Positions 1-64,000 of a stretch of 64,000 nucleotides of DNA are shown in pieces. The stretch lies in contig JAWHQI010000148.1 in assembly GCA_033032865.1 (NCBI GenBank), positions 4,359,501-4,423,500 of the forward strand. The letters run 5' to 3'. Numbering within the stretch: the stretch's first letter is position 1; each line of letters opens with the position of its first letter. This DNA comes from Dactylorhiza incarnata (taxonomy: Eukaryota; Streptophyta; Magnoliopsida; Asparagales; Orchidaceae). The notes under the pieces were generated by a model. It worked only from the letters and a program-made list of their open reading frames with translations, was not told where the DNA came from and searched no databases. The position numbers and the translations under genes are program-made.

Positions 1-2060
1 ATCGTGGTTCAGCGAGGTAGGCGGAATGGTGGTGTTGCGCTCGGGATAGACTCAAGATTCCAGATCAGGTCAATGCGCACGACCATTGTCCTCTTAGCGC
101 ACGACCAGTGAGCGTGCGCCAATGATCGTGCGTAACCCGCAAAGAATCGGAGTTCTGTCCCGGCTTATGCGCACGACCATTGTCCTCTTCGCGCACGACC
201 AGTGATCGTGCGCCAGCGATCGTGCGTTAATTCAGAAGAGAATCGAGTTTTGTCTCGGACAGTGCGCACGACCATTTCCCTCTTCGCGCACGACCAGTGA
301 TCGTGCGCCAGCGATCGTGCGCCCTGTTTATTCTGTTCCGCGATTTTGAGCGGAGAAGAAGATCGGACCGTCCAAATCTTTTGGGATTTGATCCAACGGC
401 TAGGTTTAGTTGCGGGAGACCTTTAGGGCTGATGAGAGGGGGTTAAACCTCATATTCTCTAAGTCATTCTCTCTCCAAACCCTAGAGAAAGAAGGAGGAG
501 CCAAGGAAGAAGAAGGGAGATTCCGCCATTGACGGAGCTCCGGAGCTCCGTTTCGCGAACCGTTTCCAGATCTGGAGAGTGCAGCCCGGTGCGGTCATTT
601 CCCTCCGTCTAGAATCTCGGATCCATGGCGAAAAAGAACGCTCCTAGGGTAACGATTTCTTCTCCCGTTGTTTGGACTTGTCTTTTGTCCTCTCCTTCGT
701 TTCTCTATGCTTGCATGAGGGATCCCTTTCACCAAATGGGTGAAGTGTAGGATTCCCTCAAGTTCTCCGGAACTCCGGGTCGATTGTGTCCGTCCCCGGC
801 ATATTGCATGTAGAAAATCCGGTAGTCGTGCGGATTTAGGCATTTTGTGTGAAGCTTATTCGTGGCCGTGAGCCCGAATCGGTGATGCTTGGATTGCGAC
901 GTTGCATTTAGGTTAAGCCTAGAATGCGTGCCGGAGAATGACTCCGTGAAATCATCTATAGTAGTGCGGGATTTAAGTGTAGGCGTCTTGTGAAGATCCT
1001 AACGAAAGCTCCATGCTTTGAGATTGGATGAAGGCAAACCTTCACCGCGAAATTGTTGCGGAGCGTTTTATACCTCCCCTTTTTGAGTATTTGTGAATCC
1101 TAGATCCTTGTGAAGGGATTAGGTGCGTAGCTTATCTTTGAGTAGCACTTGAAGGTGCTAAACCCTTACGGGCCGAGGAGAAGCCGTACCCGCGTCGTGC
1201 GACAGATCGCGACGATTAGAGTACGGGCAAAGCTAAACCGAACCCGTTTCCATGCAGATCGGTAAGAGGTCCCTACCTCATGTAGCCGTGTGATCATGGG
1301 AGAGGTCGTGGAAGGTGGTTTACCTAAACCGACCAAAAGCTCTTTTTCCCACATAAGGCGATGGCCCTTACGGTGGAGTGTTTGTGGAATTGATGTTGTT
1401 AGCCTCATGCGGTTGTTTAGGCGGTTGCGGGGAACCTTCGGGTGAACCCAACCAACATCATGTGCATACCTAGGTTCCCTCCTTTTTGATGCTCAACCTA
1501 GAAGATTGAATGTGCTTGAAACCTCACCTTGTGTAGTTGCACTTTCTTTATATTAGTACTTGTGCTAGTGTGGCTTGCTTGCAGGGTAGAATCTCCGCCA
1601 CCCCGGGAAAGGGGGGGGGGGGGTCGTTATAATTTGGTCAGCTGTGCTGACCGTTACCTTGTTTGCCACCGTTTGGTGGAATGTTCTTATGCAGGTGCAG
1701 GTGAGCCTAGCGGGAAATAGCGGGCGGTGGCCCCTTTTGCTGAGTTGGCCCTTGAAGGCCAGCCTCTTTTTTTAGCTTTCTCATGTATTGCCGGCCTGCG
1801 TGCCGATGTATGTTTTGGAGTTTTGGTACATTTGTTAAATGTAAGGCCTTAAGGCCATAACTCTCTTCTTGGTTTCATTCCTATAATAGTGGACAATTCT
1901 AATGGTAATGTTAAATCTTTATGCTTCCGCTAGTGTTTAGTATACTCTGTTGTAGTTTCTTTCTGTTTATCACCTTTTAACTCCTAGCTAGTGTGGTTAG
2001 TATGGCGTGGGGTCCCGGCCGGACCTACTGTTATATTATTCGTACTGGCAGGGTGTTACA
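1..2060 (+). repeat. Element 1 5' LTR (left end cut by window)
   Basis: Position 1 aligns with 7005 of the right LTR, so about 15 bp are missing. The LTR ends TGTTACA at 2060. Against the right copy it has a 9-bp duplication near 537-550, a longer poly-G run near 1611-1622 and scattered substitutions. Small reading frames inside it recur in the right LTR and are not genes. I see no convincing TATA box. Confidence 0.93.
73..325 (+). repeat. Tandem palindrome array in element 1 5' LTR
   Basis: Three tandem units of about 95 bp. Each contains an inverted repeat with arms GCGCACGA and TCGTGCGC around the 7-bp spacer CCAGTGA, at 97-119 (one arm mutated), 191-213 and 286-308, followed by a further half copy. 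The right LTR has the same array at about 7077-7328. The same arms occur in the LTRs of elements X and Y. Confidence 0.9.
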
Positions 2061-2063
2061 ATT

Positions 2064-2075
2064 TGGTATCGGACT
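2064..2075 (+). other. Element 1 primer binding site (tRNA-iMet-like)
   Basis: TGGTATCGGACT starts three bases after the LTR end. It matches the usual plant iMet site TGGTATCAGAGC at most positions; one change is a substitution within the ATCAG core. Confidence 0.75.
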
Positions 2076-2099
2076 TAAGGCGTCGATCCGTAGTTTAGC

Positions 2100-2134
2100 G
2101 AATTCGGGACGAATTCCTTTTAAGGGGTGGTGCG
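2100..2134 (+). other. Polypurine-tract-like copy in the element 1 leader
   Basis: About 35 bp after the PBS the leader reads through GGGACGAATTCC then TTTTAAGGGGTGG, closely matching the segment before the 3' LTR at about 6959-6988 (GGGACGAAATTC then TTTTAAGGGGAGTGG). This looks like a displaced copy of the 3' polypurine region next to the 5' LTR. Confidence 0.6.
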
Positions 2135-2286
2135 CACGGGTTGTGCATTCACCTAAAACGACAAAAACTAATAAGAATGTCCACTTAGGAATGAAAAGAA
2201 AACATACTTGTTTGCGGAACCTGAGCGTTCCATGATTGATGTTTGATATGTTTTGGGTCACTAAATTGTGCTTTGCATGATTATAG

Positions 2287-3459
2287 GTGACTAGAAGTGC
2301 TGCGGGGCAGTCTCGACCCCGTAACACCGCTGAAAGTAGTGGGTCGGCTGAAGTGCCAGCGACCACTCCTTCTGCTGAAATGATCAAATTAGTCGCAGAA
2401 GCGGTCTTCGCGATGATCAACGCTCAACCCCAAAGGCTGGTCCAGCCTGCTACTCCTACTCCAGATGTGGCCCCTGAGGCTGTTGCTGCAGTGGAACCTG
2501 CGGTAGCGCCGAGGGTGGAACCTCAAGTTGCGCAAGTAGTGGCGGGGCGAGCGCGTGACCAGCAATTAAAGCATTTCCTGAGCTTTAATCCTCCTACCTT
2601 CTCGGGATCTGAGTCCCCAACGGAGGCAGAAGACTGGTTGTCAAGAGTTAGAAGAACTCTGAGGGCGACAGCGACGGACGAAGCCATGATGGTCACCTTA
2701 GCCACCTTCCTTCTTGATGGAGAGGCTGTGCTGTGGTGGGAAGAGCAGGAGTTGCATAAGTTTTGCGGTAGAGATATTACTGAAATCACAATGGCTGAGT
2801 TTTCAAAGTCGTTCCTCCAAAGGTTTATCCCCTCTGCCCAGCGCATTGCGTTACAAAACCAGTTCTTGAGGTTGACACAAGGTGATCGCTCCGTTGACGA
2901 TTACTTGCATGAGTTTACCAGACTGAGTCGCTATGCGGGGTCCTTGGTGGAGGATGAGGAGACAAAGACAAATAAGTTCTATGAAGGGCTTCGGGACGAG
3001 TTGAGGCTGCTCCTTGCAGGCCCTATGACGTTCGGCTTCCAAGTGATGGTGCAAACTGCCAGATCTTTGGAGTTGGACATGAAGAGGGTACAAGCAAGGG
3101 GTGTTGTAAAGAAACCTGAGTTTCATGCGCCGGCCTCTCAGTCCAAGTCGGTTTTCAGAAGGAACAAAAGGAAGTTCAAACAGGCGGAACCAGCTCCTTC
3201 AAATGTTTCGGGAGCCACGACCGCGCGGACTCCTATTACGTGTTTCACCTGCGGGAAGGTGGGACACAAAGCTGCGGTGTGTCGAAGTGGTCCCCCGAAG
3301 ACTGGTAATCGGGCGGTGGATTATGCTCGAGCTGCGGAAAAGGGTAAAGCTGCGGAGTCTTCGGCTTCCCAGCACATTACTCCGACTCAGCCGAGAGTCT
3401 ACTCGCTTGGCCAGCAAGAAGCCATACGACAAACTGATGTCGTCACAGGTACGAATTAG
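2287..3459 (+). CDS. gag: Element 1 Gag polyprotein (unspliced form)
   Basis: Frame of 390 residues. It has a basic, Ala/Pro-rich N-terminus, a retrotransposon Gag (capsid) domain from about residue 96 to 220, and a CCHC zinc knuckle at residues 319-332 (CFTCGKVGHKAAVC, C-x2-C-x4-H-x4-C) for RNA binding. Gag forms the virus-like particle and packages element RNA. The upstream-most codon is GTG at 2287; the first in-frame ATG is at 2380, so the true start is uncertain and a lost ATG is likely. The stop at 3457-3459 lies just inside a predicted intron, so this stop is used only if the RNA is unspliced. Confidence 0.9.
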   Translation: MTRSAAGQSRPRNTAESSGSAEVPATTPSAEMIKLVAEAVFAMINAQPQRLVQPATPTPDVAPEAVAAVEPAVAPRVEPQVAQVVAGRARDQQLKHFLSFNPPTFSGSESPTEAEDWLSRVRRTLRATATDEAMMVTLATFLLDGEAVLWWEEQELHKFCGRDITEITMAEFSKSFLQRFIPSAQRIALQNQFLRLTQGDRSVDDYLHEFTRLSRYAGSLVEDEETKTNKFYEGLRDELRLLLAGPMTFGFQVMVQTARSLELDMKRVQARGVVKKPEFHAPASQSKSVFRRNKRKFKQAEPAPSNVSGATTARTPITCFTCGKVGHKAAVCRSGPPKTGNRAVDYARAAEKGKAAESSASQHITPTQPRVYSLGQQEAIRQTDVVTGTN

Positions 3460-3531
3460 AAGTTAGCTTTTACAGCTATATATATAATTCATACTGTGGT
3501 ACGACTATATGCTTTATTTGTGTGCAATTAG
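3449..3531 (+). other. Predicted 83-bp intron between gag and protease of element 1
   Basis: CACAG precedes GTACGA at the 5' side and CAATTAG precedes GTTTCG at the 3' side. The segment is AT-rich and 83 bp, a typical short plant intron. It is phase 1: after removal the gag frame runs directly into the protease frame, with a Gly at the junction and 11 residues before LFDTGAS. If retained, translation stops at TAG eight bases into the intron. Element 3 has an equivalent 81-bp intron at the same place. Confidence 0.75.
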
Positions 3532-6500
3532 GTTTCGTCCTAATTTTCAACTATCCGGCGAGAGCTCTATTTGATACGGGTGCATCACACTCTTTTCTGT
3601 CCGAGGACTTCGTTGTGCGAATCGGAGTGCCGTCTACCTTCGTAGAGGATAGATTGGAAGTAGTGCTACCCAATGGATCTCGAATGAGTGCGGATAGGAA
3701 GAGCCGTGTGAAGGTGCGGATCGGAAGTCAGGATTTCGACTTGGAAGCGTCGTTATTACCGTTAGCTGAATTTGATGTGATCTTCGGCATGGACTGGCTC
3801 TCGGAGTAGCGGGCATGCATAGATTGCAATACAAAGGAGATCACTTTGGGAAGGGACACCGAAGGAGAAACCATGTTCGCCGGTATGTGAGGAGCGAGCA
3901 AGACGCTGATGTCTGCTCTCCAAGTGGTTAAGGCGGTGAGAAAAGGCGCCGAGTTGTTCTTCACCTTGTTGGAGACTTCGGAGCCAAAGCCCAGGTTATG
4001 TGATGTCCCAGTAGTAGCGGAGTACGCCGACGTGTTTCCTAACGAACTCCCTGGGGCTCCGCCTCAGCGAGAGATCGATTTCTGTATCGAGTTGGTGCCA
4101 GGTGCCAAACCTGTGGCCCGCTCACCGTACCGGATAGCGCCAAAGGAATTGGTAGAGCTGAAGGTTCAATTGCAAGAGCTGCTAGAGCAAGGCTACGTAC
4201 GTCCAAGTTCTTCGCCTTGGAGTGCACCGGTCCTCTTTGTGAAAAATAAGGACGGGAGCTTGCGTCTATGTATCGATTATCGAGAGCTAAACAAGTTGAC
4301 CGAGAAGAACCGATATCCGATTCCAAGAATCGATGATCTCTTCGACCAGCTGGTTGGGTCGACGGTATACTCCAAACTGGACCTAAGGTCCGGCTATTAC
4401 CAACTGCGAATTAGGGAATGTGACATTCCAAAAACAGCGTTCAGTACCCGCTTTGGGCACTATGAGTTCACGGTGATGCCGTTCGGTCTGTCCAATGCAC
4501 CGTCGGTATTCATGGACTTAATGAACAGGACGTTCCGTGAGTATTTGGATCAATTTGTGATCGTCTTTATCGACGACATTTTGGTATACTCTCAATCAGA
4601 AGAGGAGCATGTAGGACATCTGCACGCAGTTCTGGGCACCTTGAGGAAGAGTCAGTTATATGCCAAGTTCTCCAAGTGCGAGTTTTGGCTACCGTCAGTA
4701 GCATTCCTTGGTCACGTCGTTAGTGGAGATGGAATTGCGGTAGATCCGTCGAAGATAGAAGCGATCCGAGCGTGGCCTTTGTTGAAAAACGTAGCGGAAG
4801 TCCGAAGTTTCTTAGGACTTGCCGGCTATTATAGGCGCTTTGTGGAAAACTTCTCGAGGATCGCACTTCCTCTCACAAAACTGACTAGGAAGGATCATAA
4901 GTTCGTTTGGTCGCCCGAGTGCGCACGAGCTTTTGAAGAACTGAAGAGCCGTCTGACCACGGCGCCCATTCTATGCTCGCCATGTGGTACGGAAGGCTAC
5001 GAAATCTATAGCGACGCCTCGGGGAGTGGTTTGGGTTGTGTCCTAGTGCAGTTCGGTAAGGTAATTGCCTACGGCTCCCGTCAGTTGAAAGTTCATGAGA
5101 GGAATTACCCGGTCCATGATTTGGAGCTAGCGGCCGTGGTATTTGCTCTTAAGCTTTGGAGGCATTATTTGTATGGCGTGAAGATCGACATCTTTACCGA
5201 CCACAAGAGCCTCAAGTACTTGCTAGATCAAAGGGAGTTGAATATGCGACAGAGGAGGTGGTTGGAGTTCCTTGGGGACTACACCTTCGACATCAAATAT
5301 ACTCCTGGAAAGGGAAATGTAGTTGCGGACGCGTTGAGTCGTCGGGCTCCCGCTCAAGCAAATTGGATTTTGATGCACGATGAGCGTCTGATCCGTGAGC
5401 TGGAAGAAATGGAGATCATTTGCGTTGATCGAAGAGCGTCTACTTCAGCATGCTTGAACTGGACGGAGGTTCAATACCACCTTGCCGACCGAGTTCGACA
5501 GGCATTGGAGCTGGATGAGAGCATGAAACGCTACAAAGCGGAAACCGTTGACGGGTTGAACGCTGATTTCTCTTTCGAAGATGGCCTTATGTGGAAGAAT
5601 GGCAGATTGTGCGTCCCAAATGTTGGTACTCTACGGGAGGAATTGATGTACGAGGCTCATCATACCAAGTACTCTATCCACCCGGGGAGCACGAAAATGT
5701 AAATGGACATGAAGAAACTTTTCTGGTGGCCGGGTATGAAGAAGGACATTGCCCTCTACGTGGCCAAGTGCAACACTTGCGCGTTGGTGAAGGTGGAATG
5801 TCAACGTCCCGGTGGATTTTTGAAGTCCTTGCCGATTCCGGAATGGAAGTTTGACGATATTTCGATGGATTTCGTGCACGGATTGCCGAGATCGCAGCAT
5901 GGAAACGACGCCATCTGGGTGATCGTGGACAGACTGACAAAAGTATCGCATTTTATTTCGAACCGGAAGGATGATTCTGTAGAAAAGCTAGCGAAGCTCT
6001 ATGTCGATAGTATTGTGCGGCTGCACGGTGTCCCTCGTAGCATCGTCAGCGATCGTGACGGGCGTTTCACATCGAAAGATTGGAGGCTTATCCATGAACT
6101 GTTGGGCACTAAATTGAAATTCAGCACGTCCTTCCACCCGCAAACGGACGGACAGACCGAGAGGACCAACAGGACTATGGAGGATATGCTCCGAATGTGC
6201 GCTCTAGATTTTGGAAAGAAGTGGGAAGATCATCTCTATATGATCGAATTCGCCTACAATAATAGCTACCAAGTCAGTATAAAGATGGCTCCTTTCGAGG
6301 CCCTCTATGGTAAGAAGTGTCGTACGCCGTTGTCTTGGGCAGAAACGGGCGATACTAAGCTATTAAAGCGAAAGGATGTTGAGGAAGCAACTTCGACGAT
6401 CCGAACTATTCGGGAAAGGCTATTGATTGCCCAGGACAGGCAAGCAAAGTATTACAACGCCAAGCATAGGAACCTAGAGTTCGCCGTCGGCGACCGGGTT

Positions 6501-6977
6501 TACTTGAAGATCAAACCGTTCAAAGGGGTATCGAGGATCCGACGCTTGAAAAAGCTCAGTCCAAGGTACTTAGGACCGTTTGAGATTGTGGAACGTGTTG
6601 GTGATGCGGCTTATCGGCTTGCACTATCTGCAGAGCTGAGCGGTCTGCACGACGTGTTTCACATTTCAGTTCTGAGAAAGGCAGTGCAAGAGCCTACTCA
6701 TATCGTTGCGGTCGGCAAAGTGTCGGTGGATAGTGGGTTGTCGACGAAAGTCAGACCCTTACGCATCGAGGATACCGAGGTAAAGCTGTTGCGGAACAAG
6801 TCCATTCGGATGGTAAAGGTCCGGTGGGATAATTGCGGCCGAGTGGAGCTAACTTGGGAGAGAGAGCAAGCGATGCTTGCGGAGTACCCCGAGCTATTTC
6901 CCTCAGGTAAATTTTCTTTAAAAACTGTAATTTCCTGCTATTACTGTTTTCGAGATTTCGGGACGAAATTCTTTTAA
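3532..6977 (+). pseudogene. pol: Element 1 Pol: protease, RT, RNase H, integrase, chromodomain (three stops)
   Basis: One reading frame throughout. Protease DTGAS at 3573-3587 and a flap-side GMDWL near 3788. Reverse transcriptase with the catalytic FIDD at about 4566-4577. RNase H of the Ty3 type (YSDAS, DLELAA, FTDHKS, VVADALS). Integrase with HHCC finger and D,D,E core (SMDF, VSDRDG, QTDGQTERT). The C-terminus has a chromodomain-like segment ending in WEREQAMLAEYPELF. In-frame stops lie at 3807-3809 (TAG), 3888-3890 (TGA) and 5700-5702 (TAA), so the copy cannot make full Pol. The last ~25 residues read into the polypurine region. Confidence 0.92.
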
Positions 6978-6989
6978 GGGGAGTGGAGT
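6971..6989 (+). other. Element 1 polypurine tract
   Basis: TTTTAAGGGGAGTGGAGT lies immediately before TGTAACACC, the start of the 3' LTR at 6990. Such tracts prime plus-strand DNA synthesis. Confidence 0.8.
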
Positions 6990-9053
6990 TGTAACACCCC
7001 AAAGATCGTGGTTCAGCGAGGTAGGCGGAATGGTGGTGTTGCGCTCGGGATAGGCTCAAGATTCCAGATCAGGTCAATGCGCACGACCATTGTCCTCTTA
7101 GCGCACGACCAGTGAGCGTGCGCCAATGATCGTGCGTAACCCGCAAAGAATCGGAGTTCTGTCCCGGCTTATGCGCACGACCATTGTCCTCTTCGCGCAC
7201 GACCAGTGATCGTGCGCCAGCGATCGTGCGTTAATTCAGAAGAGAATCGAGTTCTGTCTCGGACAGTGCGCACGACCATTTCCCTCTTCGCGCACGACCA
7301 GTGATCGTGCGCCAGCGATCGTGCGCCCTGTTTATTCTGTTCCGCGATTTTGAGCGGAGAAGAAGATCGGACCGTCCAAATCTTTTGGGATTTGATCCAA
7401 CGGCTAGGTTTAGTTGCGGGAGACCTTTAGGGCTGATGAGAGGGGGTTAAACCTCATATTCTCTAAGTCATTCTCTCTCCAAACCCTACAGAAAGAAGGA
7501 GGAGCCAAGGAAGAAGAAGGGAGATTCCGCCATTGACGGAGCTCCGTTTCGCGAACCGTTTCCAGATCTGGAGAGTGCAGCCCGGTGCGGTCATTTCCCT
7601 CCGTCTAGAATCTCGGATCCATGGCGAAAAAGAACGCTCCTAGGGTAACGATTTCTTCTCCCGTTGTTTGGACTTGTCTTTTGTCCTCTCCTTCGTTTCT
7701 CTATGCTTGCATGAGGAATCCCTTTCACCAAATGGGTGAAGTGTAGGATTCCCTCAAGTTCTCCGGAACTCCGGGTCGATTGTGTCCGTCCCCGGCATAT
7801 TGCATGTAGAAAATCCGGTAGTCGTGCGGATTTAGGCATTTTGTGTGAAGCCTATTCGTGGCCGTGAGCCCGAATCGGTGATGCTTGGATTGCGACGTTG
7901 CATTTAGGTTAAGCCTAGAATGCGTGCCGGAGAATGACTCCGTGAAATCATCTATAGTAGTGCGGGATTTAAGTGTAGGCGTCTTGTGAAGATCCTAACG
8001 AAAGCCCCATGCTTTGAGATTGGATGAAGGCAAACCTTCACCGCGAAATTGTTGCGGAGCGTTTTATACCTCCCCTTTTTGAGTATTTGTGAAGCCTAGA
8101 TCCTTGTGAAGGGATTAGGTGCGTAGCTTATCTTTGAGTAGCACTTGAAGGTGCTAAACCCTTACGGGCCGAGGCGAAGCCGTACCCGCGTCGTACGACA
8201 GATCGCGACGATTAGAGCACGGGCAAAGCTAAACCGAACCCGTTTCCATGCAGATCGGTAAGAGGTCCCTACCTCATGTAGCCGTGTGATCATGGGAGAG
8301 GTCGTGGAAGGTGGTTTACCTAGACCGACCAAAAGCTCTTTTTCCCACATAAGGCGATGGCCCTTACGGTGGAGTGTTTGTGGAATTGATGTTGTTAGCC
8401 TCATGCGGTTGTTTAGGCGGTTGCGGGGAACCTTCGGGTGAACCCAACCAACATCATGTGCATACCTAGGTTCCCTCCTTTTTGATGCTCAACCTAGAAG
8501 ATTGAATGTGCTTGAAACCTCACCTTGTGTAGTTGCACTTTCTTTATATTAGTACTTGTGCTAGTGTGGCTTGCTTGCAGGGTAGAATCTCCGCCACCCC
8601 GGGAAAGGGGTGGGGTCGTTATAATTTGGTCAGCTGTGCTGACCGTTACCTTGTTTGCCACCGTTTGGTGGAATGTTCTTATGCAGGTGCAGGTGAGCCT
8701 AGCGGGAAATAGCGGGCGGTGGCCCCTTTTGCTGAGTTGGCCCTTGAAGGCCAGCCTCTTTTTTTTAGCTTTCTCATGTATTGCCGGCCTGCGTGCCGAT
8801 GTATGTTTTGGAGTTTTGGTACATTTGTTAAATGTAAGGCCTTAAGGCCATAACTCTCTTCTTGGTTTCATTCCTATAATAGTGGACAATTCTAATGGTA
8901 ATGTTAAATCTTTATGCTTCCGCTAGTGTTTAGTATACTCTGTTGTAGTTTCTTTCTGTTTATCACCTTTTAACTCCTAGCTAGTGTGGTTAGTATGGCG
9001 TGGGGTCCCGGCCGGACCTACTGTTATATTATTCGTACTGGCAGGGTGTTACA
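6990..9053 (+). repeat. Element 1 3' LTR
   Basis: 2064 bp, TGTAACACC to TGTTACA, nearly identical to the left LTR and carrying the same palindrome array at about 7077-7328. Confidence 0.95.
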
Positions 9054-9588
9054 TAATCTACCTGTCAGCTTTTTCGATGTTACTTACTGGTTGTTTACAT
9101 ACTTGCTCTTTAGGAACATTTTATGTTAGGATGCATGTCATATATTTTAAATCTAAAAGTTGCATTCTAGCTTAGACTCATAGTATCTCTTCCAATTTAA
9201 TCTTACCCTACTTTAAGGATTATAAAACTCTTTTTTTTTACTTATAATTAATTTAGAAACTGGCACATCATTAGCATTTAGCATGTTTGTTGGGTCCTCA
9301 TGCTAACGTTGGATAAAATGAAGTAAACTATGTATTATCCTGTTGTGTATATATATTTTCTTACTTGTGGACTAGCTGATCCACTGAACTGAGGGACACG
9401 GTCTTTAAAACTTTAAATTTATATTATATTTTACCAAACATAAAATATGTCTATTATGAAAATAAACGAAAAGTCGGATTTTCCTGAGCGTCTGCAGTTG
9501 TCGCATGCACGACGTGACATCACGTAACATATTTTTTCTTACTCTGATAATATGCAAAAATATTGAGAAAATACGGGTAGTGACAGTG
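9054..9588 (+). repeat. Relic LTR end related to element 3 (opposite orientation)
   Basis: Segments at about 9366-9405 (GTGGACTAGCTGATCCACTG) and 9480-9588 match the reverse complement of the element 3 LTR around 23840-24045, including CTGCAGTTGTC and the terminal ATTGAGAAAATACGGG then GTAGTGACA. I infer that element 1 jumped into an older LTR of the element 3 family. No PBS follows, so this is a 3' LTR or solo LTR. The first ~300 bp are too diverged to align by eye. Confidence 0.6.
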
Positions 9589-9592
9589 GGTG

Positions 9593-10270
9593 TAAGGCCA
9601 CCAAAACTCTCAATATGTAGGAGAAGAGTGAAATATAGGGCCGGTAGTTTCTCCAGATGCAGTGAAGCCTCGCTCCTCTAGAAAATGACGATGAAGTTGT
9701 ATGAAGACGGCAGGGATGAAGGCAGTCTAGGAATCCATACGTCCAAGCAAAGATCTGTACTTGGATATTGAAGATGATTGGCGCCTTGTACTCGATCTGG
9801 GCTCTACCTCTTTCCGAGATCTGAATGTAGGTTTTCTACGGGAGCCGAATCGAAGAAGGCGAGGAGCGACAGTTTCGCAAACAAGAAAATTGAAGGAGGA
9901 AACTCACGATTCAACCCTAGTTCACCTTGTGTAAGGCATGAAGACATCTCTATCCTTTAATAGGAGAGTCCAAAGGAGTTACTTTACAATGGGATCAATT
10001 AATCCCATTAACGTCCAAAATAAAATTAATTAAATTGAATCCTATAAATTAATTAGAATCACAAAACCATGCCAATTTTAGTGTCTAGGGTGAGACCGAG
10101 TTCGCGACATGAAATTATGAGATGATCTTGCCCACCTATCACAGGCTTTGATCGTTCGCGCGACTGAATTAACGTGCGTTCGTAGGTGTCCGAATAGACT
10201 TCAAGTTTTGCGTACGATTCTATCATGACGTCTCGATGAATTGAGGCCACCTAACTAAAAATTTCTAACA
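9593..10270 (-). repeat. Possible solo copia-type LTR
   Basis: Read on the minus strand it begins TGTTAGAAATTTTTAG at 10270. It contains a segment like those seen in plant copia LTRs (a promoter-proximal CTCCTATTAAAGGATAG followed by a GC-richer leader) and may end CCTTACA at 9593. No coding sequence or convincing target duplication is visible, so the boundaries are tentative. Confidence 0.35.
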
Positions 10271-10545
10271 AATAGTGCTTATTCAAGACCTTGATTGATG
10301 CATGTAGAGGCTGGGATTTTCTTGTATCATTGTTTACTTAATATTTATGAACCATTTCGTAGATCGGCCAATTGATTTTAGATTAGATATTTTGACTCTA
10401 ATAGGCTGCTGTCGGAGCATGTTATGCTCAAACAGCACTCTTATGTCATCCAATAAGAGAAAAATCAATGCAATAAAGGAAATATCTTTAACTTCAAGTA
10501 ATACAAGTAGCCATGCAACCTTAATAAAGAGCACGAGCTCTTTTA
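10271..10545. other. Unassigned AT-rich DNA
   Basis: No gene, LTR or repeat is recognised. Its last eight bases, CTCTTTTA (10538-10545), are the left target duplication of the hAT-type element. Confidence 0.5.
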
Positions 10546-11224
10546 TAGGCCTGCAAGCGGTTCAGTTCGGTTTTATGTAAAACCGAAATCGAAGCGAATT
10601 GCCTCGGTTTTTACACACCCAAAATCGAAACCGAACTGAATCCAAACGGTTCGGTTTTTTACCAGTCGGTTCGGTTTTCTACAAGTGGATGATCAGATGT
10701 TCTTCCGCACCAAGAAATTTTATATAAAAAAATTTGTAAATATCGTCCAAAAAATTTTAACCATTCGATCCACCTCCTACAAATCCAGACGACCGATTGT
10801 AAAACTTTCACAAACCCTATTTTTAAACCTTTACTCCTCCCGTGCGGCTCATTCCATTCCCCCTCCTTCGACTTCGACGACGCATACCCCCACTATATCT
10901 CCCGATCTTCCCCTCGTTCCACGCAGAGAAACACATACTTGAAGGAGTTCTCCCTCATTTCCACCTCTGCAAAGAACCTGCGGCATGATGCCGGTGCGCC
11001 TCCTCCCTCACTCTGCAACCCCAAAATCTCTGGACAACCCCCAAGGTAATGCATCGGTTCGGTTCAAGCGGTTTTTCCATGGTGAAAATCGGACCGAACC
11101 GAATATGGGTCGGTTTTCAGCCACCACAAACCGAAACCGAACCGGTCGGTTCGGTTCAAAAGTCGGTTCGGCAGGCTCAGTTCGGCTCGGTTCGAGCGAT
11201 TTCAATTATTTACGCACATGCCTA
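10546..11224. mobile_element. Non-autonomous hAT-type DNA transposon, 679 bp
   Basis: Termini TAGGCCTG and CATGCCTA form a short imperfect inverted repeat (7 of 8), and the element is flanked by a perfect 8-bp direct repeat CTCTTTTA at 10538-10545 and 11225-11232, the hAT signature. Both ends are rich in CGGTTCGG/CCGAACCG motifs (10557-10680 and 11052-11190). No transposase is present. The centre (about 10780-11046) is GC-richer and unlike the ends, perhaps a captured gene fragment ending at a donor-like CCCAAG then GTAATG. The captured gene is not recognised. Confidence 0.85.
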
Positions 11225-11232
11225 CTCTTTTA

Positions 11233-12164
11233 GGTTAGATGCTCAAGTTCTAATATAATATTATGTTATATCATCAGATTAAAATAAAATTACAATGCTT
11301 ATAAAATAAGATCATGCTACTAAATAAACCCACTTTTTTCCTTATGTTAAGCCATCTGCCAAAATATGATAAATGCCAAAAACTAAAAATAAAGTGATCA
11401 AGTCAATTGAAGAAAATATTGATGTATGACATGCACCCAAGTAAATTTAAATTTAACTATACATTGATAGTGTATCTAATCCTTCAATTAAATGTTCGTC
11501 ATAAATAGAAAGAATTGGGCATTAGTTAATGAATCATTATTATGAACTTTTTATTCTATTATTGTATTGCATTCTATTTGTCCTTTTTCTGTTCTTCTTT
11601 CTGAAAACTCAAAACTAAAAGCAAATAAAATAATGGATTAATTCGTTCTTGATAGTTATTTCTTTAATCAGCGAATAGTAGCTTATTACATCTTTAAGGT
11701 TTCTCAAATATGTGCGGGAAAGGAAAGAGAATTTTATTGTAAGGGTAAACATAGTGATAGTATCACACTCACTATGAATTAAGTACCAATATTTTTAATG
11801 TTAATTATTGGGATGTCTAATGACCCCTTCGTTTAGATGAAATTGAAATTTGATATTAGAATTGAGATCAATTCTGAATTGGTCCAATTTCAATTATTGT
11901 ACCCCCTAATAAATATAATTAGAGAATATTGTGAAATCTATTAATTTTATTGTTCGTTTGTTAGATAAAATTCAATCTAAGAATTATAGTTTTATCATTA
12001 ACGATGAAAACCAAATATTCTCTCATATATATTATGAAAAATTTAACATTCAGTCACATATATTATGAACAGTCAAACATTTTCTCACATGTATTGACAT
12101 TAATTATAGCATAATGAATTCAATAAGAACCGATCATTTCGGCTATTCGAAAAATGGGTGTCAA
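11233..12164. other. AT-rich intergenic DNA
   Basis: No coding potential or RNA gene seen. Around 11820-12010 there are short repeats of AATTGAAATT-like and CAATTTCAATT motifs that may be a decayed MITE, but no termini or target duplication could be fixed. Confidence 0.5.
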
Positions 12165-12745
12165 ATCGAAAGATGCGGGTTCGGACAAAAACACACACCT
12201 AGGCGAAAAGCGCGCGCCCAGATGAAAAAAATGCGTGCCCTGGAGAAAAATTTGCACTCGGGCACAACACGCATGCACGGATGAAAAACGCGCGTCGGGG
12301 CGAAAAATAATCACACGGGAAAAAAATTGCGCCTAAGCTAAAAATTTACGCCTGGGCAAAAAAGTGCTAACTCAGGAGAAAAATGCATGCCCGAGCGAAA
12401 AATGCGTGCCCAAGCCATAATTATGGAAGCCTGTGCGAAAAATGCGCACAGACAAAAAAATCATTCCCAGGCAAAAAATGCGTGCTCGTGTGAAAAATCC
12501 GCAACTAGGCGAAATATGCGCGCCCGGGAGAAAAAGCGCAAGCCTGGGAGAAAAGTGCGCACGGGCGAAAAAAAGAGATCTCCCGAGCAAAAAATGCGTA
12601 CCCGGGCGAAAAATGCTCGCCATAGCGAAATATGCGCACCCGGGCAAAAAATGTGCGCCCGGGCGAAAACACGCACTCACCTGAAAAAATGCAAGCTTGG
12701 GGCGCGCACGGGCAAAAAAAATGTGCTGGAGTGAAAAACGTGTTG
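12165..12745. repeat. Degenerate ~20-bp GC/A-alternating minisatellite
   Basis: About 28 diverged copies of a unit resembling GCGAAAAATGCGTGCCCGG: an A-run followed by a GC-rich block, repeated every 19-21 bp. The surrounding DNA is AT-rich, so composition changes sharply at both ends. Frames on both strands through this stretch are products of the repeat and not genes. Confidence 0.85.
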
Positions 12746-15700
12746 TAACATCTCCAGAACAACTAAACCCCTAAAGTGCATGTTGTCATGACATGGTCAA
12801 GAATCAAGGTGAACAGGTGAAAATCACCTTGGTTTGCAAATAACCAAATTTAACTCCATGGCTTAAGGCTTAATATAATGCTTCAAAATGGCAAGTTGAC
12901 CACACCAACCCTTCCTAAACCCCTCAGGGAGTTCCTTGGGTCATTTAGGATACATTGAGGTCAACCCAATTGATCAAATTGACAAAAGTCAACTTTATCA
13001 CCAAATAGGTCAAACCACCTAATTTTAGGGCCAATTAGGGCTCAATTGACCTAATTGACTTCCCCAAGTTCACTTAGCACTCAAGGGAGGCCAAAGGAGT
13101 CAACTTTGACCCATTGGGCCACACAATTTCATCAAATTGACCAAAGCCAACCATTGGTCAACATCACCCCAAATTAGCCTAATTAGGCTAAATTGACCCA
13201 ATGTGGGCCCACCATGGCCCAATCCACCATTCCTTATGCTCATGGACCTATGACCACCATTTGGGGCCACTAATCAATTTGATCAGGTCAACTCAAAAGT
13301 CAACACTTGGTCAAATATGCCTAAATTGGGCTTATATAAAATTAAATCAAATTCCCATGGGCTAATGCCCTCATTAGAGGCCCATTCTGAAGCCCAACCA
13401 CCAATTACTATTCTTGCCCCTTTGAATTTGAAAGAGGAAGGCATGCAAGGGGTGAATTTGGAACTTCCCCCAAATTCAAATAAGAGAAGCCATGGATTCA
13501 TGGATTGAACTCCACATGGCCCCCATTCCATGAATCCAGCCTCCTCTCTGTTTTCCACAGAGAATTCCAATGGATTTTATGCATGCAGATGGCCAAGTGG
13601 GGGTTGCACTTTGAGCTCATTGGTTGGGAAAGAGGTGGCCATAATGGCAACCCCTTAAACACTCCACCACAGCCCCAATTGAGACCTACACGAGCTTCAG
13701 TGAGCTGAGAGAAGGAGAAACCTCCTGTCAATTGAAGGATTCAACCCCTGTGCACAGAGCTTGCCATGGATTCAAGGAGGAGCTCGACCATGGTCCCCAA
13801 GAGAGTTACACGCTCCAATAGCACCAATCAGGCAGGCCTTTCTCCAAATCCCTCCAGGAAGGAGGGATCTGAGCCCTTAGCTCAAGGAGGAAGACGACTC
13901 CTCAGCTATTAGATCTGGGTGATCTGCTTTATGCATACCCAATTTAATTAAATTGTTGTTATATAAGATATACTGCCTGTTCTTAAATAAATTATAGAAA
14001 ATACATAGAGGTAAAATAATAAAATGTGTCCAATATGAATATGAAGCCCTAGGTCTCTAGGATTTTTAGAAATTGAGTTCACCCAATTTCTTGCACTGTA
14101 GCTCCCTCAGCACCACTTTTGGTGGGATTAGTCCTAGTGTAGGCCAGAGTTTAGATTGTAAATATCTCTTAGATGATAAATCCAATGATGCTGAAATTTG
14201 GGCCACACATGCATGTGCCCTAGGACTACCTTTTGCCCCAAAAATCAGATTTTTAGGAGAATATTTTCCTATAGTTTTGTTCATTATTTGATTTATCAAA
14301 TTAATGTGATTCAAGGAGTTGGACAACTCAAAATAACCCCAAATTTGGGTGGCATGCTTATTAGGTTATCAGTTGACCTTGGTTAAAGTCTAAGTGCAAT
14401 TGGATCACTTAATGTTGGGTTATTCCACTTGCATGTCCTTGCATGTTATGTAGTATGGTGTGCATGTAGCCAAAAAGGGAATCTTGTGAATTTAGCACAT
14501 CTGGCTTGATCTTAGCTTCTGGTATTTTGGTCACATCTTTGTTATGACGTAATACATCACCTCAGGCAGAATTAGGATTTTTGAGATTAGAATCCTAATT
14601 AATTGATTAAATTAAAATACGTCTCCTTTATGTTATAGTGAAATGTTTGTGATCAAAATCTTTTGGAAAATTGTGAGACTTCGAGAAATCACTTGGAATA
14701 CCAATTGGAACCTCTGAAAATTTTGTAGAAATTTTCAGAGTTTATCCTTTGATTATTATAAAAAATCATGAGTTGTCACAATTCTAAATTATTAAAATTT
14801 TAAGAAAAAAGTGTTGGAAATTTTTGAAACTCTGGAAGGACATTTGAAATCTAGTTTTGAACCTCTGGAAATTTATTAGGAATTTTTGGTGATCATTTGC
14901 TTTGAAAAATTTCAATAATTTCATATGTCAAACTTTTGCATTATGTAAAATAATAGTGACCAAATTATCAAGGAAAATTACATAACTCAGTCCTAGGCAT
15001 TATTAGGACATGAAACACCTCTGTAATTTATTTAGGGATTTTTGAGTACCATTTACCCGACCCACTAAATTAACTTGTTGGGATTTTTACACCATGTGAA
15101 TTAATGGAATAATCATGGCTGAAACATTCTGAAAAATTCTAAATTTTTTACTAAGTCTGATTTGATGTTACCTGTCAGTGAATTTTATTTGGAATTTTAG
15201 AGTAGTATTTTTCATAGTTCATGATTAATTGTTGATTAGTCGCTATTATTAGTTTTTGGCCATTTAGGGTCATAACATTTCTGCAAAATGATAATATACA
15301 ACCCAGTGTTCGCCAACTCATGGAGAAAGCAGCTGTAGGCGATTCAGAGAGTACTCACTGATCCACGACGAGTAGCTTGCCAGGACACTCGCTGATTCAC
15401 GACGAGCATCAGGCCAAGGCAAGGCGAGGCGGACCAGGGATCTCACTCGCGAGTAGCGAGCGGTGACGGCGTAGCGTGTGCTAAGAGCTGCTCTAGGGTG
15501 CAGTTAGCCAGAGCGAGTCAAGTGGGGTCTCACAGCGCCAGTTTTTGGTGATATCAAAGAGAGCTTCGTGATCCAGTGCGAGACCACCGCTAGGAGCGCA
15601 TCCCCTTGGAACCCCGCCAGGAATGCCTGTGATTACGTTGCTATTTTCATGTTTCAAAAATTGTCACCTTTGCAATAATTGTCCCTCGGAATGGTTTGTG

Positions 15701-16186
15701 AAACCAAATGTCTTAGATTTTGAATCTGACATTGAGAGACGAGTTTGTCTAAAGCATAATTGGAGTTGTTTTTCTTGTGTCCAATGCATGTAAATCTAAA
15801 GATTTTGAAGTGTTCTAAATGTTCAGATTTAGCCCTTTTTATCAAAGTGTTGATGATTTTACTTTGTGCCCATCTGAGATGTATTTGGATTGTGAATGTT
15901 GTAATTCTTTTGGAATGTGCACAATGATTAAATGGTAATCGTTTATCATAAAATCCCTTATCCAATATTAAGTATACATATGCCTTCCGATGGATGACAC
16001 TTTTCCTGCCTCGATCGATGAAGTGTGGGCTTTCCAAAGCAAGGTGCATTAATCTATCTTGCTAAGGGTGCGAGTGGATAATTGTGATATCTCGCTGTCG
16101 ACATCGGGTTCAAATTAATTGGGTGACCTAAAAGGTTGAGTGCCTAGAGGCATAGTGTTGGCATGCACATGGATGCGAATAAAGAG
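12746..16186. other. Unclassified repeat-derived DNA, possibly an old LTR
   Basis: The stretch starts just after TGTAACATCTCCAG, which resembles a gypsy LTR start, but no matching end, PBS or coding domain was found. 12880-13320 has many CAATTGACC/GGTCAA motifs. 15360-15410 holds an imperfect direct repeat (CACTGATCCACGACGAG and CGCTGATTCACGACGAG) in a GC-rich patch. 15650-15960 may encode a decayed Cys-rich peptide in shifted frames. No gene is recognised. Confidence 0.4.
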
Positions 16187-16370
16187 TGATGAGTAGTTTT
16201 TATACTCATCCCTTAGTATAGCTTTAATATATTTTTAATATGAAATTATATAAATTATATAAATTATATGAATTATATTATATAAATCTTTCCATTTTTT
16301 ATTTCATGAACTAACTTAGGTTTATTTTATATTTTCAGGTTTTCTGAGCACTTTTAAGAAAAATTTCAAA

Positions 16371-16812
16371 GTACACGCCCAAGGTCACGGGCGTGACCAA
16401 GGGGCGTGACAGCCTAGATGTGTTCCAGACCCGATTCTGCTACCCCGGGAGCATTCCGTGAAGATTCACCAAGTACACGCCTCAGGTCACAGGCGTGACT
16501 AAGGGCGTGACCCAATGTCACGGCCGCGACCCGCCACCAGCAGCAGAAGCGCAATGCCATGTCAGTTCAAATTACACGCCCTCGGTCACGGGCGTGATCG
16601 AGGGCGTGACATCCAGCCACGGGAGTGACTCGTCCCGCGCTCTTTCCCGCCGAAAGCTTTCCGCCAGCAGCCTGTTTTGAAGATTACACGCCCTAGGTCA
16701 TGGTCGTGACCTAGGGCGTGATGCGCACGTAACACCCACAATTACTCCAGAAGGCGCCCTCTCCGTTGCTGCTTCGAACACGCCCTTGGTCACGGGCGTG
16801 ACCAAGGGCGTG
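16371..16812 (+). repeat. Palindrome array in element 2 5' LTR
   Basis: About five copies, ~100 bp apart, built on arms CACGCCC and GGGCGTG, at about 16372, 16474, 16573, 16685 and 16779. Several extend into ~34-bp near-perfect palindromes. The variable inner bases change together on both arms: CTTGG with CCAAG, CTAGG with CCTAG, CTCGG with TCGAG. The 3' LTR has the same series at about 22340-22775. Confidence 0.88.
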
Positions 16813-16830
16813 TAACACCAAATTTTCAGC

Positions 16831-16838
16831 TATTTAAA
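16831..16838 (+). promoter_or_regulatory. TATA-like box in element 2 5' LTR
   Basis: TATTTAAA lies 19 bp downstream of the last palindrome and is conserved in the 3' LTR near 22790. Confidence 0.5.
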
Positions 16839-17833
16839 GGGAGCTTCTCCAGATGATCAAGGACGAACTTTTTTTTGGAGTTCTAGTTTTAGTTTGTGCA
16901 CTGTTTTCTCATTTTCAAGTCCTTGTACTTTTCTTTCTAGTGCAATTGTAAGTTTCAATTCATGTTCTTTTCTTTTCTAAGTGTAACTTTCATTTCAATA
17001 GCTTTTAATCTCAATTTCTAGTTTGTAATTTTCATTTTCAAATCAATAAAATTAGTTTTCTTAACTTCTTATTCCTCTCTTATTTTATCATGTTCTCTGT
17101 TATTTCTATTAATTCCTTAATCTCGATGGGTAACTAAACTTCTATTAGAACTCGATCAAGATGATCCAAAGAATGATATTCACAATGAAATAATTAAATC
17201 TCCTTCTTCTCTTCTTTGTAATACCTAAGATTTATCCTTAATTTTATTGAATTGGGATTATATTTTTGATATATAATTCTCATTCATGTTTTCGTAATTT
17301 AGATGTCGAGAGACTCATAATTCGAATTGATCACTTAAGGATAAAGAGATTTGATTGCAACTCTTGAGAAAGGATGACATAAATCTCTCGGATTGGAGTC
17401 AAATCCAATAGAGGGGTTCATTACGTTAAAGCGAGTTTTAGGGGTTTTGATTCTAGAGCGAAAGTTTGATTGATCAACCTAAACTCAGTTGAGTGTATCC
17501 TCGAGAGAGGTACGTTTATAATTCGGGAACCTCCATGGCCAAGTAATTTCTTTAAGAGAATTGGAAGTTTTATTTCTTGTATTTATTTTTCGAGGTGATT
17601 CAAAGATCGGGTGCTAGCTTTTAACCATCAAAGTAATTCTATTAGTCTTTCTAGTTTTTACTATTTGCAACCCAACTCCAAATTTCTAATTGATTAAATA
17701 ATAGAGATTTTTCGAAGTAAAAGTATTCAACCGCCCCGAATCTAATACGACCTGGATTTTATAACCTATACTACTTTCGATACGGTACACTTGCCGTTAT
17801 CGTTTGCGGATATAGTTTTGCGTATCAAGTTTT

Positions 17834-17851
17834 TGGCGTCGTTGTCGGGGA
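17834..17851 (+). other. Element 2 primer binding site
   Basis: TGGCGTCGTTGTCGGGGA, six bases after the LTR, is the Athila/Tat-type site usually assigned to tRNA-Asp, with two substitutions against the form seen in element X. Confidence 0.8.
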
Positions 17852-17960
17852 CTTTTAGGTTGATATTTCGAAAAAAGAAATATCTATTAATTTTATCGTC
17901 CTCTTTCTTCTCCTCCTCTAAAAAATTTTAAAAATCTTAAAAGGCGTAATTTAAATTCTC

Positions 17961-18055
17961 GGAAAGGGAGATTTGGGCTTGAACTCCCATCGCATCTCCT
18001 AGTACCTTGCGAACCCTTCACTGGGTAGACCTCGGGAAGTCCGGGACTAACTAAA
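17961..18055 (+). repeat. Direct repeat, leader copy (element 2)
   Basis: About 90 bp beginning GGAAAGGGAG and containing AACTCCCATCGC, TCCTAGTACCTTG and CTCGGGAAGTCC. The same sequence recurs with about ten changes at 21009-21100, after the poly-G tract, so element 2 has one copy near each end of its internal region. Confidence 0.85.
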
Positions 18056-18201
18056 CCCGTTTTTTGAAAAATAAAATTATTATATATTTATTTTTAACTA
18101 TAATATTATAAAAAAAATTATAATAATTTTAATATTTCCTTCGTCACCTTTTTATCCTTTTCGCCTCTAAATCTTTTTCTCTTTTTTTTTTCTCTTAGTT
18201 T

Positions 18202-20387
18202 ATGACCCGAGGAAACTCTTCAATTAATCTTGAATTGTGTTTTGATCAGAAAATCGAGCGCACCTTGCGGCGACGTCTCCGATTTAGTGATCTACCAATA
18301 ATTCGAGAAGAGTCAATCGGAGAGACTAACAAAGGTATAATGGAAGACCCCGACCATAATGAGGCTCCGCTAAGGACCATGTCCTATTATACGAGGCCGA
18401 ATTGGGAGGGAACACAATCTAGCATTATTCGCCCGGCGGTGGCGAATAATAATTTTTAAATTAAAACGAGTATCATTCAGATGGTACAACAAACTGTCGT
18501 TTTCGATGGCTTACCGGATGAAGATCCTAATTTACATCTGTTAATTTTTTTGGAAATTTGCGATACGTTTAAAATCAATGGCATCACCGATGACGCCATT
18601 CGTTTGCATTTATTTCCTTTTTGTTTGCGGACTAAGGCCAAGCAGTGGTTGGGATCTCTTCCTAAAGGTTCCATCACTACATGGGCCGAAATGACGGAGA
18701 AATTTTTAATAAAATATTTTCCTCCGACAAAGTCCGCTAAATTACGTACGAACATTCTCTCTTTCACGTAAATAGACTTGGAGTCTCTCTACGACACATT
18801 GGAGCGCTTCAAGCAATTATTGCGGAGATGTCCTCATTATGTCCTTCTTTTGTGGTAACAAGTTCAAACTTTCTACAATGGTTTGAATCTCCAAACAAGG
18901 TAAATGATTGATGCGGCAGTAGGGGGAACTCTTAATAACAAAAACCCCAAGACCGCTCAAGAGCTTTTTGAAGAGATGGCCTTAAAGGCATATCAGTGGA
19001 ATGCACCACAGACGCGCCCTAATAAGCCAGTCGGACACTATGAAGTCGAGGCAGCCACTAATTAGGCGTTAGGAGTAGAAAGATTAACTAAGTAAGTGGC
19101 GGAGATGTCTGCTTCCTCCGCCACCAATTGTGTTAATAATAATAATAATGATAATAATAATAATTTCATTCAAGAGCACGTAGATTATATGGGGAACTCT
19201 TATCGTCCTCCTTATAACACGAATATTAACATTCTTCTTAATAATTCTTATAATCCGGGTTTAAGGAACCACCTTAATTTTTCCTGGAGCAACCCCAATA
19301 ATGCTCAGCGTCCACCACAAGTGAATTCTTCTGGATTCGCTGCACTGCCACCACACAAGCCCTCTTCACTTGAAGAGGTCTTCACAAAATACGTTGCCTC
19401 CAATGAGTCCAACATTCGAAACTTATCCGGTCTATTAAAAGCCTAGAAAATCAAATTGGACAGCTCACCAAAATGATCTCCGAACGCCAGCAAGGATCTC
19501 TTCCGGGCAATACTGAGCCCAATCCATGGGAGAGCTTCAACGCAATTACCCTCCGTAGCGGAAAGGAGGTAACTTCTACAAATTTGGTTGAGCCCGAGGT
19601 AAACGTTTCATCTTCTCCTCCGCAAGTTGATTCTACTTTAGCTCTGCGCATATTTAATAATCCTTCTCTTCCTTATCCTTCAAAATTTAAAGATGAGCGC
19701 AACAAGGAGCAGTATAAAAAATTCATCGATATTTTAAAACAAATCAAAATAAATATTCTTTTATGCGAGGCGCTTTCTCAAATGCCTAAGTACGCAAATT
19801 TTTTAAAAGATTTGTTAACCAATAAAAAGAATCTTGAAAATTTTTTATGCGCAGAAGGCTCGACAGTTGTTTTAAACAAATTGCCGGAAAAATTAAACGA
19901 TCCGGGACGATTCTCGATCCTGTGTCTTTTCAGAAATTATCTAACTGCGCATGCCTTAGCCAATTTAGGGGCTAGTATAAATTTGATGCCATTTTCTCTT
20001 TTTAAAAAGCTTGGGTTGGGCACCCCAACTCCAACTAAAATAAGCATCCAACTGGCAGACGGGTCAATAAAGTACCCAATGGGAGTCGTAGATGATGTAT
20101 TAGTTAAAATTGATAAATTTATCTTCCTGGTAGACATTATCATTCTAGACAGTGAGGAAGACGCCAAAGTACCATTTATACTCAGTCGTCCCTTCCTTGC
20201 CACCATTAGGGCTAAAAGGAAGCTTCTCCTACGAGTGGGGGACGAAGAAGTTACTTTTAGTATCGACTCCCCAATAAAAAACTCTTTTCCTAATAACGAC
20301 TCATGCTATATTTTAGAAACAAATTTTGAAAGAGAGTCACTCCTTTTTCTAAGAAAACTTCTCCTTCTTTCGAAGATACGGAGTTAG
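18202..20387 (+). pseudogene. gag-pro: Element 2 Gag-protease (stops and a frameshift)
   Basis: ATG at 18202 opens a frame that matches Athila-type Gag, with the capsid motif AKQWLGSLPKGSITTW near 18640 and KYFPP near 18712. In-frame stops occur at 18457-18459 and 18769-18771, with more before 19096. A one-base loss near 19442 shifts the frame, which then continues to 20387. The protease region reads NLGASINLMP where the family has Asp: the catalytic residue is Asn (codon 19962-19964). An Asn-rich stretch at 19135-19165 is a trinucleotide repeat. Confidence 0.85.
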
Positions 20388-20760
20388 AAACCTTTTTTTT
20401 TTAAATAACTTGGCCGCCGAATTTTGAACACGTAAATTTAAATAATCAACAAATTAAAATATCTTTTGAAGAGCCGCCAAATTTAAAATCAAAACAACTT
20501 CCGGATCATATAAATTATAGTTTTTTAGTAGAAAGTTCAAAATTACCTGCGATTATTTTTGATTCGGAAATTTCCGAATTTATAAAATTTTTTAATAATC
20601 ACCGCCATGCAATTGCATGGAAAAACGCAAATATTTAGGGGATTAACCCCTCATTTTGATTAGTCAAGATACGAGACGGTAAACAAAGCGCTTTTTGGAG
20701 GCACCCCAACGTTATCATTTTGTTTTTTTATTGGTTTTTGCTCTGTGCTATTTTCTAACT
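20388..20760 (+). pseudogene. Element 2 remnant of the PR-RT linker
   Basis: The frame can be followed with stops from about 20405 (WPPNFEHVN) to 20650, including LPDHINYSFL and HRHAIAWK, motifs that lie just upstream of RT in Athila-like Pol. The sequence then breaks off without any RT motif, so the rest of Pol was deleted. Confidence 0.65.
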
Positions 20761-20883
20761 TCTTTTTAAGGTTTTTTAATCTGGCAACCCAATCTACCAA
20801 CCCGGGAAGCCTTCTTCTCCCCTCTTTTCATTTTCTGCATTTTTTCTATATATTTTTGATGATACTTCATACTTTGTTTTAAA

Positions 20884-20928
20884 CATTGGGGACAATGTTT
20901 AACTTTAAGTAGGGGGGGGGGGGGGGTA
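20884..20928 (+). other. Internal polypurine-like tract of element 2
   Basis: ACATTGGGGACAATGTTT is followed by AACTTTAAGTA and a run of about 14 G. This motif typically lies at the end of the coding region in Athila/Tat elements; here it is 1.24 kb before the 3' LTR. Confidence 0.65.
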
Positions 20929-21008
20929 GTGTAGTTTCTAGATTTTCATCTCAATTTATAAAAAGAAAAAATATATATTTATAAAATTCATAAAAATCTA
21001 ATTTCTTT

Positions 21009-21100
21009 GAAAGGGAGGTTTGGGATTGAACTCCCATCGCACCTCCTAGTACCTTGTGAACCCTTCACCGGGTAGCCCTCGGGAAGTCCAAGAACTAAAT
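21009..21100 (+). repeat. Direct repeat, 3' copy (element 2)
   Basis: Second copy of the ~90-bp sequence at 17961-18055, again followed by an AT-rich tract. Confidence 0.85.
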
Positions 21101-21513
21101 AAAAATAATAATAATAAAAACTAATAATAATTAATACGTCTAGCCTTGTGTTTTATCTTTCTAGAAATCTAGTTTGAGGTTTGTTCATAAGCAATCCTAC
21201 ATTTTTAATTTAGCTAATATTTTGTTTCATCAGAATTCGTTTGACTTAAATTTAAAGTAATTTAGTTTTAAGAAATATTTTATGTATTTAATTCAATTAG
21301 AGAATTTATTTAGCACCGCTTCTCTTTTTAATTTTAAATGGCTTCAATTTATGGTAAATTGGCTAAACTTTTTTAGATTTTTGTTATATTCTCTACTAAC
21401 TTTAAGATCTTAGGAAATTTCACTCCACTAAGAAAGTTGCTCTCAAAATAGTTTAATTTATAAACTAGAAGTATTTCCTTACCCTCACCCTTTATTGGCA
21501 AAAAAATGTAGTA

Positions 21514-21730
21514 AAAGATCATATGTCATGGGAATAAGATAATAAAATTTATTATTCCCTAAACATATGCACCCAAAATCATTTAAAAGACTATATGTCA
21601 TGATGTAAGAGGATAAAATTTATTACATCTAAACATATATATTTTGGGTTTTGATTGAAGAGCATTGTTAAAAGATTATATGGCATGGAAAATGAAAGGA
21701 TCAAATTAATCATTTTCCTAAACATATACA
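21514..21730 (+). other. Three tandem hairpins with covarying stems (element 2 3' untranslated region)
   Basis: Unit a: outer stem 21520-21525 with 21564-21569, inner stem GGGAATAA (21530-21537) with TTATTCCC (21552-21559). Unit b: outer 21592-21597 with 21634-21639, inner GATGTAA (21602-21608) with TTACATC (21623-21629). Unit c: outer 21677-21682 with 21723-21728, inner GGAAAATGA (21687-21695) with TCATTTTCC (21710-21718). All three have a 14-nt terminal loop and the same internal loop (four bases left, TAAA right). The inner stems differ in sequence but remain complementary. Confidence 0.85.
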
Positions 21731-22169
21731 AATATGAATTTTTTTTAGTGAGGTTTTCACCACCTCCAATCAAAGAACTCTTCATTTTGCCATCTCTACA
21801 AAACCAATCCCTAGCCATTTCTATTGATTCTAGTCCTAAATAAAATTATTTAGAGAGCAATATTTTGGTAGGTGTCTTCTCCTTAAAGTTTCTTTTATGT
21901 TAGAGTGTTTATAATTTCAATCTACTCTTGTTTGAAAATTTTTATAATTTCGTTTGCTAAATAATTATCTTGAGAAGTATTTAGCTAAACATTTTTCTCT
22001 TTTTAAATTATCACCATAAATTATGACTAAATTCTTAAATTTCTAGAATTTGCTTTAACTTACTTTTGGTCTAATAAAATTTTGGCTAATTCGAAATAAT
22101 ATCGATTTCTTATAATTCTTTACTCAATCTTTTGCTCTGGAATAGCAAAAGCTCAAGTATGAGGGTGTT

Positions 22170-23783
22170 TGATGAGTAGTTTTATACTAATCCTTTAGTA
22201 TAGCTTTAATATATTTTTAATATGAAATTATATAAATTATATGAATTATATCATATAAATATTTCCATTTTGATTTCATGAACTAACTTAAGTTCATTTT
22301 ATATTTTCAGGTTTTCTCGGCACTTTTGAGAAAAATTCCAAAGTACATGCCCAAGGTCACGGGCGTGACAGCCTAGATGTGTTCCAGACCCGATTCTGCC
22401 ACCCCGGGAGCATTCGTGAAGATTTGTCAAGTACACGCACCAGGTCACGGGCGTGACCAACGACGTGACCCAATGTCACGGCCGTGACTCGCCACCAGCA
22501 GCAGAAGTGCAATGCCACGTCAATTAAAATTACACGCCATCGGTCACGGGCGTGACATCCAGTCACGGGCGTGACTCGTCCCGCGCTCTTTATTGCCAAA
22601 AGCTTCCCGCCAGCAGTCTGTTTTAAAGATTACACGCCCTAGGTCACAGGTGTGACCTAGGGCGTGACGCGCACGTAACGCCCGCAAATTACTCCAGAAG
22701 ACGCCCTCTCCGCTGCTGCTTCGATCACGCCCCTTACACGCCCTTGGTCACGGGCGTGACCAAGGGTGTGTAACACCAAATTTTCAGCTATTTAAAGGGA
22801 GCTTCTCCAGATGATCAAGGACGATTTTTTTTTGGAGTTCTAGTTTTAGTTTGTGCACTGTTTTATCATCTTCAAGTCCTTGTACTTTTCTTTCTAATGC
22901 AATTGTAAGTTTCAATTCATTTACTTTTCTTTTCTAAGTGTAACTTTCATTTCAATAGCTTGTAATCTCAATTTCTAGTTTGTAATCTTCATTTTCAAAT
23001 CAATAAAATTAGTTTTCTTAACTTCTTATTCCCCTCTTATTTTATGACGCTCTCTGTTATTTCTGCTAATTCCTTAACCTCGATGGGTAACTAAACTACT
23101 ATTAGAACTAGATCAAGATGATCCAAGGAATGATATTCGCAATGAAATAATTAAATCTCCTTCTTCTCTTCTTTGTAATACCTAAGATTTATCCTTAATT
23201 TTATTGAATTGGGATTATATTTTTGATATATAATTCTCATTCATGTTTTCGTAATTTAGATGTCGAGAGACTCATAATTCGAATTGATCACTTAAGGATA
23301 AAGAGATTTGATTGCAACTCTTGAGAAAGGATGACATAAATCTCTCGGATTGGAGTCAAATCCAATAGAGGGGTTCATTACGTTAAAGCGAGTTTTAGGG
23401 GTTTTGATTCTAGAGCGAAAGTTCGATTGATTAACCTAATCTCAGTTGAGCGTATCCTCGAGAGAGGTACGTTTATAATTTGGGAACCTCTACGGTCAAG
23501 TAATTTATTTAAGAGAATTAGAAGTTTTATTTCTTGTATTTTTTTCCGAGGTGATTCAAAGATCGGGTGCTAGCTTTTAACCATCAAAGTAATTCTATTA
23601 GTCTTTCTAGTTTTTACTATTTGCAACCCAACTCCAAATTTCTAATTGATAAAATAATAGAGATTTTCTGAAGTAAAAGTATTCAACCGCCCCGAGTCTA
23701 ATACGACCTTGGTTTTATAACCTATACTAATTTCGATATGGTACACTTGCCGTTATCGTTTGCGGATATAGTTTTGCACATCA
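22170..23783 (+). repeat. Element 2 3' LTR
   Basis: 1614 bp, TGATGAGTAG to CACATCA, about 95% like the 5' LTR by eye, with a deletion within the palindrome array near 22540-22580. Confidence 0.9.
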
Positions 23784-23828
23784 ATAAGCTATTAACCAAC
23801 CATATAATAGTTGCATGATGATGCAATT
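23784..23828. other. 45-bp spacer between elements 2 and 3
   Basis: Short AT-rich sequence; nothing recognised. It is the only non-element DNA between the two insertions. Confidence 0.5.
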
Positions 23829-24609
23829 TGTCACAACCCACATTTTCTCTGAATTTAGGAATATCAGGTAAGAGAAAATACGCATCATGATGCCACGTCA
23901 TGCAGGAGACAACTGCATACGCTCAGGCGGGAACCTATTACTTATTTAATCAAAACATGTTTACATGATAGGTCATCATTAGAAATCATTTATTAGGGTT
24001 TGGGGTAAGAACTGTGTCTCTCAGTTCGTGGATTAACTAGTCCACCGAGAAAATATACGTAATTGCAGTGGAAAGTACTTGATTTAGTTCACTTAAGGTC
24101 CTAAATGCACGTGATGACAGGACATAAAATAAATGATATGCACATATCTAGGCGTAGTATGAGTATAGAAAATATCTTTTGGCGACTTTAAAGATAAGGA
24201 TTTCAGTTAAAAGGAATGCAATGAGGATGAAAGAAAAGCCATTTTATAACTATAATGCACCTAGACATAAATCATTCCCAGAGAGCAAGATACACACGAT
24301 CTAAAAGTAGTGACATTTATCTGGCAAGTAAGCTATAAAGTATCAAAAGGGCACAATGGGCGTCAACAACCTGACACTAACCCATTGGCTCCAAACTAGC
24401 ATGTCTGAACACAAGAAGAAAACTAACAACAACTACCTCGCAGCAGCGGGGTAAAACAGCAACTAAAACTTCCGAATACTCTGAGCTACACCACTAGCCG
24501 CTAAGGCTCAGAACCTGAGGCATTCAATAAAACAAAGAACGTCTCAGCTAGGAATTTACAAGTGGCAGAAGAATATCAAAGAAAAACAAAGTAAACAAGG
24601 CATAAGGGG

Positions 24610-25205
24610 TTCTCGAGAGATCAAGAGCTAAGATCAAACGTTTCTCGAGAAGTTGAGGGCTAAGATCAAAGGGTTCTCGAGAGATCAAAGGCAGAGAATA
24701 GAATTCTCGAGAAATCCCAAAGGCAGGAATCAACTGATTTCTCGAGAAATCCCAAGGGCAGGAGATGAAGTTTCTCGAGAAATCCCAAAGAAGAGACCTT
24801 GATTTCTCGAGAATCCAAGGCAGGAACCTTGATTTCTCGAGAAATCCAAGGCTGGAACAACTGGTTTCTCGAGAAATCCAAGGTAGCATCCTTGATTTCT
24901 CGAGAACGCCAGGTCGTTCATCGAACGCACCGTTCGACGAATGTCGGGCCGTTCGACGAACGCCAGGCCGTTCGTCGAATGCGCCATTCGACGAACGTCG
25001 GGCCGTTCGACGAACGTCGGGCCGTTCGACGAACGTCAGGCCGTTCGTCGAATGCGCTGTTCGACGAACGTCAAGCTGTTCGTCGAACGCGCTGTTCGAC
25101 GAACGTCAGGCCATTCGACGAATGCCAGACCGTTCGACGAACGTCTTGAAGCAACTGATTTCTCGAGAAATCCAAGGCAGGATCCTTGATTTCTCGAGAA
25201 ATCCA
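24610..25205 (-). repeat. Two interleaved palindrome arrays in element 3 LTR
   Basis: About twelve copies of the palindrome TTTCTCGAGAAA recur about every 32 bp at 24610-24905 and again at 25155-25205. Between them (24910-25145) lies an array built on CGTTCGTCGAA and TTCGACGAACG. Several of these pair with a 7-bp spacer, for example 24969-24979 with 24987-24997. The frames through the array on both strands are repeat products. Confidence 0.88.
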
Positions 25206-25698
25206 AGGCTACAGGAAAAAGAATCCAGGGCAACCGTAGGTTGTCCAGGGAAAAGTCAAGATATGCTAATTATCATACATGCACTCAAGGTACAAGCTAA
25301 AAACACAGTCATAACTCATAACCAAGGAAAAGAAGAGTGCTTCAACAAACAAGAAGGAAGGAGGAAAAAATAGCCACTTGCCTTAACCTTGCGAAAACTC
25401 GAGTTTCTCCGCTCCAAAAGCAAGGAAATACTCGAGCACAAAAACCTGAAGCTTTTCAGATAAAAAAGGAGGAGTTAGGCCACTACCTTAACTCCAAAAA
25501 TTCCACAAAACGGGAAAAGCTTATCACAAGATCGAAGATCTCGCCGAGAGCTTTCCGAATCCACTCTCCAAACACGATTTCGACTACTATAGCCTTCGAA
25601 TCGCAGGTCGGAAGCTCCACGACACTCCGCTTTTGCTCTCTCGCTCGACGGCTGGTTTGGATCGACGAAGGAAGAAGAAGAATAGGGAAAGACTTTTA

Positions 25699-25715
25699 GG
25701 TATTTATATAAACCC
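25699..25715 (-). promoter_or_regulatory. TATA box of element 3 LTR
   Basis: On the minus strand GGTTTATATAAATACC, a strong plant TATA box. The palindrome arrays lie about 500 bp downstream of it in the direction of transcription, unlike in the other families where they are upstream. Confidence 0.55.
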
Positions 25716-26091
25716 TAATGTCCATATTTAATTAATTAAATAATTATCCCTTCTACTTAAACTGCGAGGGCGACCAAAACACCTCGGATTTTCATGAAAA
25801 TCGCACCTAAACTGAAAATCGGCGCTACGAATCCAATGGCGAAGTTGGAATTCAATTCCGACGAGCCAAACTCGGGATAAAGCTTCCTGAAGCTAAAATT
25901 TCAATAATTACTCTAAATAATCCCCTTAACACGAAACGTCGCGAAATTTTGCACGCTCGATCTAAATTACATACTTTAACTAGGCTAAGGCCCAAAACTA
26001 AACCTGACGGGCTGACGTAACGCCCTTACGCCAAAATTACATCACAGCGGCTACGCAAAATAATTAACGAAAATCAGGGGCATTACAGTCA

Positions 26092-26108
26092 CTCCCCCTA
26101 AAAAGAAG
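26092..26108 (-). other. Element 3 polypurine tract
   Basis: Minus-strand CTTTTTAGGGGGAGTG precedes the 3' LTR start at 26087. Confidence 0.75.
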
Positions 26109-26193
26109 TTTCATCCCGAAACTTGAAATCCAAAGATCAAGAAAGATACAGAATCAAATCCAAAGGTTATCTGACAGAAGATTTACCCGAAAT

Positions 26194-28717
26194 CTAAGAG
26201 AAGAGGCTGGGATGAGTCTCTCTCATGGCAGACTCCAGCTCCCATGTTGCGCTTTCGACACCCTGATTCTTCCAAAGAACCATAACCATCGGGATCGTCT
26301 TCCTCCGCAACACACGCTCTTGAGTCTCCAAGATTCGGACAGGCTCTTCAACATACGAAAGATTGGGCTGCAATACGACACCGAATCAAGAACAAGCCGA
26401 CCACTACGCAAACACTTCCTCAGCTGGTTCACATGAAACACATCATGAACATTAGGGAAGGAAGCAGGCAAATCCAATCTATAAGCTGACGCTCCGATGC
26501 GCTCAACAATCTGGAAAGGTCCTACATACCGGGGATCCAACTTGTGGTTCCTTCCAAATCTCTTAATGCCCGACATCGGAGAAACTTTCAAGAACACTAA
26601 GTCTCCGACGACAAACTCTAGATCCACCCTTCTCCGATTAGCATACTTCTCATACCGCTCCTGAGCAATGCGAAGCTTCTCGCGAATTTGAGTCACGACA
26701 ACGCTCATCTCTTCCAAAGCCTCTGGGCCTAACAACGGACTCTCACCAACCTCGGCCCAAAACAAGGGAGTTCGGCAACGCCTCCCATACAGAGCCTCAA
26801 AGGGGGCCATTTGCAAGCTTTCCTGATAACTGTTATTGTAGGCAAATTCCATCAATCCAAGACGCTTGTCCCACGCTCCTCCATGATCTAGAATATAGCA
26901 CCATATCATATCCTCCAAAATTTGATTCACTCTTTCCGTCTGACCATTGGTCTGAGGGTGGTAAGCGGTAGAGTATCTAAGGCCAGTGCCCAAGGATCCT
27001 TGCAAGCTTCGCCAGAAATGAGACATATACCTTGAATCCCGATCCGACACAATGCTCACTGGCACACCATTAAATCTGATGACTTCATTCAAATAGAGCT
27101 CTGCTATCTTCTCCATAGAATAGCCGGTCTTAAAAGGCACAAAGTGAGCACACTTTGTCAAACGGTCGACAATGACCCACACTGAATCGTGTCCTCCGGG
27201 AGATCTCGGTAAACCAGTAATGAAGTCCATTGAAATACTCTCCCACTTTCAGCTTGGAATATCCAAAGGGTTCAGTTTACCTCCAGGCCTCTTATGATCT
27301 GCCTTAACGCGCTGACAAGTAAAACATTCTGAAACATACTTAGCTATATCGCTCTTCATACCTGACCACCAAACGATCTGCTTCAGGTCTTTGTACATTT
27401 TCGTGGAACCAGGATGATAGGAAACACTTGAGTCATGCGCTTCACTACAGATCTTTGCTCGAATATCTTCGGATGCGGGAATGCAATATCTACCTCGATA
27501 CATCAGGGTATCTTTATCATCGATTGAAAAGTCTGGTAATTCTCCCATTTTAGTCCTGCTTTGAAGATGCTGCAAGTCCGGATCTTCCTTCTGGTGCAGT
27601 CTCATAAGGGAAATCCAAGAAGGCTCTTCAGCTTCAAGACTCAAAGGTGCGGTACTACTACCGACTGAGATATCCATCAGCATAAACTCATCTACCAAGG
27701 TCTGCACGGAATGATTGAAGATTTGCGCAGTCTTTCTACTCAGGGCATCGACCACTACATTAGCCTTACCCGGATGATAAAGGATATCAACTTCATAATC
27801 CGCCACATACTCCAACCACCTACGCTGGCGCAAATTCAGCTCTTTCTGGGTAAAGACATACTTCAGACTCTTGTGATCCGTGAAAATCATGCATGACACT
27901 TCATAAAGAAGTTGTATCCAAAGCTTTAAGGCATAAATCACTGCAGCAAATTCTAAGTCATGCGTAGGGTAATTCTTTTCATGAACTTTTAGTTGTCTAA
28001 ACCCATAGGCAATCACGTTTCCTTCTTGCATCAAAACACACCCTAGTCCAATGTGAGATGCGTCCACATAAACAGCATACTCTATTCCTTCGATCGGCAA
28101 GGCCAACACAGGAGTACTGCACAAACGCCTCTTTAATTCCTGAAAGGCTTCTTCGCACTTATCGCTCCAAACAAAAGTCGTATTCTTCTCGGTAAGCTTA
28201 GTTAAAGGTGCTGACAACACTGAGAACCCTTAAACAAACCTCCTGTAGTACCCAGCCAACCCTAGGAAACTCCTTAACTCCTTAGGCGTTGAAGGCATCT
28301 TCCAATCCAACACAGCAGAAATCTTAGCGGGGTCTACAATAATTCCATCCTTGTTCACCACATGACCCAGAAAGGATACCTGAGGAAGCCAGAACTCACA
28401 CTTGCTCAGCTTTGCATACAACTTGTGCTCTCTAAGAGTAGAAAATAGTAAGCGCAAATGCGTAGCATGCTCCTCAGCACTTCTGGAATCACCAACACAT
28501 CATCGATGAATACCATTACAAAATGATCCAGAAAATCCTTGAACACGTTCAATAAACGCAGAGGGTGCATTCGTCAAACCAAAAGACATAACTAGAAACT
28601 CAAAATGACCATAACGGGAACGAAAGGCAGTCCGGGGAACGTACGACTCACGGATCCTCAACTGATGGTAGCCTGATCGAAGGTCAATCTTCGAAAACAT
28701 TGTGCTACCACGCAACT
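26194..28717 (-). pseudogene. pol: Element 3 Pol, C-terminal part: RT palm to chromodomain
   Basis: Reading leftward: RT from the [18 protein letters not shown] motif, through frameshifts near 28525 and 28480 that disrupt the catalytic FIDD region, then a stop at 28230-28232. RNase H follows (YVDASHIGLGCVL, DLEFAA, FTDHKS, VVDALS). After HHCC there is a stop at 27246-27248, then the integrase core (SMDF missing its lead, VSDRDSRY, QTNGQTERV), a frameshift near 26380, and a chromodomain-like tail ending at 26194. Without these breaks it would be a standard Tekay-like Pol; as it stands it is not functional. Confidence 0.9.
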
Positions 28718-28722
28718 GATCA
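28718..28722. repeat. Left target-site duplication of element 4 (GATCA)
   Basis: GATCA here and at 56079-56083 flank TGTTGAAACTG and GGTTGTACA; without one copy the RT reading of element 3 becomes continuous in sequence. Confidence 0.9.
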
Positions 28723-29700
28723 TGTTGAAACTGATTTCTCAGCCTCTTGTGGAGCTCGGGGCCCTCACCGAAATGAGGGGCAGCTAGCTCTTACTGATCC
28801 CTCTGAGAAGGTAGACTGAAGACTAGAAAGAAAACTAAGACCTTAGTCATAGCGAGGAGGTCCCTCCACTAACCCGGAAGATCGTTGAGCGCTTCCCCTC
28901 CCAAGCCAAAGCTGGGACTCGGGCACCTTGAAGAGCTCTGGGAATGCTAACCAAAGAAAGCCCGAGGAGAGAGAAGCTGAAGTGAAGTCCTCTCCAAAGG
29001 TGCCCCTAAGGTCCTATTTATAGGTTTTCTGATATGGCCTGCCAATAGCAGGATTCCGCCTTTTGATTTTACTATACGCACCCCAAATGGGTCTGCTAAC
29101 AGCCAAACTCCGCTGTTTGGAGAGGCTAAGGGCAGACCACTAAGGGTAAAAGGGTAATTTGACCCTATCGGCTTATGAGCAAGGACCGCCTCTGGACTTC
29201 GTCGAGCTCAACATGCCTTTCGTCGAACGCAGGTTACTCCGCCGAACACGGATGAGGTTGACGGACGTCGAACGCTAAGTTGTTCGATGGACACCTCTTT
29301 ATTGGGCAGAGGTCTCTTCTACTGGCGACCTGCGAGGTATCGGTTTGTAAGCCCCTCGCTTGGCCCAGTGTCTTGAAGATATCTGCCGAGGTCTAGGTCT
29401 CGCGACTCCTCTTGCGAGACCGTCCCTTTGGCTTTAATGAGCATAGAACACTTTGCTGACTTCTGATGATTCCGTCAAACAGGGGTGTGGTCGATGAAGC
29501 CGGGGGAGCTCGACGAACACTGGATAGTTCGTCGAATGCACCCGCGAGCGCTTGCCTCGCCGACCCTTCCCGCTCGCCCTTCAGCGAGCCCTCCGAGAGG
29601 GAAGATTTCTGGCGCTAAGGCCTCTCTTCCTTATTACCTCCTCCATCCCACTGCTCTCTTAAACCACGTTTCCTTGCCTGGCGAATATCGGGGTTGTACA
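28723..29700 (-). repeat. Element 4 3' LTR
   Basis: 978 bp. It lacks about 150 bp present in the other LTR (between GAGCAAGGA and CCGCCTCTGG at about 29190). A TATA box (minus CCTATAAATAGG) is at about 29009-29024. An inverted repeat TCGACGAAC (29510-29518) with GTTCGTCGA (29527-29535), 8-bp spacer, lies upstream of it. Confidence 0.92.
29009..29024 (-). promoter_or_regulatory. TATA box of element 4 LTR
   Basis: Minus-strand CCTATAAATAGG; conserved in the right LTR near 55241. Confidence 0.6.
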
Positions 29701-29897
29701 CAATCCCCGCTCTTCGCGAGGATATTTATGCTCGCGAAGAAACATCCAACCCCTGGTATTCGCCAGCCCCTTGATGATCTGTCAGGAATCTTTGGTGGGA
29801 CCCACCCTGTGGGCTATAAATATCGTCCCGAGTATCCAATGGCGTGCGCCGCCACTTCCTTTCCTCTCTCTTTGCCTGGTACTGTAGCTGCCTGGAG

Positions 29898-31136
29898 ATG
29901 CCTCTTTCTGAAGAAACCGAGGCTCGCCTGAGGGCGGTGAGAGCCGGTGGGCTACCCTCCATGACCAGGGTCCCCGCCTGGATGAATCGGCCGCCCCCTG
30001 CTCAGTCGCCAAAAATTAAGAAGGAGAAGGCGGCTCGTCGAACCGGGGATGACTCCGTGCTGTTGGACTCCTCCCCGGACGATCGCCCACACGAGAAGGT
30101 ACGAGCTACCCCTCTAGTTTACGTCAATCAATTTGCCTGTGATTCATACCTACTCGCAGGATGCTTTGCCGAACGAGGACGCTGGAGAGCCCGTTGGTGG
30201 GTCTCGCAAAAGTCCACCGGCGGATACCAACCTCTCTGGGAAAAATGTCGCCTGTATGATCCTGATCTCGCATGCCAATCCTCTCCTTGTCAACTATCCG
30301 ACCTTCGTTCCTTGCTTCTTACAGTCTCGCCCCAGAAGTCTCCGGCCCGCCAGGCGTCGCGGCCTCCGTCGCCGCCTCCGCCTCTTGACAAAATTATAGA
30401 TACGCCCGGGTTCCAACTCCTGACGAGCGAGGAGACCGGTGGCTCCGTGCCGCCAAAGGTCCCTCTGACCAACAACGCAGCCTACCCTCCCGGCTTGGGT
30501 AAATCTATCTACCCTCACTACGGCAATGTGTTCCAGGGTCGTCCCTCAACCTCTCGCCCCCCGCTGGGTAAGTATTCTGGCGACCCCTACCTTGCGCGAA
30601 CTCAAGCGCGCCATCTAACCTATTCGTAATATCTCGCAGAGAATCACGAAAATCCGCCTACCGAATCCGAGTTGGGCGACGACGAGATGTCCCCCCTTCC
30701 TGACCAGGTGGAAGACTTCTTAGGAGATCCGCGAGATCCTGAGACGATGAAATAATGAGCCGCGGAGTTGCTGAGGAAACATGGGGGGATGTTGATGGAC
30801 CTCAACATGCAGGCGAGACGTGACAGGGAAGTCGCCGAGGATAGACACACTATCTTGATGGAAGAGTGTGCGAGACTCCGGCAAGCGAGGCAGCGTGGCC
30901 AGGATGAGAGCGCCACGACGCCGGAGGTGCATATAGCTAGGATGAGAGACTATGCTTATCTCATGGACAGGGAGGGTCGCCTGGCCGAGGATTATTATAA
31001 CTCTAGGGTACCGCCGCAGTTCGGGTCGCGGGGTGGGGCAGATGGAAGTTGCTGCCCCATGATTCTCGCTAACTTTTTTCGTCGTTGCGGACTCTTAATT
31101 CCTGTTAACGAGCGCTGTTATTCTAGACAACCTTGA
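29898..31136 (+). CDS. Antisense extra gene A of element 4 (intron-containing, unknown product)
   Basis: Opposite in strand to element 4 and next to its 3' LTR. ATG at 29898 begins a charged, Pro-rich protein (MPLSEETEARLRAVRAGG). A likely 61-bp phase-0 intron at 30099-30159 (GAGAAG then GTACGAG; CTCGCAG then GATGC) joins it to DALPNEDAGEP. Further GT-AG pairs near 30246-30318 and 30572-30638 are plausible. The last part (30768-31136) predicts a charged helix. I do not recognise a family. Additional antisense genes of unknown role are known from Tat elements. Exon structure is uncertain and 30754-30759 contains two stops in the downstream frame. Confidence 0.45.
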
Positions 31137-31540
31137 AGTGGCTTGTAATTTGTACACTTGCCATATATGTTGGCTTTATTTCGTCTGACAATAAGTATTA
31201 CTAGCTTCTTATTAGTTCTCGCTCGCTGCTAATAAATCTGTTTCATTTTCATGTTATATTATGCTCGCGAGGGCCCTCTGTTCTCGATAAATACACCTCG
31301 CGAAAATGTTACTCGTACTAACTTCCCAGGTCTTTCTCGCCTGCGGCCTTGATGTGATGTTTTTGCTGCTATCCGCGCCCGCCGGCGCTTGGACTTCTTC
31401 CCGCCCTTTTGCCTTGACTTTAAATAGGCGGCCATAACTGAGTCAACCACCGCTATTACTGTCAACCTTCTTCCTCCTCTGCTTCAGAGCTCTCACACCT
31501 TCCCGTTCTCGCTTTACTTCCTTTCTCGCAAGTTACTAAG
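31137..31540. other. Spacer between antisense genes A and B
   Basis: Non-coding; contains several CTCGCGAG-type short palindromes and probably the promoter and leader of gene B. No defined element recognised. Confidence 0.4.
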
Positions 31541-33426
31541 ATGGGCGGCGAGGCCAATGAGTCAGAGGGTCGGCGAAAGATTGCGAAGTCTTTCGCGGAG
31601 CACACCTTCTACCACTGCAACCTGACCGACGAGGAATATTTCAGTGCAGTCGCCGACTACGTCACCCCCCCCCCCCCTTCGTGGCACGCCGTCCCAGTGA
31701 GAACGACGTGATCAACGCCCCGCTTGTCGACGAGTTGGCCATCCCCACCGCTCATTTCGCGGTTGGCCTGCGTCTTCCCCTGTGGCCGGAAGTTCGCCAG
31801 GTAATGGTCGTCCTCGCTCGCTTCTTATTCTCTACATGTCAAGTCTTGCTCATTATATGAACTAATCCCGATCTTCTCGCTGCTCGTCAGGTACTCAAGC
31901 ACTATGGCGTTGTTCCGGGCCAGCTCACCCCTAATGCTATGGCGGTGATCACATCCTTCGCCTGTAATCTTCGCAAGGAGCGCATCGAGTTCAGCCTCCC
32001 GGTCTTTCGGAAGTTGTTCTCATTCCGTGCCTTCAGAGACGGGACTGCCTACTTTGTGGGCTCGGGTCCTAAGGTTGATGAGACAGTCAACAAAGTCCAC
32101 TTCTGGGCTCAGAAGTTCCTTCTCGTCAAGGAGAACTTCGGTAACATCCCGATCTCGCCCGCCAACACGGCGAGACCACCTACCGGCCTGCTGCCCTCGG
32201 AGGACACGACGCCCTTCTCTATCAGTTATTTTGCAAGAAGAACTTTGAGGTTGTCCATCTTCGCCGCAACCTCGACAAGCTGCTTCCAGTGCTCGCCGGG
32301 GAAGGTAAAAGTTCTCGCTCTTTTCACTAACTTTTTTTTCTGGTAACCTCATACTTATTTAAATTTCCCCCTTTTTTAGGCGAGCGGGATCTTCCCCTCC
32401 ATCCCCCCTACGCGAGCAATCGGAAAACCGATGCTACCCTGGCTCTCGTGACCATGGGGGAGGAGGCTTGCCGAGGAGTCGTCACTCCAGGTGAGCCCTC
32501 CTCTCGCAAGAGGCCGGGGGCTTCCGGTATCCATGCTGTTCCTCCGAAATCTCCGCCGAAGAAAAAGAGCAAGAAGAGTGGGGTCTCGCTCACCTCCTCG
32601 AAAGGAAAGGAGCCTCGCGAAGTCGCTTTCGATGAGTTCGACCTCACCGGCCTCTCCGCAGGGGGTGAGGACGACGAGCCCTGCCAGGAGGCTTCTAGAA
32701 ACTCCGCCCTGCCCATCCCCGTCAACCATTACAACTTCGGCCTCGGCCAGAGGCGTCGGGATGAGACCGGCGAGCTCTTGGTCAATTGGAAACCGGAGAC
32801 AAACCGAGTGGACATCTCCACCATCCTTCCCTCCTGGGTGGAGAAGGACACCGTTAATGGTCATGCCTTCGACCTCTCATTCGCCCTCTATGGGCGCGAG
32901 GACGCGGGGTCTTATAAAGACGAGACTGCGAGAACCCTTGCTTTCGAGAGCGCGAGGTCACAGTTGCGCTCTGCCGAGCTCGCCCATATGACGGGGAGGC
33001 GCTGCTTACAGCTGGAGCTTCAGAACGTGGAGCTCGCGAGGGCCTATCAGGGGCTCCTTGCCGAGAACACGCAGCTGAAGGAGAAGTTACTCGTCGCAGA
33101 GGGCAGTGTGGTGAGTTACCTAGACCTCGTCACCCTCCTTTCCTTCGGCCATTTCGCTTCCCTAACTTGTTTTTCTTGCAGGATGCCGAGGCCGCCGGGA
33201 GAGCCGACGCTCGCATCAAGGAATTAGAGGGCGAGGTGGCTGGGCTGAAAAGCCTAAACGCCGATCTCACCCGTATCGTCGTTCCCCCTTCCCCCCGCCG
33301 TCTGAAAGAAGAGCGGAGAGCGCAAGACGAGGACATTCGCTTGGAGTCCACCGAGTCAGCTCGCTACATCTTCTCGACGATGAAGGCGGCCGGCCTCCTA
33401 GCTGCCGACGCGACTGACATGGTTCT
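31541..33426 (+). pseudogene. Antisense extra gene B of element 4, exons 1-4 (putative gypsy-type transposon protein)
   Basis: ATG 31541. Introns with GT-AG ends are visible at 31801-31890 (90 bp), 32305-32379 (75 bp) and 33111-33181 (71 bp, phase 0); the exons read on across them. Exon 2 (VLKHYGVVPGQLTPNAMAVI, then FACNLRKERIEFSLPVF) resembles the plant domain annotated as putative gypsy-type transposon (Transposase_28). Later exons have a basic KSPPKKKSKKS segment and a coiled coil. A run of 13 C at 31666-31678 puts exon 1 out of frame. Element 5 splits the last exon at 33426; the gene ends at 40858. Confidence 0.6.
33422..33426. repeat. Left target-site duplication of element 5 (GTTCT)
   Basis: GTTCT is repeated at 40769-40773, exactly flanking the LTR ends. 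Confidence 0.92.
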
Positions 33427-33508
33427 TGTTGGGAAAATGATTTCTCTTAACCCCTGAAAATGAGTCAAATATGAATTCCAAGAATGAAAAACAAGGCTAA
33501 GTAAATAT

Positions 33509-33752
33509 GCGTCGAATAGTGTTCGACGCAACGTCGAAATGTAGTCGACGTCTCTTTCAGATTAAGTCGAAGTAACTCTAGGAAGATTTCGATGTATGTG
33601 TTGTCGACATTACTCTGTTTTCTAGTCGACGCAACTAGTGAAGTCGACGCAACTAGTGAAGTCGACGCACCTTAGTTGACGCACCTTCCTTATTCACCTC
33701 TCGACGTCCAGACAGGATGTACTCGACGCTTGCGTCGAATGGCAATCGACGC
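33509..33752 (+). repeat. GCGTCGA/TCGACGC palindromes in element 5 5' LTR
   Basis: Inverted repeats with exactly 7-bp spacers at 33509-33529 (GCGTCGA, TCGACGC), 33531-33551 (ACGTCGA, TCGACGT: both outer bases changed together) and 33732-33752. Between them lie tandem copies of GTCGACGCAACTAGTGAA (33634-33670). Confidence 0.9.
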
Positions 33753-34037
33753 ACGTCGATTTATTTGACAGACTTAAATATGCGCCAGATCTCTTTCCTT
33801 CTTTCAGTAAATCTGATTTGTATGGAATAATGTTAATATTTTATAGCTGTTCTGAATCATTCTTTCCTTCTATTTGATTCTTGGCTAATCTGATTAACTC
33901 TATTTTGGATATTATTTGAAATCAGAATTCATTCTTTCCTTCTACAGAAATAAACATTATGGAAACATTTTTTCTTTCTATTCTCTCTAACTGCTAATTG
34001 ATTATCCTCCTATAGTATTATGTTGAATTAACAGAGC

Positions 34038-34045
34038 TATAAATA
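34038..34045 (+). promoter_or_regulatory. TATA box of element 5 5' LTR
   Basis: TATAAATA in context GAGCTATAAATAAA; conserved in the right LTR near 40038. Confidence 0.65.
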
Positions 34046-34768
34046 AAGAGGAGGTCGGCAGAAAATAAACAAGAGTGATCTACCACACACATTTGAAATA
34101 GAGGAAAAGCTCCCAAGAGAAAAGAGAGAAATTGAGAAAAAGCTCTGCAGCAACATTCAAGCACTTCTTCTTCTTCTGCTTCTGAAGTCATACTGCTGCA
34201 AAATCTGATAGCTCTCACAAAGAGAGAAAGGTTGCAAATCTTCTTCTCTCTATAGAAGAAAGATTCAATTCACTTCTTGTGCTTCCAATCTTCTTGCTAG
34301 GAAGAAGATTCTTTCTTGTTTTTATTTCTTCTCCTTTATTTCTTTCTCACTTAAACATTGTAAAAGAGTTTTTAGAATCTCTCTCCAAAAAATTCAGTGT
34401 ACTGGTTCTAAGAGTCTCCTTGTCAAAAGACTCAGTTGGTTCTAAGAGTCTCCTTGTCAAAAGACTCAGGGTGATTCTAAGAGTCTCCTTATCAAAAGAC
34501 TCAGTGCAAGATAGTGAATTCCTACCAAGGGGGTAGAAGAGTGGACTACCCAAAGTTTGGGGAACCACTATATTTTCTTGTGTTGTGCTGTGATTTATTT
34601 TCTTGCATTTACTTTATTTTCTTGCTTAATTCTTGTTGGTGTGTGGGAAGCTCTAATCTGTGATCATACACATATATATTAACTTTGCACAAAATAATTT
34701 TTAAATCTCTATTCACCCCCCCCCCCCCCTCTAGAGAATTCTAGTGAGGTTAATTGTGCACTTTCAAT

Positions 34769-34780
34769 TGGTATCAGAGG
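34769..34780 (+). other. Element 5 primer binding site (tRNA-iMet)
   Basis: TGGTATCAGAGG starts two bases after the LTR end. Confidence 0.88.
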
Positions 34781-34863
34781 GAGGTTGATCTAAAAAGGAT
34801 AACTCCTTGATCAAAAAGATCCTACCTCTCATATATATATATTTTTCAAAACTATTTTATCAT

Positions 34864-37107
34864 ATGGCACAAATCAAAGATTATGCTTCCACCAGACCAC
34901 CAATTTGCAACCTGGAAAAGTTTGCACTTTGGAAAACAAGAATTAGAATTTATTTAAACTCTATTGATGATGAATTGTTTAATGTGATCTTGACAGGTCC
35001 CCCCAAGCCATTCAGGAAGGATTCAAGTGGAAAAGTGACTGAAACACTTGTTCCAAGAGCTGAATGGACAGAAGATGAGAAGAAAGCCCAAGGACATGAT
35101 GCCAAGGCTATGAATATCCTAGTCTCAACCCTCTCAGATGAAATTTTCCAAAAGATTGCTGATTGTGAGTCAGCTAAGGAAGTATGGGAAGCTCTCACCA
35201 AAATGGTAGAGGAAAGTGCTGATGAGAAAAAGGATAGAAAGGCACTACTGATCTCCCAATATGAAAACTTCCAAAAGAAAGAAAGTGAAAGTGTTGCTGA
35301 CATGTATTCAAGATTCAGCCTCATAGTCAATGAATTGAGAACACTTGAGAAGGACATATCTCTCACTGAGATAAATGATAAATTGCTGACTTGCTTTCCT
35401 AGCTCTTGGGACTCAAGAATCTGGCCAATCAAAGACTACAGAAGTCAAAAAGAAATATCAACAGATGTTCTGTTGGGTAAATTAAAATCCTATGAACAAC
35501 TGTTGAAAACCAGAGCTGAGAAAGAAAAGGCCTCTCCACTCTCAAAAGAAAAGAGTATTGCATTGAAAGTTGTTGAAGGTGAACCATCTACTAGTGATGA
35601 GGAACTAATCAGCTTCCTGGCTAGGAAGTTCAAGAGGTGGATCAAAACAGAAGAATCCAGAGGAAGAGATTCAAAAACCAGGTATAATAAAACACCTACT
35701 AAAGAGATTATCTGTTACTCTTGCAGGAAACCTGGACATATTGCCCCAGAATGTCCAGAGAATGCTGAAATAGAAAAGGATCTGAAAAAGAAAGATCTGA
35801 AGAAAAAGGGGAAGAAGAAAGAAAGAGGCTTCATTGCAGAAGTCTGGAGTGAAACAAACTCTGAGGATAGTTCATCCTCTAAGAGTGACAATGAAGAATC
35901 TAGGCAAGAAGACCTATGCTTAATGGCCTTTGAAGACTCAAAGAATGATGATAAATCATGGAGTGAAACAGGATCAGAAGAAAGCATATCTTCTGATGAT
36001 GAAAAAGAAAAGAACCTCATTCTCATAGAGGAATCTGAGGATGAGGATGATGTAAGCATGTTTGATGAAATAGATTTTCAAAGTGATAACTTTAGAAATG
36101 ATTTTATGAGAATGTATCTAGATCAACTAAAAGCAACAAAAGAAATTAAAGATCTAAAAGAACAAATCAATGTAGCTAAAAACCAGAGAAACACAGAAAT
36201 TAAATCCTTTAAAGATTATGAATCAATAGCTAGCAGAATAGAAAGGGCTAGAATAGAAAATCAGTTCCTTAAGGATAAAGTAACCCGGGCAAAAGCCTTT
36301 GAAGAATCAATAAAAATGAGAAGCCAAACTCTTGAAGAGATCACTGAAAAACAAACAATAAGACACAAGAATCTTGGGCTAGGGGCTGATCCCTCAATCA
36401 GCCTAATTCCATCCAACAAACCTGCTTGGATGAGCCCTGTAAAATTCACTAAACCTGTCAAATTAGACAACCAAGAAAAAGAATCACAACATAAGAAAGA
36501 ACACCTCTCCAAGGAAATTGATGATACATCATATTATTCAGCTGATGACTCACAAACTTCATCTGAAGAGATAACTAAACCAAGAGAAACAACTCATAAA
36601 GAAGTAAAAACAGAAAAAGGAATAGTAAAAATCTATGAAGATTCAGTTGCGTCGACTTCATATCGACGCATGCATAATAGTGCGTCGACATCTACTCAAC
36701 GCAACCTCTCAGATGCATCGATCTCTTCTCGACGCTTAAACAAAAGTAAGTTGACTTCCAATCGACGCAACTCTTTTTACGCGTCGAAATCAGATCGACG
36801 CCACCTGGAGAAAGCGCCGAATAGAAATCGACGCGACTATCAACATGCGTCGAATCGATATCGACGCACACATATTCAGAGCAACGTAAATGTCTTCCCT
36901 TCAAAAATCTCTCATCTAAACCCCTATTCAGGACCCATTCATCCTGATCAAAATTTCTACTCTAAACAATATTCCTATCCCAATCAACACTTCTATCCTT
37001 CTCTAAAATCAAATCCTTACAACTCTAAGACAATCAAATGCTATATATGTAACAAACCCGACCACCTTGCCGAACAATGTTGGCATAATCAATCAAATTA
37101 TATGTAA
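34864..37107 (+). CDS. gag: Element 5 Gag (UBN2-like, two zinc knuckles, 11-residue repeat)
   Basis: ATG 34864 (MAQIKDYAS) follows an in-frame non-ATG extension; 747 residues. The N-terminal half is a copia-type capsid (LWKTRIRIYL, EVWEALTKM, YSRFSLIVNELRTL). A zinc knuckle CYSCRKPGHIAPEC lies near residue 286, then an acidic Ser/Glu/Asp-rich stretch and a coiled coil. A repeat of seven ASxSxRR-like heptads every 11 residues covers 36649-36867. The C-terminus has a second knuckle CYICNKPDHLAEQC. Gag makes particles and packages RNA. The ORF is intact, consistent with a young element that supplies its own Gag. Confidence 0.9.
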   Translation: MAQIKDYASTRPPICNLEKFALWKTRIRIYLNSIDDELFNVILTGPPKPFRKDSSGKVTETLVPRAEWTEDEKKAQGHDAKAMNILVSTLSDEIFQKIADCESAKEVWEALTKMVEESADEKKDRKALLISQYENFQKKESESVADMYSRFSLIVNELRTLEKDISLTEINDKLLTCFPSSWDSRIWPIKDYRSQKEISTDVLLGKLKSYEQLLKTRAEKEKASPLSKEKSIALKVVEGEPSTSDEELISFLARKFKRWIKTEESRGRDSKTRYNKTPTKEIICYSCRKPGHIAPECPENAEIEKDLKKKDLKKKGKKKERGFIAEVWSETNSEDSSSSKSDNEESRQEDLCLMAFEDSKNDDKSWSETGSEESISSDDEKEKNLILIEESEDEDDVSMFDEIDFQSDNFRNDFMRMYLDQLKATKEIKDLKEQINVAKNQRNTEIKSFKDYESIASRIERARIENQFLKDKVTRAKAFEESIKMRSQTLEEITEKQTIRHKNLGLGADPSISLIPSNKPAWMSPVKFTKPVKLDNQEKESQHKKEHLSKEIDDTSYYSADDSQTSSEEITKPRETTHKEVKTEKGIVKIYEDSVASTSYRRMHNSASTSTQRNLSDASISSRRLNKSKLTSNRRNSFYASKSDRRHLEKAPNRNRRDYQHASNRYRRTHIQSNVNVFPSKISHLNPYSGPIHPDQNFYSKQYSYPNQHFYPSLKSNPYNSKTIKCYICNKPDHLAEQCWHNQSNYM
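36649..36867 (+). repeat. Seven 33-bp repeats with palindromes inside gag of element 5
   Basis: Copies start at 36649, 36682, 36715, 36748, 36781, 36814 and 36847, exactly 33 bp apart. Each is seven bases (GCGTCGA or variant), 7-bp spacer, then TCGACGC or variant. In protein they read ASTSYRR, ASTSTQR, ASISSRR, KLTSNRR, ASKSDRR, APNRNRR and ASNRYRR. The same palindrome with the same spacer occurs in the LTR, where nothing is translated. Confidence 0.93.
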
Positions 37108-37565
37108 AAGAAAATCAGTCCAAAATTGACTTAGAAACCTTTAGGAATAGGAAGAGACAAAAAGAAATAAGCACATAGAGCTGTTCTGAAAAATTATAAG
37201 TCACATCGACTTATAATCGACGCACCGTCGACGACTCAGATCAATAGGCATAATTGACGCATACGTCGACTATTATCGACGCGTACGTCGACTAGAAATC
37301 TCTTCATCCCAAAGCAGACTATATCGACGCTCACGACGAATCCCACTCGACGTAACGCCGACTTCATAAAAACGAGCGGCAAGGCTGAATCATTTTCGGT
37401 CACATCCACTGAAGTACCTAATAAGCCTCGAATTGAGTCCTGTTTCGACGCTTCACCTGACTTAAATAGACTCTTCAGTTAGAAACCTTCATGACCTCTA
37501 CATCTTTTATTCTCCTTGCTCCTCCGTCCAGCCGTCTCTTTCTCTCTCTTTCCCACTGATCTACA
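37108..37565 (+). other. Element 5 inter-gene region with more GTCGA palindromes
   Basis: Non-coding. 37199-37370 holds several ATCGACGC, ACGTCGAC and CGTCGACGA motifs like those in the LTR and gag. Upstream of the ATG at 37566 the sequence becomes pyrimidine-rich (CTCCTTGCTCC, TCTCTTTCTCTCTC), resembling a leader. Confidence 0.6.
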
Positions 37566-39273
37566 ATGTCTCCAAAGATAAATTCTGGTTTCGACATTGA
37601 CCTTGAGTCCTTCCAGGCTGCCGCAGAAAACTACAAGAGCATCATTGCTCTCTTCACAGAAGTTGGATTAGACAAACTCATCTCCACAAGGTGCAAGCTA
37701 CTGGAAACAAAGCTCACAGAGCTGCTGACTCATGTTCAGATATCTGAACAAGGAGAAATCCAGGGAACACTATATGAGACACATGTCTCAATCTCAGCAG
37801 AACATGTTAGGGCCACCTTTGAACTTCCATCAGGTATATCCTAATATCATCCTTATTTAAATGAAAAAGGGGAAGAAAATAAGTTTGAGAAGAATGACTA
37901 AATAAGTCTTAATTATCCCCCTATTAGGTGATGAATCCATTGACCTCACACCTGATGAAATCAAGCATGTGCTCTCCACCATGAAATTCTCAAAAGACAG
38001 ACCAATCCATCTGAAAAAGATAGACTTTTCAGATGAGTACAGATTGCTGGCAGATATAGTAGGGAAGATACTGCTATGCAAGATTTTAGCCCATGATGCA
38101 GTGCCCAAACAGCAGCTGAACATCATGGGGGCCCTTGTGCTGAAGAAGAAGGTGGATTGGGCCAGCTGTCTTCTCAAAATGATAGCCTCCAAATATTCCC
38201 ACAAGGAAAATGCTTATATGAGAATCATGAGTCAGGTTCTCTTCTATTCCTTCCCTGATCTCTGCAGGTCAAAAGGAATTCCTATCCCTCCTGGAAAGAG
38301 GGTGTCCATTGCCCTATTCTCCAAATGGACCAGGCAAATTCCCAAGCCTGGTTCCATCCCTGAAAATACTCCATCTCCTCCTATCTCTCCTGCTCATCCT
38401 CCTCCTTCTCAAACAGTCACATCTTCTGTCCTAGCATCATCCTCACCAATACCTCCTCAATCACCTACTCAGCCTTCTTCTATCCCTCCACCTCCTCATT
38501 CAGATACACCTCATCCAGATAATAGACTACCCTCTCCTCCTCCTCCACCATCACCTCATCATCTCTCACACCATGAACCATCTGAATCCACTGAGGCTCT
38601 CATCACCCAGTGCATACAATCCACAGCTCAAAGATTCCAAGCAATGCTAGATGAGCATTGCTCCCAGATTCATTCCTCCATCCTTCACATGCACACCCAA
38701 ATAGATGGGGTCAGTGCCTCTGTGCAAGATCTGAAGTCATCTCTCTCTTCCTCTAGAGTGACTAAGTCTTTCTTAACCTCCTTGGCCAAGAAGGTCAAGA
38801 AGGGGGAGAATCTAGATGAAAATCAGCCCTCCAATCCTAAATCTCCTTCTCACAAATCCCCTTCTTCTTCAAAATCTGACAGTCTTGCACTGCTCAAGAC
38901 AATTGGGAATGAGTTAGTACCTGAGCTCCATATTGATGAACAAACAATTGAGGTACTCAGCATAGCAAGAGAGGCTGCAGACCAAGTGGTACTACTGCAA
39001 GGGGAGGGAAGCAGAGCAGAAAATGAGGCTGAAAAGGAAGAAGGTGAGAAAGAATTGAATACTGCTATAAATCAAGAAGAAAATGAACCAGCTGCTGAAA
39101 CTGAAAAAGGAAATGAAGCTGATGCTGTGATGGCTGAAGAAGGGGCTCAGGAGTCAGGGGCAGGGGGAGCTGAGACCCAGGGGGAGCTGAGGGAATCACC
39201 TGCTACTGGGAAAGAGCAATCCACAATAGTATTCAAGAGAAAAAGAAAAACTCCTCCTACTCCTCCTGAATAA
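37566..39273 (+). CDS. Element 5 second gene: putative plant transposon protein-like, one intron
   Basis: ATG 37566. Exon 1 ends at 37833 and exon 2 starts at 37928; the 94-bp intron is phase 1 and the frame continues into LTPDEIKHVLSTM. The spliced protein is about 536 residues: an N-terminal domain (ETHVSISAEHVRATFELPSG; LLADIVGKILLCKILAHDA; MGALVLKKKVDWASCLLKM) of the kind found in many plant retroelement extra ORFs (putative plant transposon protein type), then a long Pro/Ser/His-rich linker, a helical segment and a Glu-rich tail ending in KRKRKTPPTPPE. Function unknown; a nuclear or DNA-binding role is only a guess. Confidence 0.7.
37834..37927 (+). other. Predicted 94-bp intron in element 5 second gene
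   Basis: CATCAG then GTATATCC at the 5' side, CCCTATTAG then GTGATG at the 3' side; AT-rich. Retention gives a stop after three further codons. Being on the genomic strand of the element, it should be lost if spliced RNA were reverse transcribed, so its presence implies that unspliced RNA is the template. Confidence 0.75.
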
Positions 39274-39430
39274 TACTTGAAAACAATGTTTCACATACTT
39301 TACTTTGTGATTGGTCTGAACATGAAGTTTGTTTATATATTCTCTTCTGATTGTGTGAAATCTTCATTATCTTTACAAATGCTTTGCTATGTTAATTATA
39401 TGCTAATTTCTCTCTAAGAAGGGTTAAGAC

Positions 39431-39444
39431 AAATAGGGGGAGAT
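39431..39444 (+). other. Element 5 polypurine tract
   Basis: AAATAGGGGGAGAT directly precedes TGTTGGG at 39445. Confidence 0.85.
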
Positions 39445-40768
39445 TGTTGGGAAAATGATATCTCTTAACCCCTGAAAATGAGTCAAATATGATATCCAAG
39501 AATGAAAAACAAGGCTAAGTAAATATGCGTCGAATAGTGTTCGGCGCAACGTCGAAATGTAGTCGACGTCTCTTTCAGATTAAGTCGAAGTAACTCTAGG
39601 AAGATTTCGACGTATGTGTTGTCGATGTTACTCTGTTTTCTAGTCGACGCAACTAGTGAAGTCGACGCACCTTAGTTGACGCACCTTCCTTATTCACCTC
39701 TCGACGTCCAGACAGGATGTACTCGACGCTTGCGTCGAATGGCAATCGACGTACGTCGATTTATTTGACAGACTTAAATATGCGCCAGATCTCTTTCCTT
39801 CTTTCAGTAAATCTGATTTGTATGGAATAATGTTAATATTTTATAGCCGTTCTGAATCATTCTTTCCTTCTATTTGATTCTTGGCTAATCTGATTAACTC
39901 TATTTTGGATATTATTTGAAATCAGAATTCATTCTTTCCTTCTACAGAAATAAACATTATGGAAACATTTTTTCTTTCTATTCTCTCTAACTGCTAATTG
40001 ATTATGCTCCTATAGTATTATGTTGAATTAACAGAGCTATAAATAAAAAGGAGGTCGGCAGAAAATAAACAAGAGTGATCTACCACACACATTTGAAATA
40101 GAGGAAAAGCTCCCAAGAGAAAAGAGAGAAATTGAGAAAAAGCTCTGCAGCAACATTCAAGCACTTCTTCTTCTTCTGCTTCTGAAGTCATACTGCTGCA
40201 AAATCTGATAGCTCTCACAAAGAGAGAAAGGCTGCAAATCTTCTTCTCTCTATAGAAGAAAGATTCAATTCACTTCTTGTGCTTCCAATCTTCTTGCTAG
40301 GAAGAAGATTCTTTCTTATTTTTATTTCTTCTCCTTTCTTTCTTTCTCACTTAAACATTGTAAAAGAGTTTTTAGAATCTCTCTCCAAAAAATTCAGTGT
40401 ACTGGTTCTAAGAGTCTCCTTGTCAAAAGACTCAGTTGGTTCTAAGAGTCTCCTTATCAAAAGACTCAGGGTGGTTCTAAGAGTCTCCTTATCAAAAGAC
40501 TCAGTGCAAGATAGTGAATTCCTACCAAGGGGGTAGAAGAGTGGACTACCCAAAGTTTAGGGAACCACTATATTTTCTTGTATTGTGCTGTGATTTATTT
40601 TCTTGCATTTACTTTATTTTCTTGCTTAATTCTTGTTGGTGTGTGGGAAGCTCTAATCTGTGATCATACACATATATATATTAACTTTGCACAAAATAAT
40701 TTTTAAATCTCTATTCACCCCCCCCCCCCCCTCTAGAGAATTCTAGTGAGGTTAATTGTGCACTTTCA
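39445..40768 (+). repeat. Element 5 3' LTR
   Basis: 1324 bp; differs from the 5' LTR by about a dozen substitutions, one fewer GTCGACGCAACTAGTGAA unit and two extra bases in a TA repeat. Confidence 0.95.
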
Positions 40769-40858
40769 GTTCTGGAGGATATCGTCCCGGAGCTCTTCAT
40801 CCTGCTTCCACCAGTGAAGAGCAGCAATGACGAGGAAGAGTTTGCGAGCGACTCATGA
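40769..40858 (+). pseudogene. Antisense gene B of element 4, end of last exon
   Basis: Continues the exon broken by element 5: after the GTTCT duplication the frame reads EDIVPELFILLPP and ends DEEEFASDS with TGA at 40856-40858. Confidence 0.7.
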
Positions 40859-41444
40859 TGCTTATAGTTTTTTGATTTTATTTTCTTTGTTTTGGGCTGG
40901 CGAGACCGCCGCCTTCTGTAATTTAACTGTGAAATGCATGGATGCATATTTTTGGCCTCGTATTATGTTCGCCCTTTCTGCTATTTTGTCTTTTTTGCTG
41001 GCATCTCGCTCTCGCTTATCTCAATGTTCATTTTTATGTAGGCTATTCCCGCGATGAACGTTCTCGCATCTTACGTTATTGAATAGACAGGCATAGGACC
41101 TTTTTGACTGCTATGGCCTTTCGCCACTTCCCTTAGGATTATCACCTTTTAGGTATGCACCTGCTTCTAAGCTTCGCAGGGTACTTTCATTCTCGGCGAG
41201 AGCTCGCCTCCGGCCCTGTGTCGGCGACTTCTCTACCGAGCATCGGATACACCGGAATGCTTAGGGTTGGTTCTTGTCACCCGCATACTATCGTGCGAAA
41301 CCTTAATTCTTGCCGAGCGAGCAGGCTCGCCGAGCGAAAAGGCCCGGGTCAGTGCCGAAGACTCGTCAACTTGAGGCATATCATCCTGATCTTATGAAGA
41401 ACTTCTCTTTGCCAGCTTCCCCAGTGATCGACTTTAGGGCTTCC
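40859..41444. other. Element 4 non-coding region
   Basis: Downstream of antisense gene B and beyond the end of pol. Contains GCTCGCCGAGCG-type short palindromes near 41318-41336. No gene recognised. Confidence 0.45.
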
Positions 41445-42190
41445 CGTCTAGTGAGAGCCCGGGAGCGGAGTGGACCTGATGCATTCCAGCACCACTACTT
41501 GTCACCTTGCCAGCCTCTCCAGAGATCAACCTGAACCCCCCGTCTAGTGAGAGCCCGGGAGCGGAATCGATCTGGGGCATTCCAGCACCACTACTTGTCA
41601 CCTTGCTAGCCTCTCCAGAGATCAACCTGAACCCCCCGTCTAGTGAGAGCCCAGGAGCGGAATCGATCTGGGGCATTCCAGCACCACTATTTGTCACCTT
41701 GCCAGCCTCTCCAGAGATCAACCTGAACCCCCCGTCTAGTGAGAGCCCGAGAGCGGAATTGATCTGGGGCATTCCAGCACCACTACTTGTCACCTTGCCA
41801 GCCTCTCCAGAGATCAACCTGAACCCCCCGTCTAGTGAAAGCCCGGGAGCGGAATCGATCTGGGGCATTCCAGCACCACTACTTGTCACCTTGCCAGCCT
41901 CTCCAGAGATCAACCTGAACCCCCCGTCCAGTGAGAGCCCGGGAGCGGAATCGATCTGGGGCATTCCAACACCACTACTTGTCACCTTGCCAGCCTCTCT
42001 AGAGATCAACCTGAACCCCCCGTCTAGTGAGAGCCTGGGAGCGGAATCGATCTGGGGCATTCCAGAACCACTATTTGTCACCTTGCCAGCCTCTCCAGAG
42101 ATCAACCTGGACCCCCCGTCTAGTGAGAGCCCGGGAGCGGAATCGATCTGGGGCATTCCAACACCAACATTTGTCACCTTGCCTGTTCTC
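41445..42190 (-). repeat. 96-bp tandem array in element 4
   Basis: Eight units, each starting CGTCTAGTGAGAGCCCGGGA, at 41445, 41541, 41637, 41733, 41829, 41925, 42021 and 42117, exactly 96 bp apart with a few substitutions. Since 96 is divisible by three, frames stay open on both strands (229 and 247 codons), but there is no codon-level sign of a real protein. Tandem arrays in the 3' region of Tat elements are known seeds of satellite DNA. Confidence 0.93.
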
Positions 42191-42253
42191 GCATAGTCGT
42201 TATAACTATCAAGTGGAGAAGTAAAATATACAACTAATATTGTGCTAAAGCTT

Positions 42254-45200
42254 TTAAGAATAAAATTGCTTCAAATCGTCTCCACTTCGGGCTTGGCCGA
42301 GAGGTATCCCTTCCACATTTTGGAGGTGGTACCCCCCTGACTTGAGCACCTCGCTTACAATGTATGGACCCTCCCAATTGGGGTTGAGCTTACCTACCGC
42401 AGCCCCCCTTCCGGCCGCGTCGACCTTCTTCAAGACCAGGTCCCCTTTTTGAAAGTGTTTTACTCGGATGTGCTTGTCAAAATATCGGGCCATTCGCCGC
42501 TTGATTTCCTCCTGCCTGATGGTGGCCTGGTCCCGGAGTTCCTCCACCAGGTCTAAGGATAGCCTTTGTTATTCATCATTGGCCACCAGCCACTCTTCAT
42601 CCCCTTCACCTGCGACGATCACCCTGGGGGTCTTTACTTCGAACTAAATGGGAAGGACTGCTTCGGACCCATGAGAAAGTTTGAACGGGGTCTCCCCGGT
42701 GGCGGTGTTAGGGGTAGTCCTCGGGGCCCAGAGAACGGATGGTAGTTGCTCTACCCAGTTCCCTCGGAGGTTCTCCACCTTCTTCTTCAGTAGGTTGACG
42801 ATTACTTTGTTTGCCGCTTCCACCTGGCCGTTGCTTCTTGGGTGGTGAACCGATGCAAACCTGAGCTCGATGCCAAGCTGGGTGCACAAGCTAACGAATT
42901 CTTCGCTAGCAAATTGCGGCCCATTGTCCGTCACTATAGCCAGGGGGAGGCCGTGCCTGCAAATTATTTCTCCCCATACAAAATTCCTCACAACTTGAGA
43001 TGTTACCTTGGCGAGCGCCTTCACTTCTACCCATTTGGAGAAATAATAGATCATGACTAGTAAGAACCTTCTTTGGCCGCTAGCTTGAGGGAAAGGGCCA
43101 ACTAGGTCCAACCCCCATATATCGAAGGGCCAGGGAGCAGTGATGGTTCGGAGCCTCTGAGCTGGGAGGAGTTGGAGCGGAGCATAGAGCTGGCACTTTG
43201 AACACCTCCTTGTGAATTCCGTCGCATCCTTGCTGAGGGTGGGCCAGAAGTAGCCTTGTCTCAACACCCTCCCTTCCAGAGTTCGGCTACCGGAGTGACT
43301 CCCACACTCCCCGGAGTGAATTTCTTCTAGGACTCTCGGAACCTCCTCCTCTGAGACACAACGGGCCAGGAGTCCCGAGAAAGTCTTCCTGTACAGCCTT
43401 CCTGCATGCAAAGAGTAATAAGCTGACTTATACCTGAAGCGTCGTTTGTTTATGTCTCCTTCAGGGAATTTCCCTGATGATAGGAAAGTGACGAAAGGAT
43501 CCATCCACGAGACCCGCTGATCCACCTCCATCAACTCTCCTTCCTCGATGGTGGGTTGGAAGAGTTCCGAAACCGTTCCTCCTGCTCGGGGACCGAACTT
43601 GGCTAGGAGGTCTGCGGGGGTGCTCTCTTCCCTGGGCACGTGTTTGAAGGAGAAAGTGTGGAATTGCCCGATGACTCCCTTGACCTTCTCCAAGTACCGC
43701 AGGAGGGTCGGGTCCTTTGCCTCAAACTCTCCTTTGACTTGGTATGCTACCACCGTGGAGTCCGACGAGACCTCCACATCTTGAACTCCCAGTTCTCGAG
43801 CTAACCGCAGGCCCGCTATCACCGCCTCGTACTCCGCTTGGTTGTTGGTAATCGGGAAGTGGATGTTTAAAGCTTGCTCGATCTTGGTCCCCTGGGGGCT
43901 TACCAGGATGATTCCCCCTCCATAGGAGTGCTTTCCTGACGCACCATCCACCAACATCTTCCACGCCACTGGGAGAGGCGGTTCATGTTCCCCTACTTCG
44001 GATGTGTAGTCAGCCATGAAGTCTGCCACTGCTTGGGCCTTGATTGACGCCCTAGGGACAAACGTAATGTTGAACTCACTCAGCTCCACGGACCACTTTG
44101 ACAATCTTCCCGAGTGTTCCACCCCTTCCATGACCTTGCGAAGTGGGTGATCTGTTATCACTTTGATTGAATGAGCCTGGAAGTAGGGTCGGAGCCTCCG
44201 AGCCGCCACCACCAATGTGAAAGCCAACTTCTCCAAGATTGGGTACCGGAGCTCCGCCTTCTTCAGCACTCGACTGACATAGTAGATAGGGAACTGCTTT
44301 CTTCCTTCCTCACGGATTAATACTGAACTTACCGCTTCAAGTGCCACTCCCAGGTATAGGGATTGGTCTTCTCCCGATCTCGGCCCTTGAAGTAAGGGGG
44401 TTTGGGTGAGTTGCGCTTTCAAGGCCCGAAAAGCTTCATCACACTCCGGGGTCCATTCGAATTTTTTATAGCCCCTCAGCACCTTGAAGAAGGGCGCACA
44501 CTTTTCTCCCGCCTTGGAGAGGAACCTGCTAAGTCCGGCCAGCTTCCCCGTGAGGCTCTGAACCTCCTTCGGGTTTCTCGGTGACCCCAATTCCATTATC
44601 GCCTTGACCTTGTCTGGGTTAGGATCTACCCCCGCTGGGGTGAGCAAGTGGCCTAGGAACTTCCCTCGGCTAGCCCCGAAGACACACTTCAAGGGGTTGA
44701 GTTTCATCTTATACTTCCGTAGGGTCCCAAACGTCTCCTCAAGGTCTCGGAGGTGAGACCCAAGGTCCCGGCTCTTTACCATGAGATCATCAACATAGAC
44801 CTCCAAATTTCTTCCCCTTTGTTCGCGAAAGACCCGATCCATCATCCTTTGATGTGTGGCACCTGCATTCTTGAGCCCGAAGGGCATCATCTTATAACAG
44901 TAGCATCCGTCCCCCGTGATGAAGGAGACATCTTTGATGTCCGGGGGGTGCATGTGGATCTGATGATAACCTGAAAAAGCATCTAAGAAAGACATTACAG
45001 AGAAACCAACGGCTGAGTCAACCAGCGCGTCGATTCTAGGCAGGGGGTAGCAATCTTTCGGGCATGATTTATTAAGAAGTGAAAAGTCGATACACATGCG
45101 CCACTTACCTCCCCCCTTTTTACCATGACCACGTTGGAGACCCAGCCTGGGTACTGGATCTCCGATACAAAACCTGCCTGCAGGATTTTACCCACCTCCT

Positions 45201-45330
45201 CTCGGATGGGTTCTTCAAGCTTGTCCGTTATGGCCCTCCTCTTTTGACGGATGGGGCGGGTGCCGGGTTGAGGTTGAGGCGGTGGAAAGCCACATCCGCA
45301 TCGATCCCGGGCATCTCCGCGGCGCTCCAA
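42254..45330 (-). pseudogene. pol: Element 4 Pol: RT, RNase H, aRNase H, integrase
   Basis: Reading leftward from 45330: the RT entry (EEPIREEVGKIL), a frameshift in an A/G run near 45110, then 817 residues with RT YVDD (44786-44797), RNase H remnant (FTLVVAARRLRPYF, VITDHPL), a complete second RNase H (LVDGAS, NNQAEYEAVIAGL, SSDSTVVAYQ), integrase finger (C-x2-C in CSKCQLY) and core (WGLDLVGPF, VTDNGPQF, NGQVEAANK). In-frame stops at 42644-42646 and 42569-42571 interrupt the integrase C-terminus, which ends at 42254. The extra RNase H assigns the Tat lineage. Confidence 0.92.
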
Positions 45331-45872
45331 GCGAAGACATCCACATTCTTCTGCACGCAGGACAGGATCTCGGCCCGCTCCTCCGAACTGAGCTCTCCAT
45401 TGGCTCGGACCTTTTCCACCACCCCAAGCCGAGCGGTGACCTCGAGCTCCACGACCTCATCCACGGCCTCCAGCCTAGATTGCTCTCCCCAAGCATTTTC
45501 CTTCTCTCCACCGCAAGCGAGCGCTTGGGCTCCTTCCTCCGTCTCTTCCTCTCCTACCATCATCAACTCTTCCGCCCCTCCTTCCAGGGCACCCTCTTCT
45601 TTCTTATCTTCTTCGCCTTCCTCCGCTCTGGGTCCTCCTGCGACCCCTTCCTGGGCATGGACTTCCTCTTCTGCCATCCTCTCCTCGACTCTATTCCCTC
45701 TTTCGGCTCCTGTCGCCTCCTCCATCACTTTATCGAACTCCTCCGCTTCTCCCATCCAGGTGATGGTGTTGACAGCCGTCACATAGCACTGTCTCGCAAT
45801 CTTGGGGTCTCCTCGGATCCGGACCTGGACTCCACCCGCGTTGAACTTGAGACACTGGTGGAAGGTGGAAGG
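45266..45872 (-). repeat. 607-bp tandem duplication, copy next to RT
   Basis: Covers the acidic linker between protease and RT (PSTFHQCLKFN through KNVDVFAWSAAEMPGIDADV). The next copy starts at 45873 with the same GGTTGAGGTTGAGGCGG and is completed across element X at 52543-52883. 607 is not a multiple of three, so the duplication shifts the frame. Confidence 0.88.
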
Positions 45873-46139
45873 GGTTGAGGTTGAGGCGGTGGCAAGCCAC
45901 ATCCGCATCGATCCCGGGCATCTCCGCGGCGCTCCAAGCGAAGACATCTACATTCTTCTGCACGCAGGCCAGGATCTCGGCCCGCTCCTCCGAACTGAGC
46001 TCTCCATTGGCTCGGACCTTTTCCACCACCCCAAGCCGAGCGGTGACCTCGAGCTCCACGACCTCATCCACGACCTCCAGCCTAGATTGCTCTCCCCAAG
46101 CATTTTCCTTCTCTTCACCGCAATCGAGCGCTTGGGCTC
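45873..46139 (-). repeat. 607-bp tandem duplication, second copy (left part)
   Basis: Matches 45266-45530 with a handful of changes and ends at the GGCTC target duplication of element X; the remainder is at 52543-52883. Confidence 0.88.
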
Positions 46140-47200
46140 TGATGGCGCAAATCTCGCACGCCGCTATAGGCGGTAGCTCGACTGCGGCACGAAACGGCAG
46201 TGTACCGATCGTTCAAGTAATATAAAATGGGAATGAATCCCCAAGTATCGATCTCAAAGGAACACAGTAAGGTGGAGTTTATTATCGAGGAAGGACTTGA
46301 GGTTGAAGTCCTTTAGAGCGGATGGATGCGGAAATGGGGGATTTGGTTTGCGAATAATAAAATAAAATATTACAACTACTCCTATGCAATGCCGCTATGC
46401 AATGCTTCGCTTGGCGGAATGGAGACTAGGCATGCCTTGAACGCGCTGCGTCGCAAGGGCGGATGGACGAGTAGGCTAACGGATCGAACTATGCAGGCCT
46501 TGAGCGCTCTGCTTCGTTAGGCGGGATGGAATACACGGGCCGCTATGCCACGCTTCGGTAGGCGGATGGGCGAGTAGGCTAACGGAGTGAGGGTCGTCGG
46601 CACCTCTTCGACAAGCACGCCACTAGCAATTGGTAGTGCGACACAACACAACAAACAATCCACACCACGGGGCACACCTCAAATGAAAATATAACAAGAT
46701 TACTCAATCACATAGACATGATTTCATACTAATGTTAACAAGTAAAAGTATACTTCATCAAAATGTTAGTTCTAGCTACATATACATCAATAAGAGAAGA
46801 ATAAGGCAAGAAATCGACCGAATCCGAAGGCTCGTTGTAGATTCACGGTTGGAATCGCCGGGGTGTCAATCCGCGTCCAAGCTCGGTCCGCAACTACGTC
46901 CGGGGTAGAGAGAGCTGTCACTACTCTCCAATGAGCCCGTCTTCTTCGTGTCACGATCCGGTAAAGGTTGCAAACTTCCTCTTGCTTGATGGCGATGGCG
47001 GCTAAACCTTCCTTGAAGCTCTTGGATGAAGGAGGAGGCCGGGAGGAAGCTCCGGCTCAAGAATGGCGTGAAGAACAAGCCCGGAGCACCTCCGGATGGT
47101 GGGCGGCGATGGAGGGGTGAAATCGGGCGGAACGGAGCAGGAAACGGCGGGCTCGGGCGGAAGAAAATCGGAGGTCCCGACCTAATTCGCGAGCAGGTCA

Positions 47201-47207
47201 ATTTATA
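47201..47207 (-). promoter_or_regulatory. TATA box of element X LTR
   Basis: Minus-strand GCCTATAAAT. The nearest palindrome edge is 33 bp upstream, the same distance as in element Y. Confidence 0.6.
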
Positions 47208-47239
47208 GGCGCTGGAATAAACAGTGCGCACAATCATTG

Positions 47240-47464
47240 GCGCACGACCAGTGGTCGTGCGCACTAGCATCCTGTGATCGTGCGCCTGTCTGGACGGAGC
47301 CTGCAAGGTAAGAAAATTATAAAAATACAATGTTCGCACGACCAGTGGCGCACGACCAGTGGTCGTGCGCACTATCGTAAGTGGTCGTGCGATAAGCCAA
47401 ACAGAACTCATAAAATGTGCGTTAAGTGCGCACGATCAGTGGCTCACGACCAGTGGTCGTGCGC
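47240..47464 (-). repeat. Palindrome array in element X 3' LTR
   Basis: Palindromes with arms GCGCACGA and TCGTGCGC and spacer CCAGTGG at 47240-47262 and 47348-47370, and one with a mutated arm at 47442-47464, plus several half sites. The right LTR has the first at 52050-52072 and a shortened series after it. Confidence 0.9.
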
Positions 47465-47749
47465 GATAGAACCAGTGATTGTGCGCAGTGTTCCTGTACA
47501 GATTTGTACCGGGAACACCTGCACGACTCCTGTTCCAGCATAACCACGAATCCTGCCACTGAAAGTGGCACTTAACGATGCATGAAAACTACTAGAGATG
47601 AATAGCAAGAAACAACACCAAAAAAGGGCCTAGAGGTGCACTTAGCAAGGAGTATCAAATATGAGTGAAAACATGTCTAAAGTGTAGTGCATTGACTAGA
47701 AAATCGGCCCAGATGAGTCCATATATGTGTATATAATTGGGACTCATCA

Positions 47750-47763
47750 CACCCCCAGACTTA
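47750..47763 (-). other. Element X polypurine tract
   Basis: Minus-strand TAAGTCTGGGGGTG directly before the 3' LTR. An internal copy (TAAGTCTGGGGGAG) is at 49177-49191. Confidence 0.8.
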
Positions 47764-49494
47764 CCTGTTTGCGCGTCCCGAGCAAACAAATTCTACGCGA
47801 ACGAGGAAAGAAAAGTAGATGGCTTAAAATTACAATACAGAGTACCATGCGAAGTCGCATGCTCACGTGCATAGGAAAAATAGTAGAGAAGATTTCTCAT
47901 TATACACAAACAGTTTATATATTTCTAAAAGAGTAAAAGCATATTACAACCACTCAAAATGGTGAACCACGGTGAATCATCCGGTCATGCATACGGAGAA
48001 AGTAAACTAAGCGCTGAGATAAGCATTGCTCAAGATTGGGGTGCCGGACAAACTCCACCAAAATCCATCGGTGTCGGTGACCATAGGCTCGCCCGGTCAC
48101 ATTCTCTCCACGACATTAGATTGGTTCATAGCGTGAGTCGGTAGGACTTTCAGGTTTTAATTGAGGCTTGGGTTACGGTGAGGTAAACAATGATAAACAA
48201 AATGTCTTAAAACCCAATTGAGCTTTTAAAATAACTACCCGCGCACCAAAATCGAATGCAGGTGCACCACACCCCCAAACTTGTACTTTTGCAACATAGG
48301 TGTGTGCACCGCCTACTCCCAATACATAATTTTTCTACATGATTTTTCAATAAAGCTCATTTTTCTTTTTTTCTTTTCCTTTTCATTTTTTTTTCTTTCT
48401 ATCTTCTTTTTCTTGTCTTTTTTCTTTCAGCAAAATTTTCAAATGAGCATATCCACAGATTCACATAATAAACACCACAATCAACACCCCCCACAATGTA
48501 AATAAAACTACAACTAAAGCTCAGATTTGGGTGTGCGACTAGGTTAGGCTTTTAGGCTTTGGTGTGATAAAAGTGGGGCTGAATCAAGAGGAAGGGGTAG
48601 GCACAAAGGGGCTAGCAAGGGTAGATGATAGGCATGAAATAAAAAGCTCAACCGGGCCAAAATAATGGCCTACGTCATTCTCACGCACTAGAACTATCCT
48701 ATGCCAATGCTTCAAGAATCGCTTGGGGCAAGTTCTAGCCACCGAGAAAGATTCTCCTTTCTCCCGACTCAAGCAATACGAGTCTAGCGATCGTTTACAC
48801 ACATCCCTATGCTACCATTTGATTCCACCAGATTCACCATTTGAGTAGAGTAAACAACATTTACACTAATAGAAAAAATTATAAAACCATAAGTATAAAG
48901 AGAAGTCTAATCTACACAAATTTCTATGCAACCGAGCACTCGACTAGGAGCACTACTGGAGTCAACATTTTACTCTGCTACATAGTCCTAAGCCATCACC
49001 TAGACTTTCCCAAATAAGCAGGAGAATTAAATTCACAACAGAGCAGGCAAACAGATGAGTACGCGCTCAAGTGGGTGCTGTGGTGTGCAATGAAGATGAA
49101 AAATACTAAATAAATGAAATAGAAATACTTCTAGCAAGCAATGCAATAGTGCACGTGTGTGGGCACACAGAACTACTCTCCCCCAGACTTAAACTAAACA
49201 ACCCACATAATATATGACATGAAAATCAAAATAGGGCTAGGGAAAAAGAGTACCCAATGCTCAGAAATGAGCATACCAGAAGATTGGCGTGTAAGCTAAA
49301 ATGAAGCTACAGCATCCGCCATCTAGAAGAAGGATACCTGCAGGGGTCAGCTCCGCAAAAACAAAAGAAAAAGACAAACTAAAATGAACTACAGCTAACT
49401 AAACATGATTAGAAGAAATAAAAATGCAGGAAAAGTAAGATAACTACTGGGGTTATTGTCATCCCAGCACGACTTATTCAAAACTTTATAATAT
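47764..49494 (-). other. Element X long 3' non-coding region
   Basis: No gene. Blocks at 48058-48120, 48660-48800 and 49177-49280 match element Y (60779-60835, 61370-61510, 61886-61980). The last block has a perfect hairpin ATGCTCA (49257-49263) with TGAGCAT (49268-49274). A pyrimidine-rich tract at 48360-48430 is a low-complexity run. Confidence 0.7.
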
Positions 49495-50736
49495 CTAGCT
49501 AATGGGAGTATGGAAGGAGAAGTGGACAGGTAACTGTCCCAATATCCGTGTCGGTAGCGGGTACCTATACGGAGAAAGAACAGTCACGCATCCACCCGAA
49601 TATAAATAAAACCTGCCCATCACAGGTAGAGGGAAAAGAAAGTAAGAAGAGGAGGAGGCCTGGTCCTCACTCATCTCACCAAAACTATCCTTGCCCAGCA
49701 AGGTATCGTCCACAGCAGGTCCGCAGGAGGAGAAGGCAACGAATGAGGCTTCCTTAATAGAGGAGGAATCAACCTCCTCGCATAAAAGGACACACTCATC
49801 ATTGACTTGAGCACAAAGCTCCAAGTCCTCCTGAAGTACCTGTGAAGATTCAACCTGCACAGGCTCGGGTGAAGAAGGGGGGTCAAGAAATAAAAGAGAA
49901 GAAGGACAAAAATAATCAGAAATCAGGGGAGTGGTCCCGGTCTCACTCCCATCAGGTTGGGTAAGTATAATAATGTTTGCATTGTCATAAATGCTACAAG
50001 AATTGGTGGGATCAACGGTGGCCAGGTTTAGGATTTGGACTTCCTCCACCGGTGCTGAGGAAAACTCCTCTTCACCTAGAAAGTTGTCCTCCTTCGTAGG
50101 AGTAGGCACAATACTCAGATCACCCACCTCATCCTGCGACACATCATCAACAATGTCGTCGGAGACGAGTATAGTATGCACAACAGGGGGAGGAGTAGTG
50201 CTCGGATAAAAGTCGAGCACCGATTCCTCACAAAGAATCGAATCCACTAGGGGTGGTGGATGCACTGGGAGAATAGGCTCAGCAATGTCGGTGCCCAGAT
50301 CAGCCGCACATCCGGTGACCGTGTCCATGCCATACCCTTCAAGATGTGAAGGTGACAAAGACACATAACCGGATGTTGAAGGTGTGCCGCCAGAGTTAGG
50401 AGTTGGGACGATTCGGATATCCGGCTCGTCATCCTCGTCCAATTGGCGAAGATACTCGGCACAGTCCTTCAAGACATGATCAATGCTCCGACAAAACTGG
50501 CACTGCCTTGCGGGCTTCTTTGGCACAGCGGGGGCTGAAGCCGAAAAGAAGTAAGACGGTAAAGGCTCAGCAGAGTAGCCATAAGACTTACGCGCACCAT
50601 ATGGAGTATCAGACGAAGTCGGTGCTCCATATGCTGGGCTATAAGAATTATGCCTACTATTCTCCATAGGGCATTCATCACTAGAGTGGGAGGTAGCTCC
50701 ACACCAACGGCAACGAAAATTAAGATGTGCCCACAT
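49495..50736 (-). CDS. Element X zinc-knuckle protein
   Basis: ATG at 50736 (MWAHLNFRCRWC); 413 residues. Two CCHC knuckles, CRWCGATSHSSDEC near the N-terminus and CQFCRSIDHVLKDC about 70 residues later, both C-x2-C-x4-H-x4-C, suggest nucleic-acid binding. The rest is acidic and Pro/Ser-rich with no capsid, protease or RT motif. The intact frame of over 400 codons in an element with non-coding surroundings suggests selection or recent origin. It could be a Gag nucleocapsid remnant or an unrelated protein acquired by the element; I do not recognise it beyond the knuckles. Confidence 0.65.
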   Translation of the reverse strand: MWAHLNFRCRWCGATSHSSDECPMENSRHNSYSPAYGAPTSSDTPYGARKSYGYSAEPLPSYFFSASAPAVPKKPARQCQFCRSIDHVLKDCAEYLRQLDEDDEPDIRIVPTPNSGGTPSTSGYVSLSPSHLEGYGMDTVTGCAADLGTDIAEPILPVHPPPLVDSILCEESVLDFYPSTTPPPVVHTILVSDDIVDDVSQDEVGDLSIVPTPTKEDNFLGEEEFSSAPVEEVQILNLATVDPTNSCSIYDNANIIILTQPDGSETGTTPLISDYFCPSSLLFLDPPSSPEPVQVESSQVLQEDLELCAQVNDECVLLCEEVDSSSIKEASFVAFSSCGPAVDDTLLGKDSFGEMSEDQASSSSYFLFPLPVMGRFYLYSGGCVTVLSPYRYPLPTRILGQLPVHFSFHTPIS

Positions 50737-50928
50737 AGTGCGAAGATAAAACGATTCAAAAATAAAAATGCTATTGTGCAAAATACTACACCTAACAAAA
50801 ATTACTAAAGCAACCTAATTAAAACAGGAAAATGGAATAAAAAAGAAATTAAACAAAGAAATGCAATTTACAAATGGAAGGGCTTCTCTCTCAGGTTCTC
50901 CCTCTCCAGAAAACTCACACGACTGTGC

Positions 50929-50946
50929 TCCCCGGCAACGGCGCCA
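50929..50946 (-). other. Element X primer binding site
   Basis: Minus-strand TGGCGCCGTTGCCGGGGA, six bases after the 5' LTR, the Athila/Tat-type site. Confidence 0.88.
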
Positions 50947-50952
50947 AAAACT

Positions 50953-52537
50953 TGATGGCACAAATCTCGCACGCCGCTATAGGCGGTAGCTCGACTGCGG
51001 CACGAAACGGCAGTGTACCGATCGTTCAAGTAATATAAAATGGGAATGAATCCCCAAGTATCGATCTCAAAGGAACACAGTAAGGTGGAGTTTATTATCG
51101 AGGAAGGACTTGAGGTTGAAGTCCTTTAGAGCGGATGGATGCGGAAATGGGGGATTTGGTTTGCGAATAATAAAATAATATATTACAACTACTCCTATGC
51201 AATGCCGATATGCAATGCTTCGCTTGGCGGAATGGAGACTAGGCAGGCCTTGAACGCGCTGCGTCGCAAGGGCGGATGGACGAGTAGGCTAACGGAACGA
51301 ACTATGCAGGCCTTGAGCGCGCTGCTTCGTTAGGCGGGATGGAATACACGGGCCGCTATGCTACGCTTCGGTAGGCGGATGGGCGAGTAGGCTAACGGAG
51401 TGAGGGTCGTCGGCACCTCTTCGACAAGCACGCCACTAGCAATTGCTAGTGCGGCACAACACAACAAACAATCCACACCACGGGGCACACCTCAAATGAA
51501 AATATAACAAGATTACTCAATCAAATAGACATGATTTCATACTAATGTTAACAAGTAAAAGTATACTTCATCAAAATGTTAGTTCTAGCTACATATACAT
51601 CAATAAGAGAAGAATAAGGCAAGAAATCGACCGAATCCGAAGGCTCGTTGTAGATTCACGGTTGGAATCGCTGGGTTGTCAATCCGCGTCCAAGCTCGGT
51701 CCGCAACTACGTCCGGGGTAGAGAGAGCTGTCACTACTCTCCAATGAGCCCGTCTTCGTGTCACGATCTGGTAGAGGTTGCAAACTTCCTCTTGCTTGAT
51801 GGCGATGGCGGCTAAACCTTCCTTGAAGCTCTTGGATGAAGGAGGAGGCCGAGAGGATGCTCCGGCTCAAGAATGGCGTGAAGAACAAGCCCGGAGCACC
51901 TCCCGATGGTGGGCGGCGATGGAGGGGTGAAATTGGGCGGAACGGAGCAGGAAACGGCGGGCTCGGGCGGAAGAAAATCGGAGGTCCCGACCTAATTCGC
52001 GAGCAGGTCAATTTATAGGCGCTGGAATAAACAGTGCGTACGATCATTGGCGCACGACCAGTGGTCGTGCGCACTAGCATCCTGTGATCGTGCGCCTGTC
52101 TGGACGGAGCCTGCAAGGTAAGAAAATTATAAAAATACAATGTTCGCACGACCAGTGGCGCACGACCAGTGGTCGTGCGATAAGCCAAACAGAACTCATA
52201 AAATGTGCGTTAAGTGCGCACGATCAGTGGCGCACGACCAGTGATCGTGCGCGATAGAACCAGTGATCGTGCGCAGTGTTCCTGTACAGATTTGTACCGG
52301 GAACACCTGCACGACTCCTGTTCCAGCATAACCACGAATCCTGCCACTGAAAGTGGCACTTAACGATGCATGAAAACTACTAGAGATGAATAGCAAGAAA
52401 CAACACCAAAAATGGGCCTAGAGGTGCACTTAGCAAGGAGTATCAAATATGAGTGAAAACATGTCTAAAGTGTAGTGCATTGACTAGAAAATCGGCCCAG
52501 ATGAGTCCATATATGTGTATATAATTGGGACTCATCA
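50953..52537 (-). repeat. Element X 5' LTR
   Basis: 1585 bp, shorter than the 3' LTR mainly because one palindrome segment (about 25 bp near 52170) is missing. Confidence 0.92.
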
Positions 52538-52542
52538 GGCTC

Positions 52543-54896
52543 CTTCCTCCGTCTCTTCCTCTCCTACCATCATCAACTCTTCCGCCCCTCCTTCCCGGGC
52601 ACCCTCTTCTTTCTCATCTTCTTCGCCTTCCTCCGCTCTGGGTCCTCCTGCGACCCCTTCCTGGGCATGGACTTCCTCTTCCGCCATCCTCTCCTCGACT
52701 CTATTCCCTCCTTCGGCTCCTGTCGCCTCCTCCATCACTTTATCGAACTCCTCCGCTTCTCCCATCCAGGTGACGGTGTTGACAGCCGTCACATAGCACT
52801 GTCTCGCAATCTTGGGGTCTCCTCGGATCCGGACCTGGACTCCACCCGCGTTGAACTTGAGACACTGGTGGAAGGTGGAAGGGACGCATCTGAACGCTCT
52901 GATGAGAGGCCGCCCGAAGATGGCGCTATAGCTTCTTGGGGCGTCCACTATCACGAAGCGGCAGTTCCGGGACTGCCCTCCGAGGGTCACATGGAGCCCC
53001 ACTCCACCCTCTACCTCCTTCCTTTCTCCCGAAAAGCCGAATAGGGGGCCATCCGAGGCCAACACCCTCTTGGCCTCCACATTCATCTCGTCAAATGCCT
53101 TCTTGAAGACGACGTTGACCGATCTCCCATTATCGACTAGAATCCGCGAGACGGTGAAGTTCTCGATGGCGGTCTGGATGACCAGCGCATCGCAGAATGG
53201 GTCTTCATAGCTTGGCATGTCCTTCTGGGAGAAGGTAATTCTCTCCGCTGGGGGTGGAGCAGTGGATGTTGAGGCCACGCTCCGCCGATAGATGGTATGG
53301 AGGCTAGCCTTGCGGGTTGCCTCCACCCCTACCCCCCATGGATCACCCCGATCCCTCCTCTACTCCCCACATCAACTTTGTCTTCACACCTTTCTTCCTC
53401 CTCCCCTCGAGGCTTGACCTCCTCAATTCTCACCTGTTGCTGTTGCCTCGGTGCGGGCACTCGACCCCTTTTTGTTTCCAGGAACTCTGGGCAGGTGGTC
53501 GTCGCGTGACCTTCCTCATCGTGGAAGTCACAATACGACAACGTCACCTCCCCTGCTTCACCTTCCGCCACCCTATTCCTCCTCCTTCTCCCTGCCCCTG
53601 CTTCCTCTCTAGCCTATTCTCTCCTTCCTCTTCCTCCTCTTCCCCGCCTGATTGCCATGGCTTGCTGAGGTGGGGGAGGCAATGGCCTCGGACCCTGCCT
53701 CCATCCCAGCTGATGGGGTCTTCCTTGTCCTCCATAGAAGTTACCCCTTCCCGGGCCGTAACCCCTTCCCTGACCTTGCATTCCTTCGGCATGCTTCCTC
53801 CACTCCCCCTCCGGGACCCTAGGCTCTTCCCTTCTCCTTACCTCCTGCTGCCTGACCTCCGGCTCACTGAGCTTTGCTAGCCTCTTGGTAAGCTCTGGGT
53901 TGGCCTCCTCACTCTCAATCTCTTCTGTCACCCTCTCCATCAACTCCTCGTAGGAGACGTGGGCTTTCCTCTTCAAAGCCATTTTGAAAAAGCTCTCCCT
54001 TAGCCCGACGGTGAAAGCGAGCTGGAGTGCAAACCCAGGCATCTCCTGGGTGAGCAGCACTTCCTCCTGGAACCAATCCGCGTAGCGAGCCAATGTCTCC
54101 TTTTGCTCCTGCTTCACTTTGAAGAGAGACTTGACATCCTTCTTCCTCTTCTTTGAAGTTGAGAATCGCAACAAGAAGCTCCAGCGCAAATCCTCGAAGG
54201 CGTAGATCGACCCTGTAGGGAGTTGATGGAACCAGTCCCTGGCCTTTTCTTTAAGAGTGACGGCGAAGAGCCGACACTTGAAAGCATCTGACATCGGCCT
54301 GATAGAGACCGAGTCCTCAAAAGATTGGAGATGTTAGATAGGGTCATCCCTGCCGTTGTAGTACACCCTATCCCACTCTCCGAACCCTGCCGGGACAGGT
54401 GCAGAAAGTACCAACTCGCAGAAGGGGCTTCCCCCTACTACCACCCTTTCTCGCTCCACACGACCCCGAGCTCTCTCGCTAGACTCAGGCTCGCGGGGAC
54501 TGCGCTCGCGAGAACGGTATTCACCTGGACCACTCCCACAGTCGCTACATCCTCTGCGCACGTGCTCCCGTGCGTCGCGCTCGCCAGCATAGAGCTCGCT
54601 GGCATAGAGCTCGCCGACACAGTGCTCGCCGGGCTGGCGAATAGTACTCGCCCCTCCAAGTCTTGAACTAAACTTCCGGCGATTTCCTTTCCGTCTCTTC
54701 CACCCGGGGCATTCTCGCCGACCGCTGCTGGGGGATGGGTAGCTTGAAATGCTGGGGTCGCGAACTCACTTCGCAACGCCACGACCGTGAGTCCGAAAGT
54801 GTCAAGCACCTCCCTTCTGAAATCCGCGAACATCCTCGGGGTCACCACCTGCGGTGCCTCGCCGAACTCCTCGCCTTGATCCTCGCCTCCTGTCAT
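52543..54896 (-). pseudogene. gag-pro: Element 4 Gag-protease
   Basis: ATG at 54896 (the frame extends upstream without ATG). The first segment to 54438 is Ala-rich; the capsid follows in other frames with a stop near 54335 and includes FAVTLKEKARDWFHQLPTGS and ETLARYADWFQEE. A CCHC-like knuckle CDFHDEEGHATTTC near 53520 is typical of Tat Gag. The protease (52543-53326) reads ILVDNGRSVNVVF, with Asn after the catalytic Asp. The acidic linker that follows is cut by element X at 52538. Frameshifts make it non-functional. Confidence 0.85.
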
Positions 54897-54929
54897 CCCC
54901 TCCTTGGAATTTTCTTGGACCAGCCGCAC

Positions 54930-54947
54930 TCCACGCTCACCGCACCA
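54930..54947 (-). other. Element 4 candidate primer binding site
   Basis: Minus-strand TGGTGCGGTGAGCG begins three bases after the 5' LTR. It starts TGGTGC like other Tat-type sites, but the tRNA cannot be named with confidence. Confidence 0.5.
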
Positions 54948-54950
54948 AAA

Positions 54951-56078
54951 TGTTGAAACTGATTTCTCGGCCTCTTGTGGAGCTCGGGGCCCTCACCGAA
55001 ATGAGGGGCAGCTAGCCCTTACTGATCCCTCGGAGAAGGTAGACTGAAGACTAGAAAGAAGACTAAGACCTTAGTCACAGCGAGGAGGTCCCTCCACTAA
55101 CCTGGAAGATCGTTGAGCGCTTCCCCTCCCAAGCCAAAGCTGGGACTCGGGCACCTTGGAGAGCTCTGGGATTGCTAACCAAAGAAAGCCTGAGGAGAGA
55201 GAAGTTGAAGTGAAGTCCTCTCCAAAGGTGCCCCTAAGGTCCTATTTATAGGTTTTCTGATATGGCCTGCCAATAGCAGGATTCCGCCTTTTGATTTTAC
55301 TATACGCACCCCAAATGGGTCTGCTAAAAGCCAAACTCCGCTGTTTGGAGAGGCTAAGGGCAGACCACTAAGGGTAAAAGGGTAATTTGACCCTATCGGC
55401 TTATGAGCAAGGAACCGTGAGAGCCTTCCTGCGAGATGCTCTCACGGGCCCTCTCGCGAATCCTGCTCGTGGTGCCTCTCCTAGGCGATCGCCCTGCGAG
55501 AACCTTGCTGGCCCCTCCTGGCGGTACCTGTCGAGGTCCGGTCTCGAGAGCCTTCCTGCGAGACCGCCTCTGGACTTCGTCGAGCCCAACACGCCTTTCG
55601 TCGAACGCAGGTTACTCTGCCGAACACGGACGAGGTTGACGGACGTCGAACACTAAGTTGTTCGTTGGACACCTCTTTACTGGGCAGAGGTCTCTTCTAC
55701 TGGCGACCTGCGAGGTATCGGTTTGTCAGCCCCTCGCTTGGCCCAGTCTCTTGAAGATATCTGCCTAGGTCTAGGTCTCGCGACTCCTCTTGCGAGACCG
55801 TCCCTTTGGCTTTAATGAGCATAGAACACTTCGCTGACTTCTGATGATTCCGTCAAACAGGGGTGTGGTCGATGAAGCCAGGGGAGCTCGACGAACACTG
55901 GAGAGTTCGTCGAACGCACCCGCGAGCGCTTGCCTCGTCGACCCTTCCCTCTCTCCCTTCAGCGAGCCCTCCGAGAGGGAAGATTTCTGCCACTAAGGCC
56001 TCTCTTCCTTATTACCTCCTCCATCCCACTGCTCTCTTAAACCGCGTTTCCTTGCCTGGCGAATATCAGGGTTGTACA
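54951..56078 (-). repeat. Element 4 5' LTR
   Basis: 1128 bp. Has the ~150 bp (about 55413-55563) missing from the other LTR, rich in CTCGCGAG and CTGCGAGA motifs, plus the TCGACGAAC/GTTCGTCGA inverted repeat near 55888-55915. Confidence 0.92.
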
Positions 56079-56900
56079 GATCAAACAGATCATCTATCCT
56101 CGGCAACGGATACCTGTTCTTGATGGTCACTTTGTTTAACTCTCTATAATCTATGCACAACCTCATAGAACTGTCCTTCTTTTTCACGAACAAAACTGGA
56201 GCACCCCAGGGAGAAGAACTTGGTCTAATGAATCCACAATGCAACAGCTCATCTAACTGAGTTCACAACTCTTCTAGCTCATGTGGGGCCATACGGTACG
56301 GTGCCTTAGCGATAGGACGAGTACCAGGCTCAAGATCAACAACGAACTCCATATCTCTATCAGGCGAGAGACCAGGAAGATTGACAGGAAAGACATCAGG
56401 AAACTCTCGCACCATCGGAATACCCTCAATACACGGCGAACCACTAACAGTTTCTAACACCGAAATAAGGTAAGCCAAGCAACCGGAATTTAACTGTTTT
56501 CGAACACATACCGCAGAAATTATCGGGGAACCCTGGCACGGAGATCCAAAAATGCTCATGGGATGACCGTTGTCCATCACAAAGTCCATACGCTTTTCCT
56601 TGCATCGGAAGACAGCATCATAACTGGACAATCAGTCCATACCCAATATCACGTCAAAGTCTTCTAGGTCCAACACCTTGAGATCAGCAACAGCCAAGAA
56701 ATCTCCTAAGAGAATGGGGCAACTTCGGACGCACTGGTTCGAGGATACCAAAACACCAGAAGGGAACTTAACGAGGAACGAATCATTGCCCAGCTCAGGG
56801 GTCAAACGGTGATGCTCGACAAAAGCCCTTGCTACGAACGAATGGGTAGCACCAGAATCGAATAGAACACGCGCCCAACGATTCTTTACCTTAAATCTCC
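56079..56900 (-). pseudogene. pol: Element 3 protease and RT N-terminus
   Basis: Reading leftward from 56900: protease with LFDSGATHSF and GMD followed by an in-frame TGA (56632-56634 region), the PR-RT linker (FPDVFPVNLPGL, DLEPGTRPIAKAPYRMAP), a stop near 56263, then RT ([43 protein letters not shown]), where element 4 interrupts at GATCA. Confidence 0.9.
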
Positions 56901-56981
56901 CTATAAGCGCGAAAAAAGAAACGAGTCTAATACAGCGAAACTAAAAGGAATCAAGACTTAATAGCTGGCTTAAGGTCTAAC
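56901..56981 (-). other. Predicted 81-bp intron between gag and protease of element 3
   Basis: Minus strand: GATCGCAG then GTTAGACC at the 5' side; pyrimidine-rich TTTCTTTTTTCGCGCTTATAG then GGAGATT at the 3' side. It is phase 1, as in element 1; after removal there is a Gly and 11 residues before LFDSGA, the same spacing as element 1. If retained, the second codon is TAG, ending Gag. Confidence 0.78.
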
Positions 56982-58210
56982 CTGCGATCACTTGGGTCGA
57001 AGACTGCGCTTGCTCCTGGGTTATCACGTTCATCTTTCCTCTTCCTTTATCCTGATGCTGCAGCGGTGGCAAGGCTCGAAACGGAACTGGCTGTAACGGG
57101 GGTTGAACTTGCGGTCATTGAAACTTCATGTGCCCCTTCTGTCCGCACTGGAAGCAGACTTTATCTTTGGTCCAACACTGGGCCACATCATGCCTCTTCT
57201 GCTTGCACAACTGGCAGAGCACCTCACCCTTCAGAGCACCCTGGATTGCCAGCACTCGCTGCTGATTCTGAACTCCCTTTCTCTTGAAACATTTCTCAAC
57301 TGGATGGCCAGGGGAGGCCACAGAAACTGCAGACCTCGCCACCTCCTTTCTTCAAGATCGAGGCAGGCGCACCAGAATTTCTTTCTTCTCCAGCCTTTCT
57401 TTTTCCCTTCTTCATCATTGATCCTCGGTTTTTGGCATTATCGATTGCCTCAACCATCAGCACTGCCTCAACTACCTCGGCGTACTTCTCCGACCTGTAC
57501 GTGCTGGCCAGCTGCTGGATGTCGCTGCGGAGACCACCCAGAAATTTCTTCACCCTACCTTCTTCCGAGGATACCAGGGCCGGAGCAAACCTGCTCAACT
57601 TGCAAAACTCAATCTCATACTCGCTCACCGAGAGCTGCCTCTGCTTCAGATGCAGGAAATCATTCATCAATCGGTCTTGCTCTACCGACGACAGAAACTT
57701 TCTTAACAACATTCCTTTGAAGGTTTCCCACGAACATCCTTCGGAAAGGACTTCCTTCTCCCTCAACCACCAACTCTTTGCAAGACCCGTAAGTTGGTAC
57801 GCGGCAACCATCACCTTCTGATCCATGGTGATTCCTGAATACAAGAACATCTCCTCAATGGCTATAAGACAATCGTCCAAGGCCACGAAATCAGCTCGTC
57901 CATCATACGATGGAGGTCCCAACCTCTGAAAGTGCGAAATGAAGTTCATTTCCGATGGTATCGCTACTGGGGGTACCAGGGGAGTAGGAGGGGTAGGTAA
58001 GGTCTACTCTACTACGGGGGCCTACACTACGGATTGCTGCCTAGCACCGGCAGGCAACAACTCCTCAACTTGCGACTGCATCGCAACCATTTGCCTCGTC
58101 AGAGCCTCATTGCTCTGGCGCAGACTCTCGATCAAAGCTTCACTCTGCGCTCCGAATGACTCGCCCTCTGACTGAGGAGTCGATCTAGTTGCGACTCGCT
58201 TACGCACCAT
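56982..58210 (-). pseudogene. gag: Element 3 Gag
   Basis: ATG at 58210 (MVRKRVATRSTPQ). A stop near 58020 breaks the N-terminal part, which has a coiled-coil-like LRQSNEALTRQMVAMQSQVEEL. The capsid domain follows (PPSYDGRADFVALDDCLIAI; WWLREKEVLSEGCSWETF; ISEYEIEF-like SVSEYEIEFCKLSRFAP) and three CCHC-type knuckles near 57340-57130 (CSFCGLP with PGHPVEKC after a shift, CQLCKQKRHDVAQC, CFQCGQKGHMKF). Its last codons run to the intron at 56981. Confidence 0.85.
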
Positions 58211-58240
58211 TTCTGCTAAAACGCAAATACCTACAATCAA

Positions 58241-58876
58241 AAGTTAACCTTACATTAGAACTACACTGCTTGGTTCAGAACATACATGTACAGATACTTG
58301 CCATTTCCACTACCTTTCTCTGGGATATTTTCATGATGCTATGATAAATTTAGGGGAATGATACTACATCTCCCTCTTGACTCATGTGCAAATGTCATGA
58401 ATGCATGAATTTTCTATTCGTTTTGAAATCATGGGTGTACGTGTGTCATCATATAAGTGTTTAACTTCGCACGTGTGCTTATGCAATGCTATGTAATGTA
58501 TGTTGTGCTATACATTCTAATAAATGCCTTAATGCATGTTATGAGCGGCGTACACATGAAATATTATGCATCCCATTCTACATAATATCGCATGTAAAAA
58601 AAAGAAAACATGCTAATGGGCATCCATGTGATGATGGTTATGCATCCCATACAACATAACCGTCACATATTGCCACCTATGGTGGATCCATATACAGACA
58701 CATATTATGCATCCCATACTACATAATATGCCCAGTATACTTCTTATCTTGCTATGAGTGTAGTGTTCATGCTTCGGCCAAGATGTACTGATGACACATC
58801 AGTGTGTGTATGCAATGAAACCAAAACAACTACTATATCAGAATTTGTTGCCCGACCGACTTGTCGAACAACCTCC
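58241..58876 (-). other. Element 3 leader with three tandem hairpins
   Basis: Between PBS and gag. Hairpins (plus-strand view): ATATTATG 58561-58568 with CATAATAT 58581-58588; GGTTATG 58636-58642 with CATAACC 58655-58661; CATATTATG 58701-58709 with CATAATATG 58722-58730. Each has a 12-nt loop CATCCCATACTA or near variant. The second stem differs from the others on both arms and stays paired. GCATGT 58590-58595 with ACATGC 58608-58613 makes another hairpin with a 12-nt A-rich loop. Confidence 0.82.
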
Positions 58877-58887
58877 CTCTGATACCA
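58877..58887 (-). other. Element 3 primer binding site (tRNA-iMet)
   Basis: Minus-strand TGGTATCAGAG, two bases after the LTR edge at 58890. Confidence 0.88.
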
Positions 58888-58889
58888 AC

Positions 58890-59035
58890 TGTCACAGCCC
58901 ACATTTTTTCCGAATTTAGGAATATGAGAGTAAGAGAAAATACGCGTCATGATGTCACGTCATGCAGGAGACAACTGCAGACGCTCAGGCGGGAACCTAT
59001 TAATTATTTAATCAAAACATGTTTACATGATAGGT
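58890..59035 (-). repeat. Element 3 5' LTR, end only
   Basis: Matches 23829-23974 of the 3' LTR with about ten changes and is cut by element Y at 59035; the rest must lie beyond the window. Confidence 0.9.
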
Positions 59036-59915
59036 TGATGCGATAATTTCGGCAAGTGCACCGGTCGCGCAAGTAATAAAGTTTGGGAATATGATCCCCG
59101 AGTGTCGGTCTCTTGAGGAATGCAGGTTAGGTGAACGAATCGCGTTGTGTGACTATTGTTACACAAGCGTGAACAAACACACAAAAAGAGGTGGGTTTTG
59201 GTTGGGTTTTTCCTACTCTTAACAACAATGAAGGAAATGTGGGTCGAAAGCACCGCTTCGCAGGGCGAGATGGATGCAACGGCCGCGATACCGTGCTTCG
59301 TGAGGCGGATGGAGCGTGCTCTAGTGCGGGCAGGTGAGGGTCGCAAACACCTCTTCACAAACGTCGTTAGCTCTTGCTAACGCGGATCAAACACCTTGAG
59401 TGCGTGAGTGAGTGAGTGGATGAGTGGAGGCGAAGCGATTCACAAGCAAGTAATGATGAAAAGAGAAGAAACATTCATTTCATTTAAACCAAACATCATG
59501 ATATTCAAGTTTAAATGATTCAAAGATTACAACGAAAGGGGGAGGAAAGAGATAACCAATGGATGAAGACTAGCGGCCGTTCACGGCCGGAATGGTAGTT
59601 TGTCAAGCTACCTCCGGACTCGGGCGGACTGTGCTTCCGGTGTAGAGAAACTGTCACGATCTCTCTACGTGGTTCCGTCGTCTTCTACCTCAGGATTCCT
59701 CTTCTTCTCACTGGACTGGAGTGGAAAACAGCTGCTTGAGGGCTTGCGGATGGTGGAAGATGCTCCCAAACAATAGAGAAATGCTTGGAATGGTTGGAGA
59801 GGACGTCCCCTTGCGTAGGAGATGAAGTGGAGGTGTCCCGGGATGGAAATCGCCCGCGTACGGACTGCCAATCCCGCTCCCGGCGGCTCGATCCCGCCCT
59901 AATTCGTGATCAGGA

Positions 59916-59923
59916 TATATATA
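59916..59923 (-). promoter_or_regulatory. TATA box of element Y LTR
   Basis: Minus-strand CCTATATATATCC, 33 bp downstream of the nearest palindrome. Confidence 0.55.
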
Positions 59924-59955
59924 GGCGCTGAACTGAATACTGCGCACGGTCATTG

Positions 59956-60179
59956 GCGCACGACCAGTGGTCGTGCGCACTGGAGTTCTGCGATCGTGCG
60001 GGTTGCCTGGGCGGAGCCTGAAATGAAAGAAATTTATAAAATACATGTTCGCACGATCAGTGGCGGACGACCAGTGGTCGTGCGCACTATCGTCAATGGT
60101 CGTGCGATAAGCCAAACAGAACTCATAAAATGAGCGTTAAGTGCGCACGATCAGTAGCGCACGACCAGTGGTCGTGCGC
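59956..60179 (-). repeat. Palindrome array in element Y LTR
   Basis: Arms GCGCACGA and TCGTGCGC, spacer CCAGTGG, at 59956-59978, 60063-60085 (one substitution) and 60157-60179, with additional half sites. Confidence 0.9.
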
Positions 60180-60464
60180 GATAGAGCCAGTGATCGCGTG
60201 CAGTGTTCCTGTACAGAATTGTACTAGGAACACCTGCACGACTCCTGTTCCAGCATACAACACCAGTCTAGCCACTGAAGGTGGCACTTAACACTGCATG
60301 AAAACTAGTAATGAAGATGAACAAGAATTAACATCAAAACGGGCCTAGAAGTGCACTTAGCATGGAGTATTAAATAGGAATGAAAACATGTCTAAAGTGA
60401 AGTGCAAAGACTAGAAAATCGGCCCAGATGAGTCCATAAATGTGTATATAATTGGGACTCATCA

Positions 60465-60478
60465 CACCCCCAGACTTA
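60465..60478 (-). other. Element Y polypurine tract
   Basis: Minus-strand TAAGTCTGGGGGTG, identical to element X; an internal copy with GGGGGAG is at 61886-61900. Confidence 0.82.
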
Positions 60479-62437
60479 CCTGTTTGCGCGTCCCGAGCAA
60501 ACGAATTCGGCGGAGTGTGAAAATGGTAGTTAACAAAGAGAATTACACAAAAGGAGTACAATGCGAAGTAACAAAAGCATGCAAATAGAAATTTAGTAAA
60601 AAGAGATTCTAACTATGCTAACTACATTACGAAAGTGCTAGAGCGTAAGTAGGGATTTAGTTATACTCAGTTGGTGAATTATGAAGAATTCGAACGATCA
60701 TGCCCGGTGTGAAAGTAACAAGACACTAAGGCGGGTGTTGCCCAAGGTCGGGGTTTAGGAATAACTCCGCTGAAATCCATCAACGTCGTGAACCATACGC
60801 TCGCCCGGTCACACTCTCTCCACGGCGTTAGAAAACTCACAAGTCAAATCAATAGGGCTTTTAGGATTATATTGGGCTTAGGTTGCGGTGTGATATTCAA
60901 GGATAAAAATGAAGGCTACGCAACCAAATTGAGCTAAAGGAACGCTGCACCACACAAAACCAAAAACAATGCTCGTGTGACACACCCCCAGACTTATCAT
61001 GAAAACCAGGTGTGCACACGGCCTACTTCACAATTACCAACAGATTTTCTATTTAGCTCGGAAGGATTTCTTTACGACATATTTCTTTTTCGGTTTTTTT
61101 TTTAACAACATACTTTTCTTCTTTTACTTATCCTCCGGTTGGTTCAAATTCAGCAAAATAAAATTTATTTCTTCATCACATCACAAAGATTCCAAAAATC
61201 ACACCAAATCAAGAACATGAGTGCAGATAAACATCTATTTGGTTGCGAAAGTGGGCAAAGCTTCAGGCCTTGGTGAATGGAGGAGGAGCTGTAACAAGGA
61301 AGTGGTAGGCACAAATGTTGGCTTGCAAAGGTGAGCGAATAGGACACGGAAAGCTAAGGCTCAAACTAGCCAAAAGGTGGCCTATATCATATTTAACTCA
61401 AAGAGTCGCTCTCGCCCATGCTTCGAGAATCGCTAGGGGCAAGTTCTTAGCCCACGAGAAAGGTAAACTTTCCTCCCGACTCGAGCAACACACGACTAGT
61501 GCTCGTACACACACAATACCGGGTTATCGTCAATTTCGTTCACATTCACCATTTGAGTATAACAAATCTAAATTTACGCAAAAATACTAAACATAAATTA
61601 GATGCATAGAGACAATCTAGTTCTACTCAAATTCTACTGCAGCATGCGGGTGCGACTAGAAAACGGCTCGAGTCAACATTGCACTCCAAATAGTAGTTCC
61701 TAAGCTAATGTCCTATTTCACACTCCAACCAAAACAGTTTATTTGGAAACAACACAAATAGGAAAGCGCGCGCTCATATGGGTGAAGTGGTGTAGGAAGC
61801 GTGGAAACAATGATGATGACAAAGATAAATAATAAACAAACTTCTAGTATGCAGTGCAACTCGTGCACAGTGGATGACAACATATTCTCCCCCAGACTTA
61901 GTCTAAACATTACATCACAGAAATTGGAAGCTAAGGGGGGAAGAAGTGTTACCCAATGCTCAGAATTGAGCATACCAGATGATTGGCGATTAAGATAAAG
62001 AGCAGTCCGCAGCATCCGCACCAAAGAACACAACACACCTGCAAGCACAAAACTAAAAACAGCAAAAACAAATATAAAAGCTGAACTAAACATGTTGGAT
62101 AAAAAAAATAAAATCAGGAAATCTGGGTTGTCTCCCAGCAGCGCTTTTGTTTAATGTCCTTAAGATGGACCAAATACCTGTATTATGATTGTTTAAAGAG
62201 TGCAGAAATTAAAGGAGAAGTTCACAGAAGCAGTTTCACAAATTCAGACAACACAAATCAGCTATAGGCGCTCTTATGGTGCGCATCTCCCGTAGCTCGT
62301 AGGCGGGAGGTGAAGGCTTTAGGGCCAACACTGGTGTCACCCAGTGTTCCCCTAACCTCCGCCCTCTTGCCACGGAGAGCGGCAGCGCGAGCGTCGTGCA
62401 GAAGTTTCTCCTGTTTAAGTTTAGTGACAGTCGGGGA
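60479..62437 (-). other. Element Y 3' non-coding region
   Basis: No complete gene. Shares blocks with element X, including the hairpin ATGCTCA (61956-61962) with TGAGCAT (61967-61973). After the Gag-protease stop the same frame stays open for about 57 more codons (to about 62265; TKLKQEKLLHDARAAALRG), so the stop may be recent or read through. Confidence 0.65.
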
Positions 62438-64000
62438 CTACCAACGTTGAAAGTTTTCAGATTTTTCCACCTTGGTGGTGGGTGGCGTCACTTCCGGCGT
62501 CGCGGTGACTACCGGATCAGCCCAAGAGATGGAGCGCTTAAATTGCTTATTACAAGAATCAAAACAAAAAGATAATGGGACAGTGTCCCGAACTAAATTC
62601 AAGTCAATATTTTTCGAAATGCAATCTTCCTCCGTCTCGGAATCAAATTCTCTCCGAAGATCTACTTCTTCCTCACTGGACTGGTGCTCCTCCTTTTCTC
62701 CTTCAATTGGTTCTTTATCTTCTTCATTTCCTGCACAACTCATAGATTCATCAAAAATAAAGAGAGGGGGAGGAGTGGATGTTTCAGTTATAGCTTTGGG
62801 GCAAGTGGGCTGCGGCACCGTATTGGGTAGGGAGACACACCCCGTAGCGAAATCAAGGGTGGCACCGCTCTCTTTCAAAAACGGCACGCCCAAGATAGGG
62901 ATAGAGTGATTTTCCTGGGGTCCCAACACCTGAAAATCAGCAACCACAATCGTCCCTTCAACTATCACTTCTACATTTTTCACTTCCCCCTCAGATTGTA
63001 TAACTGTCCCATTAGCAAGCATAAGGGATTTCCGATCCTCCGTGTTCATCTCAAGCTGCAATTTAGCAACGTCTTGCAACGCAATGACGTTGCGGGAGGA
63101 GCCGGAATCGCACAAAGCTTTCGTTTCAATATTATTGATGGAACAAGAAATCACTAACTCACTTGGATCAGCCTCTACCACATCGCCGAGACTCTTCCCT
63201 TGATCTATTGGGTTCTTTTCAGTGTTGCTAGGAAGGGTCCCATGCGACCGCTCGGTTAGCACTTGGGCCAATTGGCCCAGCTGCGTTTCCAAGTTTCGCA
63301 TGGATGCGGTTTGGTTCACCATATTTGAGGTAGCCGCTTGCATAAATTTTTCCATCATCTCCTCCAGATTACTCTTTTTTTGGGCTGGGGGGCCTTGGTT
63401 ATAATCCGGGTGTGGTGGCATCGGTTGGCTCCCGGAGGCGTAAACATCGTTTTGATGCTGCCCCGGTGCCCATCGTTGGCCATGCGTGTTTGGGTTCCAT
63501 GAGAAGTTCGGGTGACTTCTCACTCCCGGATGATAAGCATTATTAAATGGCACCCCCTTAGACTGATTTCCTACAAAATAAACAGATTCCTTCAAGGATA
63601 AGTGCGCGAAGTCACCTGATACGTTGTTCCCTGAACATTCGTACGCGTGGTGGCCGCCGCCTCCACATCCTTCGCACGTAATGACAGCAACAGGCGCGGG
63701 TGTAGGAGGAAGTGAGTCGACCACAAAGAGACCGCGGGCGTTCCTTGGTGCATTTCTCCCGGCAGTCCAGAATGTACTGTGGGAGGCGGTGTCGCGCAGA
63801 ATCCGAAGGGCCTCCTCTGGAGTGTGGTTCATTAGAGTACCACCCGCAGCAGCATCGATCATTGCCCTGTAGTTGGGCTCGATCGCAAAGTAGAATGTCT
63901 CTACCACATTCCACGGTTGGAGCTCGTGGTTCGGGCAACGGCGGAGAAGATCGTTAAGATGCTCCCACGCCTCGGCAAGGGTCTCTTGATCAGCTTGGCG
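62438..64000 (-). CDS. gag-pro: Element Y Gag-protease (N-terminus beyond window)
   Basis: 520 codons visible, open to the edge; no start is in view. Order: end of the Gag capsid (EAWEHLNDLLRRCPNHELQ; FYFAIEPNYRAMIDAAAGG, typical of Athila/Tat Gag), a knuckle CEGCGGGGHHAYEC, an Asn/Pro-rich linker, a helical segment (NLEEMMEKFMQ), and an aspartic protease (ALCDSGSSRNVIAL, PILGVPFLKESGATLDF). The tail is acidic. Gag would form particles, the protease would process Gag. No stop or shift is seen in this part, unlike element 2. The TAG at 62438-62440 follows FQRW. Confidence 0.85.
   Translation of the reverse strand, partial: RQADQETLAEAWEHLNDLLRRCPNHELQPWNVVETFYFAIEPNYRAMIDAAAGGTLMNHTPEEALRILRDTASHSTFWTAGRNAPRNARGLFVVDSLPPTPAPVAVITCEGCGGGGHHAYECSGNNVSGDFAHLSLKESVYFVGNQSKGVPFNNAYHPGVRSHPNFSWNPNTHGQRWAPGQHQNDVYASGSQPMPPHPDYNQGPPAQKKSNLEEMMEKFMQAATSNMVNQTASMRNLETQLGQLAQVLTERSHGTLPSNTEKNPIDQGKSLGDVVEADPSELVISCSINNIETKALCDSGSSRNVIALQDVAKLQLEMNTEDRKSLMLANGTVIQSEGEVKNVEVIVEGTIVVADFQVLGPQENHSIPILGVPFLKESGATLDFATGCVSLPNTVPQPTCPKAITETSTPPPLFIFDESMSCAGNEEDKEPIEGEKEEHQSSEEEVDLRREFDSETEEDCISKNIDLNLVRDTVPLSFCFDSCNKQFKRSISWADPVVTATPEVTPPTTKVEKSENFQRW

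Follow-up and report, generated by a model that had tools for sequence, protein, structure and literature searches.

Arrays of CpG half-sites in the LTRs of unrelated retrotransposon lineages of Dactylorhiza incarnata, putative enhancer modules with proposed exchange between elements

LTR retrotransposons of both Ty3/gypsy and copia type in the orchid Dactylorhiza incarnata carry arrays of short CpG-containing half-sites whose type is discordant with the polymerase lineage of the element. Palindromic CpG boxes were previously described as a peculiarity of Sireviruses, in whose LTRs they are known as RM boxes (Bousios et al. 2010, PMC2829016); in this large plant genome, the RM-like architecture extends beyond Sireviruses to Ty3/gypsy elements. 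The reading that we favour, with some reserve, is that the arrays are U3 enhancer modules, clusters of CpG half-sites for one or several dimeric host factors, which have been exchanged between lineages. With such an architecture in other LTR lineages, its gap rigid, and with homologous LTRs whose arrays are unrelated, the capture of enhancers by one retrotransposon superfamily from another would become directly testable. The window analyzed here is a stretch of 64,000 nucleotides of contig JAWHQI010000148.1, whose elements are designated E1 to E5, X and Y. The protein matches of highest identity come from another orchid, Platanthera zijinensis.

Arrays of the window

The coordinates of the arrays are collected in Table 1. 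We take E1 and E3 to be Tekay elements from their LTR ends and PBS, X, Y and E2 to be Athila elements from their PBS, and E4 to be a Tat element from its second RNase H (PF13456); a search of E1 and E3 for the chromodomain that would confirm Tekay gave none at E<=1.

Table 1. Half-site arrays and associated marks in the window
Element	Feature	Position	Strand	Basis	Remarks
E1 (Tekay-like)	5' LTR array	68..323	+	string match, IR scan	three units
E1	3' LTR array	7072..7327	+	string match, IR scan	copy of 5' LTR array
E2 (Athila-like PBS)	5' LTR array	16374..16814	+		ends 18 bp before CTATTTAAAGG
E2	3' LTR array	22346..22770	+		diverged copy (LTR pair 91.6% identical)
E3 (Tekay-like)	3' LTR array	24609..25203	-		downstream of TATA-like word at 25710
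E4 (Tat-like)	3' LTR array	29198..29536	-		five TTCGTCGAA-like pairs 19 bp apart, including TCGACGAAC-N8-GTTCGTCGA
E5 (Sirevirus-like copia)	5' LTR array	33508..33761	+		ends 13 bp before TTAAATATG
E5	internal array	36648..36868	+		inverted N7 half-site pairs, 33-bp repeat, within gag frame
E5	Sirevirus marks	38801..39444	+		AGGGGGAG at 38801, 39162, 39179, 39435
E5	3' LTR array	39526..39761	+		copy
X (Athila-like PBS)	3' LTR array	47223..47486	-		GCGCACGA / TCGTGCGC sites; 19 bp before CCTATAAATT
X	5' LTR array	52033..52274	-		19 bp before CCTATAAATT
E4	5' LTR array copy	55576..55950	-		four pairs, step 19 bp; CCTATAAATAGG lies ~326 bp downstream
Y (X-related)	3' LTR array	59941..60179	-		19 bp before CCTATATATATCC

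The unit of E1, with a period of about 95 bp, reads GCGCACGA, GCGCACGA, TCGTGCGC and TCGTGCGC at start-to-start distances of 22, 15 and 14 bp, and GCGCACGA-N7-TCGTGCGC occurs 10 times in the window; in several copies of X and Y the 7-bp 'spacer' CCASTGG pairs with itself, giving arms of 11 and a spacer of 1. The 5' LTR array of E2 contains CACGCCC / GGGCGTG and GGTCACG / CGTGACC sites, with CACGCCC-N8-GGGCGTG present four times in the window and palindromes whose arms reach 17 with a spacer of 2. In E3, TTCGWCGAA sites at steps of 16 or 19 bp (24917-25145) lie between TTTCTCGAGAAA palindromes at steps of about 32 bp, the units being near-palindromes in themselves. The window holds six occurrences of TTTCTCGAGAAA, two of CGTTCGTCGAA-N7-TTCGACGAACG and five of TCGACGAAC-N8-GTTCGTCGA, three of the latter in the E3 array and two in the E4 LTRs. 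The 5' LTR array of E5 is made of TGCGTCGA / TCGACGCA half-sites, CGTCGA-N7-TCGACG among them. The five GCGTCGA-N7-TCGACGC sites of the window are divided between the E5 LTR (two) and the E5 internal region (three), where further sites extend to about 37290; since its relatives L017 and L023 also have internal-region arrays, the notion that arrays are confined to LTRs was rejected. All strings quoted by the sequence-only reading were recovered by exact search.

Excess of inverted repeats

Inverted repeats with maximal CpG-containing arms of at least 7 and a spacer of 0-30 were counted against dinucleotide shuffles in 12 LTR copies (18,978 bp) and in all but one of the 12 non-LTR pieces (44,978 bp). 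This comparison with shuffled LTRs, which the sequence-only reading had proposed for all LTRs of the genome, bore out the excess in the LTRs of the window: 103 inverted repeats against 7.9 expected, 17 of them with a spacer of 7-8 (0.3 expected). The non-LTR pieces contain 41 against 12.2 expected, six of them with a spacer of 7-8 (0.65 expected), and this surplus resides mainly in 9054-16186 (14 against 0.8), the E5 internal region (7 against 0.3) and 17829-22169 (5 against 1.05). The claim that every LTR family carries such an array was over-general. E4 is weak in inverted repeats: its LTRs have three and four, numbers attained in 2 and 0 of 50 shuffles. A clearer signal of E4 is that of its TTCGTCGAA-like sites (two mismatches at most), which form five and four pairs at 19-bp steps, the maximum in 500 shuffles being 0 and 1. 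Of the 30 top palindromic 6-mer arms in the window and 18 random loci, 26 contain CpG, arms of two or fewer kinds of letter having been dropped. For CpG arms of at least 8, direct repeats are just as frequent as inverted repeats (84 and 85 in the window, 168 and 120 in the random sample), so that the arrays are half-sites running in both orientations rather than inverted repeats alone.

Spacer length

A spacer of 7-8 bp, put forward as common to all arrays, is no general rule for CpG palindromes: in the random sample (18 loci, 179 kb, of which 5 kb N), all CpG palindromes pooled are without a peak at spacers 7 and 8 (2 and 5 cases; 11, 8, 12 and 10 at spacers 0-3). The rule is kept for arms ending in CGA, which peak at spacer 7 in this sample, where arms without CpG have no such peak, and for two cores genome-wide. 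CGTCGA-N7-TCGACG has 121,091 exact occurrences in the genome, against 44 for the reversed control, and makes up 65% of the 186,861 CGTCGA/TCGACG pairs with a spacer of 0-25 (control 5,963), a 46-fold excess over the mean of the other 25 spacers (2,631 each). The second core, GCACGA-N0-25-TCGTGC, occurs 162,190 times (control 2,259), at least 90,117 of these being N7; in these genome-wide counts the handling of several gaps from one start is unspecified. As large element families dominate the genome counts, the 121,091 sites do not represent that many independent events. The letters of the CGTCGA-N7-TCGACG spacer are diverse, with 28 distinct heptamers among the 35 matches listed (repeated C4 rows collapsed), and the 7-bp gap recurs in families whose outer arms and spacers differ. 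Other spacings than N7 are found in the arrays of E2, E3 and E4 and in those of XhoI type.

Array type and element lineage

Arrays are present in the Ty3-type elements E1, E3, E4, X, Y and L026 as well as in L027, a copia element with RVT_2 and without AGGGGGAG. The array unit is common to the Tekay-like E1 and the Athila-like X and Y (72.7% over 161 bp, E 9e-14). Conversely, the LTRs of E1 and its relative L026 are homologous at their ends and in R/U5, with 71% identity over 148 bp (E 7e-15) and 81% over 83 bp (E 2e-14), yet the arrays that occupy the same LTR interval are unrelated. A 29-mer is also common to L018, which has an E3-like LTR, and L027. Judging by these sequences, some arrays appear to have been swapped between element families. 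The linkers between half-sites were compared as well: masked-linker local alignment of E1 with X5, Y, L009 and L022 gave scores of 19, 18, 26 and 22 for shuffle means of about 20, and a register-based test of E1 and X, devised after this alignment had shown no excess, placed five of five linkers above the shuffled means but only two of five above all 200 shuffles.

Position relative to TATA-like words

In E2, E4, E5, X and Y, as the sequence-only reading had noted, the array precedes a TATA-like word; the distance is 13-19 bp in five LTRs (E2, E5, both LTRs of X, and Y; Table 1) and about 326 bp in E4. This proximal placement is absent from E1, where none of the four TATA-like words tried was found, and from E3, whose array lies some 500-1,100 bp after the word. 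Transcripts starting at a TATA-like word downstream of the array would therefore carry only the array copy of the 3' LTR.

Proposed mechanism

In the favoured reading, one or more host transcription factors would bind CpG half-sites as dimers. Their main class of target would be inward-facing half-sites with a fixed 7-bp gap (CGTCGA-N7-TCGACG; GCACGA-N7-TCGTGC in E1, X and Y), so that 11 bp, or roughly one turn of the helix, separate the inner CpGs. Modules would enlarge through tandem duplication and pass between unrelated element lineages, and such exchange would explain why one array recurs across lineages while related elements carry dissimilar arrays. We infer that proteins bind the sites, that they dimerise, that the factor comes from the host, that it activates transcription and that exchange proceeds by recombination. 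The elements would spread ready-made binding sites of the candidate host factor, and CGTCGA-N7-TCGACG offers a short exact bait for a factor that may switch retrotransposons on in large plant genomes. A bolder version, which we hold to be possible but doubtful, is that a single host dimeric factor or small paralogous family reads NNCGTCGA / GCACGA with a rigid 7-bp gap, the arrays being transferable cross-superfamily promoter cassettes; if true, copia and Ty3/gypsy elements would have a common enhancer input, and the genome would contain hundreds of thousands of sites of one regulator.

Alternative explanations

The sequence-only reading had left a choice between a dimeric factor, element-encoded or host, and hairpins as sources of small RNA. 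A dimeric putative binder is better supported than hairpins, because the gap of CGTCGA sites is fixed, the spacer letters vary and half-sites diverge less than their surroundings. When E5 is compared with L023, 13 of 200 half-site positions are changed, as are 658 of 4,163 others (Fisher p 1.2e-4), a comparison that includes the internal array within the coding frame; in the LTR alone the difference (7 of 80 and 187 of 1,229, p 0.14) is not significant.

According to the hairpin model, which we consider rather unlikely, the palindromes act as RNA (or extruded DNA) hairpins that serve as precursors of small RNAs of the host or as a structural signal in RNA, the fixed motifs being a consequence of array duplication. 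Eight of ten array pieces fold better than shuffled sequence, with z scores from -2.9 to -7.0, while two fold weakly (z -1.8, -1.6). At 36 N7 sites from nine loci, which are not independent of one another, the outer arms beside CGTCGA co-vary (28, 28, 17 and 16 of 36 paired; 37%, 47%, 28% and 23% expected) and the spacer ends pair (20, 26 and 18 of 36; 34%, 32% and 28% expected); the latter counts against a free spacer, since pairing is predicted by a hairpin and not by a free spacer. Moreover, the LTR palindromes of maize Sireviruses, strongly folding clusters in the LTR regulatory region like those described here, are reported to be hotspots of small RNA (Bousios et al. 2016, via PMC5311732 and PMC10760457). 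Maize Ty3 elements are reported to be generally without an obvious peak of such structures (PMC10760457), whereas Ty3-type LTRs of the present genome have such structures. A hairpin nevertheless has no need for a fixed 7-nt gap, in conflict with the N7 excess, and accounts neither for direct repeats as frequent as inverted ones nor for the five LTRs whose array stands just 5' of a TATA-like word. Any siRNA from these hairpins may be a cause or a side effect.

It is less probable still, and we regard it as improbable, that the arrays are a functionless by-product, created by slippage during replication or reverse transcription and by errors that generate palindromes, and spread with the elements. 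The tandem structure and the equal frequency of direct and inverted repeats agree with such an origin, and amplification of large families alone could yield the high counts; the conservation of half-sites between E5 and L023, the single gap across families of different outer arms and spacers, and the placement before TATA-like words speak against it.

That element-encoded anti-silencing or activator proteins bind arrays co-evolving with each element, as VANC proteins do, is very improbable: although the motifs, like VANC targets (PMC5735166), accumulate as tandem copies in the non-coding DNA of elements, and although a 455-aa ORF of E5 belongs to no Pfam family, an element-encoded binder is disfavoured because array type departs from lineage and arrays also occur in X, Y, E2 and E5, in which no pol ORF was found within the window. 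Nor are CpG transitions between LTR pairs depleted in the arrays, where they number 22 of 340 compared with 21 of 467 elsewhere, so that these counts lend no support to a protection of arrays from methylation.

Comparison with known systems

VANC proteins had been suggested as the precedent for these arrays, but the closest precedent is the RM boxes of Sireviruses (PMC2829016). The VANC21 motifs of Arabidopsis VANDAL transposons are described as family-specific, of one orientation, rare in other elements and bound by an element-encoded protein (PMC5735166), whereas the present arrays are bidirectional and shared across lineages, and their motifs are not confined to a binder-encoding family. 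RM boxes, for their part, are palindromic CpG motifs that occur in high copy number in the LTR a short way before TATA; additional copies lie in the internal domain, and the motifs differ from element to element (PMC2829016). A palindromic CpG motif shortly before TATA is likewise found in E5, X/Y and E2, although not in E1 and E3. The differences are that RM boxes have a CGG-CCG core, with one exception (Tnd-1, without core, in Table 3 of PMC2829016), whereas the cores here are CGTCGA, GCACGA, CACGCC and TTCGWCGAA, among others, and two classes have an invariant 7-bp gap; that RM boxes are reported there as Sirevirus-specific within Ty1/copia, whereas the present arrays also occur in Ty3/gypsy elements and in copia without Sirevirus PPT; and that there is evidence of array exchange in the present elements.

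The 7-bp gap also suggested binding sites of auxin response factors (ARFs). In ARF IR7/IR8 sites a 7-bp gap separates a pair of 6-bp half-sites in inverted orientation, and TGTCGG has GTCG in common with our half-site; ARFs are however described as requiring a TGTC core (PMC10690724), whereas the half-site amplified in this genome is CGTCGA. TGTCGA-N0-25-TCGACA occurs 14,831 times genome-wide against 7,988 for the control, with 14 of the 50 listed places at N7, and ARF sites are disfavoured as the TGTCGA core is hardly amplified. In the bolder version set out above, binding of the candidate factor might even be methylation-dependent, which would allow silenced elements to be read; this is conceivable because the half-sites carry CpGs and methylated CG resembles TG, as in the TGTC of ARFs.

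Sirevirus marks of E5

E5 fits the RM boxes except for the CGG-CCG core. Among ORFs of at least 250 aa, it contains gag (PF14223) and the 455-aa ORF but no copia-type pol, and may be a pol-less derivative. Sireviruses have on average four copies of a PPT octamer per element and a polyC-rich signal at an average of 21 bp from the LTR end (PMC2829016). E5 has four AGGGGGAG copies before its 3' LTR, the last (39435) followed by AT/TG at the LTR start as in the Sirevirus attachment site. A C-run some 40 bp short of the LTR end is a possible candidate for the polyC signal.

CpG palindromes in the window and in the genome

All inverted repeats quoted in the sequence-only reading were found in the window. 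Its LTRs, 18,978 bp in all, contained 103 palindromes (maximal, CpG-containing, arms of at least 7 bp, spacer 0-30 bp), where shuffled sequence gave 7.9. By the same count, the 44,978 bp of non-LTR window DNA held 41 against 12.2. As the window had been selected for this feature, random loci alone form a fair sample: 18 of them contained 120 palindromes with arms of at least 8 bp versus 11.3 (three shuffles), and the feature is therefore genome-wide. Direct repeats were as common as inverted ones in these loci (168 versus 120). Among 6-mer arms listed without bias from the window and the random loci, and made up of at least three different letters, CpG occurred in 26 of the top 30. The arrays, clusters of such half-sites in both orientations, are real, but their attribution to every LTR family was too general.

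A 7-bp gap in two classes

The spacer of 7-8 bp proposed for these repeats is no general rule, CpG palindromes of the 18 random loci peaking at spacers of 0-3, but a sharp 7-bp gap characterizes two classes. Arms ending in CGA favoured spacer 7, where 37 pairs from 7 of 19 sources made up 10 distinct locus-arm combinations; any other spacer gave at most seven combinations and five sources. In the 3.27-Gb genome (3,184 contigs), CGTCGA-N0-25-TCGACG matched at least 186,861 times, as against 5,963 for the reversed control, and at least 121,091 of these matches had exactly 7 bp (control 44), that is 65% and 46 times the mean of other spacers, and GCACGA-N0-25-TCGTGC had at least 162,190 (control 2,259), at least 90,117 with 7 bp; these lower bounds are inflated by family size, and the counting rule for sites where more than one gap fits the same start is unspecified. 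The spacer itself varies, with 28 different heptamers in 35 CGTCGA-N7-TCGACG rows among the matches listed, repeats of one contig having been collapsed. For GCACGA/TCGTGC, 26 of 43 rows among the matches listed had the 7-bp gap (N7) and 11 a 21-bp gap stemming from the second site of the array unit.

Elements and array anatomy

Self-comparison, ORFs and Pfam resolve the window into a nest of LTR elements.

Features of the window and of other loci (L numbers) in the same genome
Feature	Coordinates	Content
E1	LTRs 1-2060, 7005-9053	gag, RT, RNase H, integrase
E2	LTRs 16187-17828, 22170-23784	protease match only, weak
E3	3' LTR from about 23829; split 26058-28722 / 56076-58492	RNase H, integrase; 49% identity to E1 over 287 aa
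E3 region, continuous	L015:1306-6389	
E4	LTRs 28722-29700, 54950-56078	RT, second RNase H domain PF13456; 35% to E1
E5	LTRs 33426-34769, 39444-40771	gag of copia type
E5 palindromes in gag frame	36648-36868	11-residue pattern AS...RR
X	LTRs 46140-47749, 50953-52537	
Tandem 607-bp duplication	45265-46139, 52538-52883	X in second copy
Y	3' LTR about 58890-60464	runs beyond window
96-bp tandem repeat	41409-42183	about 7.7 copies, open frame, inside E4
Palindrome cluster	10566-11171	TTCGGTTTTA / AACCGAAC, outside named LTRs
Further array type	L013:2780-3160, L008:3780-3920	CTGTCGCC-TG-GGCGACAG alternating with TGTCGGAA/TTCCGACA
Long tandem repeats	L024:1446-7325, L020:9109-10000	common to both loci

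From LTR ends, PBS and domain order, and not from a tree, we tentatively take E1 and E3 to be Tekay, X, Y and E2 Athila, and E4 Tat; a chromodomain was not found in E1 or E3. The best identities of the E1 RT ORF (up to 81%) were to proteins of the orchid Platanthera zijinensis, which suggests an orchid source. ORF and Pfam searches found no pol ORF in E2 (16187-23784), E5 (33426-40771), X (46140-52537) or Y (58890-64000), so that several array carriers look non-autonomous. E3 is split by insertion of E4 into its internal region, as is evident from L015, where this stretch is unbroken. The intact first copy of the 607-bp duplication represents the empty site of X and reveals a 5-bp target duplication.

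The E1 and X/Y unit comprises four TCGTGCGC half-sites, - 22 - 15 + 14 + (start-to-start distances, signs giving orientation); some units are incomplete, and the four-site form recurs in L009, L022 and L001. E2 carries GGGCGTG as -15+12+, E3 and E4 carry TTCGWCGAA in steps of 16/19 and 19 bp, respectively, and E5 alternates TCGACGCA at 15/18 bp. The array ends 19 bp upstream of a TATA-like word in both X LTRs and in Y, 18 bp in E2 and 13 bp in E5 (one LTR each for the latter two). The E4 array lies about 326 bp upstream of such a word and that of E3 downstream, and E1 has no TATA-like word of the kind searched.

E5 bears a second, internal array of seven units in 33-bp steps within the gag frame and one more past its end. 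Arms are conserved there (0.84, 0.94), spacer (0.61) and flanks (0.53) less so, a contrast partly built in by choosing units on motif match. The arm codons of the 11-residue pattern are largely alike. Between E5 and its copy at L023, about 15-17% diverged, half-site positions differed at 13/200 and other positions at 658/4,163 (p 1.2e-4), half-sites being defined by at most one mismatch in either copy, a mild bias towards conservation. The effect was found in the internal part, which is mostly coding (p 5e-4), and was not significant in the LTR part (p 0.14).

Array type and lineage

X/Y and E1 are clearly different elements, since the Y gag-type ORF had no match to E1 gag (E 2.3), LTR ends and PBS are unlike and DNA similarity is limited to the array. 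There, it reaches 72.7% over 161 bp (E 9e-14). In-register linkers of 3 E1 and 13 X/Y-type units exceeded shuffled means in 5/5 cases and all 200 shuffles in 2/5; a cruder masked alignment of these arrays detected nothing. L026 is an E1 relative (integrase 73.8% over 1,324 bp) whose LTR begins like that of E1 and is collinear with it downstream (71% over 148 bp, E 7e-15; 81% over 83 bp, E 2e-14). Between these parts, L026 holds a CGTCGA-N7 array and E1 a GCGCACGA array, with no BLAST match across the interval. Finally, an exact 29-mer with an N7 site is common to L018, whose LTR pieces are 78% and 68% like the E3 LTR and whose own pol is absent from the locus, and L027, a complete copia element with RVT_2 and without AGGGGGAG; L023-L027 were picked for their N7 sites and illustrate breadth, not frequency. 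By these three comparisons, array type does not follow lineage.

Candidate binding sites

The rigid gap with varied spacer letters, the presence of both orientations and, in five LTRs, a location shortly before the core promoter favour the arrays as candidate sites for protein dimers on DNA, which would occupy the half-sites. Their sharing by several lineages speaks for a host factor over an element-encoded one as the putative binder. Covariation counts against protein dimers: in 36 non-independent N7 sites from 9 loci, outer positions (28, 28, 17 and 16 of 36) and spacer ends (20, 26 and 18 of 36) pair above expectation, as a hairpin or a palindrome-copying process would yield. In view of this, and of strong RNA folding of 8/10 array pieces, we retain a low probability for the idea that the arrays matter as hairpins.

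Relation to Sirevirus repeats

The array architecture is real and genome-wide. Passages of one study describe Sirevirus RM boxes as palindromes with a CGG-CCG core forming a CpG island that precedes TATA by 37 bp on average, additional copies being found upstream of the env-like gene (PMC2829016), and as limited to Sirevirus within Ty1/copia (PMC2829016; Bousios et al. 2010). Maize Ty3 elements are, in a passage of another, generally without an obvious peak of such structure (PMC10760457). A literature search by title found no description of such arrays in Ty3 lineages, nor of their exchange. The present architecture carries this known kind over to other lineages; new to it are the strict 7-bp gap of two classes and evidence that modules have been exchanged. 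With its four AGGGGGAG PPTs, AT/TG junction and an internal array that precedes a second ORF, E5 fits a pol-less Sirevirus-like element; it resembles Sireviruses in that internal position and differs in the core. E5 also has a polyC stretch about 40 bp before the LTR end, the published polyC-rich signal lying at 21 bp on average.

Other repeats

The further array type of L013 and L008 has 0-2 bp at the palindrome centre. The long tandem repeats of L024 and L020 constitute most of the interior of an LTR-like element with N7 palindromes in its repeated ends, and a 95-bp array in L016 is related to the 96-bp repeat inside E4.
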